Of a DNA stretch of 64,000 bases, positions 1 through 64,000 are shown one piece after another (the stretch's first letter is position 1; each line of letters begins with the position of its first letter). The notes under the pieces are model-generated. The model had not been told where the DNA came from, ran no database searches, and was given only the letters and a program-made list of their open reading frames with translations. The DNA lies in the NCBI RefSeq assembly GCF_009708005.2, contig NZ_CP052757.1, forward strand, positions 2,790,001-2,854,000. Reading direction: 5' to 3'. The stretch is from Cellulosimicrobium protaetiae. Its GTDB lineage: Bacteria; Actinomycetota; Actinomycetes; Actinomycetales; Cellulomonadaceae. The translations under genes were made by a program, and so were the position numbers.

Positions 1-1
1 G

Positions 2-586
2 CCCGGAGAGTCGATGGCGCTCGGGCCCGTCCTCTCGCCCGGCGTCGAGCCGCCCTCGCGCGTCCACCGGCTCGGCGTCGTGCCGGCGATCACGTCGGTG
101 CTCACGGCCGTGATGTGCGCCTCCCCGGCGACGCCCGAGCAGGTCGTGCCGTTCCGCGCCGCGCTCGAGGACGTCCTGCGGGGCCTCGCGGGCGACTACT
201 TCGCCCTGACCCTGCCCGTGCACCCCGTCGCCCGGGCCGTGGCCGAGGACGCGCGCCGCGGTGCCGCGACCCTCGACGAGCTCGCCGACCGGCGGCGCGC
301 CAGCGCGCGGCACGTCCAGCGCCTCTTCGTCGAGGAGACCGGGCTCGCCTTCGGCCGGTGGCGCACTCGTGCCCACCTCAACCTGGCCGTCGCCCGCCTG
401 CGGGGCGGGTCGCACCTCGACGCCGCGGCCCGTGCCGCGGGCTACGCCTCGCGCGCCGGGCTGCTGCGAGCCCTGAGCCGAGAGACCGGGATCTCCGTCG
501 CGGACCTGGCGCGCGACCCGGTCACGGCGCTCGCCGCCCCGCGCGTCGAGGACGCGGGCGGGCGGCTGGTGGCAGCGAGCGCCTGA
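2..586 (+). CDS. AraC-family transcriptional regulator, 5' end cut by the window
   Basis: The frame is open to the left edge, so the amino terminus is probably missing; the first visible ATG is at 14. The visible part carries a typical AraC double helix-turn-helix in its last ~110 residues: a first helix-turn-helix around TLDELADRRRASARHVQRLF and a second around DAAARAAGYASRAGLLRAL, which in this family contact adjacent major grooves. The preceding stretch resembles the end of a small cupin-type sensor half, but not enough is visible to name a ligand. It converges on the reductase gene at 609-1190 with a 22-base gap and no obvious terminator. Confidence 0.8.
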   Translation, partial: PGESMALGPVLSPGVEPPSRVHRLGVVPAITSVLTAVMCASPATPEQVVPFRAALEDVLRGLAGDYFALTLPVHPVARAVAEDARRGAATLDELADRRRASARHVQRLFVEETGLAFGRWRTRAHLNLAVARLRGGSHLDAAARAAGYASRAGLLRALSRETGISVADLARDPVTALAAPRVEDAGGRLVAASA

Positions 587-608
587 ACCGACCTGGGCCG
601 CGCCCTTC

Positions 609-1190
609 CTACTCCTGCGTGCCCTGCGGGTTCGTGGACGGTCGGACGACCCGGTAGCGCAGGGCGGTGCGCACGCCGACCTCCTCGACGCTCACCTTCT
701 CCAGCGCCGCCGGCGCGTCGCCGTCGAACAGGCGCACGCCGTCGCCGAGCAGGACCGGCATGACCTCCACCGCGAGCTCGTCGACGAGCCCCGCGGCCCA
801 GAGCTGGTGGAACAGGTCGGCACCCCCGATGAACGTCACGTCGAGGTCGCCCGCGGCCGCGCACGCCTGCCGGACGGCCGAGGCGACGCCATCGGTGACG
901 AACGTGACCCAGAGTCGATCGTTGCGCTTCGGGGCGACCGGTGGCGGCGTGTGCGTGACGACGAAGATCGGCACCTGGAACTCGTAGCCGTCCGCGTAGC
1001 CGTCGGGGTCCGGGGCCATGTCGTACGTGCGCCGGCCCATGAGGACGGCGCCGGTCCGCTCCTGGAGCGCCCGCAGGTACGCGCTGCGCCCCAGCTCCTC
1101 GAAGTCCGCGTAGAGCGCCTCGATGCTCCCGTGGGCGTCCTGGACGAAGCCGTCGAGCGACACCGCCGCGCCTGCGACCACCGTGGCCAT
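609..1190 (-). CDS. Dihydrofolate-reductase-like (RibD C-terminal domain) protein
   Basis: This 193-residue protein has the RibD_C/DHFR-like fold signature: an initial SLDGF motif near residue 12, a GRRTYD segment near 53, and FIGGADLFHQLWAAGLVDEL near 120-140, where the GG loop binds the NADPH pyrophosphate. Members reduce pteridine- or pyrimidine-like substrates with NADPH; the true substrate of these stand-alone copies is mostly unknown. The ATG start is supported by an AGGAGGA ribosome site five to nine bases upstream. It is divergent from the kinase at 1338. It is not a housekeeping folA, which is shorter and has different active-site residues. Confidence 0.85.
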   Translation of the reverse strand: MATVVAGAAVSLDGFVQDAHGSIEALYADFEELGRSAYLRALQERTGAVLMGRRTYDMAPDPDGYADGYEFQVPIFVVTHTPPPVAPKRNDRLWVTFVTDGVASAVRQACAAAGDLDVTFIGGADLFHQLWAAGLVDELAVEVMPVLLGDGVRLFDGDAPAALEKVSVEEVGVRTALRYRVVRPSTNPQGTQE

Positions 1191-1325
1191 GGGTCCTCCT
1201 GCGTTCGTGGGTCCTGGGTCGAGGGGTGAGACCCGCGCCGGGCCGACGACTCATCGGTCCTGGCGGCACCGGCACCGGTCGGGCACGTCCACGGGCACCT
1301 CCGAGGGCGATCACCGCGCACACGC

Positions 1326-1337
1326 CAGACTGGGTCC
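1326..1337 (+). promoter_or_regulatory. Possible leaderless promoter (-10 CAGACT)
   Basis: CAGACT at 1326-1331 is six bases before the kinase ATG. It deviates from TANNNT in the first base, so it is the weakest of the leaderless-type promoters listed here. No Shine-Dalgarno sequence is seen. Confidence 0.35.
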
Positions 1338-2063
1338 ATGACCGTCGAGAAGGGCGCCCCGCCCCGTCCACCCGTCGCCGCCGACCCGTCGACCGCGGTG
1401 ACGGACGCGGGTGCGCTCGTGGCGCGCGTGCGCGCGCTCGTGGAGCGGTCACGGGGCGGGCGGGTGGTCGTCGGGATCACGGGCAGCCCCGGCGCGGGCA
1501 AGACGACGCTCGCGACGCGGCTCGTCGCAGCGCTTGGCACCGACGCGATGCACCTGCCGATGGACGGCTTCCACCTCGCGAACGCGACGCTCGACCGGCT
1601 CGGCCGCCACGACCGCAAGGGCGCGCTCGACACGTTCGACGGCGCGGGCTTCGTCGCGCTGCTGCGCCGCGTGCGCGAGGAGCGCGACCGCACCGTGTAC
1701 GCGCCGTCGTTCCACCGCGAGGTCGACGAGCCCGTGGCGGGGGAGATCGCCGTCGACCCGGCGCACCGCGTCGTCGTGGTCGAGGGGAACTACCTCCTCG
1801 TCGCGGAGGACCCCTGGGGGCGGGTGCGCGGCCTGCTCGACGAGGCGTGGTTCTGCAGCACCGGCGGCGCCGAGCGCGAGCGCCGCCTCGTCGACCGGCA
1901 CACGCGCCACGGCCGCACGGTCGAGGCCGCGACCGCCTGGGCGAGCGAGGTCGACGGGCGCAACGCGCTCCTCGTCGAGTCGACGCGGCCGCGCGCCGAC
2001 CTCGTCGTGTCCGGCGCGATCCCGTTCGACGCCCAACCTCAGGCGAGGTCGACGTCGGCGTAG
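1338..2063 (+). CDS. P-loop nucleoside/nucleotide kinase-family protein (YggC/FrcK-like)
   Basis: The 241-residue protein has a Walker A motif GSPGAGKT at residues 49-56, then the MDGFH segment near 77 and a conserved VVVEGNYLL near 145, an arrangement shared with pantothenate kinase/uridine kinase relatives such as E. coli YggC and the FrcK kinase. It probably phosphorylates a small sugar, nucleoside or pantothenate-like molecule with ATP; the substrate cannot be read from sequence. The last 25 bases overlap the convergent EEP-family gene tail to tail. The ATG is preceded by a CAGACT -10-like hexamer six bases upstream and no ribosome site, suggesting a leaderless start. Confidence 0.8.
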   Translation: MTVEKGAPPRPPVAADPSTAVTDAGALVARVRALVERSRGGRVVVGITGSPGAGKTTLATRLVAALGTDAMHLPMDGFHLANATLDRLGRHDRKGALDTFDGAGFVALLRRVREERDRTVYAPSFHREVDEPVAGEIAVDPAHRVVVVEGNYLLVAEDPWGRVRGLLDEAWFCSTGGAERERRLVDRHTRHGRTVEAATAWASEVDGRNALLVESTRPRADLVVSGAIPFDAQPQARSTSA

Positions 2064-3178
2064 AGCGCGGCGTGGTCGGACGCGGCGTGCGTCGCCGACG
2101 TCATCGTGTCGTAGTGGGGGAACAGGGTCCCGTTCTTGCCGCCCCACACGCCCATGCGGAACACGGACCCGCCGACGGTGCGGTCGAACAGTGCGGGGGA
2201 CAGCAGCACGTAGTCGATCTTCTGGCTGGCGGTCCCGTTGCCGTACGTGCCCGGCCGGCCGTCGCCCCGGAACGCCGGGTGCTCGCTCACGTCGCGCAGG
2301 TCGGTCCGCTCCAGCAGGGGCCGCAGCGGGGTGGACGCCGGGGTGTCGTTGAGGTCGCCCACGACCACGACGTTCTCCTCCCCGCGGGCCCGCAGCGCGG
2401 CGTAGATCGCGGCGGTGCGGGTCGCCTGGCGGCGCCGGGTCGCGTCGGACTCGGCCTGCGTGCCGTAGCCCTTGGACTTGAAGTGGTTGACCAGCACGGT
2501 GAGCGTGCCACCGCCGGGCAGCTCGACGACGTACTCCGGGCAGTCGCGCCCGAACACGAGGCGCCCGCGCGAGTCGCGGTCGTCGACGTGCGAGCGCACG
2601 GTCCCGATCCGGTACGGGCGCGTCGTGAGCAGCCCGACGTCGATCCCGCGGTCGTCGTTGCCGTCGATGACCATGACGTGCGGGTAGACGGGGCGCCCGG
2701 CGCGCGTGACGACGCCCGCGTCCGTGAAGTGCTTGAGCGCGACCCGGCTCTCCGCCTCGACGACGGCCAGGACGTCCGCGTCGACGTCGGCCACGACGCG
2801 AGCGGTGTGCGTCATGGCGAGCTCGTCGACCCGGTCCTTGACCAGGTCCACCCACCCGACCCAGTCGCCCCGCCCGGTCGCGACGACCTCGGTGCGCGCC
2901 GTGCCCGCCGCCTGCGAGCCCGTGCGGCGCACGAGCCGCCCGCGCACCTGACGCAGCACCGCGAACGCGGCGGCGTCCGAGCGCAGCAGGCCGAGCGTCT
3001 CCAGGTGCTCCAGGATCTCCGCCCGCACGTCCGGGCCGTACTGCTCCTCGGCGATGAGCGCGTTGACCCGGGCGTGCGCGGCCAGGACCGCGTTGCCGCC
3101 CGTGAGCGGGCCCGCCATCGCGCGCGGGCGCTCGAACAGGTTCTCGACGTTGAACGTCCCGATCCGGAACCTCGCCAT
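2039..3178 (-). CDS. Endonuclease/exonuclease/phosphatase (EEP) family protein
   Basis: A 379-residue EEP-fold hydrolase. Visible motifs are FNVENLF at residues 8-14, where the E is a metal ligand, VVVGDLNDTP near 280 with the catalytic D and N, and SDHAALYADV at the carboxyl end with the catalytic His. Members cleave phosphodiester or phosphomonoester bonds in nucleic acids, inositol phosphates or lipids. No signal peptide is seen, so a cytosolic role is likely. I chose the ATG at 3178 because GGGAGA lies upstream at Shine-Dalgarno distance and the EEP fold begins immediately; the reading frame stays open far upstream but without conserved sequence. Its 3' end overlaps the kinase gene by 25 bases. 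Confidence 0.85.
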   Translation of the reverse strand: MARFRIGTFNVENLFERPRAMAGPLTGGNAVLAAHARVNALIAEEQYGPDVRAEILEHLETLGLLRSDAAAFAVLRQVRGRLVRRTGSQAAGTARTEVVATGRGDWVGWVDLVKDRVDELAMTHTARVVADVDADVLAVVEAESRVALKHFTDAGVVTRAGRPVYPHVMVIDGNDDRGIDVGLLTTRPYRIGTVRSHVDDRDSRGRLVFGRDCPEYVVELPGGGTLTVLVNHFKSKGYGTQAESDATRRRQATRTAAIYAALRARGEENVVVVGDLNDTPASTPLRPLLERTDLRDVSEHPAFRGDGRPGTYGNGTASQKIDYVLLSPALFDRTVGGSVFRMGVWGGKNGTLFPHYDTMTSATHAASDHAALYADVDLA

Positions 3179-3300
3179 CGTGGTCTCCCTCGCGCGGTCC
3201 GGGACCCGAGGTGGGTGCGAGACGCGGACCGGCTCTACAGGGAGGGAGGGGCACGGCGCCCGGTCCCGGACGTCGAGGCGTGGGACGCCGGGAGGGGAAG

Positions 3301-3329
3301 CCCGGCCGGTGTCACCGCCACCGGCCGGG
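3301..3329 (-). terminator. Stem-loop terminator of the HNH gene
   Basis: Perfect 10-bp inverted repeat CCCGGCCGGT / ACCGGCCGGG with a nine-base loop, starting 37 bases beyond the stop of the HNH gene. There is no U-tract, as for the other terminators in this window. Confidence 0.6.
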
Positions 3330-3366
3330 CGGCCCGGGACCGACCGGGGGACCGGTCGGGGACCCG

Positions 3367-3840
3367 TCAGCGTCTGCGCGGGGCGGGCGCCGACGGGTAG
3401 ATGTCGCGGAACGCGGGCTCGAACGGGCGTCTGAGCATCCGCAGCCCCGCCTGCTCGGGCGTCCGGCCGCCCTTGGCGGCGTTGCACGGCTCGCAGGCCG
3501 CGACCGCGTTGAGCCACGTCGTCGTCCCGCCCTGGCAGCGCGGGACCACGTGGTCCATGGTCGTCGCCGTCCCGCCGCAGTATGCGCAGCGGTACCGGTC
3601 GCGGCGCAGCAGCGCCGCGCGCGAGTACGGCACGCGACCCTGGCGCTCGTACACCCACCGCGCGTGCACGTACCGCACGAGCGCGACCGAGCGCGGCCGC
3701 TGGTACGGGCCGAAGGTCTCGCCCTCGACGGCCTCGAGCACCTCGGCGACCCGCCGGTGCAGCATCCGGATGGCGTGGCGCAACGACACGCGGCCGAGCT
3801 CCTGGCTGCCGCCGAGGTTGTAGATGACCACCTCGCTCAT
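3367..3840 (-). CDS. HNH endonuclease
   Basis: A 157-residue protein with an HNH/McrA-type nuclease core in its second half: CAYC (first zinc-binding pair), MDHVVPRCQGG with the catalytic His, WLNAVAACEPCN with the Asn and the second CxxC pair, then KGGRTPEQAG. This arrangement cuts DNA through a beta-beta-alpha-metal site. It matches the widespread free-standing actinobacterial HNH family often found away from phages; the biological target is unknown. The ATG at 3840 is preferred over one twelve codons upstream because CAGGAGG sits at the right distance before it. Confidence 0.85.
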   Translation of the reverse strand: MSEVVIYNLGGSQELGRVSLRHAIRMLHRRVAEVLEAVEGETFGPYQRPRSVALVRYVHARWVYERQGRVPYSRAALLRRDRYRCAYCGGTATTMDHVVPRCQGGTTTWLNAVAACEPCNAAKGGRTPEQAGLRMLRRPFEPAFRDIYPSAPAPRRR

Positions 3841-3934
3841 CGTCGCGCCTCCTGTCGTGTCGGCGGCCGTCATGGCCGCGCAGCGGGGTGGGACGACGAG
3901 AGCCGCCCCAGGACGGTGCCCCAGGACGGCTCTG

Positions 3935-3962
3935 CAGGTGGACGACGAACGTCGTCTACCTG
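3935..3962 (-). terminator. Stem-loop, probable terminator of the LtrA operon
   Basis: CAGGTGGACGAC and GTCGTCTACCTG form a 12-bp stem with one G-U pair and a GAAC tetraloop. It lies about 170 bases beyond the LtrA stop and upstream of the HNH gene, so it could end the LtrA operon transcript. Assignment to that operon is inference. The rest of the 3841-4129 interval shows no gene. Confidence 0.45.
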
Positions 3963-4129
3963 AGGAGCGCCCTTCGGGACGGGTCGGTGGACCACAGGTG
4001 CAGCACGCGGGTCCACCTCCCCTTCACCGGTCGTCATGGTCGAGCGTCCGGGCGGGTTCGACCGGACGCCACGAGGCTATGCCCGCGATCGCCTGACGTC
4101 CACGATTTTGCGCGGGCAGGTCGCCGGTG

Positions 4130-5467
4130 TCAGACGTCGGCCGCGCCCGCCGGGGCGCGTGGCGCGCGGGGTCGACCCGCGAGGGCGAGCTGCACGAGCA
4201 GTGCGCCCGACAGCACCCAGACCAGGCCTGCGGCCGAGATCGTCCCGCCCGCGAGCCACGCGACCACCCCGGCGACGACGACCGGGACGGCGAGCACGAC
4301 GGCGGTGCGCGCGTCGGGCAGCGCCCCGTGCACTCCCGCGGACACGAGGCCGTGCACGGCGAACGCCCCGACGAGCAGCACGAGCTCGCCGCGTTCGAGG
4401 GCACGCGCGGGCTCGTCGAGGACGCCCCCCAGCGTGCCCGCGAGCGTGGCCAGGGCACCGGTCGTCACCAGGTGCAGGAACCACGCCGACCGGGGCGGCA
4501 CCCCCGCAGGGCGCAGCAGCGACACGCCCGCGTAGCCCGACCGCACCGTGAGCGCCCACAGGCCGACGAGCAGCGTGAAGGCGCCGGCACCCGCCACGAG
4601 GAGCGTCCGGTCCCACTCCGCGCCGCTCGCGGCGTCGATCGCCTGGATGAGTCCCTCGCCGAGCACGATGATGACGAAAAGCCCCAGCCGCTCCCCGAGG
4701 TGGGGGACGTCGCTCACGGCCGCGTCGACCGTCGTCGGCACCGCGACGTCCTCGGCCCCCGCCACGTCTGCCGCGCCCCGGCGTCCGCCACGCCCGCGCC
4801 TCTCGTCCGTACGACGCGCGGGTACGCGGCCGTCGCGCCCCCGGGTGCCGCCGCCCGGGTGGTCGCGGCGTCCGCCGCGCCCGCGGCCCCGGCGCTCGCG
4901 GACCTCGTCGAGGCGCTCCTGGGCCCGCTGCACGAGGCGCTCGCCCGAGAGGGTGAGGAGCAGCAGCAGGTCGATCGCGAGGCCGACGGCCCACAGCGTG
5001 TACCGGGTCTGCCCGTCGAACCACCACGACACGACCCACGGCACGACGCCGGTCAGGGCCTGCACCACGGGCAGGTCGACGACGACGGTCGTGCGGCGCC
5101 ACGGGCGCGCGGCGACGAGCCGGCCCACGACGTACGCGACCGCGAACGCCTGCGCGTGCTCGTCGTGGATGCCGGGCACCGCGGCGATCATCACCGCGAG
5201 CGCCGCCATCCCGGCGAGGATCGGCAGCGCCCGGGCGCCCTCGCCCGCGACGTTGCCGTACGTGGTGAAGCACGCCCACACGAGCCAGAACGCCGTGTAC
5301 GCGACGACGTAGAGGGCGAGCCCGCCGCGGTCGTGGTCCTCCTGGAGCAGGTGGGCGAGCATGCCGATGCCCGCGACGACGACGAGGTCGAAGAAGAGCT
5401 CGAGCCACGACGCGTGGCGCTCCTCGCCGACGGGGGACGTCCCCGCGGCGGGGGCGGGGTTCGTCAC
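4130..5467 (-). CDS. Low-temperature-requirement protein A (LtrA) family membrane protein
   Basis: A 445-residue polytopic membrane protein with the LtrA signature: ELFFDLVVVAGIGMLAHLL near the amino end and LGERLGLFVIIVLGEGLIQAI in the middle, with about ten hydrophobic segments. LtrA was named from cold-sensitive Listeria mutants; the biochemical role remains unknown. Between transmembrane groups lies an unusual Arg/Gly-rich hydrophilic insert of about 50 residues (around residues 185-235). The GTG start overlaps the stop of the upstream histidine kinase as GTGA, so the two are translationally coupled; a link between LtrA and that signalling pair is inferred from this arrangement only. Confidence 0.85.
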   Translation of the reverse strand: MTNPAPAAGTSPVGEERHASWLELFFDLVVVAGIGMLAHLLQEDHDRGGLALYVVAYTAFWLVWACFTTYGNVAGEGARALPILAGMAALAVMIAAVPGIHDEHAQAFAVAYVVGRLVAARPWRRTTVVVDLPVVQALTGVVPWVVSWWFDGQTRYTLWAVGLAIDLLLLLTLSGERLVQRAQERLDEVRERRGRGRGGRRDHPGGGTRGRDGRVPARRTDERRGRGGRRGAADVAGAEDVAVPTTVDAAVSDVPHLGERLGLFVIIVLGEGLIQAIDAASGAEWDRTLLVAGAGAFTLLVGLWALTVRSGYAGVSLLRPAGVPPRSAWFLHLVTTGALATLAGTLGGVLDEPARALERGELVLLVGAFAVHGLVSAGVHGALPDARTAVVLAVPVVVAGVVAWLAGGTISAAGLVWVLSGALLVQLALAGRPRAPRAPAGAADV

Positions 5468-6990
5468 GGCTCCGGGGTCGGTGCGGGCTGCGGCGGGGTC
5501 GGCGCGGCCTCGAGCGGCAGGTGCACGAAGAACCGCGTGTCGCCGGGCACGGACGTCACCGTGAGGTCGCCGTGGTGCTTGTTGACCACGATCCGCCACG
5601 AGATGTCGAGGCCGAGACCGGTGCCCTGCCCGACCGGCTTGGTCGTGAAGAACGGCTCGAAGATGCGGGGGCGGACGTCGTCGGGGATGCCGGGGCCCGT
5701 GTCGGCGATCTCGACCTCGGCACGGTCGTCGACGCGGCGGGTCGTGACCGTGAGCGTGCCGGTCCCGCCCATGGCCTGCGCGGCGTTCTCGACGAGGTTG
5801 GTCCACACCTGGTTGAGCTCGGCCGCGTAGACGGGCACGGGCGGCAGGTCGGGGGCGTAGCGGCGCACGACGTCGACTCCCGCGAGCGAGTGGTCGAGCA
5901 TCGTCAGCGTGGAGTCGAGCAGCTCGTGCAGGTCGACGGGGCGGAACGGCGCGCGGTCGAGCTGGGAGTACTGCCGCGCCGCGCCGACGAGGGAGGAGAT
6001 GCGCACGGTGGCGTCCTCGATCTCGGCCATGAGCTGCTCGGTCTCGATCGTGTACGCGAGCCAGCTCACCGCGCCCGTGAGCGCGCCGGCGTCGACGCGC
6101 TCGGCGACGCGGTCGAGCCAGGGCTCGTCGATCCCGGCCTGGACGAGCGCGGGGGAGACGCGCCAGCCCTCACGGAGGCCGTGGTCGTCGAGCCAGTCGG
6201 TGAGGCGGTCCTCCAGGTCGGAGGTCTCCAGCGCGCCGACGGCGTCGGCCGTCCGGGTGTCCGCGTAGCGCTCGAGCGCCTCCTCCTGGAGCCGGACGAG
6301 CTCGGCCAGGGTGGCCCGGTCGTAGGGCCCGTCGGCGATGAGCGCGAGCTTGTGCCGCATCGCGGCGACGCGCTCGCGCAGGGTCCCGGTCGCGCGCACC
6401 GCGGCGGCGGCCGGGTTGTTGAGCTCGTGCGTCAGGCCCGCCGACAGCGAGCCGAGGGCGAGCAGCCGCTCGCGCTGACCGACGAGCTGCTGCGCGTCAC
6501 GCGTGCCCCAGAACACGCCCTCGAGCAGGTGCACCGCCATGGGGAACCACTCGGTCATGAGCTTGGCGAAGTCGTGCGCCTCGAGCACGAAGAAGCGGGA
6601 GGGCTCCAGGGCGCGCGCCGAGTGCAGGTACGTCTGCGGGAGCCGGTCGCCGAGGTAGGCGTTCCATGCGCCGAGGTACACGCCGACCTGGCGGGTGCGC
6701 GAGACCTCGACCTCGTCCTCGCCGACGCGCCGGTAGAGGGCGACGCCGCCGTCGAGCATGACGTAGAACGCCTCGGCGGGCGTGCCCTCGTGGAACAGCC
6801 AGCCCGCGTCGTGCCGCTCGACGTGCCCCGTCGCGCACAGCCACGCGAGCTGGTCGTCGGTGAGGTGCTCGAACAGGAACGTGGCGCGCAGCTCGTCGAC
6901 GTCGCAGGGCAGCCACCCGCGGGCGGCAGCGGTGGTCGTGGAGGCGCCCTCGGCGGGCGGGGTCGTGGTCGGTTCCTCGGTGCTGGTCAC
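5464..6990 (-). CDS. Cyclic-nucleotide-domain sensor histidine kinase
   Basis: A 508-residue soluble kinase. Residues ~30-150 form a cNMP-binding/CRP-like sensor domain (DAGWLFHEGTPAEAFYVMLDGGVALYRR). The kinase core follows: the dimerisation helix with phosphoacceptor His188 in LTHELNNPAAAA, the N-box NLVENAAQAMG, the G1 box DTGPGIP, the F-box FEPFFTTK and the G2 box GTGLGLDIS. The HELNNP form of the H-box is typical of NtrB/HATPase-type kinases. No transmembrane segment is present. The GTG start has GGAGG upstream. It lies 53 bases after the REC-thioredoxin-reductase fusion gene, the likely partner receiver, and overlaps LtrA downstream. Confidence 0.88.
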   Translation of the reverse strand: MTSTEEPTTTPPAEGASTTTAAARGWLPCDVDELRATFLFEHLTDDQLAWLCATGHVERHDAGWLFHEGTPAEAFYVMLDGGVALYRRVGEDEVEVSRTRQVGVYLGAWNAYLGDRLPQTYLHSARALEPSRFFVLEAHDFAKLMTEWFPMAVHLLEGVFWGTRDAQQLVGQRERLLALGSLSAGLTHELNNPAAAAVRATGTLRERVAAMRHKLALIADGPYDRATLAELVRLQEEALERYADTRTADAVGALETSDLEDRLTDWLDDHGLREGWRVSPALVQAGIDEPWLDRVAERVDAGALTGAVSWLAYTIETEQLMAEIEDATVRISSLVGAARQYSQLDRAPFRPVDLHELLDSTLTMLDHSLAGVDVVRRYAPDLPPVPVYAAELNQVWTNLVENAAQAMGGTGTLTVTTRRVDDRAEVEIADTGPGIPDDVRPRIFEPFFTTKPVGQGTGLGLDISWRIVVNKHHGDLTVTSVPGDTRFFVHLPLEAAPTPPQPAPTPEP

Positions 6991-7043
6991 GGTGTCGCCT
7001 CCGGGTTCTGCGGGGTCCGGGTCCTCGCGCGGGGTCGTGGGTG

Positions 7044-8720
7044 TCAGAGCTGTTCGAGGTAGCGGTGCACGAGCATGACGGCCATGGCGCCCTCGCCCAC
7101 GGCGGACGCGACGCGCTTGGCGGACTCCGAGCGCACGTCCCCGGCGGCGAACACGCCGGGGACGGACGTCTCGAGGTGGTAGGGCGGGCGGTCGAGCGAC
7201 CACCCGGCGGGCAGGGCGCCGTCGCGCAGCAGGTCGGGGCCGGCGAGCACGTACCCGCGCGGGTCGCGCGCGACGACGCCGTCGAGCCAGTCGGTGCGGG
7301 GCGCGGCGCCGATGAAGACGAACGCCCAGCCGCACTCGACGCGCGTGGTCGTGCCGGTGTCGACGTCGTGCAGCTCGAGGTGCTCCAGGTGGTCGTCGCC
7401 CGAGGCCGAGACGACCTCGGTGCGGGTCAGGACGCGCACGCGCGGGTGCGCCTCGACCTGCTCGACGAGGTAGGACGACATGGACCGGGCGAGGGCGTCG
7501 CCCCGGACCACGAGCGTGACCCGCTTGGCCTCGCGCGCGAGGTACAGGGCCGCCTGGCCGGCCGAGTTGGCGCCGCCGACGACGTACACCTCCTGGTCAT
7601 GGCACGCGGTGGCCTCCGTGAGCGCCGACCCGTAGAACACACCGCGCCCGACGAGGTCGCCGAGCCCCGGGCCGTCGAGCAGCCGGTACGACACGCCCGA
7701 CGCGAGGATGACGGTGTGCGCGTCGATCGACGTGCCGTCCGGGAAGCGCACGCTGCGCGCGGGACCTTCCACGTCGAGCTCGACCGCGTCGCGGGTCGTG
7801 ACGATCTCCGCGCCGAACCGCACGGCCTGGCGTCGCGCGCGCTCGGCGAGCTGCGCGCCCGAGATCCCGTCGGGGAAGCCGAGGTAGTTGTCGATGCGCG
7901 AGCTCTGCCCGGCCTGCCCGCCCGTGGCCGTGCGCTCGACGAGCACCGTCCGCAGCCCTTCGGACGCGCCGTAGAGCGCGGCGCTGAGCCCGGCGGGGCC
8001 GCCTCCCACGACGACGAGGTCGTAGAAGTCGGCCGTGGGCCGGGTGGCGAGCCCGACGCGCTCGGCGAGCGTGGCGTCGTCGGGCGCGACGAGCGCCTCG
8101 CCCTCGGGGGTGACCACGAGGGGGAGGGTCTCGCCGTCGGTCTGGGCGGCGGTGAGCAGCCGCGCGCCCTCGGCGGACTCCGACGGGTACCAGCGGTAGG
8201 GCACGCGGTTGCGCGCGAGGAACTCGCGCACCTGCGACGAGCGCGCCGACCACCGGTGCCCGACGACGACCGTCTCGGCCGGGCGGCGCCGGTCCGTGGC
8301 GGACCACGCCTCGAGCTGGGCGTCCACGACCGGGTACAGCTTCTCCTCGGGCGGGTCCCACGGCTTGAGCAGGTAGTAGTCGAGGTCGACGACGTTGATA
8401 GCCTCGATGGCGGCCTCGGTGTCCGCGTAGGCGGTCAGCAGGACGCGCCGCGCGGCGGGGAAGAGGTCCATCGCCTGCTCGAGGAGCTCGACCCCGGTCA
8501 TGCCGGGCATGCGGTGGTCGGCGAGCACGACGGCGACGTCCTCGCCCCGCAGGGCGAGCTCGCGCAGCGCGTCGAGCGTCTCGGCCCCCGACTCGGCGCG
8601 CACGATGCGGTACCGGTCGCCGTAGCGGCGGCGCAGGTCGCGCGCGACCGCGCGCGATACCCCGGGGTCGTCGTCCACCGTGACGATGGCGGGGCGGGTC
8701 GTCGCGACGGTCGGTTCCAC
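7044..8720 (-). CDS. Response-regulator receiver fused to a thioredoxin-reductase-like FAD oxidoreductase
   Basis: A 558-residue three-part protein. Residues ~10-125 are a receiver domain with acidic pocket D16-D18, phosphoacceptor Asp68 (VVLADHRMPG), Thr96 and Lys119 (LLKPW). Residues ~140-210 look like a thioredoxin/glutaredoxin fold lacking the CxxC. Residues ~215-558 are a thioredoxin-reductase-type flavoprotein: FAD site VVGGGPAGLSAA, NADPH site VVGGANSAGQAA, and GVFAAGDV near the end. The position of the redox CATC of true TrxB reads SALT, so dithiol exchange looks impossible. GTG at 8720 follows a GAGGAGG site. The kinase encoded next is the obvious candidate to phosphorylate Asp68. 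Such fusions are known, their function is not. Confidence 0.85.
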   Translation of the reverse strand: MEPTVATTRPAIVTVDDDPGVSRAVARDLRRRYGDRYRIVRAESGAETLDALRELALRGEDVAVVLADHRMPGMTGVELLEQAMDLFPAARRVLLTAYADTEAAIEAINVVDLDYYLLKPWDPPEEKLYPVVDAQLEAWSATDRRRPAETVVVGHRWSARSSQVREFLARNRVPYRWYPSESAEGARLLTAAQTDGETLPLVVTPEGEALVAPDDATLAERVGLATRPTADFYDLVVVGGGPAGLSAALYGASEGLRTVLVERTATGGQAGQSSRIDNYLGFPDGISGAQLAERARRQAVRFGAEIVTTRDAVELDVEGPARSVRFPDGTSIDAHTVILASGVSYRLLDGPGLGDLVGRGVFYGSALTEATACHDQEVYVVGGANSAGQAALYLAREAKRVTLVVRGDALARSMSSYLVEQVEAHPRVRVLTRTEVVSASGDDHLEHLELHDVDTGTTTRVECGWAFVFIGAAPRTDWLDGVVARDPRGYVLAGPDLLRDGALPAGWSLDRPPYHLETSVPGVFAAGDVRSESAKRVASAVGEGAMAVMLVHRYLEQL

Positions 8721-8888
8721 GCGGCCTCCTCGGGCGTGCCCGCGCGGTGCGGGCCACGTGTCATCCTCCCCCCGCGCCCCATCCACGTCCACGGATCGCG
8801 TGCACGGGAGCCTGCGCGCCGTTCTCGCGGGCCGCGCTCTCGGAGGACCGCCGGGGTGCGAGCGCTCGTGGGCCGGTCCGGTGGAGCG

Positions 8889-9251
8889 TCAGCGGGGCGT
8901 GGCCACCGCGTGACCGGCGCGCCGCAGCGCGTCGGTCGCGTCCGTGAGGCGGGCCTCGGGCACGAGGACGAGGTCCGCGTGGAACGTGGACGCGACGAAG
9001 ACGGGCACCCCGGCGCTCGCGAGCGGGCCGACGACGGACGCGAGGACCCCCGTCGCGGCCAGGTCGTGCGCCGAGCCGTAGAACCCCGCCCACCGCTCGG
9101 CGTCGTCGAAGGGTGACGCGTGCCGCACGACCGTCAGGCCCTCGGGGGCGCGCACGAGCGCGACCCACTCGTCGTCCTCCGGGAACGTCGCGCCGGGGAC
9201 GTGGGCGAGGAGGAAGCGGTCGGGGACGACGTGCAGGTCGAGCGAGGTCAT
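8889..9251 (-). CDS. ACT-domain protein
   Basis: A 120-residue protein that looks like a tandem of two small ACT-type folds (LLAHVPGATFPEDDEWVALVRAPEGLTVV, then WAGFYGSAHDLAATGVLASVVGPLASAGVPVFVAST). Family members bind amino acids or small ligands; the short free-standing type in actinobacteria has no assigned role. The ATG at 9251 follows a TACGGT -10 hexamer by seven bases and has no ribosome site, consistent with a leaderless transcript. Confidence 0.7.
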   Translation of the reverse strand: MTSLDLHVVPDRFLLAHVPGATFPEDDEWVALVRAPEGLTVVRHASPFDDAERWAGFYGSAHDLAATGVLASVVGPLASAGVPVFVASTFHADLVLVPEARLTDATDALRRAGHAVATPR

Positions 9252-9264
9252 GGGCGGCACCGTA
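9252..9264 (-). promoter_or_regulatory. Leaderless -10 promoter of the ACT gene
   Basis: On the minus strand TACGGT occupies 9259-9264 and ends seven bases before the ATG. No Shine-Dalgarno sequence is present. Confidence 0.55.
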
Positions 9265-9327
9265 GCCGCCGTCGCCCACACCGGCGTCGCCGCCCGTCCG
9301 AGCCGTGGTCGGGTCCCGGCCGGGACG

Positions 9328-10464
9328 TCAGCGCGCGAGGCGCTCGACGACCGCCCCGAACAGCCACGGCGCGGCGCTCGCCGCGGGCACGATCGCCCCG
9401 CGGGCCGGGCTGCCCGCCCAGGCGAGCAGGCCCGTGGTCAGGACGCGGTAGTCGCGCGTGGCGCGCGACCACGCCCGCTCGTACGTGGCGGCGTCGTCGA
9501 GGTGGCGCACGACGGCGTCGGCCTGGGCGAGCCCGACGCGCACGCCCTCGCCCGTGAGCGCGTCGACGTACCCGGACGCGTCGCCGACGAGCCGCACCCG
9601 CCCGGCCGCGCGCCGTCTGGCGCGCTGGCGCAGCGGCCCGGCGCCGCGCACGCGCCCCAGCACGGGGGCGTCCCGCAGCCGGTCGGCGAGCTCGGCGAAC
9701 GCGGCGAGCCCCGCGGGGGCGCCGTCGTCGTCCGTCCGTGCCGCGGGAGGGTCGCCACCCGGGCGGCGGCCGGTGTCGCCGCGCCGGGCGAGCACGGCGA
9801 CGCCGACGACGTCGGGCGCGACGGGCGTCACGTACGCCTCGGCGTGCGAGGTCCAGTGCACCTCGACGAGGTCGCTCCACGGCGCCGTGCGGTAGTGGGT
9901 GCGCAGCCCGAACCGCGCCCGGCCGCGTGCGGGGACGTCGAGCCCGGTCAGGCGCCGGACCGTGGAGTGCAGCCCGTCGCACCCGAGCACCCAGGACGCG
10001 CGCACGAGCGTGCGCGGGCCGCCCGCGTCCTGGTCGTCGTGGTGCGCGGCGCCGTGCGAGGTGTCGAGCGCGACGTCGACGCCGCGCGCGTCCTGGCTCA
10101 GCCCCCGCAGGGTCGCCTGCTCGATCTGGACGCCCTCGGCGAGCGCGCGGTCGCGCAGCGCGGCGTGCAGGGCGGTGCGCCGCACGCCCCGCCCGGGCCC
10201 GGCGGCGAAGGGGTGGTCGGCGTGACGCGTCGCGTCGCGGTAGCTGATGCCCGCGAGCGGGTGCCCGGGGGGGTCGACGCCGAGGTCGAGCACCGCGGCG
10301 AGCGCGCCGGGCAGCAGCCCCTCCCCGCACGCCTTGTCGATGACGCCGTCGCGCCGGTCGACCACGACGACCTCCCGCCCGGCCCGCCGGGCCTGCAGCG
10401 CCGCCGCCAGGCCGACCGGCCCGCCGCCCACGACGAGGACCTCGGTGCGCGCCGGGACGCTCAC
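9328..10464 (-). CDS. FAD-dependent hydroxylase/reductase of the type III PKS cluster (SrsC-like)
   Basis: A 378-residue group A flavoprotein: GGGPVGLAAALQARRAG is the amino-terminal FAD dinucleotide fold, VLGCDGLHSTVRR is the DG motif, and RVRLVGDASGYVDALTGEGVRVGLAQA is the carboxyl GD motif with the geranylgeranyl-reductase-like GEG. In the Streptomyces griseus srsABC pathway an analogous flavoprotein hydroxylates the resorcinol ring on the way to a quinone; I infer the same here. The GTG start overlaps the preceding methyltransferase stop as GTGA, completing a tightly coupled three-gene operon. Confidence 0.8.
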   Translation of the reverse strand: MSVPARTEVLVVGGGPVGLAAALQARRAGREVVVVDRRDGVIDKACGEGLLPGALAAVLDLGVDPPGHPLAGISYRDATRHADHPFAAGPGRGVRRTALHAALRDRALAEGVQIEQATLRGLSQDARGVDVALDTSHGAAHHDDQDAGGPRTLVRASWVLGCDGLHSTVRRLTGLDVPARGRARFGLRTHYRTAPWSDLVEVHWTSHAEAYVTPVAPDVVGVAVLARRGDTGRRPGGDPPAARTDDDGAPAGLAAFAELADRLRDAPVLGRVRGAGPLRQRARRRAAGRVRLVGDASGYVDALTGEGVRVGLAQADAVVRHLDDAATYERAWSRATRDYRVLTTGLLAWAGSPARGAIVPAASAAPWLFGAVVERLAR

Positions 10465-10985
10465 GGCGCGGTGGCGAGGGCGAGCGCGCGCTCCTCGGCC
10501 GGGATGCGGAAACGGGCCAGGAGCACGGCGTTGAGCACCGTGAACGCGAGCGCCGTGACCCAGCACGAGTGCACCAGCGGGAGGGCGAACCCCTCGACGA
10601 CCACCGCGACGTAGTTGGGGTGCCGCAGCCACCGGTACGGGCCGCGCGCCACGAGGGGGAGGCCGGGCACGACGATGACGCGCGTGTTCCACCGCGGCCC
10701 GAGCGTCGCGATGCACCACCAGCGCAGGCCCTGGCTCGCGAGCACGAGCGCGAGCATGGGCCAGCCGAGCCACGGCAGGAACGGCCGGTCCGCGAGCCAC
10801 GCCTCGGCGACGCACGCGAGCAGGAGCCCGGTGTGCAGGGCGACCATCGCGGGGAAGTGCCCCCGGCCCGACTCGACGCCGCCGCGCGCGAAGGACCAGC
10901 GGGCGTTGCGCGCGGACACGACGAGCTCCGCGAGCCGTTCGAGGGCCGTGGCACCGACGAGCGCGACGTACCAGGCGAGGCTCAT
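10461..10985 (-). CDS. Isoprenylcysteine carboxyl methyltransferase-family protein (SrsB-like)
   Basis: A 174-residue membrane methyltransferase. The ICMT signature GPYRWLRHPNYVAVVVEGFALPLV sits at residues ~115-140, with four or five hydrophobic helices around it. Type III PKS operons commonly carry such a protein, which O-methylates the phenolic lipid (SrsB in S. griseus); the assignment here is by context. The start ATG overlaps the PKS stop as ATGA and its own stop overlaps the flavoprotein start as GTGA. Confidence 0.85.
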   Translation of the reverse strand: MSLAWYVALVGATALERLAELVVSARNARWSFARGGVESGRGHFPAMVALHTGLLLACVAEAWLADRPFLPWLGWPMLALVLASQGLRWWCIATLGPRWNTRVIVVPGLPLVARGPYRWLRHPNYVAVVVEGFALPLVHSCWVTALAFTVLNAVLLARFRIPAEERALALATAP

Positions 10986-12136
10986 CGGCCCGCTCCCGGG
11001 GGTGTCGCGCCGTGCGCGGGGCCTGCGCCGCGCCCGTCGAGGCGCAGGAGCACGAGCTCGGTGCTCACTCCCGGCCCGAACGCCATGAGCACGGCGGGGG
11101 TGCCGGGCGGCGTACGGTCGCGCCCGAGCGTCGCAGCGAGCACGTGCAGCACGGACGCGGACGACAGGTTCCCGACGTCGCGCAGGGACGCGCGGCTCGC
11201 CGCGAAGCTCTCCTCCTCGAGCCCGAGCGTGTCGCGCACCGCGTCCAGGACGCGCGGGCCGCCCGCGTGCACGACCCACGCGCCGACGTCGGCGGGCTCG
11301 AGGTCGTGCTCGACCAGCAGGGCCTTGACGTCGCCGAGCAGGTGCGCGCCGATGAGCTCGGGCAGGCGCGCGGACAGCACGATCTCGAACCCCGTGTCCG
11401 TGACCCGCCACCCCAGGTCGCCGGTGGTACCCGGGTGCAGGTGGGAGCGCGAGTCCACGACGCGCGCCCCGGCCGGGCGCGGGGCGCTCCCCGGCGCCGG
11501 GAGGTGCGGCCCGGTACGGCGCGCGGACGGGTGCTCGTCGCCCACGAGGACGGCGGCCGCGGCGCCGTCGCCGAACAGCCCGGAGGCGACGAGGTTCGCC
11601 GTCGACGGGTCGCCGCGCTGCAGCGTCAGGGAGCACAGCTCGACCGCCACGAGGAGCGCGACGTCGCGGGGGCGCCCGCGCAGCAGGTCGTCCGCGCGCG
11701 CCAGGCCCGCCGCGCCCCCGGCGCACCCCCACCCGAACGAGGGCGTGCGCCGCACGTCGGGCCGCAGCCCCAGCCGGGCGGCGACCAGCACGTCGAGCGT
11801 GGGCGCGCCCACGCCCGTGACGGTGGTCAGGACGACGTGGTCGACCTCGTCCGCGCGCAGCCCGGCGTCGTCGAGCGCCGCACGGCACGCGCGCTCGGCC
11901 AGGTCCGTCCCGAGCGCGAGGAACGCGTCGTTGGCGGCCCCGAACGTCAGCCCCGCGTACGCGTCGAGGGGAAGCACGAGATGGCGCGTCTCGACGCCCG
12001 CGTGCGCGTGCAATCGGCGCGTGAGCGCGCGGCGCACCGGGTCGTCCGTGAGCAGCTCGCTCGTGACCCGGGAGATCTCGTCCTGGCGGTACGCATGGTC
12101 GGGCAGAGCGGTCCCGAGGGCGACGACGCGCGACAT
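10982..12136 (-). CDS. Type III polyketide synthase (chalcone/stilbene synthase family)
   Basis: A 384-residue thiolase-fold synthase with the complete catalytic triad: Cys138 in GWGCAGGAAG, His290 in WVVHAGGPRVL and Asn323 in VGNLSSAS. The GFGPG-like loop appears as MAFGPGVSTEL near the end. Bacterial enzymes of this type condense a fatty-acyl or small acyl-CoA starter with malonyl-CoA into alkylresorcinols or pyrones. It heads the operon PKS-methyltransferase-flavoprotein, the same order as srsABC, and is divergent from a UbiA prenyltransferase, so a methylated, hydroxylated and perhaps prenylated phenolic lipid is the likely product. Confidence 0.92.
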   Translation of the reverse strand: MSRVVALGTALPDHAYRQDEISRVTSELLTDDPVRRALTRRLHAHAGVETRHLVLPLDAYAGLTFGAANDAFLALGTDLAERACRAALDDAGLRADEVDHVVLTTVTGVGAPTLDVLVAARLGLRPDVRRTPSFGWGCAGGAAGLARADDLLRGRPRDVALLVAVELCSLTLQRGDPSTANLVASGLFGDGAAAAVLVGDEHPSARRTGPHLPAPGSAPRPAGARVVDSRSHLHPGTTGDLGWRVTDTGFEIVLSARLPELIGAHLLGDVKALLVEHDLEPADVGAWVVHAGGPRVLDAVRDTLGLEEESFAASRASLRDVGNLSSASVLHVLAATLGRDRTPPGTPAVLMAFGPGVSTELVLLRLDGRGAGPAHGATPPGAGR

Positions 12137-12231
12137 GCCCGCATCGTCCCACCGGCCGGGTCGGCCCGCGCGGGGGAGAGGCCCGGTCGCGGCCCGGGGC
12201 TCCGGCGCGGGCGCACGGGCCGTCGGCGGGC

Positions 12232-12243
12232 TAGGTTGCCGCC
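12232..12243 (+). promoter_or_regulatory. Leaderless -10 promoter of the UbiA gene
   Basis: TAGGTT at 12232-12237 is followed by six bases and the ATG at 12244. No ribosome site precedes the start. Confidence 0.6.
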
Positions 12244-13098
12244 ATGGTGACCGCTCGCCCGTGGGGGCTCGTGCGGGGACTCGTCGTCGCGAGCCACTTC
12301 CCGCCGACCGTGATGGTCACCGCGTTCGCTCTCGCGCTCTCGCTCGGGATCGGTGCGGGCGCCCGCACGACGACGCTCGTCGCGCTCGCGGTCCTCGTCG
12401 GCCAGCTCTCCGTCGGGTGGAGCAACGACTGGCTCGACGCGCGGCGCGACCTCGCGGTCGGGCGCGCCGACAAGCCCGTCGTGACCGGGCTCGTCACGCC
12501 CGCGACCCTCCGGGCCGCGGCGCTCGCGGCCCTCGGCGCGTGCGTGGTGCTGTCGCTCGCCACGGGCGTCGTGCCGGGGACGGTGCACGTCGTGGCCGTC
12601 GCGAGCGCGTGGTCGTACAACGCGGTGCTCAAGGCGACGTGGTGGTCGTGGGCCCCGTACGCGCTCTCGTTCGGCCTGCTCGCGGTGTTCGTCGTGCTCG
12701 CCGCGCCGGGTGACGGCCGGCCCGCGCCGTGGGCGGTGGGGGCCGCGGCGCTGCTGGGCGTGGGCGCGCACGTCGCGAACACGCTGCCCGACCTGGAGGA
12801 CGACGCCGCGACCGGGGTGCGCGGCCTGCCGCACCGGCTCGGGCGGCGCGCGAGCTCGGTGCTCGCGCCCGTGGTGCTCGGCGTCGCCTCGGCGGTCGTC
12901 GTGCTCGCTCCGCCCGGTGCGCCGGACGCGGTGCGCTGGGTGCTGGGCGGGGCCGCCGTCGGGCTCGCGGTCGCCGCCGGGGTCGTGGGCGTGGTGCGGC
13001 CGCGCAGCCGTGCCCCGTTCGCGCTGTCGATGGCGGTGGCGGGCGTGTGCGTCGTGCTGCTCGTGCTCGCGGCGCCTGCCGTCGTCGTCCCGGGCTGA
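12244..13098 (+). CDS. UbiA-family prenyltransferase
   Basis: A 284-residue protein with about eight hydrophobic helices. The first aspartate-rich motif is NDWLDARRD (residues ~60-68) followed by the cation-site DKP, and the second is NTLPDLEDD (~180). These bind the Mg-diphosphate of the prenyl donor. UbiA enzymes join a prenyl chain to an aromatic or lipid acceptor in the membrane. Its divergent placement next to the type III PKS operon suggests it prenylates that product; a role in menaquinone or heme synthesis cannot be excluded, but neither menA nor ctaB neighbours are present. It appears to be translated from a leaderless mRNA. Confidence 0.88.
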   Translation: MVTARPWGLVRGLVVASHFPPTVMVTAFALALSLGIGAGARTTTLVALAVLVGQLSVGWSNDWLDARRDLAVGRADKPVVTGLVTPATLRAAALAALGACVVLSLATGVVPGTVHVVAVASAWSYNAVLKATWWSWAPYALSFGLLAVFVVLAAPGDGRPAPWAVGAAALLGVGAHVANTLPDLEDDAATGVRGLPHRLGRRASSVLAPVVLGVASAVVVLAPPGAPDAVRWVLGGAAVGLAVAAGVVGVVRPRSRAPFALSMAVAGVCVVLLVLAAPAVVVPG

Positions 13099-13141
13099 CC
13101 GGGCGGCGGAGGAGTCGTCTGGGGCGAGCCCGGGACACGGG

Positions 13142-14002
13142 TCAGCGCGTGAGGTGGACCGACGCCTCGGCGGTGTAGGTCTGGAACGTGAGCGACGCGA
13201 AGAGGTAGAGGCGCACCTCGTCGACCGTGTGGTCGAGGTACCCGATGGACACGTCCTGCCCGATCGTCAGCTCGTGGTCCCCGCCGCGCGTGGTGAGCAG
13301 GTACCCACCGCGCAGCGCGGGCGCCCACACGATGTCGCGCTGCACCATGCGCTCGAGCTGCTCGCGGATCGGGTACCCGTGGTCGCGCGTCTCGGAAACG
13401 GCCGTGTAAAGGTCGGCGTCGAGCACGAGCGCGTACGGGCCCTCCACGCCCGCGAGGCGCAGTTCGGTCTGGGCCTGCGCGACGGCGTCGGGCAGGTCGC
13501 GCGGGTCGGCCGGCACGGCGATCGCCGGGTTGTCCGACCCGGGGCCGATCCCCGTGATCCCGGCGGCCGCGTAGCCCTCGAAGACGGCGCGGTCCTCCGC
13601 GCGCGCGAGCGCCGTGGCCGCGTCCTTGACGGGCTGCCAGTCCGAGTCCTTCGACCCGCGCGCGACGTCGTCGACCGCCTGCCGGGACACCGTGAACGGG
13701 ACCTGGAGCTCGACGAGCGGCACGACGTCGCGCAGGCGTGCCCGGATGCCGTCGTGCGGCGCCTCGACGTCGGTCACGTGGCCCGTGCGTGCGCACGCCG
13801 TGCCGAAGCCGAGCGGGCCCGTCACGTCGACCACGCGCCGCCCCGCGACGTTGCGGACGAACGTGCGTCGCGCCTCGTCGGCGATCTCCTCCCACGCCGC
13901 GTCCGTGACGGGCGCGAGCCAGCGGTGCAGGTTCGAGTCGCCGGGCGCGCCGGCGCCGCTCGTGGGGGCGACCGGGCCCAGGTCCGGTTCCGAGGTGCTC
14001 AC
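13142..14002 (-). CDS. Family 1 encapsulin nanocompartment shell protein
   Basis: A 286-residue HK97-fold shell protein (Linocin M18/encapsulin family). Visible hallmarks are LHRWLAPVTDAAWEEIADEA near the start, GRRVVDVTGPLG, VPFTVSRQAVDDVARGSKDSDW in the long helix, and YTAVSETRDHGYPIREQLERMV in the axial domain. About 24 residues of acidic, low-complexity sequence precede the usual start; the GTG at 14002 with GGGAGA upstream still seems the real one. The start overlaps the DyP stop as GTGA. The shell is expected to assemble around the DyP cargo encoded immediately upstream. Confidence 0.93.
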   Translation of the reverse strand: MSTSEPDLGPVAPTSGAGAPGDSNLHRWLAPVTDAAWEEIADEARRTFVRNVAGRRVVDVTGPLGFGTACARTGHVTDVEAPHDGIRARLRDVVPLVELQVPFTVSRQAVDDVARGSKDSDWQPVKDAATALARAEDRAVFEGYAAAGITGIGPGSDNPAIAVPADPRDLPDAVAQAQTELRLAGVEGPYALVLDADLYTAVSETRDHGYPIREQLERMVQRDIVWAPALRGGYLLTTRGGDHELTIGQDVSIGYLDHTVDEVRLYLFASLTFQTYTAEASVHLTR

Positions 14003-15141
14003 GACGGTTCTCCCTTCAGCGACCCGATCGCGAGGGACCCGACGGGCGCGGTGGTGGCGGGTGCGGCAGGCTGTCCGGTCGCGGTCGCGGTCGCGGTCGC
14101 GGTCGCGACCGCGGGGCCGGGCTCGGTGGGCGCGGGCTCGCCGGGCGTTTCCGGGGCGTCGTCGGCGAGCGACTCGAGCAGGTCGAGCGAGGGGACGAAG
14201 AACGACGTCCCGGTGAGCGCGGTCGACACGTCGAGGATGTGGTCGTACCGGCCTGGCGGGTTCCCCACGAACATGTTGTCCAGCATGCGCTCGACGACGC
14301 CGACGTCCGCGGCGTACGCGATGTAGTAGGTGCCGAACTCTCCCGTCGAGGGGTCGCCGAACGCCATGTTGTCGCGCAGGACGTCCCGCTCGGTGCCGTC
14401 GTCCTCGACGATCGTGTTGAGCGACACGTGCGAGTCCGGGGGCTGCACGTCGTCCGCGAGCTCGACGTCGTCGAGCTTGGTGCGCCCGATGATGCGTTCC
14501 TGCGCCTCGACGGGCAGCGCGCCCCACGCGGCGAGGTCGTGCACGTACTTCTGCACGACGACGTGGCTGCCGCCCGCGAACGGCCCGTCCGGGATGATCG
14601 CGGCGCCCGCCGCAGCCCGGCCCGTGGGGTTCTCCGTCCCGTCGACGAAGCCGAGCAGGTCGCGCGAGTCGAAGTACCGGAAGCCGGTCACGTGGTCGTC
14701 GACCCGCACCGCGTCACCGAGCGCGGCCATGACCTGCCGGGTGAGCTCGAACGTCAGGTCGGCGCGGTCGGCCCGGACGTGGAACAGCACGTCGCCCGGG
14801 GTCGAGGGGGCGTCGTGCACGGCGCCCTGCACGGCGCGGAACGTGTGCAGGCCCTCGGGCCGTGGCGCCCCGGGTGGGCGCACCGCGTCCCAGAACGTCG
14901 CGCCGAGCCCGACGACGCACGTCAGCCCCGCGGCCGACTGGCGGAACCCGACCGCGCGCACGAGGTCGTTCACGGACGACGCGACGTCCAGCAGGCGCTC
15001 GCGCGACCCGGGCGACCCCGTGGCGCTGACGACGAGGAAGACCGCGGACTCGGTGAGACCGCCCAGGACGGGCTGCGGCTCGGGCACGTCGGCCGGTACG
15101 GCGATGCTCGCGCCGGTTCCCTGGGTCGTGTTCTGCGGCAC
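13999..15141 (-). CDS. DyP-type peroxidase with encapsulin-targeting tail
   Basis: A 380-residue dye-decolorising heme peroxidase. The diagnostic GFVDGTENP lies at residues 164-172 with the catalytic Asp, and His238 in PPDSHVSLN is the likely proximal heme ligand. The carboxyl end LAIGSLKGEPS (370-380) matches the encapsulin cargo-loading peptide. It is joined to the enzyme by an Ala/Thr-rich linker encoded by five tandem GGTCGC hexamers. Gene order cargo-shell and the GTGA overlap match known DyP-encapsulin systems, which store or protect against peroxide. The GTG start lacks a good ribosome site; a weak CACGCT hexamer six bases upstream could indicate a leaderless start. Confidence 0.93.
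   Translation of the reverse strand: MPQNTTQGTGASIAVPADVPEPQPVLGGLTESAVFLVVSATGSPGSRERLLDVASSVNDLVRAVGFRQSAAGLTCVVGLGATFWDAVRPPGAPRPEGLHTFRAVQGAVHDAPSTPGDVLFHVRADRADLTFELTRQVMAALGDAVRVDDHVTGFRYFDSRDLLGFVDGTENPTGRAAAGAAIIPDGPFAGGSHVVVQKYVHDLAAWGALPVEAQERIIGRTKLDDVELADDVQPPDSHVSLNTIVEDDGTERDVLRDNMAFGDPSTGEFGTYYIAYAADVGVVERMLDNMFVGNPPGRYDHILDVSTALTGTSFFVPSLDLLESLADDAPETPGEPAPTEPGPAVATATATATATGQPAAPATTAPVGSLAIGSLKGEPS
14077..14106. repeat. Five tandem GGTCGC hexamers in the DyP linker
   Basis: Five perfect copies in a row. On the coding (minus) strand each unit gives Ala-Thr, forming the flexible linker between the DyP fold and its targeting peptide. Such a run can change in copy number by slippage without breaking the frame. 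Confidence 0.85.
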
Positions 15142-15210
15142 GAGGCGAGCGTGCCACGCGCCGCGCGGGAGCGCACTCGCGCCGGGTGACGGGAGCCGGC
15201 CGTCCCACCC

Positions 15211-16155
15211 TCAGCGCGAGGCCCGGACGAGCCCGTCGACGACGGCCGTCGCACCGGGGGAGGGACGTTCGCCGTAGGTGACCGCGAGCACCCGCCGTGC
15301 CGCCCCCGGCAGGGCCTGCGCGCGCACGCGTGCGTCCCGGTGAGCACGCAGCGCCAGGGCCGGCAGCAGCGACACCCCGACCCCCGACCCGACGAGTGCC
15401 TGCACCGCGACGTAGTCGTCCGTCTCGAACGCGATCCGGGGTGTGAAGCCCGCCCGTTCGCACCGGCCCACCAGGTCGGCCCGGCACCGTTCGCAGCCCG
15501 CGATCCAGTCCGCGTCGGAGAGCGTCGCGAGGTCGCCCGGCACGGCCGAGGGGACCTCGTCCACCTCGCCGGCGCCGGTCCCGACCTCCCCGGCGTCGGC
15601 CGAGCCACGGTCGCGATCGGTTCGACCAGCAGCCGGGCGCACGAGGAACAGCTCCTCGTCGAGCACGCGTACCGCGCGCAGGCCCTCGACGTCGACCGGA
15701 GAGCGGTCGTGCTCGAACACGAGCGCGACGTCCACGGCTCCGCGCCGCAGCGCGTCCAGCGCCTCCGGCGGTTCCGCCTCCACCAGGCCCACGCCCAGGC
15801 CCGGATGGTCGCGCGCGAGCCGTGCCACGACGTCGGGCACCAGCGTCGCGAGCGCCGACGGGAACGCCGCCAGGCGCACCCGGCCCGCGGACAGCGACAC
15901 CAGCGCGTCCAGCTCGTCCCGCGCCGCGCCCACGCGCCCCAGGATCTCCTCCGCCCGTGCGGCGAGGAGCCGCCCCGCCGCCGTCAGCCGCACCCCGCGC
16001 CCGTGCCGCTCCAGCAGCGGCACGCCCACCTCCGCCTCCAGGCGCGCCAGGTGGTGGCTCACCGAGGGCTGTGCGTAGTGCAGCGACCGCGCGGCCGCCG
16101 TCACCGACCCCTCGCGCGCCACCGCCGCCAGCACGCGCAGCCGCGTCAGGTCCAT
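15211..16155 (-). CDS. LysR-family transcriptional regulator
   Basis: A 314-residue regulator with the winged helix at the amino end (LRVLAAVAREGSVTAAARSLHYAQPSVSHHLARLEAEVG) and a periplasmic-binding-like effector half from about residue 90. A stretch of about 25 acidic/Gly residues near 205-225 is an unusual insert in the effector domain. It is divergent from the threonine dehydratase gene and a LysR-type box lies between them, so it probably controls that gene and itself. The ATG at 16155 starts directly with MDLTRLRVL and has GGGAG upstream. Confidence 0.9.
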   Translation of the reverse strand: MDLTRLRVLAAVAREGSVTAAARSLHYAQPSVSHHLARLEAEVGVPLLERHGRGVRLTAAGRLLAARAEEILGRVGAARDELDALVSLSAGRVRLAAFPSALATLVPDVVARLARDHPGLGVGLVEAEPPEALDALRRGAVDVALVFEHDRSPVDVEGLRAVRVLDEELFLVRPAAGRTDRDRGSADAGEVGTGAGEVDEVPSAVPGDLATLSDADWIAGCERCRADLVGRCERAGFTPRIAFETDDYVAVQALVGSGVGVSLLPALALRAHRDARVRAQALPGAARRVLAVTYGERPSPGATAVVDGLVRASR

Positions 16156-16178
16156 CTCGACTCCCGCACCTGCCAAGC

Positions 16179-16197
16179 ATAGATCTGGTCGATCGAT
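16179..16197. promoter_or_regulatory. Candidate LysR-type operator (T-N11-A box)
   Basis: ATAGATC-N5-GATCGAT is an imperfect inverted repeat (one mismatch) containing T16180-N11-A16192, the standard LysR recognition pattern. It sits 24-42 bases upstream of the regulator start and 53-71 bases upstream of the dehydratase start. A second pair, CATAGATC (16178-16185) and GACCTATG (16217-16224), is also inverted with one mismatch. Confidence 0.5.
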
Positions 16198-16249
16198 CCA
16201 CTCAGAACAGGCATTGGACCTATGGGACGACGCGCGGCACCGTAGACGG

Positions 16250-17230
16250 ATGGCCCCCGCAGACCTCGCCCCGCCCACGATGCGCGACATCCTCGACGCC
16301 CGCCGCCTCCTCGCCGGCCACCTCGACCCCACGCCCGCGCGCACCTACGCCGCGCTCGACCACGCCACCGGGGCGAACCTCGTCGTCAAGCACGAGAACC
16401 TCCAGCCCACCGGCGCGTTCAAGGTCCGCGGCGCCCTCAACCTCCTCCTGCGCCTCGCCCCCGACGAGCGCACCCGCGGCGTCACGGCGTTCTCCACCGG
16501 CAACCACGCCCAGGCCGTCGCCCACGCCGCCCGCGCCACCGCGACCCCCTGCACGATCGTCATGCCCACCGACCCCAACCCCACCAAGGCCGACGCCGTC
16601 CGCGACCTCGGCGCCCACCTCGTCCTCGCGGGCGCCACGTTCGACGACGCGCGCGAGCACGCCACGGCGCTCGCGGCCGGCGACGGCTCCCGGCTCGTCA
16701 GCGCCGCCAACGAGCCGCTGCTCGTCGCCGGCGTCGCGACCGCCTACCTCGAGCTGCTGGAACGCGCGCCCGACCTCGACGTGCTCGTGGTCCCGGTGGG
16801 CGGGGGCAGCGGCGCCGCGGCCGCGTGCCTCGTCGCCCACGCCCTCGCGCCCGACCTCGAGGTCGTCGCCGTGCAGTCCGCCGCCTCGCCCGCCGCGCAC
16901 GACTCGTGGCACGCCGGGACGCTCCTCGCGCGGCCCAACGCCTCGCGCGCCGAAGGCCTCGCCACGGGCACCGGGTTCGCGCTCACCCAGGCGGTGCTGC
17001 GCGAGCACCTCGCCGACTTCGTCCTCGTCGGCGACGACGCCATCGACCGCGCGGCGGCGCTGTACCTGACCGCCGCGCACACCGTCGCCGAGGGCGCGGG
17101 CGCCGCGGCGCTCGCAGCAGTCCTGGCCGACCCGGACCGGTTCGCGGGTCGCCGGGTCGGGGTCGTGTGCTCGGGGGGCAACGCGAGCCCGGCGGAGCTG
17201 CGCCGGGTGGCCGCGCACCTGCCGGGATAG
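16250..17230 (+). CDS. Threonine ammonia-lyase/serine-threonine dehydratase-like PLP enzyme
   Basis: A 326-residue fold-type II PLP enzyme. The Schiff-base lysine is in PTGAFKVRGALN (around residue 61), FSTGNHAQAVAHAA binds the substrate and the PLP ring, VGGGSGAAAA cradles the phosphate and VCSGGNASPAEL is the final PLP-pyridine contact. Enzymes of this shape deaminate threonine or serine to a 2-oxo acid. There is no regulatory ACT domain, so it is the short catabolic/racemase-like type rather than biosynthetic IlvA. The start is uncertain: ATG 16250 lacks a ribosome site and an in-frame ATG lies twelve codons upstream. Likely controlled by the divergent LysR regulator. Confidence 0.85.
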   Translation: MAPADLAPPTMRDILDARRLLAGHLDPTPARTYAALDHATGANLVVKHENLQPTGAFKVRGALNLLLRLAPDERTRGVTAFSTGNHAQAVAHAARATATPCTIVMPTDPNPTKADAVRDLGAHLVLAGATFDDAREHATALAAGDGSRLVSAANEPLLVAGVATAYLELLERAPDLDVLVVPVGGGSGAAAACLVAHALAPDLEVVAVQSAASPAAHDSWHAGTLLARPNASRAEGLATGTGFALTQAVLREHLADFVLVGDDAIDRAAALYLTAAHTVAEGAGAAALAAVLADPDRFAGRRVGVVCSGGNASPAELRRVAAHLPG

Positions 17231-17287
17231 GCGGGTTGCGGTCGCGGCACGCCGGGTGCGAGCACCAGGCCCTCGCGGGGACGGGCC

Positions 17288-17299
17288 TAGGCTCGGAGC
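17288..17299 (+). promoter_or_regulatory. Leaderless -10 promoter of the YciO-like gene
   Basis: TAGGCT at 17288-17293 is followed by six bases and the ATG at 17300; no Shine-Dalgarno sequence is present. Confidence 0.6.
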
Positions 17300-17920
17300 A
17301 TGGCCCGCTACCTCGACGTCCACCCCGACAACCCGCAGCCGCGCGCGATCGCGCAGGTCGTCGCCCTCCTCGAGGACGGCGGGCTCGTCGCCTACCCGAC
17401 CGACTCCGGCTACGCGCTGGGCTGCCGCATGGACGACCGGGAGGGCGCCGACCGCATCCGCCGGATCCGCCACCTCGACGACCGGCACCACTTCACGCTC
17501 GTGTGCGCCGACTTCGCACAGCTCGGCCACTTCGTCATGGTCGACAACTCCGCGTTCCGCTCCATCAAGGCCGCCACACCCGGCCCGTACACGTTCATCC
17601 TGCGCGCGACGTCCGAGGTCCCGCGGCGACTCGCCCACCCCAAGAAGAAGACGGTGGGCGTGCGCATCCCCGACGACACCGTCGCGCAGGCCATCGTCGC
17701 CGCGCTCGGCGAGCCCATCCTGTCGAGCTCGCTCATCCTCCCCGGCTCGGCCGAAGCCCTCACCGACGGGTGGGCGATCAAGGAAGAGCTCGACCACGTC
17801 GTCGACGCCGTCGTGGACGGCGGCGAGCGGGGCAGCGCGCCCACGACGGTCGTCGACTTCTCCGACGGCGCCCCCGAGGTCGTGCGCGTCGGCGCGGGCG
17901 ACCCCTCCCGCTTCGAGTAG
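17300..17920 (+). CDS. Sua5/YciO/YrdC-family protein (YciO type)
   Basis: A 206-residue YrdC-fold protein. YPTDSGYALGCRMDD is the conserved entry segment, LVCADFAQLGHFV and PGPYTFILRAT follow in the usual order, and KKKTVGVRIPDD carries the basic patch that binds nucleotide and RNA. YrdC/Sua5 proteins make threonylcarbamoyl-AMP for tRNA t6A37; the YciO branch, which this resembles by length and by its acidic carboxyl tail, has weaker activity and an uncertain role. It is monocistronic, between the dehydratase and the uridylyltransferase. Confidence 0.82.
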   Translation: MARYLDVHPDNPQPRAIAQVVALLEDGGLVAYPTDSGYALGCRMDDREGADRIRRIRHLDDRHHFTLVCADFAQLGHFVMVDNSAFRSIKAATPGPYTFILRATSEVPRRLAHPKKKTVGVRIPDDTVAQAIVAALGEPILSSSLILPGSAEALTDGWAIKEELDHVVDAVVDGGERGSAPTTVVDFSDGAPEVVRVGAGDPSRFE

Positions 17921-17998
17921 CCCCGGTCGGCGTGTGACCCGTGTCTCACCCGCCTGCGGCGTGCTCCCGCCACCCTGCCCCGGGACACTCCCCGCCCC

Positions 17999-18010
17999 TA
18001 CGATCGGGGC
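17999..18010 (+). promoter_or_regulatory. Leaderless -10 promoter of the uridylyltransferase gene
   Basis: TACGAT at 17999-18004 is followed by six bases and the ATG at 18011; no ribosome site is present. Confidence 0.6.
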
Positions 18011-19432
18011 ATGAGCAGCCAGGGCCTCACCCAGTCCACCGACCGCATGCGCGACGCCGGAGTCGCCCCCGCCGCCATCGACGTCTTCACCCGCTTCTAC
18101 CGGCTCCTCGAGTCCGGCGCGACCGGCATGATTCCCGAGTCCGACGTCGAACCCCTCACCGACGTCACCCACCGCGACGCGCTCGACGTCCCCGACGACG
18201 CCGCCCGCGACGCCCTCCAGCGCACCGCGATCATCAAGCTCAACGGCGGACTCGGCACCTCCATGGGCATGGACCGCGCCAAGTCCCTCCTCACCGTGCG
18301 CGACGCCGACCCGCAGCGGCCCGACAGCGGCCCCCTCACCTTCCTCGACGTCATCGTCGCCCAGGTCCGCGCCGCCCGGCACGCCACCGGAGCACCCCTG
18401 CCGCTGCTCCTCATGAACTCGTTCCGCACCCAGGGCGACACCCTCGCCGCGCTCGCCCCGCACGACGACCTCGCGGTAGGCGACCTCCCCCTCGACTTCC
18501 TGCAGAACCGCGAGCCCAAGCTCCTCGCGAGCGACCTCACGCCCGTCGACTGGCCCGCCGACCCCGAGCTCGAGTGGTGCCCGCCCGGACACGGTGACCT
18601 GTACACCGCCCTGTTCGCCTCCGGCGCGCTGCGCGCGCTGCTCGACGCCGGGTACCGGTACGCCAGCGTCTCCAACTCCGACAACCTCGGCGCCGCCCCC
18701 GACGCCGCCATGGCCGGCTGGTTCGCCGCCAGCGGCGCCCCCTTCGCCGCCGAGGTCGCCCGCCGCACCCCCGCCGACCGCAAGGGCGGTCACCTCGTCG
18801 TGCGCCGCAGCGACGGCCGCCTCGTCCTGCGCGAGACCGCGCAGACCCCGCAGGACGACCAGGACGCCGCCGCCGACATCAGCCGCCACCGGTACTTCAA
18901 CACCAACAACCTCTGGTTCTCCCTCGAGGCGCTCGCGGCCGAGCTCGACCGCACCGGCGGTGTGCTCGAGCTCCCGCTCATCAAGAACACCAAGACCGTC
19001 GACCCGACCGACCCGTCGTCGCCCGAGGTCGTGCAGATCGAGTCCGCCATGGGCGCCGCCGTCGAGGTGTTCGACGGCGCCGTCGCCATCGAGGTGGGCC
19101 GCGACCGCTTCCTGCCCGTCAAGACGACGAACGACCTCCTCGTCCTGCGCTCCGACGTCTACGACCTCGACGACCGCTACCGGTTCGTCGCCCGGACCGA
19201 CGCGCCGCTCGTCGACCTCGACCCGGCGTACTACAAGACCATCGCCGCGTTCGACGCCCGGTTCGACGACGGCACCCCGTCCCTGCGCGCGGCGCGGTCG
19301 CTCACGGTCCGGGGGGACTGGACCTTCGGCTCCGGCGTCACCGTGACCGGCGACGCCGAGCTCGCCGACCCGGGCGGCTCCTCGCGCGTCCCCGACGGCG
19401 CCGTCGTCGGCCCGGACGGGGTCAGCGACTGA
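18011..19432 (+). CDS. UTP-glucose-1-phosphate uridylyltransferase (UGP2 type)
   Basis: A 473-residue enzyme of the eukaryote-like UGP family, not the short GalU type. IIKLNGGLGTSMGMDRAKSLL is the UTP-binding loop, LLLMNSFRTQGDT and VSNSDNLGAAPD (metal/UMP site) follow, FNTNNLWFSLEAL is the sugar site, and a left-handed beta-helix begins around residue 400 (SLTVRGDWTFGSGVTVTGDAEL). It makes UDP-glucose for glycans, trehalose and wall polymers. A strong palindromic terminator lies downstream, shared with the convergent YigZ gene. Confidence 0.9.
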   Translation: MSSQGLTQSTDRMRDAGVAPAAIDVFTRFYRLLESGATGMIPESDVEPLTDVTHRDALDVPDDAARDALQRTAIIKLNGGLGTSMGMDRAKSLLTVRDADPQRPDSGPLTFLDVIVAQVRAARHATGAPLPLLLMNSFRTQGDTLAALAPHDDLAVGDLPLDFLQNREPKLLASDLTPVDWPADPELEWCPPGHGDLYTALFASGALRALLDAGYRYASVSNSDNLGAAPDAAMAGWFAASGAPFAAEVARRTPADRKGGHLVVRRSDGRLVLRETAQTPQDDQDAAADISRHRYFNTNNLWFSLEALAAELDRTGGVLELPLIKNTKTVDPTDPSSPEVVQIESAMGAAVEVFDGAVAIEVGRDRFLPVKTTNDLLVLRSDVYDLDDRYRFVARTDAPLVDLDPAYYKTIAAFDARFDDGTPSLRAARSLTVRGDWTFGSGVTVTGDAELADPGGSSRVPDGAVVGPDGVSD

Positions 19433-19496
19433 CGACAGGCAGAGCCCCTGTTCCCCTGACGACGGTCCTCCGACCAGGCGATCCCGGCGGGTCGAA

Positions 19497-19544
19497 CAGG
19501 TGGTCCGGGCTCGTCCGGCGACTCGGACGAGCCCGGACCACCTG
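19497..19544. terminator. Bidirectional terminator between the UGP and YigZ genes
   Basis: A perfect 21-bp inverted repeat (arms 19497-19517 and 19524-19544) with a six-base loop lies between two convergent stop codons, so it can end both transcripts. It has no U-tract. Confidence 0.85.
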
Positions 19545-19573
19545 CTCGGCGCTGGACGGTGGCCGCCGCAGGG

Positions 19574-20230
19574 TCAGGCGGGGAGGTCGACGACGCGGTC
19601 GGTGTGGCGGCGGGCGGTGAGGGTGCCGGACGAGGTGGCGGCGAGGTCGGCGTCGAACCGGTCGAGCTCGGCCGGCGGGACGAGGACGGTGAACTGCGCC
19701 TCGGCACGGTAGGCGACGTCGTCGAGGGTGCCGTCGTGCTGAGCGGCCCAGTCCCGCAGGATGCCGTGGAGGCGACCCGCGTCGGCGTGGGGGACGTCGA
19801 CGTGCACCTCGGTGAGCACCGCGCGGCGTACCGGGCGCGCGACGTCGAGCGCCTCGCTCACCGCGGACGAGTACGCGCGCACGAGACCGCCCGCGCCGAG
19901 CAGCACGCCGCCGAAGTAGCGCGTGACGACGGCGACGACGTCGGTGACCCGGCGGTGCCGCAGCACCTCGAGCATGGGGACGCCCGCGGTGCCGGACGGC
20001 TCGCCGTCGTCGGTGGAGCGCTGCTGGTCCGCGTGGGTGCCGACGACGAGCGCGACGCAGTGGTGCCGCGCGTCCCAGTGCTCCTTGCGGATCCGGGCGA
20101 TCACGGCGTCCGCGTCCGCGACGGACGCGACGGGGGAGAGGTGCGCGAGGAACCGGGACTTCTTGACGACGAGCTCGTGGTCGACCGGTCCGGCGATCGT
20201 CCCCCACAGCCCACCGGTTCCCGCGCTCAC
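19574..20230 (-). CDS. YigZ/IMPACT-family protein
   Basis: A 218-residue protein of the YigZ/IMPACT family. The first domain holds VKKSRFLAHLSPVASVADADAVIARIRKEHWDARHHCVALVVG and DDGEPSGTAGVPMLEVLRHRRVTDVVAVVTRYFGGVLLGAGGLVRAYS, the family's most conserved block; a ferredoxin-like carboxyl domain follows. Bacterial members are co-purified with translation factors, but no reaction is established. The GTG at 20230 follows TAGGCT by six bases, a leaderless arrangement. Confidence 0.88.
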   Translation of the reverse strand: MSAGTGGLWGTIAGPVDHELVVKKSRFLAHLSPVASVADADAVIARIRKEHWDARHHCVALVVGTHADQQRSTDDGEPSGTAGVPMLEVLRHRRVTDVVAVVTRYFGGVLLGAGGLVRAYSSAVSEALDVARPVRRAVLTEVHVDVPHADAGRLHGILRDWAAQHDGTLDDVAYRAEAQFTVLVPPAELDRFDADLAATSSGTLTARRHTDRVVDLPA

Positions 20231-20242
20231 CCCTGGAGCCTA
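20231..20242 (-). promoter_or_regulatory. Leaderless -10 promoter of the YigZ gene
   Basis: On the minus strand TAGGCT occupies 20237-20242, six bases before the GTG at 20230. There is no ribosome site. Confidence 0.6.
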
Positions 20243-20255
20243 TCGGCGGCCCCGG

Positions 20256-20367
20256 TCGCCCCGGCCCACCCGCGAGAGAGCGACCTGCCGCCGAGATAGC
20301 GACGCGCGACGGTGGGAGCCGTCGTTCCGTGCGGTACGTCGCTCTCTCGGCGGGTGGGCCGGGGCGA
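20256..20367. repeat. Long nested inverted repeat between argG and YigZ
   Basis: Arms 20256-20284 and 20338-20367 pair over 29 bp with a single one-base bulge. The 53-base centre holds a degenerate third copy of the arm core, CCGAGATAGCGAC (20291-20303), against CCGAGAGAGCGAC in the arm, and a small GACGG/CCGTC hairpin. It follows the argG stop and may act as its terminator, but its size and nested structure look more like an intergenic palindromic repeat element. Confidence 0.75.
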
Positions 20368-20373
20368 GTCGGG

Positions 20374-22719
<2,346 letters not shown>

Positions 22720-23079
22720 GTTGAGCGAGCCCCACGGGGTGCGCGTCGGGGGAGCGACGAGCGCGGCTCCGGCCTCGACCGCGCGGTCGGTGGCGACCCG
22801 GGCGTCGTCCACCTCGAACGCGACCCGCAGGCGGCCGGCCACCTGGCGCCCGACCTCCACGTCGTCGATCGCCCGCTTGTGCGCGGGGTTGGCGATCTCG
22901 AGCGTCGCGTGCCCGACGTCGAGGATCGCGACCCGGTCGTCCTCGCCGTCGGCGTAGGCGATGCGCTCCGGGAGGCCGAGGACGTCGCGGTAGAAGGCGA
23001 GGGCGGCGTCGTAGTCGTCGGCCTCCACGACGAGGCGGAGCTGGCGGACGGCGGGGCGCGGCAGGCTCTCGTCGGTCAT

Positions 23080-23091
23080 CGAACCACCCTA
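23080..23091 (-). promoter_or_regulatory. Leaderless -10 promoter of the VOC gene
   Basis: On the minus strand TAGGGT occupies 23086-23091, six bases before the ATG at 23079; no ribosome site is present. Confidence 0.6.
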
Positions 23092-23114
23092 TGCGCTGTT
23101 CCTTCGTGCAAAAT

Positions 23115-23129
23115 AGTGTGCCAAGCACT
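23115..23129 (+). repeat. Motif AGTGTGCCAAGCACT, copy 2
   Basis: One mismatch from the copy at 21914-21928. It contains GTGC-CAA-GCAC, a small inverted repeat, and lies just upstream of the expected -35 of the VOC gene. Together the copies bracket the recombinase-like and VOC genes. Confidence 0.6.
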
Positions 23130-23180
23130 CCCAGAACCGCCACCGACACGGTCGGCTCACCAGACAGCCTCGAAGAACGG

Positions 23181-23213
23181 CGGACCCCGCCACGCGCGCC
23201 GTGGCGGGGTCCG
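23181..23213 (-). terminator. Stem-loop terminator of the Dps gene
   Basis: A perfect 13-bp inverted repeat (CGGACCCCGCCAC / GTGGCGGGGTCCG) with a seven-base loop begins 35 bases beyond the Dps stop. Confidence 0.75.
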
Positions 23214-23247
23214 GCGCGCGTGGCGGCAGGAGCGAGGGGGTTCCCGG

Positions 23248-23826
23248 TCAGGGCTGGCCGGCCGCCGCCTGCTCGGCCTTGCGGGCCGCGCCGGTCTCGG
23301 TGCGTGCCCCGTCGGTGGAGAGCTCACCGCCGGTCGACTCGAGGTGGGCGCGGACGAACCAGTGGAACAGCTCCAGGTCGTGCAGGTGCCCGATGAGCAG
23401 GTCGTTCGTCACGTCGTCGAGCTCCTCGGTCGCGGCCGCGGCCTCGCGGTGGGCCGTGATGACCCCGACGTACACCTCGTCGAGCGCCCCGAGGTGGGCG
23501 ATGGTCGAGGCGCGGCCGAGGGAGTAGTCCTCCCAGGTCCGCCCGGCGACGAGCGCGCCGGGCGTGCCCTGCGGGGAGACACCGAGCGTCGCGATGCGTT
23601 CGGCGATCGCGTCGACCATCGCGCGGACGGCGTCGACCTGCGGGTCGATCATCTCGTGCACCGCGATGAAGTGCGGCCCGACGACGTTCCAGTGGATGTG
23701 CTTGAGCGTGAGCTGCAGGTCGTTGAGCGCGTGCAGGCGCTCCTGGAGGATCCCGGCGACCTTCGCCCCTTCCTCGGGGGTGAGCGACGGGACGGTGTAC
23801 TTCGGCAGGTCGGAGCGAGCGGCCAT
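23248..23826 (-). CDS. Dps-family ferroxidase / DNA-protection protein
   Basis: A 192-residue ferritin-like protein. The intersubunit ferroxidase ligands are recognisable in LKHIHWNVVGPHFIAVHEMIDPQVDAVRAM (His, His, Asp and the bridging acidic residues), and later helices match Dps (TSDLLIGHLHDLELFHWFVRAHL type). It forms a dodecamer that oxidises Fe(II) with peroxide and shields DNA. The carboxyl tail of ~20 residues is Ala/Lys/Glu-rich. The ATG has GAGGAGG upstream. It is a separate unit from the overlapping operon that starts at 29345; the gap to the operon's last gene is 103 bases, so read-through is possible. Confidence 0.92.
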   Translation of the reverse strand: MAARSDLPKYTVPSLTPEEGAKVAGILQERLHALNDLQLTLKHIHWNVVGPHFIAVHEMIDPQVDAVRAMVDAIAERIATLGVSPQGTPGALVAGRTWEDYSLGRASTIAHLGALDEVYVGVITAHREAAAATEELDDVTNDLLIGHLHDLELFHWFVRAHLESTGGELSTDGARTETGAARKAEQAAAGQP

Positions 23827-23929
23827 GGGTGCCTCCTCGGGTCGGGTGCGGACGCCGCCGCGGCGGCGGACGACATCGAGCGCCGTCCTCGCCATGGTCG
23901 TGCGGACGGGGGCCGCTCGCAGGGCGAGG

Positions 23930-24484
23930 TCAGTCCCGGGGCGACACGAGCAGGACGACGCCCAGCACGGCGAGCCCGCCGATCGCGGTCGCGACGGCGG
24001 ACGAGACGTCCCCTTCCGTGATCCCCCGGACCGCGAGCGCGACCCCCAGGAGTGCGGCCTGGAGCACCACGACCCGGCGGAGGTCCGGCAGGAGCGCGCG
24101 CAGCTCGGCGCGGGCCTCGGGCGGTACGTGGTCCGACCACCATGCCGCGCGCAGCACCAGGTGGCCGAGCGGGAGGAGCACGAGGACGACGGGGTCGAAG
24201 GGCCCGGAGCCCTCGAGGAGCAGCACGAGCCCGCCGAGGAGGACGAGCAGGTGCGGCACGGGTGGGGCGGGCAGGTACGCGGTGACGACCCCGAGGCCGA
24301 TCGCCGCGCCCCAGACGAACGACGGCGCAAGCCCGGTCGTCTGGAGAGACGCGCCGGCGTACCCGGTCGCGAGCGCGAGCAGGGCGACGCGTGGCCACGA
24401 TCCCGCGAAGGTGCGCCCGGTCTCGACCTCGAGGCGGGGACGGGGCCCGGCGGTCACGACCTCGCGTCGGACGAGACGCCTCAT
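23930..24484 (-). CDS. Small membrane protein ending the MoxR/DUF58 operon
   Basis: A 184-residue protein with roughly five hydrophobic segments (PRVALLALATGYAGASL, FVWGAAIGLGVVTAYL, HLLVLLGGLVLLLEG, PVVLVLLPLGHLVL, VVVLQAALLGVALAVRG, GGLAVLGVVLLV). I do not recognise a named domain. The ATG overlaps the DUF58 stop as ATGA, so it belongs to the operon; in other actinobacteria small membrane proteins occupy this place in MoxR loci. Confidence 0.7.
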   Translation of the reverse strand: MRRLVRREVVTAGPRPRLEVETGRTFAGSWPRVALLALATGYAGASLQTTGLAPSFVWGAAIGLGVVTAYLPAPPVPHLLVLLGGLVLLLEGSGPFDPVVLVLLPLGHLVLRAAWWSDHVPPEARAELRALLPDLRRVVVLQAALLGVALAVRGITEGDVSSAVATAIGGLAVLGVVLLVSPRD

Positions 24485-25839
24485 CGGGCGCCTCCCGTCG
24501 TCACGCCCGACCGTCCGGCGTCCTGCCGGTCGAGACGCCGTGCAGCGAGCTCGAGCGTTCCGCGGGCGCCGTCGGCTCCGGGGACGTCGTCGTGCCAGCG
24601 CACGACGACGACGCCGCGTGCGCGCAGGTCGTGGACGCGGTCGTCGCGCTCGTGGCGTGTGATGTCCCAGGCGGTCGCGACGTGGTCGTCGACCTCGGCG
24701 AGGGAGACGGGGGGCAGGACGTCGACGACGACGACCACGTGCCCGGTGTCGTGCCACTGGTGGGCGAGGCGGGGTGCCTCGTCGTCGAGGAGGGTCGAGA
24801 AGAGGTAGACGGCGGCGCCGGCGGGGACCTGGGGCGGGCGGTGGCGGGCGGAGGGGTCGCCGACGGGTCGCGCGAGGGCGAGGCCGTGGAGGATGCGGCG
24901 CAGGTGGCGTCGTCCGCCTCCCGGCCGGACTGGTCGAGCGAGGCGGCCGAGGTCGTCGAGGGCGACGCGGTCGCCGTCGGCGAGGACGGCTTGGGCGACG
25001 GAGGCGGCGGCGTGGCGGGCGAGGTCGAGGGACGTGGCCTCGTCGGGCCGTTGGGCGCCGACGCCGTTCCACGTGGCGAGGTCGGGGGCGACCTCGTCGC
25101 GGGAGTCGACGACGAGCACGACGGTGGCCTCCGCGGTCCCGAAGGTCCGGCGGACGTAGAGGGTGTCGAGGGTGGGGGAGCGGCGGGCGGTGGCGCGCCA
25201 GTCGATGCGGCGGAGCCGGTCGCCGGGGCGGAAGGCGTCGACGTCGCGCAGCTCGGTGCCGTCGCCGGGGCGCCGGGAGGTGTGGGGGCCTGAGAGTCCG
25301 CGCAGGCGCGAGGAGAGGGGCAGGCGTCCGAGCGGGGTCGGGTGGGGCAGGACGAGGCGGCGTGGGCCGGTGGCGACGCGGGGGACCTGCTCCTCCACGC
25401 CGTCGGGACCGTAGGCGGCGTAGTCGACGCGGAGGGTGTCGGTGATGCCGGTACGGGCGGAGGGCGCGTGCCAGGTGAGCTCGCGGTCTCCGCGGGTCGC
25501 GTCGACGAGGCGTTCGGTGACCAGGCCTCCGGGCGCGACCCCGCGCAGGCGCAGGAGCTCGACCCCCGGCGGGACGGCGGCGACGCTGCGCGCGCTGAGC
25601 GTGCCCGGCGCGGAGTCGGTGTCGAGGACGACGCGCAGGGTGACGGGTCCGTGGGGGCGGCGGGTCCAGCCCCAGGTGGCGCTGAGGAGCGGCGCGAGCC
25701 CGAGGAGGGCGGCGTCGGGGCGGCGGAAGAGGACGCCGAGGGCGAGGAGCGTGGTGCCGAGGAGGACGCCGGCGCCGAGGTGGACGGTGGTGCGCCAGCG
25801 GGGCGCGTCCGTGTCGCGTCCCGCCGTGGGGGTGCTCAT
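24481..25839 (-). CDS. DUF58-domain protein
   Basis: A 452-residue protein with two amino-terminal transmembrane helices (about residues 18-60), a beta-rich extracytoplasmic stretch, and the DUF58 signature RRPGDGTELRDVDAFRPGDRLRRIDWRATARRSPTLDTLYVRRTF near 230-275, then a von-Willebrand-A-like fold (VVLVVDSRDE). DUF58 proteins are the usual partners of MoxR AAA+ ATPases. It overlaps the MoxR stop and the next start, both as ATGA. Confidence 0.88.
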   Translation of the reverse strand: MSTPTAGRDTDAPRWRTTVHLGAGVLLGTTLLALGVLFRRPDAALLGLAPLLSATWGWTRRPHGPVTLRVVLDTDSAPGTLSARSVAAVPPGVELLRLRGVAPGGLVTERLVDATRGDRELTWHAPSARTGITDTLRVDYAAYGPDGVEEQVPRVATGPRRLVLPHPTPLGRLPLSSRLRGLSGPHTSRRPGDGTELRDVDAFRPGDRLRRIDWRATARRSPTLDTLYVRRTFGTAEATVVLVVDSRDEVAPDLATWNGVGAQRPDEATSLDLARHAAASVAQAVLADGDRVALDDLGRLARPVRPGGGRRHLRRILHGLALARPVGDPSARHRPPQVPAGAAVYLFSTLLDDEAPRLAHQWHDTGHVVVVVDVLPPVSLAEVDDHVATAWDITRHERDDRVHDLRARGVVVVRWHDDVPGADGARGTLELAARRLDRQDAGRSGVTTGGAR

Positions 25840-26843
25840 CCGCGAGCGCCGACGGTGGCGGGGCCGGGGACGGTCTGGAGGATCCCGGCGACGACGGTCT
25901 CGGGGCGCAGGTCGGCGGCCCAGGCGCCGGGGGTGAGGGTGAGGCGGTGGGCGAGCACGGGGACGGCGACGCGCTTGACGTCCTCGGGCAGGACGACGTC
26001 GCGTCCGTCGAGGACGGCGACGCCGCGCGCGAGGAGGGCGAGGTTCTGGGACCCGCGGGGGGAGGCTCCGACCTCGAGGTCGCGGTGGGTGCGGGTGGCG
26101 GCGGCGAGGTCGACGCAGTAGGCGATGACGTCGGGGTGGACGTCGACCTGCTCGACGGCGTCCTGCATGGCGAGGACGGTGTCGCGGTCGACGACCTGGC
26201 GGACGACGGGGTCGTCGTGGCGGCGGGCGATGCGGCGGGTGAGGACCTCGCGTTCCTCGTCGCGTCCGGGGTACCCGACGGAGAGCCGCACCATGAAGCG
26301 GTCGAGCTGTGCCTCGGGGAGCGGGTAGGTGCCTTCGTGCTCGACGGGGTTGGACGTGGCGACGACGTGGAAGGGGCGGGGCAGGACGTGGGTGGTGCCT
26401 TCGACGGTGACCTGGCGCTCGGCCATGGACTCGAGGAGCGCGGACTGCGTCTTGGGGGCGGTGCGGTTGATCTCGTCGGCGAGCAGCAGCCCGGTGAAGA
26501 CGGGTCCGGGCCGGAACTCGAAGGTCCGGGTGGCGGGGTCGTACACGGAGGATCCGGTGACGTCGGAGGGCAGGAGGTCGGGGGTGCACTGGAGGCGGGT
26601 GAAGTCGAGCCCGAGGGCGCGGGCGAGGCTGCGCGCGGCGAGGGTCTTGCCGAGCCCGGGGACGTCCTCGAAGAGGACGTGGCCGCCGGCGAGGACGGTG
26701 GCGAGCGCGAGGGTGAGGGGTTCGCGGGCGCCGACGACGGCGGTCGCGACCTCGTCGAGGACGGCGCGGCCGTGCGCGGCGACGGTGGGGACGTCGAGGG
26801 CGGTGGGGGTCCCGGCGGCGCGGGGGGTGGGGTCGGCGGTCAT
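25836..26843 (-). CDS. MoxR-family AAA+ ATPase
   Basis: A 335-residue AAA+ chaperone: Walker A variant EDVPGLGKTLAARSLA, Walker B LLADEINRTAPKTQSALLESMAERQVTVEG, sensor 1 VVATSNPVEHEGTYPLPEAQLDRFMVR and sensor 2 in ASPRGSQNLALLARG. The Walker A has GLGKT, as is usual for MoxR. The family drives assembly or metal insertion of vWA/DUF58-linked complexes at the membrane. It is translationally coupled on both sides. Confidence 0.93.
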   Translation of the reverse strand: MTADPTPRAAGTPTALDVPTVAAHGRAVLDEVATAVVGAREPLTLALATVLAGGHVLFEDVPGLGKTLAARSLARALGLDFTRLQCTPDLLPSDVTGSSVYDPATRTFEFRPGPVFTGLLLADEINRTAPKTQSALLESMAERQVTVEGTTHVLPRPFHVVATSNPVEHEGTYPLPEAQLDRFMVRLSVGYPGRDEEREVLTRRIARRHDDPVVRQVVDRDTVLAMQDAVEQVDVHPDVIAYCVDLAAATRTHRDLEVGASPRGSQNLALLARGVAVLDGRDVVLPEDVKRVAVPVLAHRLTLTPGAWAADLRPETVVAGILQTVPGPATVGARG

Positions 26844-27385
26844 CGGGGTGTCCCTCCGTCGGGGCGGTCCGGGGTGGTGGGGGTCTGGTCGAGCCGGTCG
26901 AACGCCGTGAGCCAGGTGTCGAGCTCGGTGGGCGTGGGGAGGCGCCCGTCGGTGACGAGGTCGTGGACGGTGCGGGCGGCCCGGGGGCCGAGGAGCCCTG
27001 CGACGTCGGTCGCGGCGTCCGGGTCGGCGAGGTCGTCGATCCCGTGGTGGGCGAGGCGTCGCTCCGTGAGGTGGCGCACCCGGCGGGCGGCGGTGGCCGT
27101 GACCCGTCCGTCGCGTCCCAGGACGGACCAGCCGAGGTCGGAGACGTCGCGTCGGTTGCCGTCGCGGCGCACGGCCGGGAGGCGGGGCCACACGGTGTCT
27201 CCGGCGTACCCGGTGCGGTGCCACAGCAGCACGCCCGCGATGCCGAGCGCGGTGAGCATGAGGGTGTGCGCGGGCGAGGACCCGATCAGCGTGAGGGCGG
27301 TGCCGAGCCCGACGGCGACGAGGGCCGCGAGCAGGGCGCGCCGGTCGGCGGGGCGCAGGCGGTCCCAGCGTTCGCGCGCCCTCAT
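26840..27385 (-). CDS. Uncharacterised membrane protein of the MoxR operon
   Basis: A 181-residue protein with a pair of hydrophobic helices at residues ~17-55 and a soluble remainder rich in Arg and Asp. I recognise no domain. Its place between DUF4129 and MoxR corresponds to the position where other actinobacteria carry DUF4350 or similar proteins, but no such similarity is visible. Both ends overlap neighbours as ATGA. Confidence 0.65.
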   Translation of the reverse strand: MRARERWDRLRPADRRALLAALVAVGLGTALTLIGSSPAHTLMLTALGIAGVLLWHRTGYAGDTVWPRLPAVRRDGNRRDVSDLGWSVLGRDGRVTATAARRVRHLTERRLAHHGIDDLADPDAATDVAGLLGPRAARTVHDLVTDGRLPTPTELDTWLTAFDRLDQTPTTPDRPDGGTPR

Positions 27386-28179
27386 GCCCGTGCCTCGTCG
27401 TGCGGGGGGACGTCGCTCGGCGCCGGCGCGGCGGTGGTCGGGGTGCCGGGGGGTGGCGCGAGGTCGGCGCCGATCCGGGCGAGCGCGCCGCGGGCAGCCT
27501 CCAGGTCGCGCTCGCCGAGCGGCGTCTCGCCGAACCGGGCGCGGTGGTAGAGGCCGCGCAGCGTCGCGACCGCGTCGGCGTCGACCCGGGTGCTCGCGAG
27601 GACCGCGGTCGTGAACTCGGTCGGGGTCTGTGCCGGGTCGCGCCGGGTCCCCGCCCGTTCCGCGGCGCGTTCGAGTGCGACCCACGCGGCGACGACGGCG
27701 TCGTGCGGGTCGGCGTCCGGTGCGCGGAGGTCGTCGTGGGCCTTCTCGACCGCGTCGCGCAGCTCTGGCACGACGGGGTCCTCGGCCGCGTGGACGGAGA
27801 CGTCGCCCGGCGGTGCCGTGAGGAGCTCGCGTCGTCGTCGGCGCACGAGCAGGTGCGGGAGGTACCGGCGCGCCAGCACGACGAGGACGACGACCACGAC
27901 CGCGACGAGGACCCACAGGAGGTAGGTGTCGAACGACATCCCGGTCGCGTCCCATGGGAGCTCGAGCTCGTCCGGCGCGGTGTTGACGTCCTCGGGGGGT
28001 GGCGTCGACGTCGGGGGGTCGGCCGGGTCCTGCGTGAGGTCGTCGAGCCACGCGGGCGCTTCCCAGCCCCACGGCGCCCCGACGGCTGCGGCGAGCACGG
28101 CCGCGAGCGCCAGCGCGGTGACGGCGGCGAAGCGTGCCGGTCCGGGCCGGTGGTGGTCCTCCCCCTGCGGTGCGGTCAT
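27382..28179 (-). CDS. DUF4129-domain protein
   Basis: A 265-residue protein. Hydrophobic helices lie at ~17-38 and ~85-103 with a Pro/Thr-rich loop between them, then a basic stretch and the cytoplasmic DUF4129 domain (DAVVAAWVALERAAERAG, ... TPTEFTTAVL, ... LRGLYHRARFGE). This domain is found almost only with MoxR/DUF58 loci and in transglutaminase-like proteins. Start and stop overlap neighbours as ATGA. Confidence 0.85.
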   Translation of the reverse strand: MTAPQGEDHHRPGPARFAAVTALALAAVLAAAVGAPWGWEAPAWLDDLTQDPADPPTSTPPPEDVNTAPDELELPWDATGMSFDTYLLWVLVAVVVVVLVVLARRYLPHLLVRRRRRELLTAPPGDVSVHAAEDPVVPELRDAVEKAHDDLRAPDADPHDAVVAAWVALERAAERAGTRRDPAQTPTEFTTAVLASTRVDADAVATLRGLYHRARFGETPLGERDLEAARGALARIGADLAPPPGTPTTAAPAPSDVPPHDEARA

Positions 28180-29345
28180 GCGGGTCGCAGCGACTCTGCG
28201 TGGATGCCGGCGACGGCGGCGGCGACGAACGCGGCGGGGTCGGTGTCGAGGCCGCGGCCCATGGTGGACAGCCGGACGGGGACGTCGTGGAGCGCGGCGA
28301 GGAGGGCGGGGTCGGCGGGGACGTCGACGAGGTGGTGGCGCCCGGTGGGGGCGGCGAGGGTCGCGGCCTGCTCGGCGACGCGGCGCGCGAGGTCGGGTCC
28401 CCACCCGGGCAGGTTCTCGACGTCGGGCGCGGGGACGGGCACCGGGACGTCGCTCGCGGCGAGGGCGACACGGCCGTACGCGGTGAGGGAGTGGTGGGAG
28501 ACGCCGAGGTGGCGGTCGCGGGCGTCGGCGCCGGAGACGCGCAGGGACGCGACGGGGCGTCCGCCCAGGGCGGCGACGGCGTTGAGGGCCTCTCCCGCGG
28601 CGACGCCGGAGAAGCCCCAGCGGGTGCCGGTGCCGAGGTTGCCGGGGCCCTGGGCGACGACGACGAGGTCGGCGCCGGTGACGTGGCGGGCCGCGAGGAG
28701 CCCGGTGTGCACGGTGACGGCCTCGAGGTCGCCGCCGAACGCCTGCCCGACGGTGAGGCACGTGTCGATCCAGCCGGTGTCGCGCAGGGTGGCGACGGTG
28801 CGGGAGAACGCGGCGGGCAGGGCGCCGCCGTCCGTCATGACGTAGGCGACACGGGGTGCGGGGCGGCCCGCGAGCGCCGCGGCGTGCCGGGCGCCGGTGA
28901 CGACGGCGGGCAGGGCGGAGTGGAGGTCGGCGACGACGACGGGGGTGCCGGCGAGGTCGTCGGCGTCGCGGAGGGTGTCGTGGTGGGGGGACTCCTGCTC
29001 GTCGACGCCGAGGACGAGTGCCTGGAGGGGGGTGTAGCGGGCCTTGACGAGGTGCCCGGGGCCGGGTGCGGGGTCGGGCGGGAGCGGGGTGCCGGGCTGG
29101 GCGGGGCCGACGACGAGGGCGTACCCGCCGGTGCCGAGCCCGCGCGCGAGGGCGGAGACGTTGAGGAGCACGTGCTCGCCGGGGGCGGGGGTGCCGACGA
29201 GCTGGGTGTACGCGAGGGCGCGCACGGTCGCGTCGGGGTCGTCGTCGCGCCCGGGGAGGGGGTCGTGGAGCCGCACGTGCAGCTCCTGGGCGCCGGTCCA
29301 GGCCTTCGCGTGCGACACCACGGTCGCGGTCCGCCACGTGATCAC
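28176..29345 (-). CDS. DUF3866-family protein
   Basis: A 389-residue protein of the actinobacterial DUF3866 family, recognised from ALAYTQLVGTPAPGEHVLLNVSALARGLGTGGYALVV, KARYTPLQALVLGVDEQESPHH, YVMTDGGALPAAFSRTVATLRD and GPGNLGTGTRWGFSGVAAGEALNA. No reaction is assigned. It heads the operon and is divergent from pafB; its promoter yields a leaderless GTG start at 29345. An alternative GTG three codons upstream would lie inside the promoter. The next gene overlaps its stop. Confidence 0.85.
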   Translation of the reverse strand: MITWRTATVVSHAKAWTGAQELHVRLHDPLPGRDDDPDATVRALAYTQLVGTPAPGEHVLLNVSALARGLGTGGYALVVGPAQPGTPLPPDPAPGPGHLVKARYTPLQALVLGVDEQESPHHDTLRDADDLAGTPVVVADLHSALPAVVTGARHAAALAGRPAPRVAYVMTDGGALPAAFSRTVATLRDTGWIDTCLTVGQAFGGDLEAVTVHTGLLAARHVTGADLVVVAQGPGNLGTGTRWGFSGVAAGEALNAVAALGGRPVASLRVSGADARDRHLGVSHHSLTAYGRVALAASDVPVPVPAPDVENLPGWGPDLARRVAEQAATLAAPTGRHHLVDVPADPALLAALHDVPVRLSTMGRGLDTDPAAFVAAAVAGIHAESLRPA

Positions 29346-29358
29346 GCGGCACACCCTA
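29346..29358 (-). promoter_or_regulatory. Leaderless -10 promoter of the DUF3866 operon
   Basis: On the minus strand TAGGGT occupies 29353-29358, seven bases before the GTG at 29345. It lies back to back with the pafB -10 (29368-29373), only nine bases apart. Confidence 0.6.
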
Positions 29359-29367
29359 TCGACCGAC

Positions 29368-29380
29368 TAGCGTGGTGCCG
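29368..29380 (+). promoter_or_regulatory. Leaderless -10 promoter of pafB
   Basis: TAGCGT at 29368-29373 is seven bases before the pafB ATG at 29381; no ribosome site is present. Confidence 0.55.
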
Positions 29381-30460
29381 ATGTCCGAGCCCACGCCCCC
29401 TTTCTCCGCGCCCCCCGCCGCGTCGTCGTCGGGGTCGTCGTCGACGAACCCGGCCGCGCGCCTGCTGAACCTCGTGATCGCGCTGGTGAACACGAACGCG
29501 TCGATGACGAAGCAGCAGATCCGCATCAGCGTGGCGGGGTACGGTGACGCCCCCTCCCCGGACGCGTTCGAACGGATGTTCGAGCGCGACAAGGACACGT
29601 TGCGCGACCTGGGGATCCCGATCGTCACGGTGGACGCGGGTGGGCACGCGGACGAGGTGGGGTACCGGATCGACCAGGACGCGTACGCGCTGCCCGCGGT
29701 GGACCTGACGCCGGCCGAGCTGGGGGTGCTGGCGCTGGCGGCGCAGTTCTGGCAGGACAAGACGCTGCGCACGGACATCTCGCGTGCGCTGACGAAGCTG
29801 CGGGCGGCGGGCGCGGGGGAGACCGCGATGGACGTGGTGGCGGGCCTGGCGCCGCAGGTGCGGCCGGTGGGCGACGCGTACGCGACGCTCATGGACGCGA
29901 TCTCGGCGCGGCGCGCGGTGTCGTTCACGTACCGGGCGGCGAGCACGGGCGAGGTGCGGGCTCGGCGTGCGCAGCCGTGGCGGATCGCGGCGCGGCGTGG
30001 CGGCTGGTACCTGGTGGGGCTCGACCTGGACCGGGGGGCGCCGCGGTCGTACCGGCTGAGCCGGGTCGAGGGCCGGGTGCGGGCGACGGGCCCGCGCGAC
30101 GCGTTCGAGGTCCCCGTGGACGTGGACGTCGACGCGGCCCTGGGCACGCGCGACGCGGGCGGCGTGGCGCGCCTGGCGGTCGTACCGGAGCGTGCGGGTG
30201 CGCTGCGGGCGCGCGGCACGCTCGTGGGGTCGGTGCCGGACGCGCGGGCGGGCGACGGCGCGGGTCGTGACGTGCTGGAGGTCGCGTACGACGTGCGGTA
30301 CGCGCTGGCGGACGAGGTCGTGGGGTACGGGGACGCGGTGCTGGTGCTCGGCCCGCCGGACCTGCGCGAGGCGGTCGTGCGCCGGCTGCGGGACGCGGCG
30401 GCGCTGGGCTCGGGCTCGGAGCAGGGTGAGGGGTCGACGGAGGAGGCGGGGCGTGGCTGA
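29381..30460 (+). CDS. pafB: WYL-domain transcriptional regulator PafB
   Basis: A 359-residue regulator with an amino-terminal helix-turn-helix (RLLNLVIALVNTNASMTKQQIRISVAGYG), a WYL domain around residues 165-230 (PWRIAARRGGWYLVGLDLDRG and the following SYRLSRVEGRVRATG), and a WCX extension. With PafC it forms the mycobacterial activator of the LexA/RecA-independent DNA-damage regulon. The order pafB-pafC-tatA-tatC-helY matches Mycobacterium. A short Ser/Gly/Thr-rich leader precedes the helix-turn-helix. A perfect LexA-like box, probably fortuitous, occurs in the coding region at 29568-29583. Confidence 0.9.
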   Translation: MSEPTPPFSAPPAASSSGSSSTNPAARLLNLVIALVNTNASMTKQQIRISVAGYGDAPSPDAFERMFERDKDTLRDLGIPIVTVDAGGHADEVGYRIDQDAYALPAVDLTPAELGVLALAAQFWQDKTLRTDISRALTKLRAAGAGETAMDVVAGLAPQVRPVGDAYATLMDAISARRAVSFTYRAASTGEVRARRAQPWRIAARRGGWYLVGLDLDRGAPRSYRLSRVEGRVRATGPRDAFEVPVDVDVDAALGTRDAGGVARLAVVPERAGALRARGTLVGSVPDARAGDGAGRDVLEVAYDVRYALADEVVGYGDAVLVLGPPDLREAVVRRLRDAAALGSGSEQGEGSTEEAGRG

Positions 30461-31466
30461 GCGCGCGGACGACCGGCTGGTGCGCCTGCTGGGCATCGTC
30501 GCGTACCTGGACGGCGCAGGGCCGGTGCCGGTGGGCGAGCTCGCCCGGCACTTCGGCGTGAGCGAGCGCCAGGTCCTGGACGACGTGGACGCCCTGTGGG
30601 TGTCAGGCACGCCCGGGTACTGGCCGGACGACCTCATCGACTTCGACGCCGACTCGATCGAGCGCGGCGTCGTGCGCCTCACGGAGGCGCGCGGCATGAC
30701 GCGGCCCCTGCGGCTCGGCACGCGCGAGGCCGTCGCGCTCATCGCGGCGCTGCGCGCCATGCGGGAGACCGCGGCGGTGCAGGCCGACCCGGAGCGCGCC
30801 GGCGTCGTCGAGTCGGTGCTGCGCAAGCTCACCGACGCGACCGGCGAGGCCGCGGCGGCGCTCGACGTGCAGCTCGCGCCCGAGGGCGACCCGCGCGTCG
30901 TCGCGGCGATCACGAGCGCGCTCGTCGCAGGCCACCGCCTGCGGATCCGGTACGTGACGGCCGCCGACGAGGAGTCCGAGCGCGAGGTCGACCCCGTGTC
31001 CCTGCACACGCAGGACGAGCACGCCTACCTGCTCGCGTGGTGCCACCGCGCCCGCGGGCGCCGCACGTTCCGCGTCGACCGCATCCTCGCCGCCACCGAG
31101 CTCGACCAGCCCGTCGAGGGGCACGACGTCGACCCCGACGTCGACTTCACGCCCACCGGCGACGCGCCGCTCGCGACGATCACGTTCGCCAGCCCCGCAC
31201 GCGCCGTCGCCGAGCAGGTCCCCGTCGAGTCCGTGCGCAACCTGCCCGACGGCGCGTTCGAGGTGCGCCTGCGCGTCACCAACCCGGTCTGGCTGCGCCA
31301 GCTCCTCACCGAGCGGGCGCGGCACGTGCTCGCCGTCGAGCCGGCGTCGGTCGCGCGCGACGTGCGCGAGGCCGCGAGCGCCGCGCTCGCCGCGTACGCG
31401 CACCTGCCGGAAGAGCCCGCAGGCCCGGGGGCGGCGCCGTCGGGCGACGACCGGGCCGCTGGCTAG
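30453..31466 (+). CDS. pafC: WYL-domain transcriptional regulator PafC
   Basis: A 337-residue partner of PafB. It begins with a helix-turn-helix (DGAGPVPVGELARHFGVSERQVLDDVDALW), has the WYL segment in RIRYVTAADEESEREVDPVSLHTQDEHAYLLAWCHRARGRRTFRVDRI, and a WCX tail. The GTG start overlaps the last eight bases of pafB and has GGAGGAGG upstream. PafBC recognises RecA-NDp-type promoters; one such promoter is seen in this window at 49811-49833. Confidence 0.92.
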   Translation: MAERADDRLVRLLGIVAYLDGAGPVPVGELARHFGVSERQVLDDVDALWVSGTPGYWPDDLIDFDADSIERGVVRLTEARGMTRPLRLGTREAVALIAALRAMRETAAVQADPERAGVVESVLRKLTDATGEAAAALDVQLAPEGDPRVVAAITSALVAGHRLRIRYVTAADEESEREVDPVSLHTQDEHAYLLAWCHRARGRRTFRVDRILAATELDQPVEGHDVDPDVDFTPTGDAPLATITFASPARAVAEQVPVESVRNLPDGAFEVRLRVTNPVWLRQLLTERARHVLAVEPASVARDVREAASAALAAYAHLPEEPAGPGAAPSGDDRAAG

Positions 31467-31476
31467 GGTAGGCGGC
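31464..31476 (+). promoter_or_regulatory. Leaderless -10 promoter inside the pafC stop codon
   Basis: TAGGGT at 31464-31469 begins with the pafC stop codon TAG and is seven bases before the ATG at 31477; no ribosome site is present. Confidence 0.5.
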
Positions 31477-31803
31477 ATGTGGTTCTGGGTCTGGACGCTG
31501 CTCGTCGTGGGCACGCTCGTCGGCGCGTTCTTCCTCGCGCGGCGCCTGTGGCGGTCCGTGAAGGGGCTGGGTCGCGAGCTGTCGCGCGCCTCGCAGGTCG
31601 CAGCGGACATGAGCGCACGGGCCGACGAGCTGTCGCGCGCCCTGGAGGAGGCGCAGCCGTCGACCGCGCCGACGCTGTTCGACGACCCCGTCGTGCTGCA
31701 GGAGCGCGTGGACGCGTTGCGCGCCGAGCGGGCGGAGCGGCGCGACGAGCGGCGGCGGCGCGACGAGCAGGTCTGGGCCCGCTGGCGCCGGTTCAACGCG
31801 TAG
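31477..31803 (+). CDS. Small membrane-anchored coiled-coil protein
   Basis: A 108-residue protein with one amino-terminal transmembrane helix (FWVWTLLVVGTLVGAFFLA) followed by a charged, Arg/Glu/Ala-rich probable coiled coil. It sits between pafC and tatA, where similar small proteins are often annotated only as hypothetical. Function unknown. Confidence 0.7.
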   Translation: MWFWVWTLLVVGTLVGAFFLARRLWRSVKGLGRELSRASQVAADMSARADELSRALEEAQPSTAPTLFDDPVVLQERVDALRAERAERRDERRRRDEQVWARWRRFNA

Positions 31804-31814
31804 GGTTCACCGCG

Positions 31815-31820
31815 TAGACT
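31815..31820 (+). promoter_or_regulatory. -10 hexamer for tatA
   Basis: TAGACT lies 40 bases before the tatA ATG; a GAGGAGGAG ribosome site follows at 31845-31853, so this transcript would have a normal leader. Confidence 0.45.
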
Positions 31821-31860
31821 CGCTCGCGTAGCGCCGTTCGCCTCGAGGAGGAGTTAGCCC

Positions 31861-32127
31861 ATGGGCATGCTCAAGCCCTGGCACATCATCGTGCTGGTCG
31901 TCGTCATCCTGCTCCTGTTCGGCGCGCGCCGGCTCCCCGACCTGGCCAAGAGCGTCGGCCAGTCGCTGAAGATCTTCAAGAGCGAGGTCAAGGACCTGCG
32001 CGAGGACGACACGACGCCCCCCGCGGCGGGTGGCACCGGCACGACGCACACGTCGACCGGTACGTCTGCGCCGACCGTGACCGGAGGGACGACGTCGCCC
32101 GAACCGGGCGACACATCGAAGGGATAG
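31861..32127 (+). CDS. tatA: Sec-independent translocase subunit TatA
   Basis: An 88-residue Tat component: a single amino-terminal helix (WHIIVLVVVILLLFGARRLPDLAKSVGQS) with the FGxxRLPDL hinge, an amphipathic helix (LKIFKSEVKDLRED) and a Thr/Gly/Pro-rich tail. It polymerises with TatC to export folded twin-arginine proteins. tatC starts three bases after the stop. Confidence 0.95.
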   Translation: MGMLKPWHIIVLVVVILLLFGARRLPDLAKSVGQSLKIFKSEVKDLREDDTTPPAAGGTGTTHTSTGTSAPTVTGGTTSPEPGDTSKG

Positions 32128-32130
32128 TCG

Positions 32131-32907
32131 GTGTCACGTACCTCCCGTGACCCCGAGGGGCGGATGCCGCTCCGCGAGCACCTCCTGGAGCTGCGCAAGC
32201 GCCTCTTCCTCGCCGCGTGCGGCCTCGTGGCCGGCGCGATCGTCGGGTGGTTCCTCTACGAGCCGCTGCTCGAGGCGCTGCAGGCGCCGCTGCTCAAGGC
32301 GGCGGAGGAGCAGGGCAAGGTCATCAGCCTGAACTTCTCGGGCCTGGCGTCCGCGCTCGACATGAAGGTCAAGGTCTCCCTCTTCCTCGGCGTCATCGTC
32401 ACGTGCCCGTGGTGGCTGTACCAGCTGTGGGCGTTCATCACCCCGGGTCTGACGACCCGGGAGAAGCGGTACGCGTTCGCGTTCCTCGGCGCGTCCGTCC
32501 CGCTGTTCCTCGGCGGCGCTCTCCTCGCGTGGTGGGTCCTGCCGCACGCGGTCGACATCCTCGCCGGGTTCGTGCCCGACGGCGCGACCAACCTGGCCGA
32601 CGCGCAGGGCTACCTGAGCTTCGTCATGCGCCTCGTGCTCGCGTTCGGGCTCGCGTTCGTGCTGCCCGTCGTGCTCGTCGCGCTCAACGCGACCGGCATC
32701 CTGCGCGCGTCCGCGATGGCCAAGGGCTGGCGGTGGGCGGTGCTCATCGCGTTCGTGTTCGCGGCCGTGATGACCCCGACGCCCGACGCGCTGACGATGA
32801 TCTTCGTCGCGCTGCCGATCTGCGGCCTGTACTTCGCGGCGCTCGGCATCAGCTACCTCCACGACCGGCGCGCCGACAAGCGCGACGCGGCACGGCTCGC
32901 CCTGTGA
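32131..32907 (+). CDS. tatC: Sec-independent translocase subunit TatC
   Basis: A 258-residue six-helix protein with the family signatures MPLREHLLELRKRLFLAACG at the amino end and LYQLWAFITPGLTTREKRYA in the first loop, which together bind twin-arginine signal peptides. The start is GTG with a GAAGGGA site. Co-transcribed with tatA. Confidence 0.95.
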   Translation: MSRTSRDPEGRMPLREHLLELRKRLFLAACGLVAGAIVGWFLYEPLLEALQAPLLKAAEEQGKVISLNFSGLASALDMKVKVSLFLGVIVTCPWWLYQLWAFITPGLTTREKRYAFAFLGASVPLFLGGALLAWWVLPHAVDILAGFVPDGATNLADAQGYLSFVMRLVLAFGLAFVLPVVLVALNATGILRASAMAKGWRWAVLIAFVFAAVMTPTPDALTMIFVALPICGLYFAALGISYLHDRRADKRDAARLAL

Positions 32908-32950
32908 GCGTCCTGCCCCGGCCGCGCCCCGCCGGGCGCGGGGGCCGCGC

Positions 32951-34033
32951 GTGAGCACGGTCGCGCTCGTCGTCAACCCGACGGCTGGGCGCGGCCGGGG
33001 CCGCACCGCGGGCGCGCGCACCGCCGAGGCGCTGCACGCGGCGGGGCACGCCGTCGTCGACCTCAGCGCCCCCAGCCTCCCCCTCGCCCAGGAGTCCGCC
33101 GACGCCGCCGTGCGCGGCACGGACGGGACCGACCGGCCCGGGGTGGACGCCCTCGTCGTCGTCGGCGGGGACGGGATGGTGCACCTCGGCGTGAACGCGA
33201 CGGCCGGGACCGGCGTCCCCCTGGGGATCGTCGCCGTCGGGACGGGCAACGACTTCGCCCACGCCCTCGGCCTGCCCACGACCCGCGTCGACCGGTGCGT
33301 GGACGCCCTCCTCGCGGCCCTCGGCACCACCGCGAGCGCCACCCCGGCGGTGCGCGCCGTGGACGCCGCGCGCGTCACGGGCGCGCACCTGGCCGGCCCA
33401 CGCTGGTACGCGGGCGTGCTGTCCGCGGGGATCGACGCGGCCGTGAACGCGCACGCGAACGCGGCCACGTGGCCGCGGGGGCGGTCCCGGTACGCGCGCT
33501 CGGCGCTCACCGAGATCACGCGGTACCGCCCGTACGGGTACCGGGTCACGCTGCGCGGCGTCCCCGCGGGCGACGAGCTGCCCGACCTGCTCGCCGGGGC
33601 TCCCCTCCTGCGCGACGGCGCCGCCGTCGGGACGAGCCCGGACCCCGACGGCCGGGACGCCCACGGCGGGCGGACCGTGGTGTGGGAGTCGCCGGGCGCG
33701 CTCGTCGCGGTCGCGAACGGGCCGCGGATCGGCGGCGGGATCCGCATCGCGCCGGGCGCGACGCTCGACGACGGCCTGCTCGACGTCGTCGTCGCGGGCC
33801 CGTTCGGGCGCTGGGGCGCCGCCCGCATCTTCCCCGGCATGTACGCGGGGCGGCACCTGGCGAACCCGGGGGTGGGGACGCTGCGCGCGACGTCGGTGAC
33901 GGTCGCGGCGACCGAGGCCGGAGCGACCCCGCCGCACGCGTTCGCCGACGGGGAGCACCTGGGCCCCCTCCCGTTGCGGGTGGACGTCGTCCCGGGCGCG
34001 CTGCACGTCCTGCAGGTCGGTGCCGGACCGTAG
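32951..34033 (+). CDS. Diacylglycerol kinase-family lipid kinase
   Basis: A 360-residue DAGK/sphingosine-kinase-fold enzyme: VNPTAGRGRG near residue 8, VVGGDGMVHLGVNA near 73 with the catalytic GGDG, GTGNDFAHALGLP near 97, then the two-domain core (GVLSAGIDAAVN) and a carboxyl ANGPRIGGGIRIAPGATLDDGLLDVVV. Bacterial members phosphorylate diacylglycerol or similar lipids with ATP. It begins 43 bases after tatC and is followed by helY, whose -10 overlaps its stop codon. Confidence 0.9.
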   Translation: MSTVALVVNPTAGRGRGRTAGARTAEALHAAGHAVVDLSAPSLPLAQESADAAVRGTDGTDRPGVDALVVVGGDGMVHLGVNATAGTGVPLGIVAVGTGNDFAHALGLPTTRVDRCVDALLAALGTTASATPAVRAVDAARVTGAHLAGPRWYAGVLSAGIDAAVNAHANAATWPRGRSRYARSALTEITRYRPYGYRVTLRGVPAGDELPDLLAGAPLLRDGAAVGTSPDPDGRDAHGGRTVVWESPGALVAVANGPRIGGGIRIAPGATLDDGLLDVVVAGPFGRWGAARIFPGMYAGRHLANPGVGTLRATSVTVAATEAGATPPHAFADGEHLGPLPLRVDVVPGALHVLQVGAGP

Positions 34034-34042
34034 GCTGGCGTC
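34031..34042 (+). promoter_or_regulatory. Leaderless -10 promoter of helY inside an upstream stop codon
   Basis: TAGGCT at 34031-34036 starts with the lipid kinase stop codon and is six bases before the helY ATG; no ribosome site is present. Confidence 0.55.
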
Positions 34043-37027
34043 ATGACGGCCGCTGAATCGCCCGCCGCCCGTTACGCCGCGTCCCGGGCCCGCCAGGCGG
34101 CGTCCCGCACCCGGCTCGCGGAGTTCCGGCAGGTCCTCGACTTCCCCCTCGACGACTTCCAGGAGCGCGCGTGCGAGGCGCTCGAGGAGGGGCGCGGCGT
34201 CCTCGTGGCGGCCCCCACGGGCGCGGGCAAGACGGTCGTGGGCGAGTTCGCCGTCCACCTCGCCCTCGCGGGCGGGCGCAAGGCGTTCTACACGACCCCC
34301 ATCAAGGCGCTGTCCAACCAGAAGTACGGCGACCTCGTGCGCCGCCACGGCGCGGACTCGGTGGGGCTGCTCACGGGCGACACGACGATCAACGGGGAGG
34401 CACCCGTCGTCGTCATGACGACCGAGGTGCTGCGCAACATGCTCTACGCGGGGTCGCGCACGCTCGACGGCCTCGCGTTCGTCGTCATGGACGAGGTGCA
34501 CTACCTCGCCGACCGGTTCCGCGGACCGGTGTGGGAGGAGGTCATCATCCACCTGCCGGACGACGTCCAGCTCGTCTCCCTGTCCGCGACCGTGTCGAAC
34601 GCGGAGGAGTTCGGCGACTGGCTGGAGATGGTGCGCGGCGACACGACCGTCGTCGTCAGCGAGCGCCGGCCCGTGCCGCTGTGGCAGCACGTGCTGGTCG
34701 CGTCGGCGAACCCGGCGACCGGGGTCGCGCACGCGGGCGGCGGGCGGGCGCTCGGCGCGGACCTGCTCGACCTGTACGCGGGGCACGTGGACCCGACCGA
34801 CCCGGGCGTGAACCCGCCCATCAGCCCGGACCTGCTCGCGGCGTTCCGCGCGGCCCCGCGCACGGGCGCGTCGGGGCCGGGCGGTCGGCGCGGCCCGGGC
34901 GACCGGGGGTACCGGGGGCGGGGCGGACGTCGCCCGGGCCCGGACCGGTCGGGGCCGGGCGGGCTGGGGGCACGCCGCACCCCGGCGCGGTTCGCCGTCG
35001 TGGACGCGCTGGACGCCGACGGGCTGCTGCCCGCGATCTACTTCATCTTCTCCCGCGCCGGGTGCGAGGGCGCCGTGCAGCAGTGCCTGACCGCGGGGCT
35101 GCGCCTCACCTCGCCCGCGGAGGAGGCCGAGATCCGGCGGGTCGCCGAGGAGCGGACCGCGACGATCCCCGCCGAGGACCTGGACGTGCTCGGGTACTGG
35201 ACGTGGACCGAGTCGCTCGCGCGCGGGATCGCGGCCCACCACGCGGGGATGCTGCCCGTGTTCAAGGAGACCGTCGAGGAGCTGTTCTCCCGCGGCCTGG
35301 TCAAGGTCGTGTTCGCGACCGAGACGCTCGCGCTCGGCATCAACATGCCCGCCCGGTCCGTCGCGCTGGAGAAGCTCGTCAAGTGGGACGGGACCGCGCA
35401 CGTGGACGTCACGCCCGGCGAGTACACGCAGCTCACCGGGCGCGCCGGGCGGCGCGGCATCGACGTCGAGGGGCACGCCGTCGTCGTCGACCACGCCGGC
35501 CTGGACCCCGTGCACCTGGCGGGCCTGGCGTCCAAGCGCCTCTACCCGCTGCGCTCGAGCTTCCGGCCCACGTACAACATGGCGGTCAACCTCGTCGCGC
35601 AGGTGGGCCGGGACCGGGCGCGCGAGGTGCTGGAGACGTCGTTCGCCCAGTTCCAGGCCGACCGCGGCGTCGTCGGGCTCGCGAAGCAGGCGCAGGCGCA
35701 CGCCGAGGCGCTCGACGGGTACGCGCAGGCCATGACGTGCGACCGCGGCGACTTCGCGCAGTACGCGGCGCTGCGCCGGCGCATCACCGCGCGCGAGGGC
35801 GACCTGTCGCGCGCCGCGAGCCGGTCCCGACGCGCCGAGGTCGTGGCCGCGTTCGAGCGGCTGCGTCCCGGGGACGTCGTCGAGGTGCCGTCGGGGCGGC
35901 GCGCGGGCTACGTCGTCGTGCTCGACCCGGGGGAGGGGGCCGGGTTCGACGGCCCCCGCCCGACCGTGCTCACGCAGGACCGGCAGGTGAAGAAGCTCAC
36001 CGTGGCCGACGCGCCCGGCGGCATCCGCACGGTGGGTCGCGTGCGCATCCCCAAGACGTTCAACGCGCGCGTGCCCGCCCAGCGACGCGACCTCGCCTCG
36101 ACGCTGCGCAACGCCCTCGGGGCGCTCGACGAGCCCGGGGCGCGTCCCGGGCGCACCACCCGCGCCCGGTCCGCCGCCGCGGACGACGCCGAGCTCTCGC
36201 GCCTGCGCGCGCAGCTGCGCGCCCACCCGTGCCACGACTGCCCCGACCGCGAGGACCACGCGCGCTGGGCCGAGCGGTGGGCGCGGCTCAAGAAGGAGCA
36301 CGACCAGCTCGTGCGCCGCGTCGAGGGCCGCACCGGGTCCATCGCGCGCGTGTTCGACCGCATCTGCGACGTCCTGCTCACCCTGGGCTACCTCGCCCCG
36401 GGCGAGGCCGCCGACGACCCGGTGGCCCCGCTCGAGGACGCCCTGGACGCGGAGGAGCCCGCGAGCGGCGCGCGGGACGGCGACGACGGCGACCGCGCGG
36501 CGCGCGCCGGGCTGCGCGTCACGCGCGACGGGCAGTGGCTGCGGCGCCTGTACGCGGAGAACGACCTCCTGCTCGCCGAGTGCCTGCGCCGCGGCGTGTG
36601 GGAGGACCTCGACGCGCCCGCCCTGGCGGCCGTGGTGTCCACGTGCGTGTACGCGGGGCGGCGCGAGGACCACGGCGAGCCCGACGTCCCCGGCGGCCCG
36701 CAGGGCAAGCTCGCCCGCGCGCTCGAGGCGACCACGCGCGTGTGGTCCGAGGTGGACGACCTCGAGGAGGAGCACGACATCGACGCCACCGGACAGCTCG
36801 ACGAGGGCCTCGTGACCGCCGTGCACCGGTGGGCCGTCGGCCGCAGCCTCGACGCCGTGCTGCGCGGCTCGGAGATCGCGGCCGGCGACTTCGTGCGCTG
36901 GTGCAAGCAGGTGATCGACGTCCTCGACCAGGTCGCGACCGCAGCACCCACCCCCGCCGTCCGACGCACCGCGAACCAGGCCATCGACACGCTGCGGCGC
37001 GGCGTCGTCGCGTACTCGAGCGTCTGA
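34043..37027 (+). CDS. helY: HelY, Ski2/Mtr4-like DEAD/DEAH-box RNA helicase
   Basis: A 994-residue superfamily 2 helicase. Motif I APTGAGKTVVGE, Ia YTTPIKALSNQKY, motif II DEVH in VVMDEVHYLADR, motif III SATVSNAEEFGDWL, IV FIFSRAGCEGAV, V LALGINMPARSVALEK and VI QLTGRAGRRGID are all intact. The carboxyl half holds the DSHCT-type region with CHDCPDRE. A Gly/Arg/Pro-rich loop (~275-310) interrupts domain 1-2. M. tuberculosis HelY has the same neighbours. It may act in RNA turnover or R-loop metabolism. A large antisense reading frame across it is a GC-rich shadow. Confidence 0.93.
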   Translation: MTAAESPAARYAASRARQAASRTRLAEFRQVLDFPLDDFQERACEALEEGRGVLVAAPTGAGKTVVGEFAVHLALAGGRKAFYTTPIKALSNQKYGDLVRRHGADSVGLLTGDTTINGEAPVVVMTTEVLRNMLYAGSRTLDGLAFVVMDEVHYLADRFRGPVWEEVIIHLPDDVQLVSLSATVSNAEEFGDWLEMVRGDTTVVVSERRPVPLWQHVLVASANPATGVAHAGGGRALGADLLDLYAGHVDPTDPGVNPPISPDLLAAFRAAPRTGASGPGGRRGPGDRGYRGRGGRRPGPDRSGPGGLGARRTPARFAVVDALDADGLLPAIYFIFSRAGCEGAVQQCLTAGLRLTSPAEEAEIRRVAEERTATIPAEDLDVLGYWTWTESLARGIAAHHAGMLPVFKETVEELFSRGLVKVVFATETLALGINMPARSVALEKLVKWDGTAHVDVTPGEYTQLTGRAGRRGIDVEGHAVVVDHAGLDPVHLAGLASKRLYPLRSSFRPTYNMAVNLVAQVGRDRAREVLETSFAQFQADRGVVGLAKQAQAHAEALDGYAQAMTCDRGDFAQYAALRRRITAREGDLSRAASRSRRAEVVAAFERLRPGDVVEVPSGRRAGYVVVLDPGEGAGFDGPRPTVLTQDRQVKKLTVADAPGGIRTVGRVRIPKTFNARVPAQRRDLASTLRNALGALDEPGARPGRTTRARSAAADDAELSRLRAQLRAHPCHDCPDREDHARWAERWARLKKEHDQLVRRVEGRTGSIARVFDRICDVLLTLGYLAPGEAADDPVAPLEDALDAEEPASGARDGDDGDRAARAGLRVTRDGQWLRRLYAENDLLLAECLRRGVWEDLDAPALAAVVSTCVYAGRREDHGEPDVPGGPQGKLARALEATTRVWSEVDDLEEEHDIDATGQLDEGLVTAVHRWAVGRSLDAVLRGSEIAAGDFVRWCKQVIDVLDQVATAAPTPAVRRTANQAIDTLRRGVVAYSSV

Positions 37028-37051
37028 GCCGACGGGCGTCCCTCGTCTCCG

Positions 37052-37113
37052 CGAGCGGGCGTGCGTCCGCACCACCAGCAGGGGTGCCGAGACGAGCCCG
37101 CTCGATGCGGGCG
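37052..37113 (+). terminator. Competing stem-loops after helY
   Basis: CGAGCGGGC (37052-37060) pairs with GCCCGCTCG (37096-37104), and GCCCG (37096-37100) can instead pair with CGGGC (37109-37113). This is a probable helY terminator before the amidohydrolase promoter. Confidence 0.45.
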
Positions 37114-37186
37114 TGACGTGCACGACACCCGGCCCGACCTGCGCCGACGCCCGACCGGTCGGGCGAGGTTCGGGCGGTTGTGGCGG

Positions 37187-37200
37187 TATCGTGAAGGATT
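37187..37200 (+). promoter_or_regulatory. -10 promoter of the amidohydrolase gene
   Basis: TATCGT at 37187-37192 is eight bases before the GTG at 37201. GAAGGA between them could also serve as a weak ribosome site. Confidence 0.5.
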
Positions 37201-38841
37201 GTGGCCTCAACCCTGTACCGCGGCGGCGTGATCCACTCCCAGGCCGACCCGTTCGCCGAAGCACTCCTCGTCGACGACGGCGTGATCGCCTGGATCGGCG
37301 CCGACGACACGGCCGACGGGCTCGCCGCTCGCGCCGACCGCGTGATCGACCTCGACGGCGCGCTCGTCGCGCCCGGGTTCGTCGACGCGCACGTGCACCT
37401 GTTCGAGGTCGGGCTCGCCCTCGCGGGCGTCGACCTGTCCGCGAGCGCCGGCGTGACGACCCTCGCGGCCGCGCTGGAGGCGGTCGCGAAGGCCGCGGCG
37501 GGCGTCGGGGACGACGACGTCGTGCTCGCGTTCGGGTGGGACGAGCGGTCCTGGCCCGAGGGGCGCCCGCCGACGCGCGCCGAGCTCGACGCCGCGGCGG
37601 GCGGGCGCGCGGTGTACGCGGCGCGGGTCGACGTGCACTCGGCCGTGGTGTCCACGACGCTCGCGCGGCGCTGCGCCCTGGCGGAGCGGCCCGGGTGGGA
37701 CGAGTCGGGCTGGGTGACGGGGGAGGCGCACCACGTCGCCCGGGACGTCGCGCGCGACGTGTCGCCGGCGCGGCGCACCGACCTGTACCGGGCGGCGCTG
37801 CGCGCCGCGGCGGAGCAGGGGATCGTGTCGGTGCACGAGATGAGCGCCCCGCACATCGACACGCGCGCAGGGCTGCGCGAGCTGCTCGCGCTCACGGGCG
37901 AGGCGTCCTCGGGGCTGGCGCACGTCGTCGGGTACCGGGGCGAGCTGTGCACCACGGTCGACGACGCGCGCGAGCTCCTCGCGGACGTGCCCGGCCTGAC
38001 GGGCATCGCGGGCGACCTCAACGTGGACGGCTCGATCGGGTCGCGCACCGCGGCGATGCGCCTGCCCTACCAGGACGGCCCGGACCGCACCGACCGCGGC
38101 ACCCTCTACCTGAGCGCGGAGCAGATCGCGAACCACCTGTCCGCGGTCGGCACCGCGGGCACGCAGGGCGGCTTCCACGTCATCGGGGACCGCGCGATGG
38201 ACGAGCTCGTGCTCGGGCTCAAGGTCGCCGCCGACGTCCACGGCCAGGGCGCGGTGCGCGCGGCCCGCCACCGCGTCGAGCACGCGCTGTTCGTGGACGC
38301 GACGGCGCTGGCATCGCTCCTGCTGTTCGGCGTGAGCCTGAGCATCCAGCCCGGGTTCGACGCCGCGTGGGGCGGCCCGCAGGGCATGTACGCGGCGCGC
38401 GTGGGCGCGACCCGGGCCGAGGGCCTGAGCCCGTTCGCGGACCTCGCGGGGGCGGGCGTCCCCCTCGCGTTCGGGTCGGACGCGCCGGTGACGCGACTGG
38501 ACCCGTGGGCGGGCGTGCTCGCCGCGATGTCGCACGTGGACCCGGACCAGCAGATCTCGGCGCGGGCCGCGTTCCGCGCGCACACCCGCGGCGGCTGGCG
38601 CATCGCGGGCCTGGACCACACGGGCGCCGGGCAGCTGCGCGTCGGGGCGCCCGCGCACCTGGCGGTGTGGCGGGGCGAGCACCTCGTGGTGCAGGGCGCG
38701 CTCGGGCGCACGACGTCGTCGTGGAGCACGGACGCGCGCGCCGGGCAGCCGCTCCTGCCGGAGCTCGGCCCGGACGTGCCGCGGCCGCGGTGCCTGCAGA
38801 CCGTGCGGGACGGCGTCCCGCTGTTCGACACGTTCGTCTGA
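37201..38841 (+). CDS. Amidohydrolase-superfamily protein (YtcJ-like)
   Basis: A 546-residue metal-dependent hydrolase. The first metal-binding pair is GFVDAHVHL (residues ~60-68), later ligands include the His in GFHVIGDRAMDE and HRVEHALFVDA, and the catalytic Asp in FGSDAPVTRLDPW. The sandwich domain is formed by both termini. The length and motifs fit the YtcJ group, which cleaves N-acyl or formamide-like bonds; the substrate is unknown. GTG start close to a TATCGT -10. Confidence 0.85.
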   Translation: MASTLYRGGVIHSQADPFAEALLVDDGVIAWIGADDTADGLAARADRVIDLDGALVAPGFVDAHVHLFEVGLALAGVDLSASAGVTTLAAALEAVAKAAAGVGDDDVVLAFGWDERSWPEGRPPTRAELDAAAGGRAVYAARVDVHSAVVSTTLARRCALAERPGWDESGWVTGEAHHVARDVARDVSPARRTDLYRAALRAAAEQGIVSVHEMSAPHIDTRAGLRELLALTGEASSGLAHVVGYRGELCTTVDDARELLADVPGLTGIAGDLNVDGSIGSRTAAMRLPYQDGPDRTDRGTLYLSAEQIANHLSAVGTAGTQGGFHVIGDRAMDELVLGLKVAADVHGQGAVRAARHRVEHALFVDATALASLLLFGVSLSIQPGFDAAWGGPQGMYAARVGATRAEGLSPFADLAGAGVPLAFGSDAPVTRLDPWAGVLAAMSHVDPDQQISARAAFRAHTRGGWRIAGLDHTGAGQLRVGAPAHLAVWRGEHLVVQGALGRTTSSWSTDARAGQPLLPELGPDVPRPRCLQTVRDGVPLFDTFV

Positions 38842-38851
38842 CCGCTACCGC

Positions 38852-38879
38852 TTGACAGGGCCGTGAGCCGGAGTAGGTT
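38852..38879 (+). promoter_or_regulatory. Near-consensus vegetative promoter upstream of lnt
   Basis: TTGACA (38852-38857), a 16-base spacer and TAGGTT (38874-38879). This is the best -35/-10 pair in the window and points into a region with no large gene, 240 bases before lnt. Confidence 0.8.
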
Positions 38880-38885
38880 CGACAG

Positions 38886-39100
38886 GGTGTTCCGGCCCCC
38901 GCGGCCGCAGGGGGATCAGCCACCGACGACGACCCCTCGGCGTCCCGCGCCGGGTACCTGGCCGGGCTCGCGCGCTCAGTAGAAAACGTGCTCCGCCGGT
39001 GGCGGCGGCGTACGGGCCGAAGGGCGCGCGAGCCCGCACACACCCGCCGCGCAGATCACCCGCCCGACCGTCGTCGCGCACCGGGTCCGTGCAGGTGCGT
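38886..39100 (+). ncRNA. Candidate structured leader RNA upstream of lnt-ppm1
   Basis: Downstream of the strong promoter, CGGGCTCGCGCGC (38963-38975) pairs perfectly over 13 bp with GCGCGCGAGCCCG (39024-39036), enclosing 48 bases that contain a CCGCC-GGT-GGCGG hairpin. An earlier CCCCC...GGGGG hairpin brackets GCGGCCGC. It could be an independent small RNA or the 5' leader of lnt. I do not recognise a known RNA family. Confidence 0.45.
38887..38982 (+). CDS. Candidate 31-residue proline-rich leader peptide
   Basis: A GTG seven bases after the TAGGTT -10 opens a 31-codon frame ending at TAG 38980-38982. Eight of its residues are Pro, including PP at residues 4-5 and 12-13, with a TTT run at 14-16 and a tail [10 protein letters not shown]. 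The position matches the leaderless starts elsewhere in the window. Its last codons lie inside the left arm of the long stem at 38963-38975, so translation would melt that stem, as in leader-peptide attenuators. The peptide is not recognised; reality as a translated frame is inference. Confidence 0.4.
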
Positions 39101-39104
39101 GGCG

Positions 39105-39116
39105 TAGGGTGCACCC
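39105..39116 (+). promoter_or_regulatory. Leaderless -10 promoter of lnt
   Basis: TAGGGT at 39105-39110 is six bases before the lnt GTG. It would give a second, short transcript in addition to one from the promoter at 38852. Confidence 0.55.
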
Positions 39117-40865
39117 GTGCACGCCCCCGAGCCCGCGGCCACCCCGGCCGGGCGACCCCGCCCCGCAGGACCGTCCACCTCAGGACCGGACTCCCCGTCG
39201 TCGGACCCCGCGTCGTCGGCACCCCCCGAACCGGGCACCGTCGAGACCGGTCGCCGTGCCCCTGGCGCCGCGCAGGGCCGCACCCTGGTCGGGCCGCCGT
39301 CGCGGCCGCTCACGCTCCTCCTGGCCCTCGCGGGCGGCCTCGCCACCGACGCGGCGTTCCCCGACCGCGGGTGGTGGCCCGTCGCGTTCGTCGGCGTCGC
39401 CGCGCTGTTCTGGGCGCTGCGTCGCGACGGTGCGCGCTGGGGCTTCCTCGTGGGGCTCGTGTGGGGGCTCGCGTTCTTCCTGCCGCACCTGTGGTGGGCC
39501 AACTACGCGACCGAGACCGTGCCGTGGGTCGCATTGTCCGCCATGGAGGCGTGCTTCGTCGCCGTGCTCGGCGCCGCCTGGGTGTGGGCGCGGCGGTGGT
39601 CGTGGCTCGCCGGGCGTCCGTGGGCACAGGCGGTCGCGTTCGCGCTGCTGTTCGTGGGCGTCGAGCAGGCGCGCACCGAGGTGCCGTTCGGCGGCTTCCC
39701 CTGGGGCCGGCTCGCGTTCTCCCAGGCGGACTCCCCGCTCGGGCGCGCGGCGTGGCTCGGCGGCGAGGTCCTCGTGTCCCTCCTCGTCGCGCTCGCCGGG
39801 TCGTTGCTCGCGGTCGCGGTGCTCGCGGTGGTGCGTCGCCGCGACCTCGTGACGGGTGCCGTCGTCCCGGTGGCGGTCGCCGGGGCTCTCGTGGCCGCGC
39901 CCCTGCTCGTGCCGCTCGACACCCGTGCCGAGGCGGGCACCCTCGCCGTCGGGGCCGTGCAGGGCAACGTGGGCGAGCCCGGGCTGGGGTCGTTCGCGAA
40001 CCGGGCCGAGGTGCTCAACAACCATCTCCAGGGGACCGTCGCGCTGCTGGACGAGGTGGAGCCCGGCGACCTCGACGTCGTGCTGTGGCCCGAGAACGGG
40101 TCCGACCTCGACCCGCAGACCGCGCCCGACGTCGCCCGCGCGATCGACGACGCCGCGCGCGAGGTCGACGCCCCGATCCTCGTCGGTGCGCAGGAGTACC
40201 CCGACACCGGCGGCCGGTACAACGTGTCGCTCCTGTGGGAGCCGGGCGCGGGTGTCGTCGACCGGTACGCCAAGCAGCACCCCGCCCCGTTCGGCGAGTA
40301 CATCCCCCTGCGGTCCCTGCTGCGGATCTTCTCCGACCAGGTCGACCGCGTGAGCATCGACATGATCCCCGGCACCGAGACGGGTGTCGTCGACCTCGCG
40401 TCCGAGCGCCTCGGGCGCACCGTGCCGCTCGGCGTCGTCATCTGCTTCGAGGTCGCCTACGACGGCCTCGTGAACGACGCCGTGGACGCGGGCGCCGAGG
40501 TGCTCGTCGTGCAGACGAACAACGCCTCCTTCGGGTACACCGCCGAGTCCACCCAGCAGCTCGCCATGTCGCGCCTGCGGGCCGTGTCGACCGGGCGCGC
40601 GACCGTGCAGGTCTCGACCGTCGGCGTCAGCGGCGTCATCGCCCCCGACGGCACCCTCCTGCAGAGCACCGAGCTGTTCACGGCCGACCAGATGGTCGCG
40701 GACCTGCCGCTGCGCACGAGCCTCACCCCGGCCGTCCGGGCGGGGGACTGGCCGGGACGGGCCGTCGAGCTCCTCGCGCTCGGCCTGCTGGCGGCGGGCG
40801 TCGTGAGCGTCGTCCGCGAGCGCCGGGCCGCTCGGCCGGCCGCGACCGGGGACGACGCGCGGTGA
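39117..40865 (+). CDS. lnt: Apolipoprotein N-acyltransferase
   Basis: A 582-residue membrane enzyme: about 65 residues of Pro/Ser-rich cytoplasmic leader, six or more transmembrane helices, then a nitrilase-like domain with the catalytic triad in WPENGSDLD (Glu), [12 protein letters not shown] (Lys) and [11 protein letters not shown] (Cys). It adds the third acyl chain to lipoprotein cysteines. ppm1 overlaps its stop as GTGA; in M. tuberculosis the two activities are one fused protein, so this is the unfused equivalent. Confidence 0.92.
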
Positions 40866-41674
40866 GCCGCCCGGAGGATCAGCCCGCGCCGGGCCGCGTG
40901 CTCGTCGTCGTGCCCACGTACGACGAGGCGCTGACCCTGCCGGGCACGCTCGCGCGTCTGCGCGCCGCGGTGCCGGACGCGGACGTGCTCGTGGTCGACG
41001 ACGCGAGCCCCGACGGGACGGGCGAGCTCGCCGACGCCGCGGCCGCGACGGACCCGGGCGTGCACGTGCTGCACCGGGCGGGCAAGGAGGGGCTGGGCGC
41101 GGCGTACGTCGCCGGGTTCGGCTGGGGCCTGGACGCCGGGTACGACGTCCTCGTCGAGATGGACGCCGACGGGTCGCACCAGCCCGAGCAGCTGCCGTCC
41201 CTGCTCGCGGCGCTCGGCCCGACCCGGTCGGACGCCGCGGGGGAGCGGGGCGCGGACCTCGTCATCGGGTCGCGCTGGGTGCCGGGCGGGCGGGTGGAGA
41301 ACTGGCCGTGGCACCGCGAGGTGCTCTCCCGCGCGGGCAACGCGTACGTGCGCGTCGCGCTCGGGCTCCGCCTGGGGGACGCGACCGCGGGGTTCCGCGC
41401 GTACCGGGCCGGGGCGCTGCGCGCCGTCGACCTCGCGAGCGTGGAGTCGCACGGGTACTGCTTCCAGGTCGACATGGCGTGGCGGGTCGCGCGCACGGGC
41501 GGGCGCGTGGTCGAGGTGCCGATCACGTTCGTCGAACGCACCGCGGGCCGGTCGAAGATGAGCCGCGCGATCGTCACCGAGGCGCTGTGGAAGGTCACCG
41601 TGTGGGGTGCGCGACGGCGCGCGGCCCAGCTCGCGGGTGCCGTGCGGGGGCGGGGGAGCCGGGCGTCTCGTTGA
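40862..41674 (+). CDS. ppm1: Polyprenol monophosphomannose synthase (GT2)
   Basis: A 270-residue family 2 glycosyltransferase. [31 protein letters not shown] with the first Asp pair and [15 protein letters not shown] with the DXD metal site are intact, as is [18 protein letters not shown]. It transfers mannose from GDP-mannose to polyprenyl phosphate, feeding lipoglycan and protein mannosylation. No transmembrane segment is present, so it probably docks on Lnt. GTGA overlap with lnt. Confidence 0.9.
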
Positions 41675-41736
41675 GGGCGGGCGCAGCGAGGACGGTGCGC
41701 GAGCGGTGCAGCCTCGGCGCCCTGCCCGTGGCGCAC

Positions 41737-41772
41737 GAGAGGCCCGAACCCCTGACGGGGTCCGGGCCTCTC
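41737..41772. terminator. Bidirectional terminator between ppm1 and rbpA
   Basis: GAGAGGCCCG/CGGGCCTCTC plus an inner ACCCC/GGGGT, separated by one mismatch, with a TGAC loop. It lies between convergent stops. Confidence 0.8.
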
Positions 41773-41796
41773 CGGTCGTCGGGCGACCGCGCGGTG

Positions 41797-42141
41797 TCAG
41801 GCGCTGCGGCGCAGCTTCCCGGCGCGCAGCAGGCCGAGGCGCTCGTCGAGCAGCTCCTCGAGCTCGGAGATGGTGCGGCGCTCGAGCAGCATGTCCCAGT
41901 GGGTGCGGGCGGGCTTGCCGGCCTTGGGCTCGGGGCGCTCCGCGTCGCGCAGCAGCGCCTCGGCGCCGCAGCGGCACTCCCACACCGGGGGGACCTCGGC
42001 GTCGGTCGAGAACGGCAGGATGATGGTGTGCCCGTTGGGGCAGTCGTAGTGCGCCTGGAAGCGGGGGGCGAAGTCGACGCCCTCGTCCGACTCCATGCTC
42101 TTCGCACCGATGCTCATCCCGCGCAGCGAACGGTCGGCCAT
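41797..42141 (-). CDS. rbpA: RNA polymerase-binding protein RbpA
   Basis: A 114-residue RbpA: a short amino-terminal tail (SLRGMSIGAKSMESDEGVDFAPR), the core with CPNGH...CRCG zinc-like cysteines, the basic linker and the sigma-interaction helix THWDMLLERRTISELEELLDERL. It binds RNA polymerase and the group 1/2 sigma factors and stabilises open complexes at actinobacterial promoters. A CAGGAGGACACC ribosome site precedes the ATG, and a SigR-type promoter lies 79-104 bases upstream. Confidence 0.96.
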   Translation of the reverse strand: MADRSLRGMSIGAKSMESDEGVDFAPRFQAHYDCPNGHTIILPFSTDAEVPPVWECRCGAEALLRDAERPEPKAGKPARTHWDMLLERRTISELEELLDERLGLLRAGKLRRSA

Positions 42142-42219
42142 GGTGTCCTCCTGAGGGGTCTTCGGGGGTGGGTGGGCGCGCCCGGTGGGGTGCGGGCAGC
42201 GGCCCGGTCTACGAGAGGC

Positions 42220-42245
42220 AACGCCTCGCCGTCGGTCGGTGTTCC
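42220..42245 (-). promoter_or_regulatory. SigR/SigH-type promoter of rbpA
   Basis: On the minus strand GGAAC (42241-42245), an 18-base spacer and GTT (42220-42222) fit the oxidative-stress sigma SigR consensus. rbpA is a known SigR target in Streptomyces. The transcript would have a ~70-base leader. The remaining 42246-42508 holds the divergent upstream region of the flavin gene and no gene. Confidence 0.7.
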
Positions 42246-42470
42246 GGCGTGCAGTGAAGGTCCGGTGAACGTCGCGGGCGTTCGCGGCCGGTCCGCTCCC
42301 ACGGCGTCGAGCCGGTCCGCCACGGCGCGTCGCGGTCCCAGGCTCCCGGGTTTCGATGCCCGACGCAACTCGTCCGGCGTCGCGCGGCCCCGGAGGTGCG
42401 CACGCTCACGCACCCGTGCGCGGACGACGCGGGAACAAACGGGGGAGATGCCCGGTTGTGCGCCGTGTAC

Positions 42471-42482
42471 ATGCAAACGCAT
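42471..42482. promoter_or_regulatory. Small palindrome upstream of the CE1758-type gene
   Basis: ATGC-AAAC-GCAT is a perfect inverted repeat 27 bases before the ATG at 42509. Its AT content and place suggest an operator; the cognate regulator is unknown. Confidence 0.3.
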
Positions 42483-42508
42483 CGACCTAGGACTCACGGG
42501 AGCACACC

Positions 42509-43696
42509 ATGCAGTTCGGCATCTTCACCGTCGGCGACGTGACGACGGACCCCACGACGGGCCGGACCCCCGACGACACCGAGCGTGTCCGCTCGATGCT
42601 GACCATCGCGAAGCACGCCGACGAGGCGGGACTGGACGTCTTCGCGACGGGCGAGCACCACAACCCGCCGTTCGTCCCGTCCTCGCCGACGACCATGCTC
42701 GGCTACCTCGCCGGTGTGACGAAGAACATCGTCCTGTCGACGTCCACGACCCTCATCACGACGAACGACCCCGTGCGCCTCGCGGAGGAGTACGCGATGC
42801 TCCAGGTCATCTCCGGCGGGCGCATGGACCTCATGATGGGGCGCGGCAACACGGGACCGGTGTACCCGTGGTTCGGGCAGGACATCCGCAACGGCATCCC
42901 GCTCGCGATCGAGAACTACGCGCTGCTGCGCCGTCTGTGGACCGAGGACGTCGTGGACTGGGAGGGCAAGTTCCGCACCCCGCTGCAGGGCTTCACCTCC
43001 ACGCCGCGCCCGCTGGACGGCGTGCCGCCGTTCGTGTGGCACGGGTCGATCCGCAGCCCCGAGATCGCCGAGCAGGCCGCCTACTACGGCGACGGGTTCT
43101 TCCACAACAACATCTTCTGGCCCATCAGCCACACCAAGCAGATGGTGCAGTTCTACCGCCAGCGCTGGGAGCACCACGGCCACGGCCCCGCGGACACCGC
43201 GATCGTCGGCCTCGGCGGCCAGGTGTTCCTGCGCAAGGACTCCCAGAAGGCGTGGGACGAGTTCCGGCCCTACTTCGACAACGCTCCCGTGTACGGGCAC
43301 GGCCCGTCGATGGAGGACTTCACGCGCGAGACGCCGCTCACCGTCGGCTCCCCGCAGCAGGTGATCGACCGGTACGCCGCGATGCGCGAGCACGTGGGGG
43401 ACTACCAGCGTCAGCTGTTCCTCATGGACCACGCCGGCCTGCCGCTCAAGACCGTGCTCGAGCAGATCGACCTCCTCGCGGGCGAGGTCGTGCCCGTGCT
43501 CCGCAAGGAGATGGAGGCCGCGCGCCCCGCGCACGTGCCGGCGAACCCGCCGAGCCACGCCGAGCGCGTCGCCGCCGCCCGGGCCGCCGGGACCGAGGGT
43601 GCCGCGCACGTCGGCGGCACCGAGGACCGCTGGACCGGGCGCACCGCCGAGGACGACCAGCAGCCGGCGAACGCCGGCGCCGCGTTCGGGCTGTGA
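42509..43696 (+). CDS. CE1758-family FMN-dependent luciferase-like monooxygenase
   Basis: A 395-residue TIM-barrel LLM oxidoreductase. QFGIFTVGDVT opens strand 1, FATGEHHNPPFVPSSPTTMLGYLAG and ISGGRMDLMMGRGNTGPVY are the flavin/substrate segments typical of CE1758 proteins. It uses reduced FMN and O2 on an unknown substrate. The reductase that supplies FMNH2 is probably the CE1759-type gene 171 bases downstream. The last ~45 residues are a Pro/Ala/Glu-rich tail. GGGAG precedes the ATG. Confidence 0.88.
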   Translation: MQFGIFTVGDVTTDPTTGRTPDDTERVRSMLTIAKHADEAGLDVFATGEHHNPPFVPSSPTTMLGYLAGVTKNIVLSTSTTLITTNDPVRLAEEYAMLQVISGGRMDLMMGRGNTGPVYPWFGQDIRNGIPLAIENYALLRRLWTEDVVDWEGKFRTPLQGFTSTPRPLDGVPPFVWHGSIRSPEIAEQAAYYGDGFFHNNIFWPISHTKQMVQFYRQRWEHHGHGPADTAIVGLGGQVFLRKDSQKAWDEFRPYFDNAPVYGHGPSMEDFTRETPLTVGSPQQVIDRYAAMREHVGDYQRQLFLMDHAGLPLKTVLEQIDLLAGEVVPVLRKEMEAARPAHVPANPPSHAERVAAARAAGTEGAAHVGGTEDRWTGRTAEDDQQPANAGAAFGL

Positions 43697-43704
43697 CCCG
43701 CGCC

Positions 43705-43735
43705 GTCCCGCGGCCGACGTGACCGGCCGCGGGAC
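43705..43735 (+). terminator. Stem-loop after the CE1758-type gene
   Basis: A perfect 12-bp inverted repeat GTCCCGCGGCCG / CGGCCGCGGGAC with a seven-base loop starts nine bases after the stop, so the following reductase may be partly separately transcribed. Confidence 0.65.
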
Positions 43736-43867
43736 CGGTCGCCCGACGGCGTACGGTCGAGGGGTGCCCCCGCGCACCCGGCGACCGGCCGCCGTCGGGC
43801 ACCCCGCACCACCCGGCCCGGTGACGGACCGACCCCCGCACGACACGCCACACCCCAGGAGCACCGC

Positions 43868-44506
43868 ATGACCGCCAGCACCCCCGCCCCGGACCGCCGC
43901 CTCGTCGTGGTGTCCGCCGGGTTGTCCAAGCCGTCCTCCACGCGCCTCCTCGCCGACCGACTCGGCGAGGCCACCGTGCGCGAGCTCCAGGGGCTCGGCG
44001 TGAGCGCCGAGGTCGAGACCGTCGAGCTGCGCGACCACGCGCACGCCGTCGTCGACACCATGCTCACCGGGTTCCCCACGGGCGAGCTCGCCGAGGTCCT
44101 CGAGCGCCTCGCCGCCGCCGACGGGATCGTCGTGGCCACCCCGCTGTTCACCACCACGTACTCCGGGCTGCTCAAGTCGTTCGTCGACATCCTCGACAAG
44201 GACTCGCTCACCGGCACGCCCGTCCTGCTCGGCGCGACCGGCGGCACCGCCCGCCACTCGCTCGCGCTCGAGTACTCCCTTCGCCCGCTGTTCACCTACC
44301 TGCGGGCCGACGTCACCACGACGTCCGTGTTCGCCGCGACCGACGACTGGGCGGCCGCCGAGGCCGACGCCGGCGGCGGGCTGCCCGCCCGGATCGCCCG
44401 AGCCGGGCGCGAGCTCGCGGAGAAGGTCGCCCTGCGCAAGAACTCCGGCCCTGCGGACCCGTTCGCAGCCACGCCCGACTTCACGGCGCTGCTCGGCGGG
44501 CTCTGA
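43868..44506 (+). CDS. CE1759-family FMN reductase
   Basis: A 212-residue flavodoxin-fold NADPH-FMN reductase: VVVSAGLSKPSSTRLLADRL is the FMN phosphate loop and VVATPLFTTTYSGLLKSFVDIL the isoalloxazine loop, with TPVLLGATGGTARHSLALEYSLRPLF near 120. This family is nearly always encoded beside CE1758 proteins. CAGGAGC precedes the ATG. Confidence 0.9.
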   Translation: MTASTPAPDRRLVVVSAGLSKPSSTRLLADRLGEATVRELQGLGVSAEVETVELRDHAHAVVDTMLTGFPTGELAEVLERLAAADGIVVATPLFTTTYSGLLKSFVDILDKDSLTGTPVLLGATGGTARHSLALEYSLRPLFTYLRADVTTTSVFAATDDWAAAEADAGGGLPARIARAGRELAEKVALRKNSGPADPFAATPDFTALLGGL

Positions 44507-44518
44507 CCCCACCAGACC

Positions 44519-44558
44519 GCGCGCCCCCGGCCACCGGTGCTCCCGGCCGGGGGCGCGC
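44519..44558 (+). terminator. Stem-loop terminator of the FMN reductase gene
   Basis: A perfect 14-bp inverted repeat GCGCGCCCCCGGCC / GGCCGGGGGCGCGC with a 12-base loop begins 12 bases after the stop. Confidence 0.8.
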
Positions 44559-44654
44559 TCACGTCTCCTGACCTGCAACGACACCGCCCGAAGGGTTGCC
44601 CCCGGAGGGTGTCGCGCGGCAGGATCGGGGGACCGACGACGACGGGGGAGCACA

Positions 44655-45428
44655 GTGAGCACGCACGCGACCGAAGGACGGGGTGCAGCGCCCACCACAG
44701 CGCCCACCGCAGCGACGACCGTCGAGACCGCCGACGAGACCACCGCGGCGCCCAGCGCCCCCGTCACCGTCACGGTGCCCGTCGTCGAGGCGCTCGCGGA
44801 GCACGTCCGCGCCCCCCGGCCGACGACACCCCCGGAACGCCGGCCGGTCGGCGTCGTCACCGTCCCCGGCCGCGCCCCCGACACGTCGCGCTTCTCCGCC
44901 GCGCCCCGCTACCCGGCCATGTTCCACGTCGCCGGCGGGCGGCTCGTGTGGGACGGCGCACGGCTGCGCCTCGTCCGCGGCGACGACACCGTGCTCGAGC
45001 CCGCCGGGCGACCCGTCGTGACCGTCAGCGGGGACGGGCCGACCGTCGTCGTGACCTGGCGCGACGAGCACCCCGGATCCCGGACGACACGCGCCGTCCT
45101 GCTCGACGGATCCTCCGCCCGCTTCGCCCGGTTCGCGCGCTCGCTCGCAGACACGCGCCCCGGGAGCGTCGTCGTCGACGACCGGACCGTCCCCTCGCCG
45201 CGCGTACCGCGCCTCCAGCCCCACCAGGCAGGCACCGCCCGACGCCCCGGCGTGTTCGCCCGCGCCCTGTGGCGCGTCGTCGGCCGCGGCGCACCCGCCG
45301 CGAGCGCCACCTCGGATGACGGGGGAGCAGCGCTGGTCGCCCGGCTCGAACGGCTCGCCGCCCTGCACCGCGCCGGCGACCTCACCGACACCGAGTTCGC
45401 GCGCGCGAAGCAGGCGCTGCTCGGCTGA
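44655..45428 (+). CDS. Uncharacterised protein with carboxyl-terminal SHOCT domain
   Basis: A 257-residue protein. The first ~65 residues are Ala/Thr/Pro-rich and probably disordered; a beta-rich middle domain follows (FHVAGGRLVWDGARLRLVRGDDTVLEPAGRPVVTVSGDG), and the last ~30 residues form a SHOCT helix pair (LVARLERLAALHRAGDLTDTEFARAKQALLG), a short oligomerisation or membrane-targeting motif. No catalytic motif is seen. The GTG start follows GGGGGAG. Confidence 0.65.
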   Translation: MSTHATEGRGAAPTTAPTAATTVETADETTAAPSAPVTVTVPVVEALAEHVRAPRPTTPPERRPVGVVTVPGRAPDTSRFSAAPRYPAMFHVAGGRLVWDGARLRLVRGDDTVLEPAGRPVVTVSGDGPTVVVTWRDEHPGSRTTRAVLLDGSSARFARFARSLADTRPGSVVVDDRTVPSPRVPRLQPHQAGTARRPGVFARALWRVVGRGAPAASATSDDGGAALVARLERLAALHRAGDLTDTEFARAKQALLG

Positions 45429-45454
45429 CAGGTCCGACCGGGGAGGGGCTGCCG

Positions 45455-45895
45455 TCAGTCCCCGCTCGGACCCCACCCGGTCACGTCGACCTCCGTCATG
45501 ACGGACCGGCCGTCGCGGAAGTCCCCGTACCGCGCCCACGCGAGCGTGACCCGCAGCAGCACGATGCCGTCGTCGGCCAGCGACCCCGCGAACTGGGGGA
45601 ACGCCGCCACGTACGCCGCGGCGCACCGCTCCCGGTCCGCGCCGGCCGGGACGTCCGCGACACCCTCGCACTGGACCGTCGTCCCGTCCGTCCCGCCCAC
45701 CGTCACCGCGACCCGCGGGTCCCGCGCCAGGTTCGCCACCTTGCGCGACGTCGAGCGCGCGTCGAACACCAGCTCGCCCGTGTGCGTCGCCGCCACCGCG
45801 AGGAACGCGGCCTGAGGCCCGCCGTCGTCCCCCAGCGAAGCGACGACGCCCCACCCCTGGGAACGGACATAGCCGACGAACGCGTCACGATCCAT
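45455..45895 (-). CDS. Pyridoxamine-5'-phosphate-oxidase-like flavin-binding protein
   Basis: A 146-residue split-barrel protein (VVASLGDDGGPQAAFLAVAATHTGELVFDARSTSRKVANLARDPRVAVTVGG) of the FMN/F420/heme-binding PNPOx-like superfamily. It is too short for PdxH and probably reduces or binds a flavin-linked substrate. The ATG follows TACGGT by six bases, a leaderless arrangement. Confidence 0.82.
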   Translation of the reverse strand: MDRDAFVGYVRSQGWGVVASLGDDGGPQAAFLAVAATHTGELVFDARSTSRKVANLARDPRVAVTVGGTDGTTVQCEGVADVPAGADRERCAAAYVAAFPQFAGSLADDGIVLLRVTLAWARYGDFRDGRSVMTEVDVTGWGPSGD

Positions 45896-45907
45896 GCCGA
45901 CACCGTA
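45896..45907 (-). promoter_or_regulatory. Leaderless -10 promoter of the PNPOx-like gene
   Basis: On the minus strand TACGGT occupies 45902-45907, six bases before the ATG at 45895; no ribosome site is present. Confidence 0.6.
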
Positions 45908-46103
45908 GCGGGCGGCTCCCGACCAAGAACACCGAGATCGCCCCATGGGCACGAAGACGCTGGACCCACGGGACGCGACCTGACGCCGTCGCACGATGAC
46001 CGAGTCCCGTACCGACCTCGCCGGCACCGACCAGGAAGCTCTGGGGGACACCGCCGCCGCCCGGTACGACACCCCCGGTGAGGGCTCTCGCCCCCCGGAC
46101 GTC

Positions 46104-46139
46104 CCGCCATCGACCGGGGCTCCGCGACATCGATGGCGG
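46104..46139 (-). terminator. Stem-loop terminator of the pentapeptide-DinB gene
   Basis: CCGCCATCGA (46104-46113) and TCGATGGCGG (46130-46139) form a perfect 10-bp stem with a 16-base loop just past the stop at 46153. Apart from it and the promoter above, 45908-46152 shows nothing convincing. Confidence 0.6.
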
Positions 46140-46152
46140 ACCGTAGGACGCC

Positions 46153-46911
46153 TCACGCCCCGAGCGACACCTCGATCGAACCGAGGTCCCGCACCGCGAA
46201 GCGATGGTGCTCCCACTCCTCCTCCAGGATCACGTGCAGGCACGACAACGTCGTCTCCGGGTACTGCGGCGACCACGGGTTGCGCCGCACCACCACCAGC
46301 TCCTCCGGCGTCACCCCGGCCAGGAAGTCCCGCACCATCGTGACCCGACCCGCCCGCGCCTCCAGCACGTCCCCGTACGACGGCGTCCCCGTCACGAACA
46401 ACGACACGTCCAGCCCGTCCTCCGCCGCCTGCGGACCCGCCTGACCCAACGGGTGGAACGGCTGCTCCACCTCCAGCACCGCCCGCCCCAACCACGCGTC
46501 CGTCGCCAGCACCAGGTGCCGCAGCGTCTGCGCGAACGACCACTCGCCGTCCACCGACACGTCCACGGCGCTCGCGGGCAGCTCCGCGACCCGCTCGAGC
46601 GTCGCGGCCCACGTCGACTCCAGCACCGCCCACGCCGCACGCAGCCCCTCGGGGTCGCCCGCACGCCGCAGAGCACGGCCCGGGAACCGGCGGTCCAGCT
46701 CCGCCTCCACGAACCCGGCCACGTCGACGCCGTTGACGCGGAACGTGGAGCCGCCGTCCGCGAGCCACGGCGCGTCGATGTCGGCACCCTCCACCTGCAC
46801 GCCCCGCATGACCACACCGGACAGGTCTGACTCCACGAACCGCGCACCCCGCAGGTCCGCACCGTCGAACGTCGCGCCGCGCAGGTCGTCGGAGCGGGTG
46901 AACCGGGCCAT
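46153..46911 (-). CDS. Pentapeptide-repeat plus DinB/YfiT-like protein
   Basis: A 252-residue protein. Residues ~8-45 are pentapeptide-like repeats (LRGATFDGADLRGARFVESDLSGVVMRG), a short right-handed beta helix; the rest is a four-helix DinB fold (WSFAQTLRHLVLATDAWLGRAVL with a metal-type His, and CLHVILEEEWEHHRFAVRDL with two more). DinB-fold proteins often act as thiol-dependent transferases. GAGGAGG precedes the ATG at 46911. Upstream, 46912-47202 contains no gene that I can support. Confidence 0.8.
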   Translation of the reverse strand: MARFTRSDDLRGATFDGADLRGARFVESDLSGVVMRGVQVEGADIDAPWLADGGSTFRVNGVDVAGFVEAELDRRFPGRALRRAGDPEGLRAAWAVLESTWAATLERVAELPASAVDVSVDGEWSFAQTLRHLVLATDAWLGRAVLEVEQPFHPLGQAGPQAAEDGLDVSLFVTGTPSYGDVLEARAGRVTMVRDFLAGVTPEELVVVRRNPWSPQYPETTLSCLHVILEEEWEHHRFAVRDLGSIEVSLGA

Positions 46912-47202
46912 GAGCGCCTCCTCGGGGAACGACCCACCCGAGGAACCCGACCAGCCCGGGGGAGAGGCCTCGACGCGGCGACAACGCCGCAGCAGGGCGA
47001 CCGGGCGGGGGAGAGGCGTGCGCCTCTTCGACGGTCTCGACGAGCGGGGACGACGAACGCACCGTACGCCGCCCGACCCACACCCACCAGAGGGCGGCAC
47101 GCGACCACCGCCGCCCCGGCACCACCGCGCAGGCACCCCCGAGCCGGTCGACGCGCCGACCAGATGGTCCGCGCGGACGCCGGCCCGGGGGAGCATCGGA
47201 CC

Positions 47203-47727
47203 ATGCCGATCCTGCCCGCCGAACGCGACCCCCGACTCGTCACCGTCCGACGCGGCGGCACCCTCACCGACGACCACCACCGCCAGCTCGCCCGGTGGGC
47301 CGTCGACTGCGCCGAGCACGTCCTGCCGATCTTCGAGGACGCCCGACCCGACGACACCCGGCCCCGCGACGCCCTCGACGTCGCCCGCGCCTGGATCCGC
47401 GGCGAGGTCCCCATGAAGACCGCGCACAGCACCGCCTTCGTCGCCAACGCCGCCGGCCGCGACCAGCCCGCCCCCGTCAAGTACGCGGCGCTCGCGGCCG
47501 GGCAGGCGGTGGCGGTCGCGCACGTCGCGGCGCACGACCTCGGCGCGGCGGCCTACGCCATCCGGGCCGCCGCCGCGGACGCCGCCGCCCGAGGCGAGGC
47601 CCCGGAGGCCGCGCGGCTCGCGGAGCGGGACTGGCAGCGCGAGCGCATCCCGGCGGAGCTGCGCGAGCTCGTCCTGGACGACCAGCGACGACGGAGCGCG
47701 ATCTGCTGGGACGTGTTCGACGACTGA
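47203..47727 (+). CDS. Imm5-family putative immunity protein, orphan
   Basis: A 174-residue all-helical protein matching the Imm5 pattern: LARWAVDCAEHVLPIFEDARPDDTRPRDALDVARAWIRGEVPM, then a helix of alternating Ala-rich repeats (KYAALAAGQAVAVAHVAAHDLGAAAYAIRAAA) and the terminal AERDWQRERIPAELRELVLDDQRRRSAICW. Imm5 members neutralise polymorphic or contact-dependent toxins, but no toxin gene is nearby. The ATG at 47203 is favoured by an upstream GGGGGAG; an earlier in-frame start at 47164 would add non-conserved residues. Confidence 0.75.
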   Translation: MPILPAERDPRLVTVRRGGTLTDDHHRQLARWAVDCAEHVLPIFEDARPDDTRPRDALDVARAWIRGEVPMKTAHSTAFVANAAGRDQPAPVKYAALAAGQAVAVAHVAAHDLGAAAYAIRAAAADAAARGEAPEAARLAERDWQRERIPAELRELVLDDQRRRSAICWDVFDD

Positions 47728-47764
47728 TCGCGAACCTCGGCGCCGAGGCGCGCGTCAGCGACGC

Positions 47765-48187
47765 TCAGCGCAGGAGGTCCTCGTACGGCGCCAGGGGGAT
47801 CCTGCCGTCCGCCGTGGCCGCGACGCGCTCGTCGCCGGCCACGAGGACGTCGGCCTGGAGCACGGCCACCGCCACGTACTCGGCGGCTGCGGTGTCGTCC
47901 GCGTCGAGCTCGCGGGCGATCCGCCACGCCGTGGCCCGCGAGACGCGGTCGCCGAGCAGCCGGATCTTCAGCGTCGCGACGCCCTCCAGGCGGGCGCGCG
48001 CGGTCTTCTCGTCGAGCACGCCGCGGCGTACGTCGCGGTAGAGCATCGACAGCGTGTGGCTGCGCAGGACCGCAGGGCCGACGAGCGGGCGACGCGCACC
48101 GAGGGCGACGTCGTCCTGCACGAGGCGCAGCGCGGTGACGGCGTCGATCGCGCACCGGGTGGACTGTTCGAGGGCGACGGATCCCAT
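47765..48187 (-). CDS. PIN-domain (VapC-like) protein without visible antitoxin
   Basis: A 140-residue protein with a VapC-like outline: CAIDAVTALRLVQ near residue 13 carries the first Asp, VGPAVLRSHTLSMLYRDVRRGVLDEKTARARLE fits the second helix pair (a His replaces the usual Glu), and DDTAAAEYVAVAVLQADVLVAGDERVAATADGRIPLAPYEDLL matches the catalytic Asp region and the final strand. PIN proteins are Mg-dependent RNases. No VapB-type antitoxin is adjacent. It lies 89 bases from the dif site. The ATG has no clear ribosome site. Confidence 0.6.
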   Translation of the reverse strand: MGSVALEQSTRCAIDAVTALRLVQDDVALGARRPLVGPAVLRSHTLSMLYRDVRRGVLDEKTARARLEGVATLKIRLLGDRVSRATAWRIARELDADDTAAAEYVAVAVLQADVLVAGDERVAATADGRIPLAPYEDLLR

Positions 48188-48275
48188 GGCAGCCAGTAGA
48201 CACCCGAGGACCCACGACGGCCCGGGAGCCGCACGCGAGAGGCGGCGAGAGCGGCCCGTCCGACCTCTTCCGCAG

Positions 48276-48303
48276 AACGCCGATAATGTACATTATGTCA
48301 TTT
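48276..48303 (+). other. dif: dif-like XerC/XerD recombination site (chromosome terminus)
   Basis: The 28-bp segment matches E. coli dif at 19 of 28 positions, including the contiguous cores ATAATGTA and ATTATGT; the centre ATAATGTACATTAT (48283-48296) is a perfect palindrome split by a six-base central region. It is very AT-rich against 74% GC surroundings, intergenic, and coincides with the switch in GGGGGAG polarity. XerCD-FtsK resolves chromosome dimers at such a site. Confidence 0.85.
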
Positions 48304-48362
48304 CGCGGTCGAGAGTGCCGCGTCCGCGCATCACGGAGGGCCGTCGAGCGCTCCCCTTCGTC

Positions 48363-48827
48363 ATGAGCACGACGACGTACGCACCCCGGCTCGACGCGCG
48401 CCGATCCGCCGGCCGCACCGTGGACCCGAGCGACGGCAGACGACGGCTCGCGGGCCCGGTCGCACCGACACCGTCCCGGACGCGATCAGGAATCGGCTCC
48501 AGGACGCTCGTCGCGACCGCGCCGTTCACCGGCATCTCTCCGGACGGCCGTCGTCCTCGACGTGCGCTCACGACGACGCTCGTGACGCTCGCGTGGCTCC
48601 CGGCCCTCGCGCTGACCCTCGTGGCGTTCGCGGTCGTCGGCGTCGCCGCCGGCGTGGCGACCGTCGCCGTGTGGGCCTGGCGCTCGGTGTCCCCCGTGCG
48701 GACGCCGCGGACCGGGGCCGACGATGCCGACGCGTCGCGGGACGAGCTCGATCCGTCGGCGACCCCGACCGGCCGACCCCGCGGCCGACGGCTGGTACGG
48801 GACCGCACGCTGGGCTACGATGCCTAG
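48363..48827 (+). CDS. Hypothetical single-pass membrane protein beside dif
   Basis: A 154-residue frame with an Arg/Pro/Thr-rich amino half, one hydrophobic helix pair (LVTLAWLPALALTLVAFAVVGVAAGVATVAVWAW, residues ~68-100) and an Asp/Arg-rich tail. I recognise no domain. There is no good ribosome site; GGAGGG is 25 bases upstream. Codon use fits its neighbours, and a stem-loop follows, but reality as a gene is only moderately supported. Confidence 0.45.
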   Translation: MSTTTYAPRLDARRSAGRTVDPSDGRRRLAGPVAPTPSRTRSGIGSRTLVATAPFTGISPDGRRPRRALTTTLVTLAWLPALALTLVAFAVVGVAAGVATVAVWAWRSVSPVRTPRTGADDADASRDELDPSATPTGRPRGRRLVRDRTLGYDA

Positions 48828-48878
48828 AATCGGACATACACCGCAAACCATTGTGTTTAGGTCAACAGCGTGCTGACG

Positions 48879-48904
48879 CACCGTCATCGCCCCCTGTGAC
48901 GGTG
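48879..48904 (+). terminator. Stem-loop after the dif-proximal hypothetical gene
   Basis: CACCGTCA and TGACGGTG form an 8-bp stem with a ten-base loop, 52 bases past the stop. The preceding 48829-48870 is an AT-rich island with no recognisable gene. Confidence 0.45.
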
Positions 48905-49051
48905 GCACGGCCCGCACGAGTGCGGCGCGCCGTCCTCCCCACCGTCCGGCGACGACACCTGTGGCTCCCCCGAGCACGTCGCCCACCGGCTCCCCTTCAC
49001 GTCTCCCCGCCCCGGCGTCCACCACGCCTGCGTGTGTGCGAGCCTGGGCAC

Positions 49052-49756
49052 GTGCCCGAGGTCGACACGCCCCAGATGCCCTTCCCTCCCCCGCCGCTGC
49101 CCGACGTCGTCGGCGCCCGCGAACGCACCGTGCACGTCGTGACCCACCCCGAGGCGACGCACCACGTCGAGGGGCTCGTCGGGGGCGTCCACGACTCCGA
49201 CCTCACAGCCGCGGGCGTGCGACAGGCACTCCGCCTCGCGGCCGCCCTGCGCGCCCGGCTCCCGCGCGACGCCGCGGTCGACCTCGTCACGTCCGACCTC
49301 CTGCGCACGCGCCGCACCGCCACCGCGATCGGCGAGGCGCTCGGCGTCGCGCCACGCCTGGACGCCCGGCTGCGCGAGTCGTCCTACGGCGAGGCGGGCG
49401 GGCGTCCGCAGGAATGGCTCGACGCGCGGTTCGTCCCGCCGCCGGCCGTGGGCGACCGCCTGCGCCACGACCTGGGTGTCGCGGGCGCGGAGACGAGGCT
49501 CGACGTCGCCCTGCGGGTGTACGCGGCCACGACGGACCTGCTCCACCACGACATCGACCACCAGGTGGTCGTCACGCACGGGTTCGCGGCGACGTTCGTG
49601 GTCGCCGCGTGGATCGGGATGCCCGTCGAGGCGGCGGGGCACGTCACGTTCCCCGTCCCCTCCGGGAGCATCACGACCCTGCGCGAGGACGGGTTCTTCC
49701 ACAACCGCGGGGTGCTGAGCGTCGGGGACGTCGCGCACCTGGACGAGGGACGCTGA
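49052..49756 (+). CDS. Histidine phosphatase-superfamily protein with altered RHG motif
   Basis: A 234-residue branch-1 phosphatase-fold protein. The usual RHG(E) is VTHPEA here: the Arg is Thr and the Gly is Pro, although the catalytic His and Glu remain. LVTSDLLRTRRTATAI provides the second Arg, RESSYGEAGGRPQEW the acid region and VVVTHGFAATFVVAAW the second His. The family removes phosphates from small molecules or proteins; the altered pocket may change or abolish this. The GTG start is uncertain and an ATG lies eight codons later. The gap 48905-49051 has nothing else. Confidence 0.8.
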   Translation: MPEVDTPQMPFPPPPLPDVVGARERTVHVVTHPEATHHVEGLVGGVHDSDLTAAGVRQALRLAAALRARLPRDAAVDLVTSDLLRTRRTATAIGEALGVAPRLDARLRESSYGEAGGRPQEWLDARFVPPPAVGDRLRHDLGVAGAETRLDVALRVYAATTDLLHHDIDHQVVVTHGFAATFVVAAWIGMPVEAAGHVTFPVPSGSITTLREDGFFHNRGVLSVGDVAHLDEGR

Positions 49757-49810
49757 GCCTCGACCTCCGGCCAGCGTCGGCGCAGGTCAGGGCACCGCGC
49801 CGACGCCTCC

Positions 49811-49833
49811 TTGTCGGTGGCACGACCTAGGCT
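49811..49833 (+). promoter_or_regulatory. RecA-NDp type DNA-damage promoter (PafBC target)
   Basis: TTGTCGGTG (49811-49819), an eight-base spacer and TAGGCT (49828-49833) match the published pattern TTGTCRGTG-N8-TANNNT exactly. The downstream gene also has an AAGGAGG ribosome site. This was the only match I found on either strand by eye. Confidence 0.75.
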
Positions 49834-49864
49834 GACGCCGACCGCACCCTGAAGGAGGCCGCAC

Positions 49865-50926
49865 ATGGTCGCCCCGCCCCGCCTCGAGCGGATCACCGTC
49901 GCCGAGGCGGCCGACCGCTACCTCGCGTCCGTCGTCGCCCAGACGCTGCGCGGCATCCTGTCGCCGACGACGCGCCGCAGCTACGAACGAGACGTGACCG
50001 AGTTCGCGCGGCTCGCCGGGCCGGCCCGGGTGCTGGACGACGTCACCGGGGAGGACGTCGACGACGTCCTGCTGCGCTACCAGACCACCCCCGACGGCCG
50101 GTACGCGGACGCGTCGCGCAAGCCGGGGAGCTCGGGCCGCTCCGCCGCGACGGTGAACCGCTTCCGCCAGTCCGTCACCCGCTTCTTCACCCACGCCGCG
50201 CGCGAGGGCTGGGTCCAGGCCGACCCGATGCAGTGGGCCTCTCCCCCGGCACGCCTGCGCGACGGGCTGCGCGTCGCGCGCACGGCACTGTCCGCGGGCT
50301 CCGCGGCGTCGCTGCTCGAGGTCTCCGCGGCACGGGCGCAGGGAGACCCGGCAGCGACCCGTCGCGACCAGGACCTGCAGGTCCGCGACCGTCTCGTCGT
50401 CGCGCTCCTGCTCGTCCTCGGCCCGCGCGTGTCCGAGCTCGAGCGCGCGAACCTCGACGACTTCTCCCGCGAGCCCGACCAGACGCGCTGGCGCATCCAG
50501 GGCAAGGGCGGCCACGTGCGCACGGTCACCCTCTCTCCCCCGCTGGCCACCGCGCTCGAGGAGTATCTGGAGCGTCTGCGCCCCGCGCTCCTCGCCCGCC
50601 GCCCCGACGACCCGGACGCGCAGCGCGCGCTCCTGCTCTCCTGGCGCGGGCGGCGCATCGACGCGCAGGCGGTGCGCGGGCTCCTGCGGCGCTGCATCGA
50701 ACGCATGCCCGCACAGCTCCGGCGCGAGGCCACGCCGCACGCGCTGCGCCACACGACCGCGACGCTGCTCGCCGCCGAGGGCTGGGACGTCAAGGTCGTC
50801 GCCGAGCTGCTCGGGCACGCGTCGATCGCGACCACGGGCGTGTACCTCGACCGGATCGAGGGCGAGCTTGCCGCCGCGATCCGGTCGCACCCCCTGTCCG
50901 CGGCGCTCGAGCCCGCCGAGGCCTGA
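49865..50926 (+). CDS. Tyrosine recombinase/integrase, DNA-damage inducible
   Basis: A 353-residue recombinase. A SAM-like amino domain spans ~12-125 (YLASVVAQTLRGILSPTTRRSYERDVTEFARL). The catalytic domain has Arg in LGPRVSELE, Lys in GKGGHVRTVTL, HALRH and GH in LLGHASIATTGVY, with the nucleophile Tyr in GVYLDRI, so all six residues are present. It resembles Xer/integrase proteins; it is longer than a typical ~300-residue XerC/D. AAGGAGG precedes the ATG. It lies 1.6 kb from dif and no phage or ICE genes surround it. Confidence 0.9.
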   Translation: MVAPPRLERITVAEAADRYLASVVAQTLRGILSPTTRRSYERDVTEFARLAGPARVLDDVTGEDVDDVLLRYQTTPDGRYADASRKPGSSGRSAATVNRFRQSVTRFFTHAAREGWVQADPMQWASPPARLRDGLRVARTALSAGSAASLLEVSAARAQGDPAATRRDQDLQVRDRLVVALLLVLGPRVSELERANLDDFSREPDQTRWRIQGKGGHVRTVTLSPPLATALEEYLERLRPALLARRPDDPDAQRALLLSWRGRRIDAQAVRGLLRRCIERMPAQLRREATPHALRHTTATLLAAEGWDVKVVAELLGHASIATTGVYLDRIEGELAAAIRSHPLSAALEPAEA

Positions 50927-50946
50927 CGCCCACCGCCGCGGCGGCG

Positions 50947-50959
50947 TAGCGTCGCTGGC
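50947..50959 (+). promoter_or_regulatory. Leaderless -10 promoter of the beta-propeller gene
   Basis: TAGCGT at 50947-50952 is seven bases before the ATG at 50960; no ribosome site is present. Confidence 0.55.
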
Positions 50960-52429
50960 ATGGACTCGCTCCACCGGGTGGAGCTCGTCCCGGACGACGA
51001 GCCCGCACCGACCGGGCGCGCCGCACCCGCTGGGACGCCGCCCGGGCTCGCGGCACCCGCCCGACGGCGCACGCGCGCCGTCGTCGTCGCCGTGCTGCTC
51101 GCCGCGCTCCTTCTCACGCTCGTCGCCGTCGGCTCGTGGCGCACCTCCACCGCGGAGCGCGCACGGCTCGCCCGGCCCGGCGCCGTCGTCTCCCTCGCGG
51201 TGCCACCGGAACCGGCGTGGGAGACGGACGCCGCAGCACCCCGGCTCGCCGTCGTCGCCGACGGCGACGGCGCGGTCCTCGCCGTGGTGACCGGTGAGCG
51301 CGTGGAAGGCTACGACGTCGAGACCGGTGCCCGCCGCTGGGCCGCTCTCGACGCGACGGCCTGGTGCGGGCCTGCCGCAGGCGAGACCTCGGCGCCCGCC
51401 TCCCGGCCCGGCGTCGTCACGTGCCTGACCGGGCCCGCCCTCGCACCCGTCGCCCACGTCCTCGGGCCAAGAGGGCCCACCACGGACGCGGTGCCCCTCG
51501 GGGACGACCTCGGCCGCGCGGTCCCCGCCCCGGACGGCACGGTCCTGCGCTGGTCGCGGACGGGCGGCGTCGTCCACCTCGCGCTCCAGGACGCCCGGAC
51601 CGCGCAGGTCCGCTGGTACCGGGAGATCCAGCCCGACGACGCCCAGCGCACCGCGATGTGCCGGCCCCAGGTGGCGGGGCAGGCCGCCGTCACCGTCGAG
51701 GATGACCTGCTCGTCGTGCGCGGCTGCCGCCTCAGCGCGGTCCTCACGCTCGCCGGGACCCGCCTGGACGCCCGCGGCGACGCGATCACGACGGGCGTCA
51801 TCTCGCGTGCGGACGGCACGTTCTGGCGCACGACCGTGCGGCTTCCCGACCGCACCGGGTCCACCCAGCTCGTCGCCCCGGACGGGACGGTCCGCACCGC
51901 CCTCTCCGGGCACCTGCTCGTCCCGCTCGTCGGTCCCGGCCGGGACGCGACCACCTGGTTCGTCACGACCCCGGCCGGCGTGCGCGCGCTCGAAGCCCCG
52001 GCGGGCCAGGGCACGGACGCCCCCCGCGAGCTGTGGCGCGTCGACCTGCCCGCCGTGCAGGTCGTGGCGCTCGCGGCCGAACGCGTCGTCCTCGCGGTCG
52101 ACGGCACGCTCGTCGCCCTCGACGCGCGCACGGGCGAGCGCGCCTGGTCCTGGCCACGGGCCGTACCCGAGGAGTCCGCCGACCGTGCGAGCGGCGGGCC
52201 GGACCTGCGGCGCGGCGTGACGGCCGCGTTCACCGACGGCGCGACCCTCGCCGTGGTCGTGCCCGACCTCGACTCTCCGCGCCGAGCGCTCATGACCGGT
52301 CTGTCGCTCGACGACGGCGGCGTGCGCTGGCAGGCCGGGTATGACGCGGACCCGCACGGCTTCGCCCCGGTGGCGGGGCGGGTCGTGCACGTCGACCCGG
52401 GCACGTCGCGCGTCGTCGTGCACGGGTGA
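50960..52429 (+). CDS. Membrane-anchored PQQ-like beta-propeller protein
   Basis: A 489-residue protein with one amino-terminal transmembrane helix (VVVAVLLAALLLTLVAVGSW, ~38-58) and a secreted domain of repeated beta blades (LAVVADGDGAVLAVVTGERVEGYDVETGARRWAAL, ... LVALDARTGERAWSWP, ... GLSLDDGGVRWQAGYDADP). PQQ-like blades without visible cofactor residues usually serve as protein-binding scaffolds outside the cell. Function unknown. Confidence 0.75.
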   Translation: MDSLHRVELVPDDEPAPTGRAAPAGTPPGLAAPARRRTRAVVVAVLLAALLLTLVAVGSWRTSTAERARLARPGAVVSLAVPPEPAWETDAAAPRLAVVADGDGAVLAVVTGERVEGYDVETGARRWAALDATAWCGPAAGETSAPASRPGVVTCLTGPALAPVAHVLGPRGPTTDAVPLGDDLGRAVPAPDGTVLRWSRTGGVVHLALQDARTAQVRWYREIQPDDAQRTAMCRPQVAGQAAVTVEDDLLVVRGCRLSAVLTLAGTRLDARGDAITTGVISRADGTFWRTTVRLPDRTGSTQLVAPDGTVRTALSGHLLVPLVGPGRDATTWFVTTPAGVRALEAPAGQGTDAPRELWRVDLPAVQVVALAAERVVLAVDGTLVALDARTGERAWSWPRAVPEESADRASGGPDLRRGVTAAFTDGATLAVVVPDLDSPRRALMTGLSLDDGGVRWQAGYDADPHGFAPVAGRVVHVDPGTSRVVVHG

Positions 52430-52520
52430 GGGTCCGCGTGCGAGCGGACGAGGGCGGGGCGAGCCTGGCGGGAGACCGGCCGCGCGCCGAGGCGACCGGG
52501 ACGAGACGAGGGAGGACACC

Positions 52521-52790
52521 GTGCCGAAGCGCGACCCGGGCCCGAGCGTGAAGGACCCCGAGCTGTACGAGGCGCTGCGCGACGAGGGCGACTCGAAGGA
52601 GAAGGCGGCCCGCATCGCGAACGCCGCCGCGGCGTCGTCGCGCTCGAGCGTCGGCCGCAAGGGCGGGAAGGCCGGCGACTACGACGACTGGACCGTCGAG
52701 AGACTGCGCGAGCGCGCCGCCGAGATCGGCATCGAGGGACGCTCCTCGATGCGCAAGGCCGAGCTGATCGAGGCCCTGCGGTCGCACTGA
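52521..52790 (+). CDS. Small basic protein with Rho-N/SAP-like carboxyl domain
   Basis: An 89-residue protein: a charged first half (PELYEALRDEGDSKEKAARIANAAAASSRSSVGRKGGKAGDYDDW) like the DUF7218-type stress proteins, then TVERLRERAAEIGIEGRSSMRKAELIEALRSH, a Rho-N/HeH helix-extension-helix that can bind nucleic acid. GTG start with GGGAGGA. Function unknown. Confidence 0.75.
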   Translation: MPKRDPGPSVKDPELYEALRDEGDSKEKAARIANAAAASSRSSVGRKGGKAGDYDDWTVERLRERAAEIGIEGRSSMRKAELIEALRSH

Positions 52791-52880
52791 CCGCGCGCGT
52801 GGCGACTCCGCGGGCAGCGGAGGTGCGGGAACTCACCCCCGGCGCGCGCGCCCACCGGTCGCGCGGTGGGGCGCGCCCGC

Positions 52881-52892
52881 TACGGTGAGTCC
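52881..52892 (+). promoter_or_regulatory. Leaderless -10 promoter of the phospholipase D gene
   Basis: TACGGT at 52881-52886 is six bases before the GTG at 52893; no ribosome site is present. Confidence 0.6.
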
Positions 52893-54146
52893 GTGCACCT
52901 GTCCGCCGACTCCGCCCTGCGCACCGCCCGACGTCTCCTCTCCCGCGCGCTCGTGGTCGCCGTCGCGGCACCCGTCACGGTCGCGGGCGTCCTCGTCGCC
53001 GCCGACGCGATCCGTAAGCGCCGCAACACGACCGAGGCGTCGTTCCCCCGCTCCTCCCCCGCCGACGTCGAGGTCGCAGGGACCACGACCACGGTCTTCA
53101 CCTACGGCGAGGATCTGTACCGCGAGATGCTCGCGGCGATCCGCGGGGCACGACGCCGGATCCTGCTCGAGACGTACATCTGGAAGGCGGACGCGCTCGG
53201 CGAGAAGTTCAAGGCGGCGCTCGTCGAGGCCAGCGACCGCGGTGTCGAGGTGTTCGTCGTCTACGACGGCTTCGCGAACCTCGTCGTCCCGCAGTCGTTC
53301 TTCGACCTGCCGGAGCCGATCCACGTCATCCGCTACCCGGTGTTCCGCCCGGGCGTCCTCATGCTCAACGTGCGCAAGTCGGGCCGGGACCACCGCAAGA
53401 TCCTCGTCGTCGACGACGAGATCGCGTTCGTCGGCGGGTACAACATCGGCGCCCTCTACGCGACGCAGTGGCGCGACACGCACGTGCGCCTCGTCGGACC
53501 GAGCGCGTGGGAGCTGCGCAACGCGTTCGTGGACTTCTGGAACGCCAACCGGAAGCCCGGCCAGCCGCTCCTCGCCGACCCTGGCTCGATGCACTGGGAG
53601 CCGCGCCTGCGCGCGGCACGCAACGCGCCCGCGCACCTCGTCTTCCCGATCCGCGGCATCTACCTCGACGCGATCGACCGGGCGAGCTCGCACGTGTACA
53701 TCACGCAGGCGTACTTCATCCCGGACCGCGAGATCCTCGCAGCGCTCCTCGCGGCCGCGGCGCGCGGGGTCGACGTGCGGGTCCTGGTGCCCGAGCGGTC
53801 CAACCACGTGCTCGCCGACTGGCTGTCGCGCGGGCTGTACACGGCGCTGCTCAGGGGCGGGGTGCGCATCCACCTGTACCGGGACGCGATGGTGCACGCG
53901 AAGACCGCGACGATCGACGGCGCGTGGACCACGATCGGGACGGCGAACATCGACCGGCTCTCCCTCACCGGCAACTACGAGGTGAACCTCGAGATCACCG
54001 ACGCCGGGGTGGCCGCGCAGATGGAGAAGGTCTTCGACGTCGACCTGTCGAACTCGCGCGAGCTGACCCTCGCCGAGTGGGACGCGCGGTCGGTGGCGGC
54101 CAAGCTCAGCGAGGTCGTCCTCACGCCGCTGCGCCCCCTGCTCTGA
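52893..54146 (+). CDS. Phospholipase D-family phosphatidyltransferase (cardiolipin-synthase-like)
   Basis: A 417-residue PLD-fold enzyme with an amino-terminal helix (ALVVAVAAPVTVAGVLVAADAI) and two HKD motifs: DHRKILVVDDEIAFVGGYNIG near 160 and VHAKTATIDGAWTTIGTANIDRLS near 335. Both contain H-x-K-x4-D, so the active site is complete. It probably makes cardiolipin or transfers a phosphatidyl group in the membrane. The GTG start, preceded by a leaderless promoter, is preferred over an ATG nine codons upstream that would lie inside the promoter. Confidence 0.85.
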   Translation: MHLSADSALRTARRLLSRALVVAVAAPVTVAGVLVAADAIRKRRNTTEASFPRSSPADVEVAGTTTTVFTYGEDLYREMLAAIRGARRRILLETYIWKADALGEKFKAALVEASDRGVEVFVVYDGFANLVVPQSFFDLPEPIHVIRYPVFRPGVLMLNVRKSGRDHRKILVVDDEIAFVGGYNIGALYATQWRDTHVRLVGPSAWELRNAFVDFWNANRKPGQPLLADPGSMHWEPRLRAARNAPAHLVFPIRGIYLDAIDRASSHVYITQAYFIPDREILAALLAAAARGVDVRVLVPERSNHVLADWLSRGLYTALLRGGVRIHLYRDAMVHAKTATIDGAWTTIGTANIDRLSLTGNYEVNLEITDAGVAAQMEKVFDVDLSNSRELTLAEWDARSVAAKLSEVVLTPLRPLL

Positions 54147-54258
54147 CCCGCGGGCGTCGGAAGATCGCGCACGCGCGGCGTCCAGCCTCGTCCGCCGCAC
54201 CACCGCTCGGCCCGCGTTCGCCACGGGTCCGGGTACCAGCCGGGCACCGACGTCCCGG

Positions 54259-55101
54259 TCACCGGCCGTCCACGGCCCGCGCGACGTCGGCCGCATCCTC
54301 CTCCGGGCGCGGTGGCACGGTCTCGTCCTCCTCGAGCAGCGCCACCTCGCCGTACTCCGGGTGCTCGTCGCGCAGCGCGCGCGCCGCGGCGTCGCCGGCA
54401 CCGTCCAGGCTGCCCGCGGCCACGTCGAGCGAGTCGCCCGGGGTGAGGGGTCGGTACGCGTACGTCCCGCCCGTGCGCTGCTCCCCGAGGAGCCGGTCGA
54501 CGAGGCCGTGACCGGCCGCGGACAGCAGGGCGTCGTGGACGGGGACGACGACGCGCGGGTCGAGCGCGCGCACGAAGTCGATCGTCTCCGCGAGCTTCAG
54601 CCAGGGAGCGGCCACGGGTGCGAGCAGCACGTCGAGCCGGTTCCCGCCGAGCGCGTCACGGCCCGGCGCGTCGAACGAGTCCCCCGGGTGCAGGAGCGTC
54701 GCGCCGTCCCCGCGCACGAGGTACGTCACGTTCGCGATCCGGGGCACGTCCGCGTGGATCACCGCGTGCTGCCCGCCGCCGACCACGACCTCCAGCCCTC
54801 CGAGGTCGAGCCCGTCACCCGGCACGACGGCGTGCACGCGCGCCGACGCGTCGCCCGGCAGGGACGGGCGCAGCGCGGCGACCACGGCCTCCGGCGCCCA
54901 GACCGTGAGCCCGGGCCGGGCGGCGAGGGCGGCTCCGAGCGCCGCCCCGTCGACGTGGTCGGGGTGCTGGTGGGTGACCAGCACGGTGCTCGCGTCGCGC
55001 AGCGCGGCCGCGGCGTCGCTGAACGTGCCCGGGTCGATCGCGACGACCTGCCCGCCGTGGCGCACCGTGACGCACGCGTGGCCGTGGAACGTGACTCGCA
55101 T
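54259..55101 (-). CDS. MBL-fold metallo-hydrolase
   Basis: A 280-residue metallo-beta-lactamase-fold protein: THQHPDHVDGAA is the HxHxDH metal site, HPGDSFDAPG supplies the bridging Asp, and PVHDALL a late His. It resembles the UlaG/YtnP-like phosphodiesterase-lactonase group; the substrate is unknown. The last ~55 residues are an acidic, Asp/Glu/Ala-rich tail. The ATG follows GGAGGA closely. It converges with the phospholipase D gene (112-base gap, no clear terminator). Confidence 0.83.
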   Translation of the reverse strand: MRVTFHGHACVTVRHGGQVVAIDPGTFSDAAAALRDASTVLVTHQHPDHVDGAALGAALAARPGLTVWAPEAVVAALRPSLPGDASARVHAVVPGDGLDLGGLEVVVGGGQHAVIHADVPRIANVTYLVRGDGATLLHPGDSFDAPGRDALGGNRLDVLLAPVAAPWLKLAETIDFVRALDPRVVVPVHDALLSAAGHGLVDRLLGEQRTGGTYAYRPLTPGDSLDVAAGSLDGAGDAAARALRDEHPEYGEVALLEEDETVPPRPEEDAADVARAVDGR

Positions 55102-55165
55102 GGATCCTCCTCCGTTCACCCTGCCCGCGAACTGCCCGTGCCCGCGCGACCGCCGTCGCGCGGGC

Positions 55166-58100
55166 TCAGCCCACCACGAGGACCAGGTCACCGCCCTCGA
55201 GCTGCTGCACCGCGCCGATCGCGACGCGCCGGACCGTGCCCGCGACCGGCGTCGTGATCGCGGCCTCCATCTTCATCGCCTCGACCGTCGCCACGGTCTG
55301 CCCCGCCTCGACGACGTCGCCGGTCACGACGACCGGCGTCACCGCGCCCGCGAACGGCGCCGCGACCTGCCCCGGCTGCGCCGGGTCCGCCTTCTCCGCC
55401 GAGCGCACGTCGACGTCGACCGCCCGGTCGCGCACCTGGATCGGGCGCAGCTGACCGTTGAGGGTGAACATCACGGTGCGCATGCCCCGCTCGTCCGGCG
55501 TACCGATCGCCTCGAGGCCCACGAGCAGGCGCACGCCCTTGCCGAGCGCGACCGCGACCTCCTGACCCGGCTCGAGCCCGTACAGGTACGTGGGGGTGTC
55601 GAGCACGGACACGTCCCCGTACGCCTGGCGTACCTGCTCGAACTCCTTGGTCGGCCCCGCGAACAGCAGGTGGTTCAGCCGCCGACGACGCACCTCGCCG
55701 GGCTGCGCGAGCTCGGCCTCGTCCTCCGAGGAGAGCGGCGTCACGCCGCCGCGCGGGGCGCGGCCGGCGAGCGCGCGCGAGCGGAACGGCTCCGGCCAGC
55801 CCCCGGGCGGGTCGCCGAGCTCGCCGCCCAGGAACCCGATCACCGAGTCCGGGATGTCGAAGGACTGCGGGTCGGCCGCGAACTCCGCCGGGTCCGCGCC
55901 CGCCGCCACGAGGTGCAGGGCGAGGTCCCCCACGACCTTCGACGACGGCGTCACCTTCACCAGGCGCCCGAGGATGCGGTCCGCCGCGGCGTAGGTCGCC
56001 TCGATCTGCTCGAACTTGTCCCCGAGGCCCAGCGCGATCGCCTGCTGACGCAGGTTCGACAGCTGCCCGCCCGGGATCTCGTGCTCGTACACGCGACCCG
56101 TCGGCCCGGGCAGACCGGACTCGAACGGCGCGTAGACGCGGCGCACCGCCTCCCAGTAGGGCTCCAGGTCAGCGACCGCAGCCAGCGACAGGCCCGTGTC
56201 GCGCTCGGTGTGCTCGAGGCCCGCGACGAGCGCCGACAGCGACGGCTGGCTCGTCGTCCCCGCCATGGCGGCGCTCGCGGCGTCCACGGCGTCGACGCCT
56301 GCGGCCGCCGCGGCCAGCAGGGTGGCCATCTGCCCGCCCGAGGTGTCGTGCGTGTGCAGGTGCACGGGCAGGTCGAAGCGCTCGCGCAGGGCCGTCACGA
56401 GCCGCGACGCCGCCGCGGGCCGCAGGAGCCCGGCCATGTCCTTGATCGCGAGCACGTGCGCGCCGGCGTCGACGATGCGGTCCGCAAGGCGCAGGTAGTA
56501 GTCGAGCGTGTACAGGTCCTCGGCGGGGTCGAGCAGGTTGCCCGTGTAGCACAGGGCGACCTCGGCGACCGTGGTGCCCGTGGCGCGCACGGCCTCGATC
56601 GCGGGGCGCATCTGGTCGACGTCGTTGAGCGCGTCGAAGATGCGGAACACGTCGATGCCCGTCGCGGCGGCCTCCTCGACGAACGCCTCGGTGACGCGCG
56701 TCGGGTACGGCGTGTACCCGACGGTGTTGCGACCGCGCAGCAGCATCTGGATCGCGAGGTTCGGCATCGCCTCGCGCAGGGTCGCGAGCCGCTCCCACGG
56801 GTCCTCGCCGAGGAAGCGCAGCGCGACGTCGTACGTGGCCCCGCCCCAGGCCTCGACGGACCACAGCTGCGGCGTGGCGCGCGCGACGTAGGGCGCGACG
56901 GCGGCCAGGTCGTGCGTGCGCACGCGCGTCGCGAGCAGCGACTGGTGGGCGTCGCGGAACGTGGTGTCGGTGACGCGCAGGCGCTGCTCGGCGCGCAGCG
57001 CGTGCGCGAAGCCCTCGGGGCCGAGCTCGAGGAGCTGCTGGCGCGTGCCGGGCGGCGGCGCGACCGACAGGTCGAGCGCGGGCAGCTTCGTCGCAGGGTC
57101 GGTGGTGCGCTGCGGCTCGCCGTGCGGGCGGTTGACCGTGGCGTCCCCCACGAACGCCAGCAGGCGCGTGCCGCGGTCGGCGCTCTCGCGCGCGGCGAGG
57201 AGTTCGGGCCGCTCGTCGATGAACGACGTCGCGACGTTGCCCGCGACGAACTCCGGGTCGGCGAGCACGGCCTGGAGGAACGGGATGTTGGTGCGGATGC
57301 CGCGGATGCGGAACTCGGCGAGCGCACGTCGGGCGCGGCGGACCGCCGTCGGGAAGTCACGGCCGCGGCACGTGAGCTTGACGAGCATCGAGTCGAAATG
57401 GCCCGACACGACGGACCCGGCGGTCGCGGTCGCGCCGTCGAGCCGCACGCCCGCCCCGCCCGGGGAGCGGTAGGCGATGATGCGCCCCGTGTCGGGGCGG
57501 AACCCGTTCGCCGGGTCCTCGGTCGTGATGCGGGTCTGCAGGGCGGCGCCGTTGACGCGCACGTCCTCCTGCCGGATCCCGAGGTCCTCCAGCGTCTCGC
57601 CCGACGCGATGCGCATCTGCGCGGACACGAGGTCGACGTCGGTGACCTCCTCGGTCACGGTGTGCTCGACCTGGATGCGCGGGTTCATCTCGATGAACAC
57701 GTGCTTCCCGGCACGCTCCCCCACCGTGTCCACGAGGAACTCGACGGTGCCCGCGTTCTGGTACCCGATGTGCCGGGCGAACCGCACCGCGTCCGCGCAC
57801 AACGCGTCGCGGATCGCGGGGTCGAGGTTCGGCGCGGGTGCGATCTCGACGACCTTCTGGTGGCGGCGCTGCAACGAGCAGTCCCGCTCGTACAGGTGCA
57901 CGACGTTCCCGGCGCCGTCGGCGAGGATCTGCACCTCGATGTGCCGCGGGCGCAGCACCGCCTGCTCGAGGAAAACCGTCGGGTCGCCGAACGCCCCGTC
58001 GGCCTCGCGCATCGCGGCGGCGAGCGACTCGGGCAGGTCCTCGCGCGCGTCCACGCGGCGCATGCCTCGACCCCCGCCGCCGGCGACCGCCTTGACGAAC

Positions 58101-58570
58101 ACCGGGAAGCCGATCTCGTCCGCGGCGGCGACGAGCTCGTCGACGTCCGACGACGGCTCGCTCGACGCGAGCACCGGCAGGCCGGCCTCGCGCGCGGCCT
58201 TGAGCGCGCGCACCTTGTTGCCCGCGAGCTCGAGCACCTCGGGCGGCGGCCCGACGAACGTCAGCCCGGCGTCCGCGCACGCGCGCGCCAGGTCCGGGTT
58301 CTCCGAGAGGAACCCGTAGCCCGGGTAGACCGCGTCGGCGCCCGCCTCGCGCGCGACGCGCACGATCTCCTCGATGTCGAGGTACGCCCGGACCGGGTGA
58401 CCGGGCTCCCCGACCAGGTAGGCCTCGTCGGCCTTGAGCCGGTGCTCGGAGTTGCGGTCCTCCTGCGGGAACACCGCGACGGTGCGGGCTCCCAGCTCGT
58501 AGGCGGCGCGGAACGCCCTGACGGCGATCTCCGCGCGGTTGGCGACCAGGACCTTCGAGAACACCGGCAC
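55166..58570 (-). CDS. pyc: Pyruvate carboxylase
   Basis: An 1134-residue single-chain biotin enzyme with the full order of domains: biotin carboxylase (1-460; KAVAGGGGRGMRRV ATP-grasp loop, EMNPRIQVEHTVTEEVT active site), carboxyltransferase (~530-800; TTFRDAHQSLLATRVRT with metal/pyruvate residues, LHTHDTSGG metal His pair), allosteric/tetramerisation region, and biotinyl carrier domain with EAMKMEA near the end. It makes oxaloacetate from pyruvate, bicarbonate and ATP. The GTG at 58570 or a second GTG two codons later is the start; no ribosome site is clear. Confidence 0.95.
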   Translation of the reverse strand: MPVFSKVLVANRAEIAVRAFRAAYELGARTVAVFPQEDRNSEHRLKADEAYLVGEPGHPVRAYLDIEEIVRVAREAGADAVYPGYGFLSENPDLARACADAGLTFVGPPPEVLELAGNKVRALKAAREAGLPVLASSEPSSDVDELVAAADEIGFPVFVKAVAGGGGRGMRRVDAREDLPESLAAAMREADGAFGDPTVFLEQAVLRPRHIEVQILADGAGNVVHLYERDCSLQRRHQKVVEIAPAPNLDPAIRDALCADAVRFARHIGYQNAGTVEFLVDTVGERAGKHVFIEMNPRIQVEHTVTEEVTDVDLVSAQMRIASGETLEDLGIRQEDVRVNGAALQTRITTEDPANGFRPDTGRIIAYRSPGGAGVRLDGATATAGSVVSGHFDSMLVKLTCRGRDFPTAVRRARRALAEFRIRGIRTNIPFLQAVLADPEFVAGNVATSFIDERPELLAARESADRGTRLLAFVGDATVNRPHGEPQRTTDPATKLPALDLSVAPPPGTRQQLLELGPEGFAHALRAEQRLRVTDTTFRDAHQSLLATRVRTHDLAAVAPYVARATPQLWSVEAWGGATYDVALRFLGEDPWERLATLREAMPNLAIQMLLRGRNTVGYTPYPTRVTEAFVEEAAATGIDVFRIFDALNDVDQMRPAIEAVRATGTTVAEVALCYTGNLLDPAEDLYTLDYYLRLADRIVDAGAHVLAIKDMAGLLRPAAASRLVTALRERFDLPVHLHTHDTSGGQMATLLAAAAAGVDAVDAASAAMAGTTSQPSLSALVAGLEHTERDTGLSLAAVADLEPYWEAVRRVYAPFESGLPGPTGRVYEHEIPGGQLSNLRQQAIALGLGDKFEQIEATYAAADRILGRLVKVTPSSKVVGDLALHLVAAGADPAEFAADPQSFDIPDSVIGFLGGELGDPPGGWPEPFRSRALAGRAPRGGVTPLSSEDEAELAQPGEVRRRRLNHLLFAGPTKEFEQVRQAYGDVSVLDTPTYLYGLEPGQEVAVALGKGVRLLVGLEAIGTPDERGMRTVMFTLNGQLRPIQVRDRAVDVDVRSAEKADPAQPGQVAAPFAGAVTPVVVTGDVVEAGQTVATVEAMKMEAAITTPVAGTVRRVAIGAVQQLEGGDLVLVVG

Positions 58571-58687
58571 TCCATCCGTCGACCGTGCGGCGCCGCCGGG
58601 GAGGGCGTGACGCGCCGCGTACCGGGCGATCCTCCCACGGTGTCGCGGGACAGGCCGTCGCACCGGCTGTGACGTGGTCCACAGGCT

Positions 58688-58717
58688 CACCGGCGCATGG
58701 TTCGCGCCCCGCCGGTG
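58688..58717 (-). terminator. Stem-loop between the MerR and pyruvate carboxylase genes
   Basis: CACCGGC (58688-58694) and GCCGGTG (58711-58717) form a 7-bp stem 40 bases past the MerR stop, separating it from pyc. Confidence 0.4.
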
Positions 58718-58756
58718 CGGTGATCGTCGCCCGGGAGGTTCCGGGCGCTCGCGGGG

Positions 58757-59347
58757 TCAGCCGGCGGAGCGGGCGCGACGGCGCTGCGCGAGCTCGTCCT
58801 GCGGGCTCGCCGCCGCGTCGTCCTCGTCCTCGAGCGACTCGGTCGGGAGCTCGGCGAGCGTCCCCTCGACCTCGCGCCACACGCGGCCGACGGCGATGCC
58901 GAAGACGCCCTGCCCGCCCTGGACGAGGTCCACGACCTCGTCGGGCGACGTGCACTCGTACACGCTCGCGCCGTCGCTCATGAGGGTGATCTGCGCCAGG
59001 TCGTCGACGCCGCGCTCGCGCAGGTGCTCGACGGCCTGACGGATCTGCTGCAGGGAGACCCCGGTGTCGAGGAGCCGCTTGACCACCTTGAGGACGAGGA
59101 TGTCGCGGAAGCTGTAGAGGCGGTGCGAGCCGGACCCGGACGCGGGGCGCACGGTCGGCTCGACGAGCCCGGTGCGGGCCCAGTAGTCGAGCTGGCGGTA
59201 CGTGATCCCGGCGGCACGGCACGCGGTGGGGCCGCGGTAGCCGGTCGTGGTGTCCTGCTCGGTGATGTCCTCCCCGAAGAGGAGACCTTGCGCACCTTGC
59301 GGGACCGCCGCGCCGGCGCCGACGCTCGCCTCACCGCTGCTGTTCAC
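58757..59347 (-). CDS. MerR-family regulator (Rv1830/McdR-like)
   Basis: A 196-residue MerR-type protein: GPTACRAAGITYRQLDYWARTGLVEPTVRPASGSGSHRLYSFRDILVLKVVKRLLDTGVSLQQIRQAV is the winged helix with the RLYSFRDI wing, followed by an effector half without cysteines. Synteny with M. tuberculosis (GarA, Rv1828, Rv1829, Rv1830) identifies it as the Rv1830-type regulator linked to cell division. GTG start with CAGGAGG and its own promoter upstream. Confidence 0.88.
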   Translation of the reverse strand: MNSSGEASVGAGAAVPQGAQGLLFGEDITEQDTTTGYRGPTACRAAGITYRQLDYWARTGLVEPTVRPASGSGSHRLYSFRDILVLKVVKRLLDTGVSLQQIRQAVEHLRERGVDDLAQITLMSDGASVYECTSPDEVVDLVQGGQGVFGIAVGRVWREVEGTLAELPTESLEDEDDAAASPQDELAQRRRARSAG

Positions 59348-59376
59348 TGTCGCCTCCTGGAGTGATGTCCACGTCC

Positions 59377-59405
59377 ACGCTATGGGCGGTACCGGGGGGC
59401 GTCAA
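59377..59405 (-). promoter_or_regulatory. Promoter of the Rv1830-like MerR gene
   Basis: On the minus strand TTGACG (59400-59405), a 17-base spacer and TAGCGT (59377-59382). The mRNA would start about 23 bases before the GTG and include its CAGGAGG site. Confidence 0.65.
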
Positions 59406-59470
59406 CGACCGACGACCCGAGCGTGCGGGCGTGTCGCGCCGGGGCGCCCGCCGATCCCGCCACACGACCC

Positions 59471-59485
59471 TCGACCTGAGGTCGA
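59471..59485. promoter_or_regulatory. Palindrome TCGACCT-G-AGGTCGA, candidate MerR operator
   Basis: A perfect 7-bp inverted repeat about one base apart, with a further AGG at its right edge, resembling a GC-rich SoxR/MerR-type site. It lies 66 bases upstream of the -35 of the MerR gene and 65 bases past the bifunctional nuclease stop. Confidence 0.4.
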
Positions 59486-59549
59486 AGGTCTGTCTTGTCC
59501 GTTGTGCCCGGAAGTCTCGACCACGGCTCGACGGTCGCTCCCCGGCGTC

Positions 59550-60041
59550 CTACTCGTCCACCGAGAAGTCCTCGGGCTGGACGTGGTCGAGGAAGTCCCG
59601 GAACTTCTCGACCTCCTCCTGCTGCGCCACGTCGACGACCTCGACGCCCGCCGTCGCGACGACCTCGGCCGAGCAGAGCACGGGGCTGCCGGTGCGCACG
59701 GCGACCGCGATGGCGTCCGACGCGCGAGAGTCGAGCCTCACCCCGTTGCTCAGGACGAGCTCGGCGAAGAAGATCCCGCCGTCGAGGGCGACGATCTCGG
59801 CGCGTTCCAGGCGCACTCCGACCGCGTCGAGCAGGTCCCGCAGCAGGTCGTGCGTCATGGGCCGCGGCGTCGGCAGCCCGGCCTGCGCCATCGCGATGGC
59901 GCTGGCCTCCCGCGGGCCGATGACGATCGGCACGACGAGCTCGGACGCGTCGTCCAGGAGCAGCACGACGATCTCCTGGTCGCGCTGCTGCTGACGGACC
60001 CCCAGCACCTCGACCGGGACCATCGGGACGTCGTCGCTCAC
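59550..60041 (-). CDS. Bifunctional nuclease-family protein (Rv1829-like)
   Basis: A 163-residue BFN-domain protein (VPVEVLGVRQQQRDQEIVVLLLDDASELVVPIVIGPREASAIAMAQAG, ... RPMTHDLLRDLLDAVGVRLERAEIVALDGGIFFAELVL, ... DSRASDAIAVAVRTGSPVLCSAEVV). The family name comes from a plant nuclease; in bacteria the role is unproven. The GTG start follows TACCGT by six bases, and GGGGGA in that gap could be a ribosome site. Confidence 0.85.
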   Translation of the reverse strand: MSDDVPMVPVEVLGVRQQQRDQEIVVLLLDDASELVVPIVIGPREASAIAMAQAGLPTPRPMTHDLLRDLLDAVGVRLERAEIVALDGGIFFAELVLSNGVRLDSRASDAIAVAVRTGSPVLCSAEVVATAGVEVVDVAQQEEVEKFRDFLDHVQPEDFSVDE

Positions 60042-60053
60042 TCCCCCACGGTA
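60042..60053 (-). promoter_or_regulatory. -10 promoter of the bifunctional nuclease gene
   Basis: On the minus strand TACCGT occupies 60048-60053, six bases before the GTG at 60041. Confidence 0.5.
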
Positions 60054-60119
60054 CGTCCGTCGTCGGCATCCGGCAGGGGGTGGGCCGGCCCCGGCTCGTC
60101 GGCTCCTGGGCAGGTCGTG

Positions 60120-60881
60120 TCAGCGTGTGAGGTCGTCGATGCCTTGCCGCACGAACACGGTGTGCAGCTGGGCGCACAGCTCCCCGACCTCGGACGCCAC
60201 CGTGCCCGCGTGGGCGCGGGCTGACGCGCTCTGCTGGCCTCGCCACGGCGAGACGACCTGGTGGACGAGGCTCACGTGCCGGTCCGCGGCGGTGCGCAGG
60301 GAGCGCAGGTGGCGGGGCTCGATGCCGTACTCCGACAGGCCGGCGGCGAGCACGACGACGTCGAGGGCGCGGGCGTCGAGCTGGCCTCCGGGCGCCTGCC
60401 TCAGCACCCCGGCCTCGATGAGGCCCTCGACGAGCTCTCGCTCGACGCCCGCCGCGGACACGAGCGCGTCGACCGTGTACCGCTGGCGGACGGCCGCCGA
60501 CCCGGGGTCGCCGTCGGTCGTCGCGAGCCGAGGCGCGAGCGACTCGACGTCGGTGCCGGCGTCGAGCGCGGCGAGGCGCTCCTTGATGACCTTGAGCGGC
60601 AGGTACCGGTCCCGCTGCTCGACGAGCACGAACCGCAGCCGCTCCACGTCGGCGGGGCTGTACTGCCGGTACCCCGAGGCGGTGCGCACGGGGTCGATGA
60701 GGCCCTGCTCCTCGAGGAAGCGCAGCTTGGAGTGGCTGACGTTGGGGAACTCGGCGCGCAGCGCGCGCAGGACGTCGGAGATCCGCATCGTCGCGCGCCG
60801 CGAGATGCCCTGCGGCCAGGGCTCCGTCCCGGCCGCGGGCTCGGGGACCGTGGCGTGCGCGGCGCCCGTCGAGGAGTTCAC
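60120..60881 (-). CDS. ftsR: MerR-family regulator FtsR (Rv1828-like)
   Basis: A 253-residue MerR protein: RISDVLRALRAEFPNVSHSKLRFLEEQGLIDPVRTASGYRQYSPADVERLRFVLVEQRDRYLPLKVIKERL is the winged helix, with a long helical effector half. It corresponds to C. glutamicum FtsR and M. tuberculosis Rv1828, which influence division genes. The GTG start overlaps the garA stop as GTGA. About 30 residues precede the conserved part, so a start at an internal ATG (MRISDV) is possible. Confidence 0.85.
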   Translation of the reverse strand: MNSSTGAAHATVPEPAAGTEPWPQGISRRATMRISDVLRALRAEFPNVSHSKLRFLEEQGLIDPVRTASGYRQYSPADVERLRFVLVEQRDRYLPLKVIKERLAALDAGTDVESLAPRLATTDGDPGSAAVRQRYTVDALVSAAGVERELVEGLIEAGVLRQAPGGQLDARALDVVVLAAGLSEYGIEPRHLRSLRTAADRHVSLVHQVVSPWRGQQSASARAHAGTVASEVGELCAQLHTVFVRQGIDDLTR

Positions 60882-61360
60882 GACCGGGGTGCCGCGCCGC
60901 CCGCCGGTGCCCCCGCGTGCGGGCTGGCGTGGAACGTGAGCCGGTACTTGCCGATCTGCACCTCGTCGCCGGTGGAGAGCGCGACGGCGTCGATGCGGCT
61001 GCGGTTCACGTACGTCCCGTTGAGCGACCCGACGTCGCGCACGAGGAACCGCTCGCCCTCACGGACGAACTCGGCGTGCTTGCGCGAGACGGTGACGTCG
61101 TCGAGGAAGATGTCCGCGTGCTCCGACCGGCCGGCGACGGTGCGCTCGGCGTCGAGCAGGAAGCGCGAGCCCTGCCCGGGGCCGCGCTGCATGATGAGCA
61201 GCGCGGAGTGCCGCGGCAGGGCGACGACGGCGGCGTGCTCCTCGGGGCTCAGACCACCGGGCTGCACGCCCTCCTCGATCGGGGCCTCGATCCGGCCGAA
61301 GCTGATCGTGGTGTCGCTTCCCGCCCGGTTCGGCACCTCAGGACCGCCTGGGACACTCAT
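60878..61360 (-). CDS. garA: FHA-domain regulator GarA/OdhI
   Basis: A 160-residue protein with a carboxyl FHA domain (GSRFLLDAERTVAGRSEHADIFLDDVTVSRKHAEFVREGERFLVRDVGSLNGTYVNRSRID; the GRS, SRKH and NGTYVN motifs bind phosphothreonine). Near the amino end SDTTISF has the Thr17-Thr18 pair that in GarA/OdhI is phosphorylated by PknG/PknB and then folds back on the FHA domain. It tunes 2-oxoglutarate flux through OdhA and glutamate dehydrogenase. GAGGAGG precedes the ATG. Confidence 0.93.
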   Translation of the reverse strand: MSVPGGPEVPNRAGSDTTISFGRIEAPIEEGVQPGGLSPEEHAAVVALPRHSALLIMQRGPGQGSRFLLDAERTVAGRSEHADIFLDDVTVSRKHAEFVREGERFLVRDVGSLNGTYVNRSRIDAVALSTGDEVQIGKYRLTFHASPHAGAPAGGAAPRS

Positions 61361-61402
61361 CTCGCCTCCTCGGGGCTCACGCACGCCGTGCTCGACCTCG
61401 GA

Positions 61403-61440
61403 TTCCGCACCGCTGGGCCGAGGCCCCGACGGTGCGGGAA
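61403..61440 (-). other. Hairpin in the garA upstream region
   Basis: TTCCGCACCG and CGGTGCGGGAA pair with one bulged base, and an inner GGGCC/GGCCC extends it. In minus orientation it lies 43-80 bases before the garA ATG, either in the 5' leader or as a terminator of the preceding gene. The 61361-61537 interval has no gene; gcvH, found here in mycobacteria, is absent. Confidence 0.45.
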
Positions 61441-61537
61441 TCGTGCTCGAAAACTACTACACCCGCAGGTCACACGGTGCGTGCGACCCTCGGTCGTCCC
61501 AACCTACCCCGGCCGCGCCTGCGGCGGGAAGCCACGC

Positions 61538-62848
61538 TCACCCGTCGGCCGGGACCGGGGTCGCGTACTCCGGCGCACGCGGCTCCACGGTCGCGGTGAC
61601 CTCGACCCGGTCCTGCTGCGTGATCGTCGTGCGGGCGCCCGCCGAGCGCAGGGAGGCCATGGCGCCGCCGGGGATCTCCAGCGCGGTCTCGAGCGTGGAC
61701 GGGTCACCGATGACCGTCCACCGGTACGGGGAGGAGATCTGCTGCCCGTCGACCACGATGCCGTCGGCCGAGTCCTCGAAGTAGCTGCTCGCGACGAGGC
61801 GGACCCCGTTGACCTCCATCGCCTCGGCGCCCGCGTTCCGCAGCTCCTCGAGGACGTTGAAGAGCGCGAACGCGTCCAGGGGCTCGGCACCCTCGACGAC
61901 CTCGATCTCGACGCCCGGACCTTCCGCGGGCAGTCGCCCGGACAGGATGCCGAGGGTCTGCGCCTGCTGCTCGGCGAGCTCGAGCGCGGCGCGCTCGCGC
62001 CCCGACCCCGACTGCAGCTCGTCGCGCGTCGCCTCGAGCGAGGAGATCTGGTCCTCGAGCTCGCCGGAGCGCTGGGTGACGTCGTCGAGGAGGCGCACGA
62101 GGTCGCTCTGACGCAGCGAGGACAGCTGGTCCTCCTGGGTCTGGCTGACCTGGACCACGAGAGCGAACCCGAGCAGGGCGCACAGGATGCCGACGACGAT
62201 CTGGGAGCGTGACGCCCGGGGCCGCAGCGCCCTCCCGAGGCCACGCAAACCGCGAGGTTCCGACTGCGTGGGGGTGCCGTGGCGCCCCACGGTCCCGATC
62301 GTGCCGGTGGTCGCGGCGGGTTCGGTGGTCGCGGGGGACTCGGTCGCCGGGCTCGCGGAGTCCCCGTCCTCCGGGGCGTCGTCGCGCTCGACGTGCGCGT
62401 CGTCGTCCGGGTCGTCCGTGCCGTCGTCGGCGGGCTCGGGTCGTGCCGTCGGGCCCGCTTCGCCCGTGCCGTCGTCGCCCGTGCCGTCGTCGTCCGAGTC
62501 GGAGACCGGGAGCGGGTCCTCGTCGTGTGCGGGCCGCAGGTCGTCACCGAGGTCGGTCGCTGCGGGGTCCGGAGCTGCCACGTCGTCGGTGCGGCCCGTC
62601 GGCGGCATCGCCTCACCGTCGGCACCGCCCGGTCCGGGCTCGTCGGCGGCAGGTGCGGTGGGCTCGGGCTCGGCGATCCCGGGAACCTGGGTGTCGTCGT
62701 CGGCGGGCTGGACGGCCGTCTCGGCGTCGGTGGCGCCCTGCTCGGCACCGTCCGGTGCGTCGACGGACTCTGGCTCGACGGCCTCGGGCGCGTCGGCGTC
62801 GCCCGCGGGGGTGCCTGCGGGGCGCGGAGCGCTGGGGTCGCGGCTCAT
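61538..62848 (-). CDS. DUF881-domain membrane protein with long acidic leader
   Basis: A 436-residue protein. The first ~200 residues are Asp/Glu/Pro/Ala/Thr-rich and probably disordered, much longer than usual for the family. One transmembrane helix follows (QIVVGILCALLGFALVVQVS), a coiled coil (QEDQLSSLRQSDLVRLLDDVTQRSGELEDQISSLEATRDEL) and the DUF881 domain (GPGVEIEVVEG..., FNVLEELRNAGAEAMEVNGVRLVASSYFED). It corresponds to Rv1825, a peptidoglycan-linked protein. It follows the small basic protein gene by two bases. Confidence 0.85.
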   Translation of the reverse strand: MSRDPSAPRPAGTPAGDADAPEAVEPESVDAPDGAEQGATDAETAVQPADDDTQVPGIAEPEPTAPAADEPGPGGADGEAMPPTGRTDDVAAPDPAATDLGDDLRPAHDEDPLPVSDSDDDGTGDDGTGEAGPTARPEPADDGTDDPDDDAHVERDDAPEDGDSASPATESPATTEPAATTGTIGTVGRHGTPTQSEPRGLRGLGRALRPRASRSQIVVGILCALLGFALVVQVSQTQEDQLSSLRQSDLVRLLDDVTQRSGELEDQISSLEATRDELQSGSGRERAALELAEQQAQTLGILSGRLPAEGPGVEIEVVEGAEPLDAFALFNVLEELRNAGAEAMEVNGVRLVASSYFEDSADGIVVDGQQISSPYRWTVIGDPSTLETALEIPGGAMASLRSAGARTTITQQDRVEVTATVEPRAPEYATPVPADG

Positions 62849-62850
62849 GC

Positions 62851-63183
62851 TCAGGCCTTGAAGATGTGGCGCCGGATCGCGGCGGCGTTGGAGAAGATGC
62901 GGATGCCGAGGACGACGACGACGGCGGTGGAGAGCTGGCTCCCGACACCGAGCTGGTCGCCGAGGAAGACGATGAGCGCGGCGACCACGACGTTCGACAG
63001 GAAGGAGACGAGGAAGACCTTGTCGTCGAACAGGCCGTCGAGGCGCGCTCGCAGGCCGCCGAACAGGGCGTCGAGCGCGGCCACGACCGCGATGGGCAGG
63101 TAGGGCTGCAGCGACACCGGCACCGTAGGTTGCAGGACGAGGCCCGCGACGATGCCCACCACCAGTCCGACGACTGCGATCAT
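62851..63183 (-). CDS. Small basic family protein (DUF1290)
   Basis: A 110-residue hydrophobic protein: VVGLVVGIVAGLVLQPTVPVSLQPYLPIAVVAALDALFGGLRARLDGLFDDKVFLVSFLSNVVVAALIVFLGDQLGVG is the family core, with three to four transmembrane helices. It matches Rv1824. The start overlaps the preceding DUF881 stop as ATGA. Role unknown, usually beside DUF881 and division genes. Confidence 0.92.
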   Translation of the reverse strand: MIAVVGLVVGIVAGLVLQPTVPVSLQPYLPIAVVAALDALFGGLRARLDGLFDDKVFLVSFLSNVVVAALIVFLGDQLGVGSQLSTAVVVVLGIRIFSNAAAIRRHIFKA

Positions 63184-64000
63184 TCGACGTTCTCCTGCCC
63201 TGTCTCGTGCGGTGCCGGGTCCGTCACGGACCCGTCGTTCTGGCCGTCCGTCGTGCCGTCGGTGCTCCCGGCGGGCGCGTCGGAGTCTACGGTCGCTGCC
63301 GGTGCTTGCGCGAAGAACAGCGTGGGCGCGGACCTGCCCGGCAGATCGATCCGGCTCTGGGTGGTGACGCTCGACCGGATGCCGTACTGGGTGCCCAGGA
63401 TCTGCAGGTAGTCGGACGTGCCGGACCGCAGGAGCGAGGTGCGCATCGCGTCGGGGTCTCCGACCGCCTCGACACGGTAGGGACCGACGAGGGGCTGCAG
63501 GTCGACCAGCACGGCGTCCCCTGCGCTGCGGATCGCGGAGAGGCCCGTGAGGCGCTGGTCGTTGATCGCGACCGCTTCCGCTCCCCCGGCCCAGAGGGCG
63601 TTGACGACGCGCTGCAGGTCGGAGTCGTGCACGAGCGAGTTCGCGTCCGCGTCGTCGGACGACAGCCCGCCGCTGGTGTCGTCGAGCGTCACGACCACGC
63701 CCTGCCCCTCGACCGCCTGCGTCCCGGTGAGCGCACCCTCCGCCTGCAGACCCTGGAGCACGTCGGTGCTCGCCCCGCTCAACGCCTCCCCCTGCAGCTG
63801 CTCGATCTCGCCGGACAGCTCCGCACCGCGCGCAGCCAGGTCCTCGGCGGCGGCCTGCCGGGACAGGATCTCCTGCTCGAGCGTCTCGCGCGCCGCGATC
63901 ACCCCGGGCTGCGGCGCGCGCAGCTCGACCGCAGCGGCCGTGGTGACGACGCCGAGCACGACGGCGAGGGCGACGAGGACCACGGTGCCGGTGCGGCCCC
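63180..64000 (-). CDS. DUF881-domain membrane protein, 5' end cut by the window
   Basis: The frame is open to the right edge, so the start is probably outside; a GTG at 63983 is the first visible candidate. Visible are a transmembrane helix (VLVALAVVLGVVTTAAAVEL), a coiled-coil segment and the DUF881 domain (GQGVVVTLDDTSGG, VVNALWAGGAEAVAINDQRLTGLSAIRSAGDAVLVD). It corresponds to Rv1823. The carboxyl tail is Gly/Asp/Thr-rich. Confidence 0.85.
   Translation of the reverse strand, partial: GRTGTVVLVALAVVLGVVTTAAAVELRAPQPGVIAARETLEQEILSRQAAAEDLAARGAELSGEIEQLQGEALSGASTDVLQGLQAEGALTGTQAVEGQGVVVTLDDTSGGLSSDDADANSLVHDSDLQRVVNALWAGGAEAVAINDQRLTGLSAIRSAGDAVLVDLQPLVGPYRVEAVGDPDAMRTSLLRSGTSDYLQILGTQYGIRSSVTTQSRIDLPGRSAPTLFFAQAPAATVDSDAPAGSTDGTTDGQNDGSVTDPAPHETGQENVE

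Follow-up and report, generated by a model that had tools for sequence, protein, structure and literature searches.

The heptamer GGGGGAG converges on a dif-like site in the window (the whole 64-kb stretch of DNA analyzed here), across the sampled chromosome, and at 119 dif loci listed among the matches from other actinomycetes. This word is probably the actinobacterial counterpart of KOPS, a candidate guide that would be read by the gamma domain of FtsK and direct the pump to dif. The motif itself is a rediscovery, as it is already published as an actinobacterial architecture imparting sequence (AIMS). The initial annotation had proposed GGGGGAG as a candidate KOPS equivalent for this lineage; the candidate is supported by a polarity that switches at dif and exceeds GC skew and codon use, while the claim to novelty falls because the word is in print.

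The dif-like site spans 28 bp (48276–48303, + strand), and its core, GATAATGTACATTATGTCA at 48282–48300, occurs once in the genome when one mismatch is allowed over its 19 positions. Exact counting recovered all 35 copies of GGGGGAG in the window and reproduced the annotated distribution, with 22 + and 4 − copies left of 48276 and 0 + and 9 − copies right of 48303. On the left, the + copies that point to dif begin with the first in the window, at 1739–1745, followed by 6151–6157, 8120–8126, 10655–10661, 12172–12178, 15256–15262, 20132–20138, 22257–22263, 22748–22754, 25174–25180, 26058–26064, 29815–29821, 35929–35935, 37719–37725, 41239–41245, 41652–41658, 42441–42447, 44644–44650, 45321–45327, 46958–46964, 47007–47013, and 47187–47193. 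The four exceptions, − copies pointing away, lie at 8766–8772, 18485–18491, 28159–28165, and 33077–33083. Beyond dif, − copies pointing to it are found at 48965–48971, 49086–49092, 50241–50247, 50535–50541, 53054–53060, 57716–57722, 60041–60047, 63581–63587, and, as the last in the window, 63786–63792. The copies nearest to dif (47187, +, and 48965, −) are those named at the outset, and the switch falls within 1.8 kb of the site.

This reversal is significant (Fisher p = 1.0e-5), and the word is enriched, since its 35 copies compare with a mean of 18.8 in 100 dinucleotide shuffles of the window, not one of which attained the real number. When GC skew was followed along the window in 2-kb steps, no switch appeared at dif. 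Approximate gene calls, made with our own script and distinct from an annotation, placed the 31 right-way copies in same-direction genes (11), opposite-direction genes (12), and intergenic DNA (8), in line with the earlier remark that copies lie inside genes on either strand. By the same calls, two of the wrong-way copies fall in same-direction genes, one in an opposite-direction gene, and one in intergenic DNA. Among window 7-mers, CGGGGGA scores 5.2, slightly above GGGGGAG at 4.6. Of the 1094 8-mers that occur 15 times or more and lean toward dif to any degree, CGGGGGAG scores highest, with all 24 copies pointing to the site (18/0, +/−, on the left and 0/6 on the right).

The chromosome was sampled as 101 pieces covering about 2.04–2.06 Mb of 4.63 Mb. 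Divided at the motif's own switch, 539 copies face dif and 33 face the other way (94% toward dif), the strongest bias among 4419 7-mers tested. Across the 101 pieces, copies favor the + strand from 385 kb up to dif and the − strand elsewhere, so the genome-wide counts called for at the outset do place a switch at dif. An AIMS is defined, in the excerpted text of PMC5993296, as a strand-biased word that is commoner on leading strands and whose abundance and bias rise toward the terminus. Strand bias is present here (540:48 when oriC at 491 kb serves as the divide), and so is a rise in abundance, limited to the last tens of kilobases: right-way density amounts to 0.52/kb within 25 kb of dif, 0.33/kb at 25–50 kb, and 0.20–0.33/kb beyond. 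Right-to-wrong ratios of 39:4 within 50 kb of dif, 55:0 at 50–200 kb, and 205:16 beyond 1600 kb reveal no steady rise in bias.

Substitutions at the seven positions reduce the fraction of copies pointing to dif from 0.94 to 0.47–0.79. This loss of most or all bias in one-letter variants fits a word that is read by a protein. Chromosome-wide, CGGGGGAG counts 349:11 against 539:33 for GGGGGAG. Measured against its constituent 7-mers, its over-representation ranks only 184 of 18580; hence, its first-position C was dropped and the heptamer was retained as the core. The base 3' of GGGGGAG is free, leaving that position unsupported as part of the motif. Some relatives also use AGGGGAG, a weaker variant.

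The dif core is a single site in each of 46 of the 59 genomes of the order. At least 119 dif loci were collected from other actinomycetes through the dif sequence rather than the motif; these include related species and are hence not independent. At the 119 loci among the matches listed, 465 copies of GGGGGAG point to dif and five away. Right-way copies alone occur in 106 of the 111 loci that contain the word, and eight of the 119 listed have no copy. The breakdown by group leaves 50 of these 119 in an "unlisted" class. Among the matches listed, GGGGGAG is polar without being the top-scoring 7-mer in Corynebacterium (10:0 at six dif loci), in the Actinomycetales group (5:1), and in a mixed group of others (13:0). 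Consistent polarity of GGGCAGGG and GGGAAGGG was absent from the actinomycete groups at the listed dif loci. Six genomes (G069, G081, G047, G125, G238, and G139) contributed motif positions only, not sequence letters.

A reader is encoded in the same genome. A single FtsK_gamma match above the cut-off, with 83.6 bits, lies on the chromosomal contig (C1:3183054-3183230), and it matches the solved FtsK gamma domains 2j5o/2ve8 with E about 3.5e-6. All 59 genomes of the class carry a match above the cut-off. With relatives represented by the best 30 of 59 gamma loci, 31 actinomycete sequences were compared, and the recognition helix hardly varies among them. Positions matching S766, Q769, R781, and E787 of the solved domain are kept in this set, the N777 position is A (30 sequences) or T (one), the A780 position is G, and the E784 position is D. 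In excerpted sources, S766, Q769, and N777 (PMC9764985) and R1300, E1303, and E1306 of E. coli FtsK (PMC2680272) are named as KOPS-reading residues. The actinomycete helix thus differs from the solved domains at contact positions. The association of these changes with the word is a correlation, with gamma sequences and motif drawn mostly from different genomes.

Mechanistically, the winged-helix gamma domain may recognize GGGGGAG in a single orientation; the septal pump would then load facing dif and move DNA toward the site, where XerCD could resolve dimers. Misdirected pumping would then select against wrong-way copies. If actinobacterial FtsK does read GGGGGAG, a guide word lacking until now would be in hand for a phylum to which mycobacteria and the chief antibiotic producers belong. 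The altered helix residues and the altered word would also form a clean pair for the study of DNA choice by gamma domains.

The opposite pole of the motif map does not coincide with the replication origin. The suggested comparison with dnaA turned out otherwise than a simple replication map: the second switch lies at 385 kb and dnaA/oriC at 491 kb, about 106 kb apart. Between these points, the copies count 22:3, with a polarity against the direction of replication. Since they face against the fork, they offer a way to distinguish replication from segregation as the cause of polarity. In four of five genomes from the family of this genome, the divergence is offset from dnaA by 39–106 kb toward the dnaN side, and it falls inside gcvP in two genera. 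Within gcvP, codon identity peaks locally at a GGGGGAG copy in a well conserved stretch; presumably, this peak reflects a glycine-rich cofactor loop. In one relative, G072, the counts on one side amount to just 23:8. From dnaA to the region at 458 kb of our chromosome, genes are colinear in this genome, G115, and G036, and the block is inverted in G072. Within that stretch, the colinearity shows no recent inversion that would explain the displacement; an older event farther out is conceivable. No word of nine or more bases is shared across the four divergence regions as a hidden cis element.

This divergence away from dnaA and the polarity of the second contig, described below, are additions to the published AIMS picture. 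The displaced divergence would mean that, on a natural chromosome, segregation does not simply follow the direction of replication. GGGGGAG might even map a segregation polarity with a start locus of its own, held 39–106 kb from dnaA, so that pumping poles and replication poles differ and selection acts on wrong-way copies even beside the origin; we consider this extension doubtful.

Reading by a machine other than FtsK is unlikely but deserves consideration. In that scenario, GGGGGAG would be a terminus-directed AIMS, acting as a Chi-like stop for a recombination nuclease or as an SMC or replication-restart signal. Polar words need not be KOPS: within 100 kb around the E. coli dif, Chi (GCTGGTGG) counts 14:3, and most AIMS have no known function according to the excerpt of PMC5993296. 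The second contig (C2, 153 kb) is also polar, with 32 of 33 copies on the − strand left of 126.2 kb and 10 of 10 on the + strand to the right, and no recognizable dif was found on it. In a Streptomyces-like genome where no dif was found, GGGGGAG is polar as well, judging from the listed places. Both cases are equally compatible with a word aimed at the terminus and with one aimed at dif. Nevertheless, the bias of 94% chromosome-wide and 99% at the 119 listed loci is nearer to that of GGGNAGGG (13:0 in the same E. coli interval, where GGGGGAG counts 3:1) than to that of Chi. The RecBCD pathway is lacking in corynebacteria (PMC3350403, excerpt), yet Corynebacterium chromosomes carry the polar word, including the six listed dif loci noted above. 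Moreover, a word tied to the fork would be wrong-way in the 39–106 kb between the divergence and dnaA.

The pattern on C2 could also mean that GGGGGAG serves FtsK only in part, as a general translocase address shared with FtsK-like pumps of plasmids or conjugative elements. The C2 divergence adjoins a ParA gene, and one C2-encoded protein weakly matches FtsK_SpoIIIE. C2 may be linear or circular: comparison of its ends over the last 3 kb gave no common 16-mer with one end inverted, and the ends do not overlap directly. Such a pump is unneeded for the chromosomal pattern and the switch at dif, and the only gamma-domain match of the genome lies on the chromosome, making a shared address very improbable.

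Weak polarity is widespread (103 7-mers score >5), genes lean in the direction of the motif (1218 kb vs. 765 kb), and the reversed heptamer GAGGGGG, taken as a control, shows some lean as well (178:126 in this genome and 79:43 at the 119 listed loci). GC skew was rejected as a cause, with a mean of 0.002 over the 101 pieces (range −0.051 to 0.070). Base composition predicts 52% of copies pointing to dif in this genome and 53% at the listed loci, far from the 94% and 99% seen. Codon use was rejected by synonymous shuffling, after which genes would contain about 342 wrong-way copies instead of the 23 observed, bearing out the annotated view that codon bias of one strand is no explanation. Right-way gene copies (504) come near the shuffled value (about 467), so the signal consists mostly of avoidance of the wrong way. 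Intergenic copies are 96 right-way and 15 wrong-way. Together with the one-letter variants and the 385–491 kb copies, these results make it scarcely credible that the polarity arises from strand-biased mutation, GC skew, or codon use with no reader involved.

A KOPS-type guide read by FtsK gamma is our preferred reading, and known systems offer instructive parallels. In the excerpts available of PMC2830990 and PMC3164646, (T/C)GGGGGAG and G(A/T/C)GGGGGA are listed as actinobacterial AIMS octamers and credited to Hendrickson and Lawrence 2006; excerpts of PMC3022926, PMC3219685, and PMC3350403 contain these octamers as well. In this literature, (T/C)GGGGGAG was used for locating dif in Corynebacterium, and C. 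aurimucosum is credited with 856 leading and 61 lagging copies, both octamer families pooled. Insofar as these texts describe it, the AIMS is the same word, with the same leading-strand bias and use in finding dif; the differences are the host, an actinomycete that its closest FtsK proteins mark as Cellulosimicrobium-like, and a divergence that is not at oriC.

The E. coli KOPS, GGGNAGGG, and the B. subtilis SRS, GAGAAGGG (PMC9764985, excerpt), are likewise G-rich, polar, and dif-pointing, with a reader of the same gamma-domain family. The canonical GGGNAGGG is replaced here by GGGGGAG and a free next base, a 7-bp core without the 3' GGG. It occurs about once per 3.6 kb, compared with one KOPS per 13 kb in E. 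coli (PMC5357621, excerpt). The helix residues at N777, A780, and E784 are changed as well. In L. lactis, the KOPS sequence is GAAGAAG. Both lineages combine a specific heptamer with a diverged FtsK gamma domain, the word being A-rich in Lactococcus, as given in the excerpt of PMC5357621, and G-rich here.

GGGGGAG reverses its preferred strand at the dif-like site, and this polarity is real and strong. The counts in the initial annotation were exact: 22 forward and 4 reverse copies lie left of the site and 0 and 9 lie right of it (Fisher p = 1.0e-5 for the switch within the window), with 18.8 copies expected in total from dinucleotide shuffles. The 8-mer CGGGGGAG, which contains the word, points toward dif in all 24 of its window copies. 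The dif core is a single site in the Cellulosimicrobium protaetiae genome, and 46 of the 59 genomes of the order carry one apiece.

The genome comprises a chromosome contig (C1; 4,631,595 bases, window at C1:2790001-2854000) and a second contig (C2; 152,586 bases). C1 was sampled in 100 pieces of 20 kb each, which together with the window make up 2.06 Mb, and 12 stretches added later extended this to 2.30 Mb. The proposed chromosome-wide switch was borne out, the preferred strand being + between about 385 kb and dif (2838.3 kb) and - on the remainder of the chromosome. With the 380-400 kb stretch omitted, and a divide chosen after strand preference along the chromosome had been inspected, 539 copies point toward dif (right-way) and 33 away (wrong-way). 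This is the top score among 4419 7-mers, a ranking that covers words occurring 30 times or more and showing any lean. Over 2.06 Mb, a divide at oriC (491 kb) gives 540:48 and one at 385.2 kb gives 554:34. GC skew by piece averages 0.002 (range -0.051 to 0.070). Right-way density reaches 0.52/kb within 25 kb of dif, compared with 0.20-0.33/kb in bins past 25 kb. The densest 8-kb clusters in the 2.30 Mb lie at 380.5 kb (11 copies; divergence) and 2831 kb (10 copies; dif). Further clusters of 9 copies per 8 kb occur at C1:3666000-3674000 and C1:496000-504000, the latter overlapping the parS cluster.

Codon use had been dismissed as an explanation in the initial annotation, and synonymous shuffling of 1882 genes, called by our own script and covering 86% of the sequence, upholds that view. 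Wrong-way genic copies number 23 versus about 342 after shuffling, and right-way genic copies 504 versus about 467; selection is therefore seen chiefly in the elimination of wrong-way copies. Intergenic copies stand at 96:15 (right-way:wrong-way, as in all ratios here). Relative to expectation from shorter words, right-way copies are over-represented (539 observed, 357 expected) and wrong-way copies under-represented (33 observed, 57 expected). Among single-letter variants, the right-way share is 0.79 for AGGGGAG, 0.69 for GGGGGAC, and 0.47-0.64 for the remaining ones. The preceding base is C in 349 of 539 copies, and the following base is free.

The same polarity extends across actinomycetes. 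Scanning named genomes with a dif pattern, in which the motif played no part, yielded at least 119 loci, none longer than 8 kb. Across the 119 listed, GGGGGAG is the top 7-mer at 465:5 (467:5 with overlaps); 111 loci hold at least one copy, and 106 of these are purely right-way. By group, with labels resting on 80 titles, the ratios are 102:0 in Microbacteriaceae, 50:1 in the Oerskovia/Cellulosimicrobium group, 25:0 in Micrococcaceae, 26:0 in Nocardia/Rhodococcus/Mycobacterium, 10:0 in Corynebacterium, 18:0 in Pseudonocardiales, 18:1 in Geodermatophilaceae, 22:1 in the Nocardioides/Kribbella group, 5:1 in Actinomyces/Trueperella, 13:0 in three others, and 178:1 in 50 loci lacking a group label. 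At these loci, density peaks at 0.72-0.80/kb between 0.5 and 2 kb from dif and falls to 0.24/kb within 500 bp. AGGGGAG is about as polar (170:10 across the 119 loci) and equals GGGGGAG in frequency in Corynebacterium, Pseudonocardiales, and Nocardia relatives, so the word read in those groups may be (A/G)GGGGAG.

The word itself is not new, since it is already known as an actinobacterial architecture imparting sequence (AIMS). Passages of five papers (PMC2830990, PMC3022926, PMC3164646, PMC3219685, PMC3350403) give the AIMS as (T/C)GGGGGAG and G(A/T/C)GGGGGA, citing Hendrickson and Lawrence 2006. They describe AIMS plots used to locate dif in C. aurimucosum (856 leading and 61 lagging octamers), C. 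pseudotuberculosis, C. ulcerans, C. variabile, and C. resistens, and contain no link between the octamers and FtsK. Passages of papers on C. glutamicum and mycobacterial FtsK (PMC11898615, PMC13277299) treat KOPS in general and name no actinobacterial word. Among the papers listed for the word with FtsK or for KOPS with Streptomyces or Actinobacteria, judged mostly by title, we recognised no test of GGGGGAG with FtsK.

The likeliest function of GGGGGAG, and on sequence grounds a fairly probable one, is that of a KOPS-type guide for FtsK. The FtsK_gamma domain has a single match in the genome, in the FtsK at C1:3183054-3183230, whose nearest relatives are Cellulosimicrobium FtsK proteins; it was found in all 59 class genomes searched. 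This domain matches the solved gamma structures 2j5o, 2ve8/2ve9, and 2j5p, which we take to be those of P. aeruginosa and E. coli. The recognition helix is nearly uniform among 31 gamma sequences (the best-scoring 30 of 59 from the class, plus that of C. protaetiae): S766, Q769, R781, and E787 are conserved in all, A780 is G and E784 is D in all, R778 is K in 28, and N777 is A in 30 and T in one. KOPS-reading residues include S766, Q769, and N777 according to passages of PMC9764985, and R1300, E1303, and E1306 in E. coli according to those of PMC2680272. In our alignment, R1300 and E1303 correspond to positions 781 and 784. The altered helix accompanies an altered word, as a correlation.

The part worth following is the displaced divergence point on the origin side. 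On C1, dnaA lies at 490991-491476 (- strand). DnaA boxes occur at 482-492 kb and parS-like sites at 495-501 kb; taken together, the parS sites and the dnaA-gyrA region span 478-501 kb. The word changes strand between 384,784 (-) and 385,568 (+), about 106 kb from dnaA on the dnaN side, with 4 + and 46 - copies from 180 to 385.2 kb and 22 + and 3 - from 385.2 to 491 kb. Within Cellulomonadaceae, the switch also falls on the dnaN side in G115 (about 39 kb from dnaA, with 11 - and 1 + copies in between), G039 (65-67 kb), and G069 (about 62 kb, judged by + places only); in G081, where the listed copies ended 112 kb before dnaA, no switch was placed. Outside the family, the switch is 3-14 kb from dnaA in G072, where polarity is poor on one side (23:8), and near dnaA in G047 and G125, judged by + places; G036 has no copy in a 45-kb stretch around dnaA. 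Gene order around dnaA is colinear among C. protaetiae, G115, and G036. The switch lies within gcvP in C. protaetiae and G039, and a search at the switches found no element common to these regions. Among the matches listed, no report of such displacement was recognised by title.

Polarity also occurs where dif was not found. C2 lacks a detectable dif-like site (best candidate, 6 mismatches), and 32 of 33 copies are - left of 126.2 kb and 10 of 10 + right of it. The divergence at 126061-126446 adjoins a ParA-type gene (125,002-125,940), and the word points toward both contig ends. In G238, a 7.1-Mb single contig with 6 SsgA matches that we infer to be Streptomyces-like, in name and linearity, the first 176 kb (C1:1-176000) hold 50 - and 8 + copies, directed outward to the contig end. 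This is not unexpected because the AIMS definition, as worded in a passage of PMC5993296, covers the terminus "or telomere".

For comparison, in the 100 kb around dif of E. coli K-12, the KOPS word GGGNAGGG stands at 13:0, Chi at 14:3, and GGGGGAG at 3:1. In P. aeruginosa, dif marks the end of segregation and not of replication, according to PMC6199493, and this split offers a terminus parallel to the origin-side displacement in C. protaetiae.
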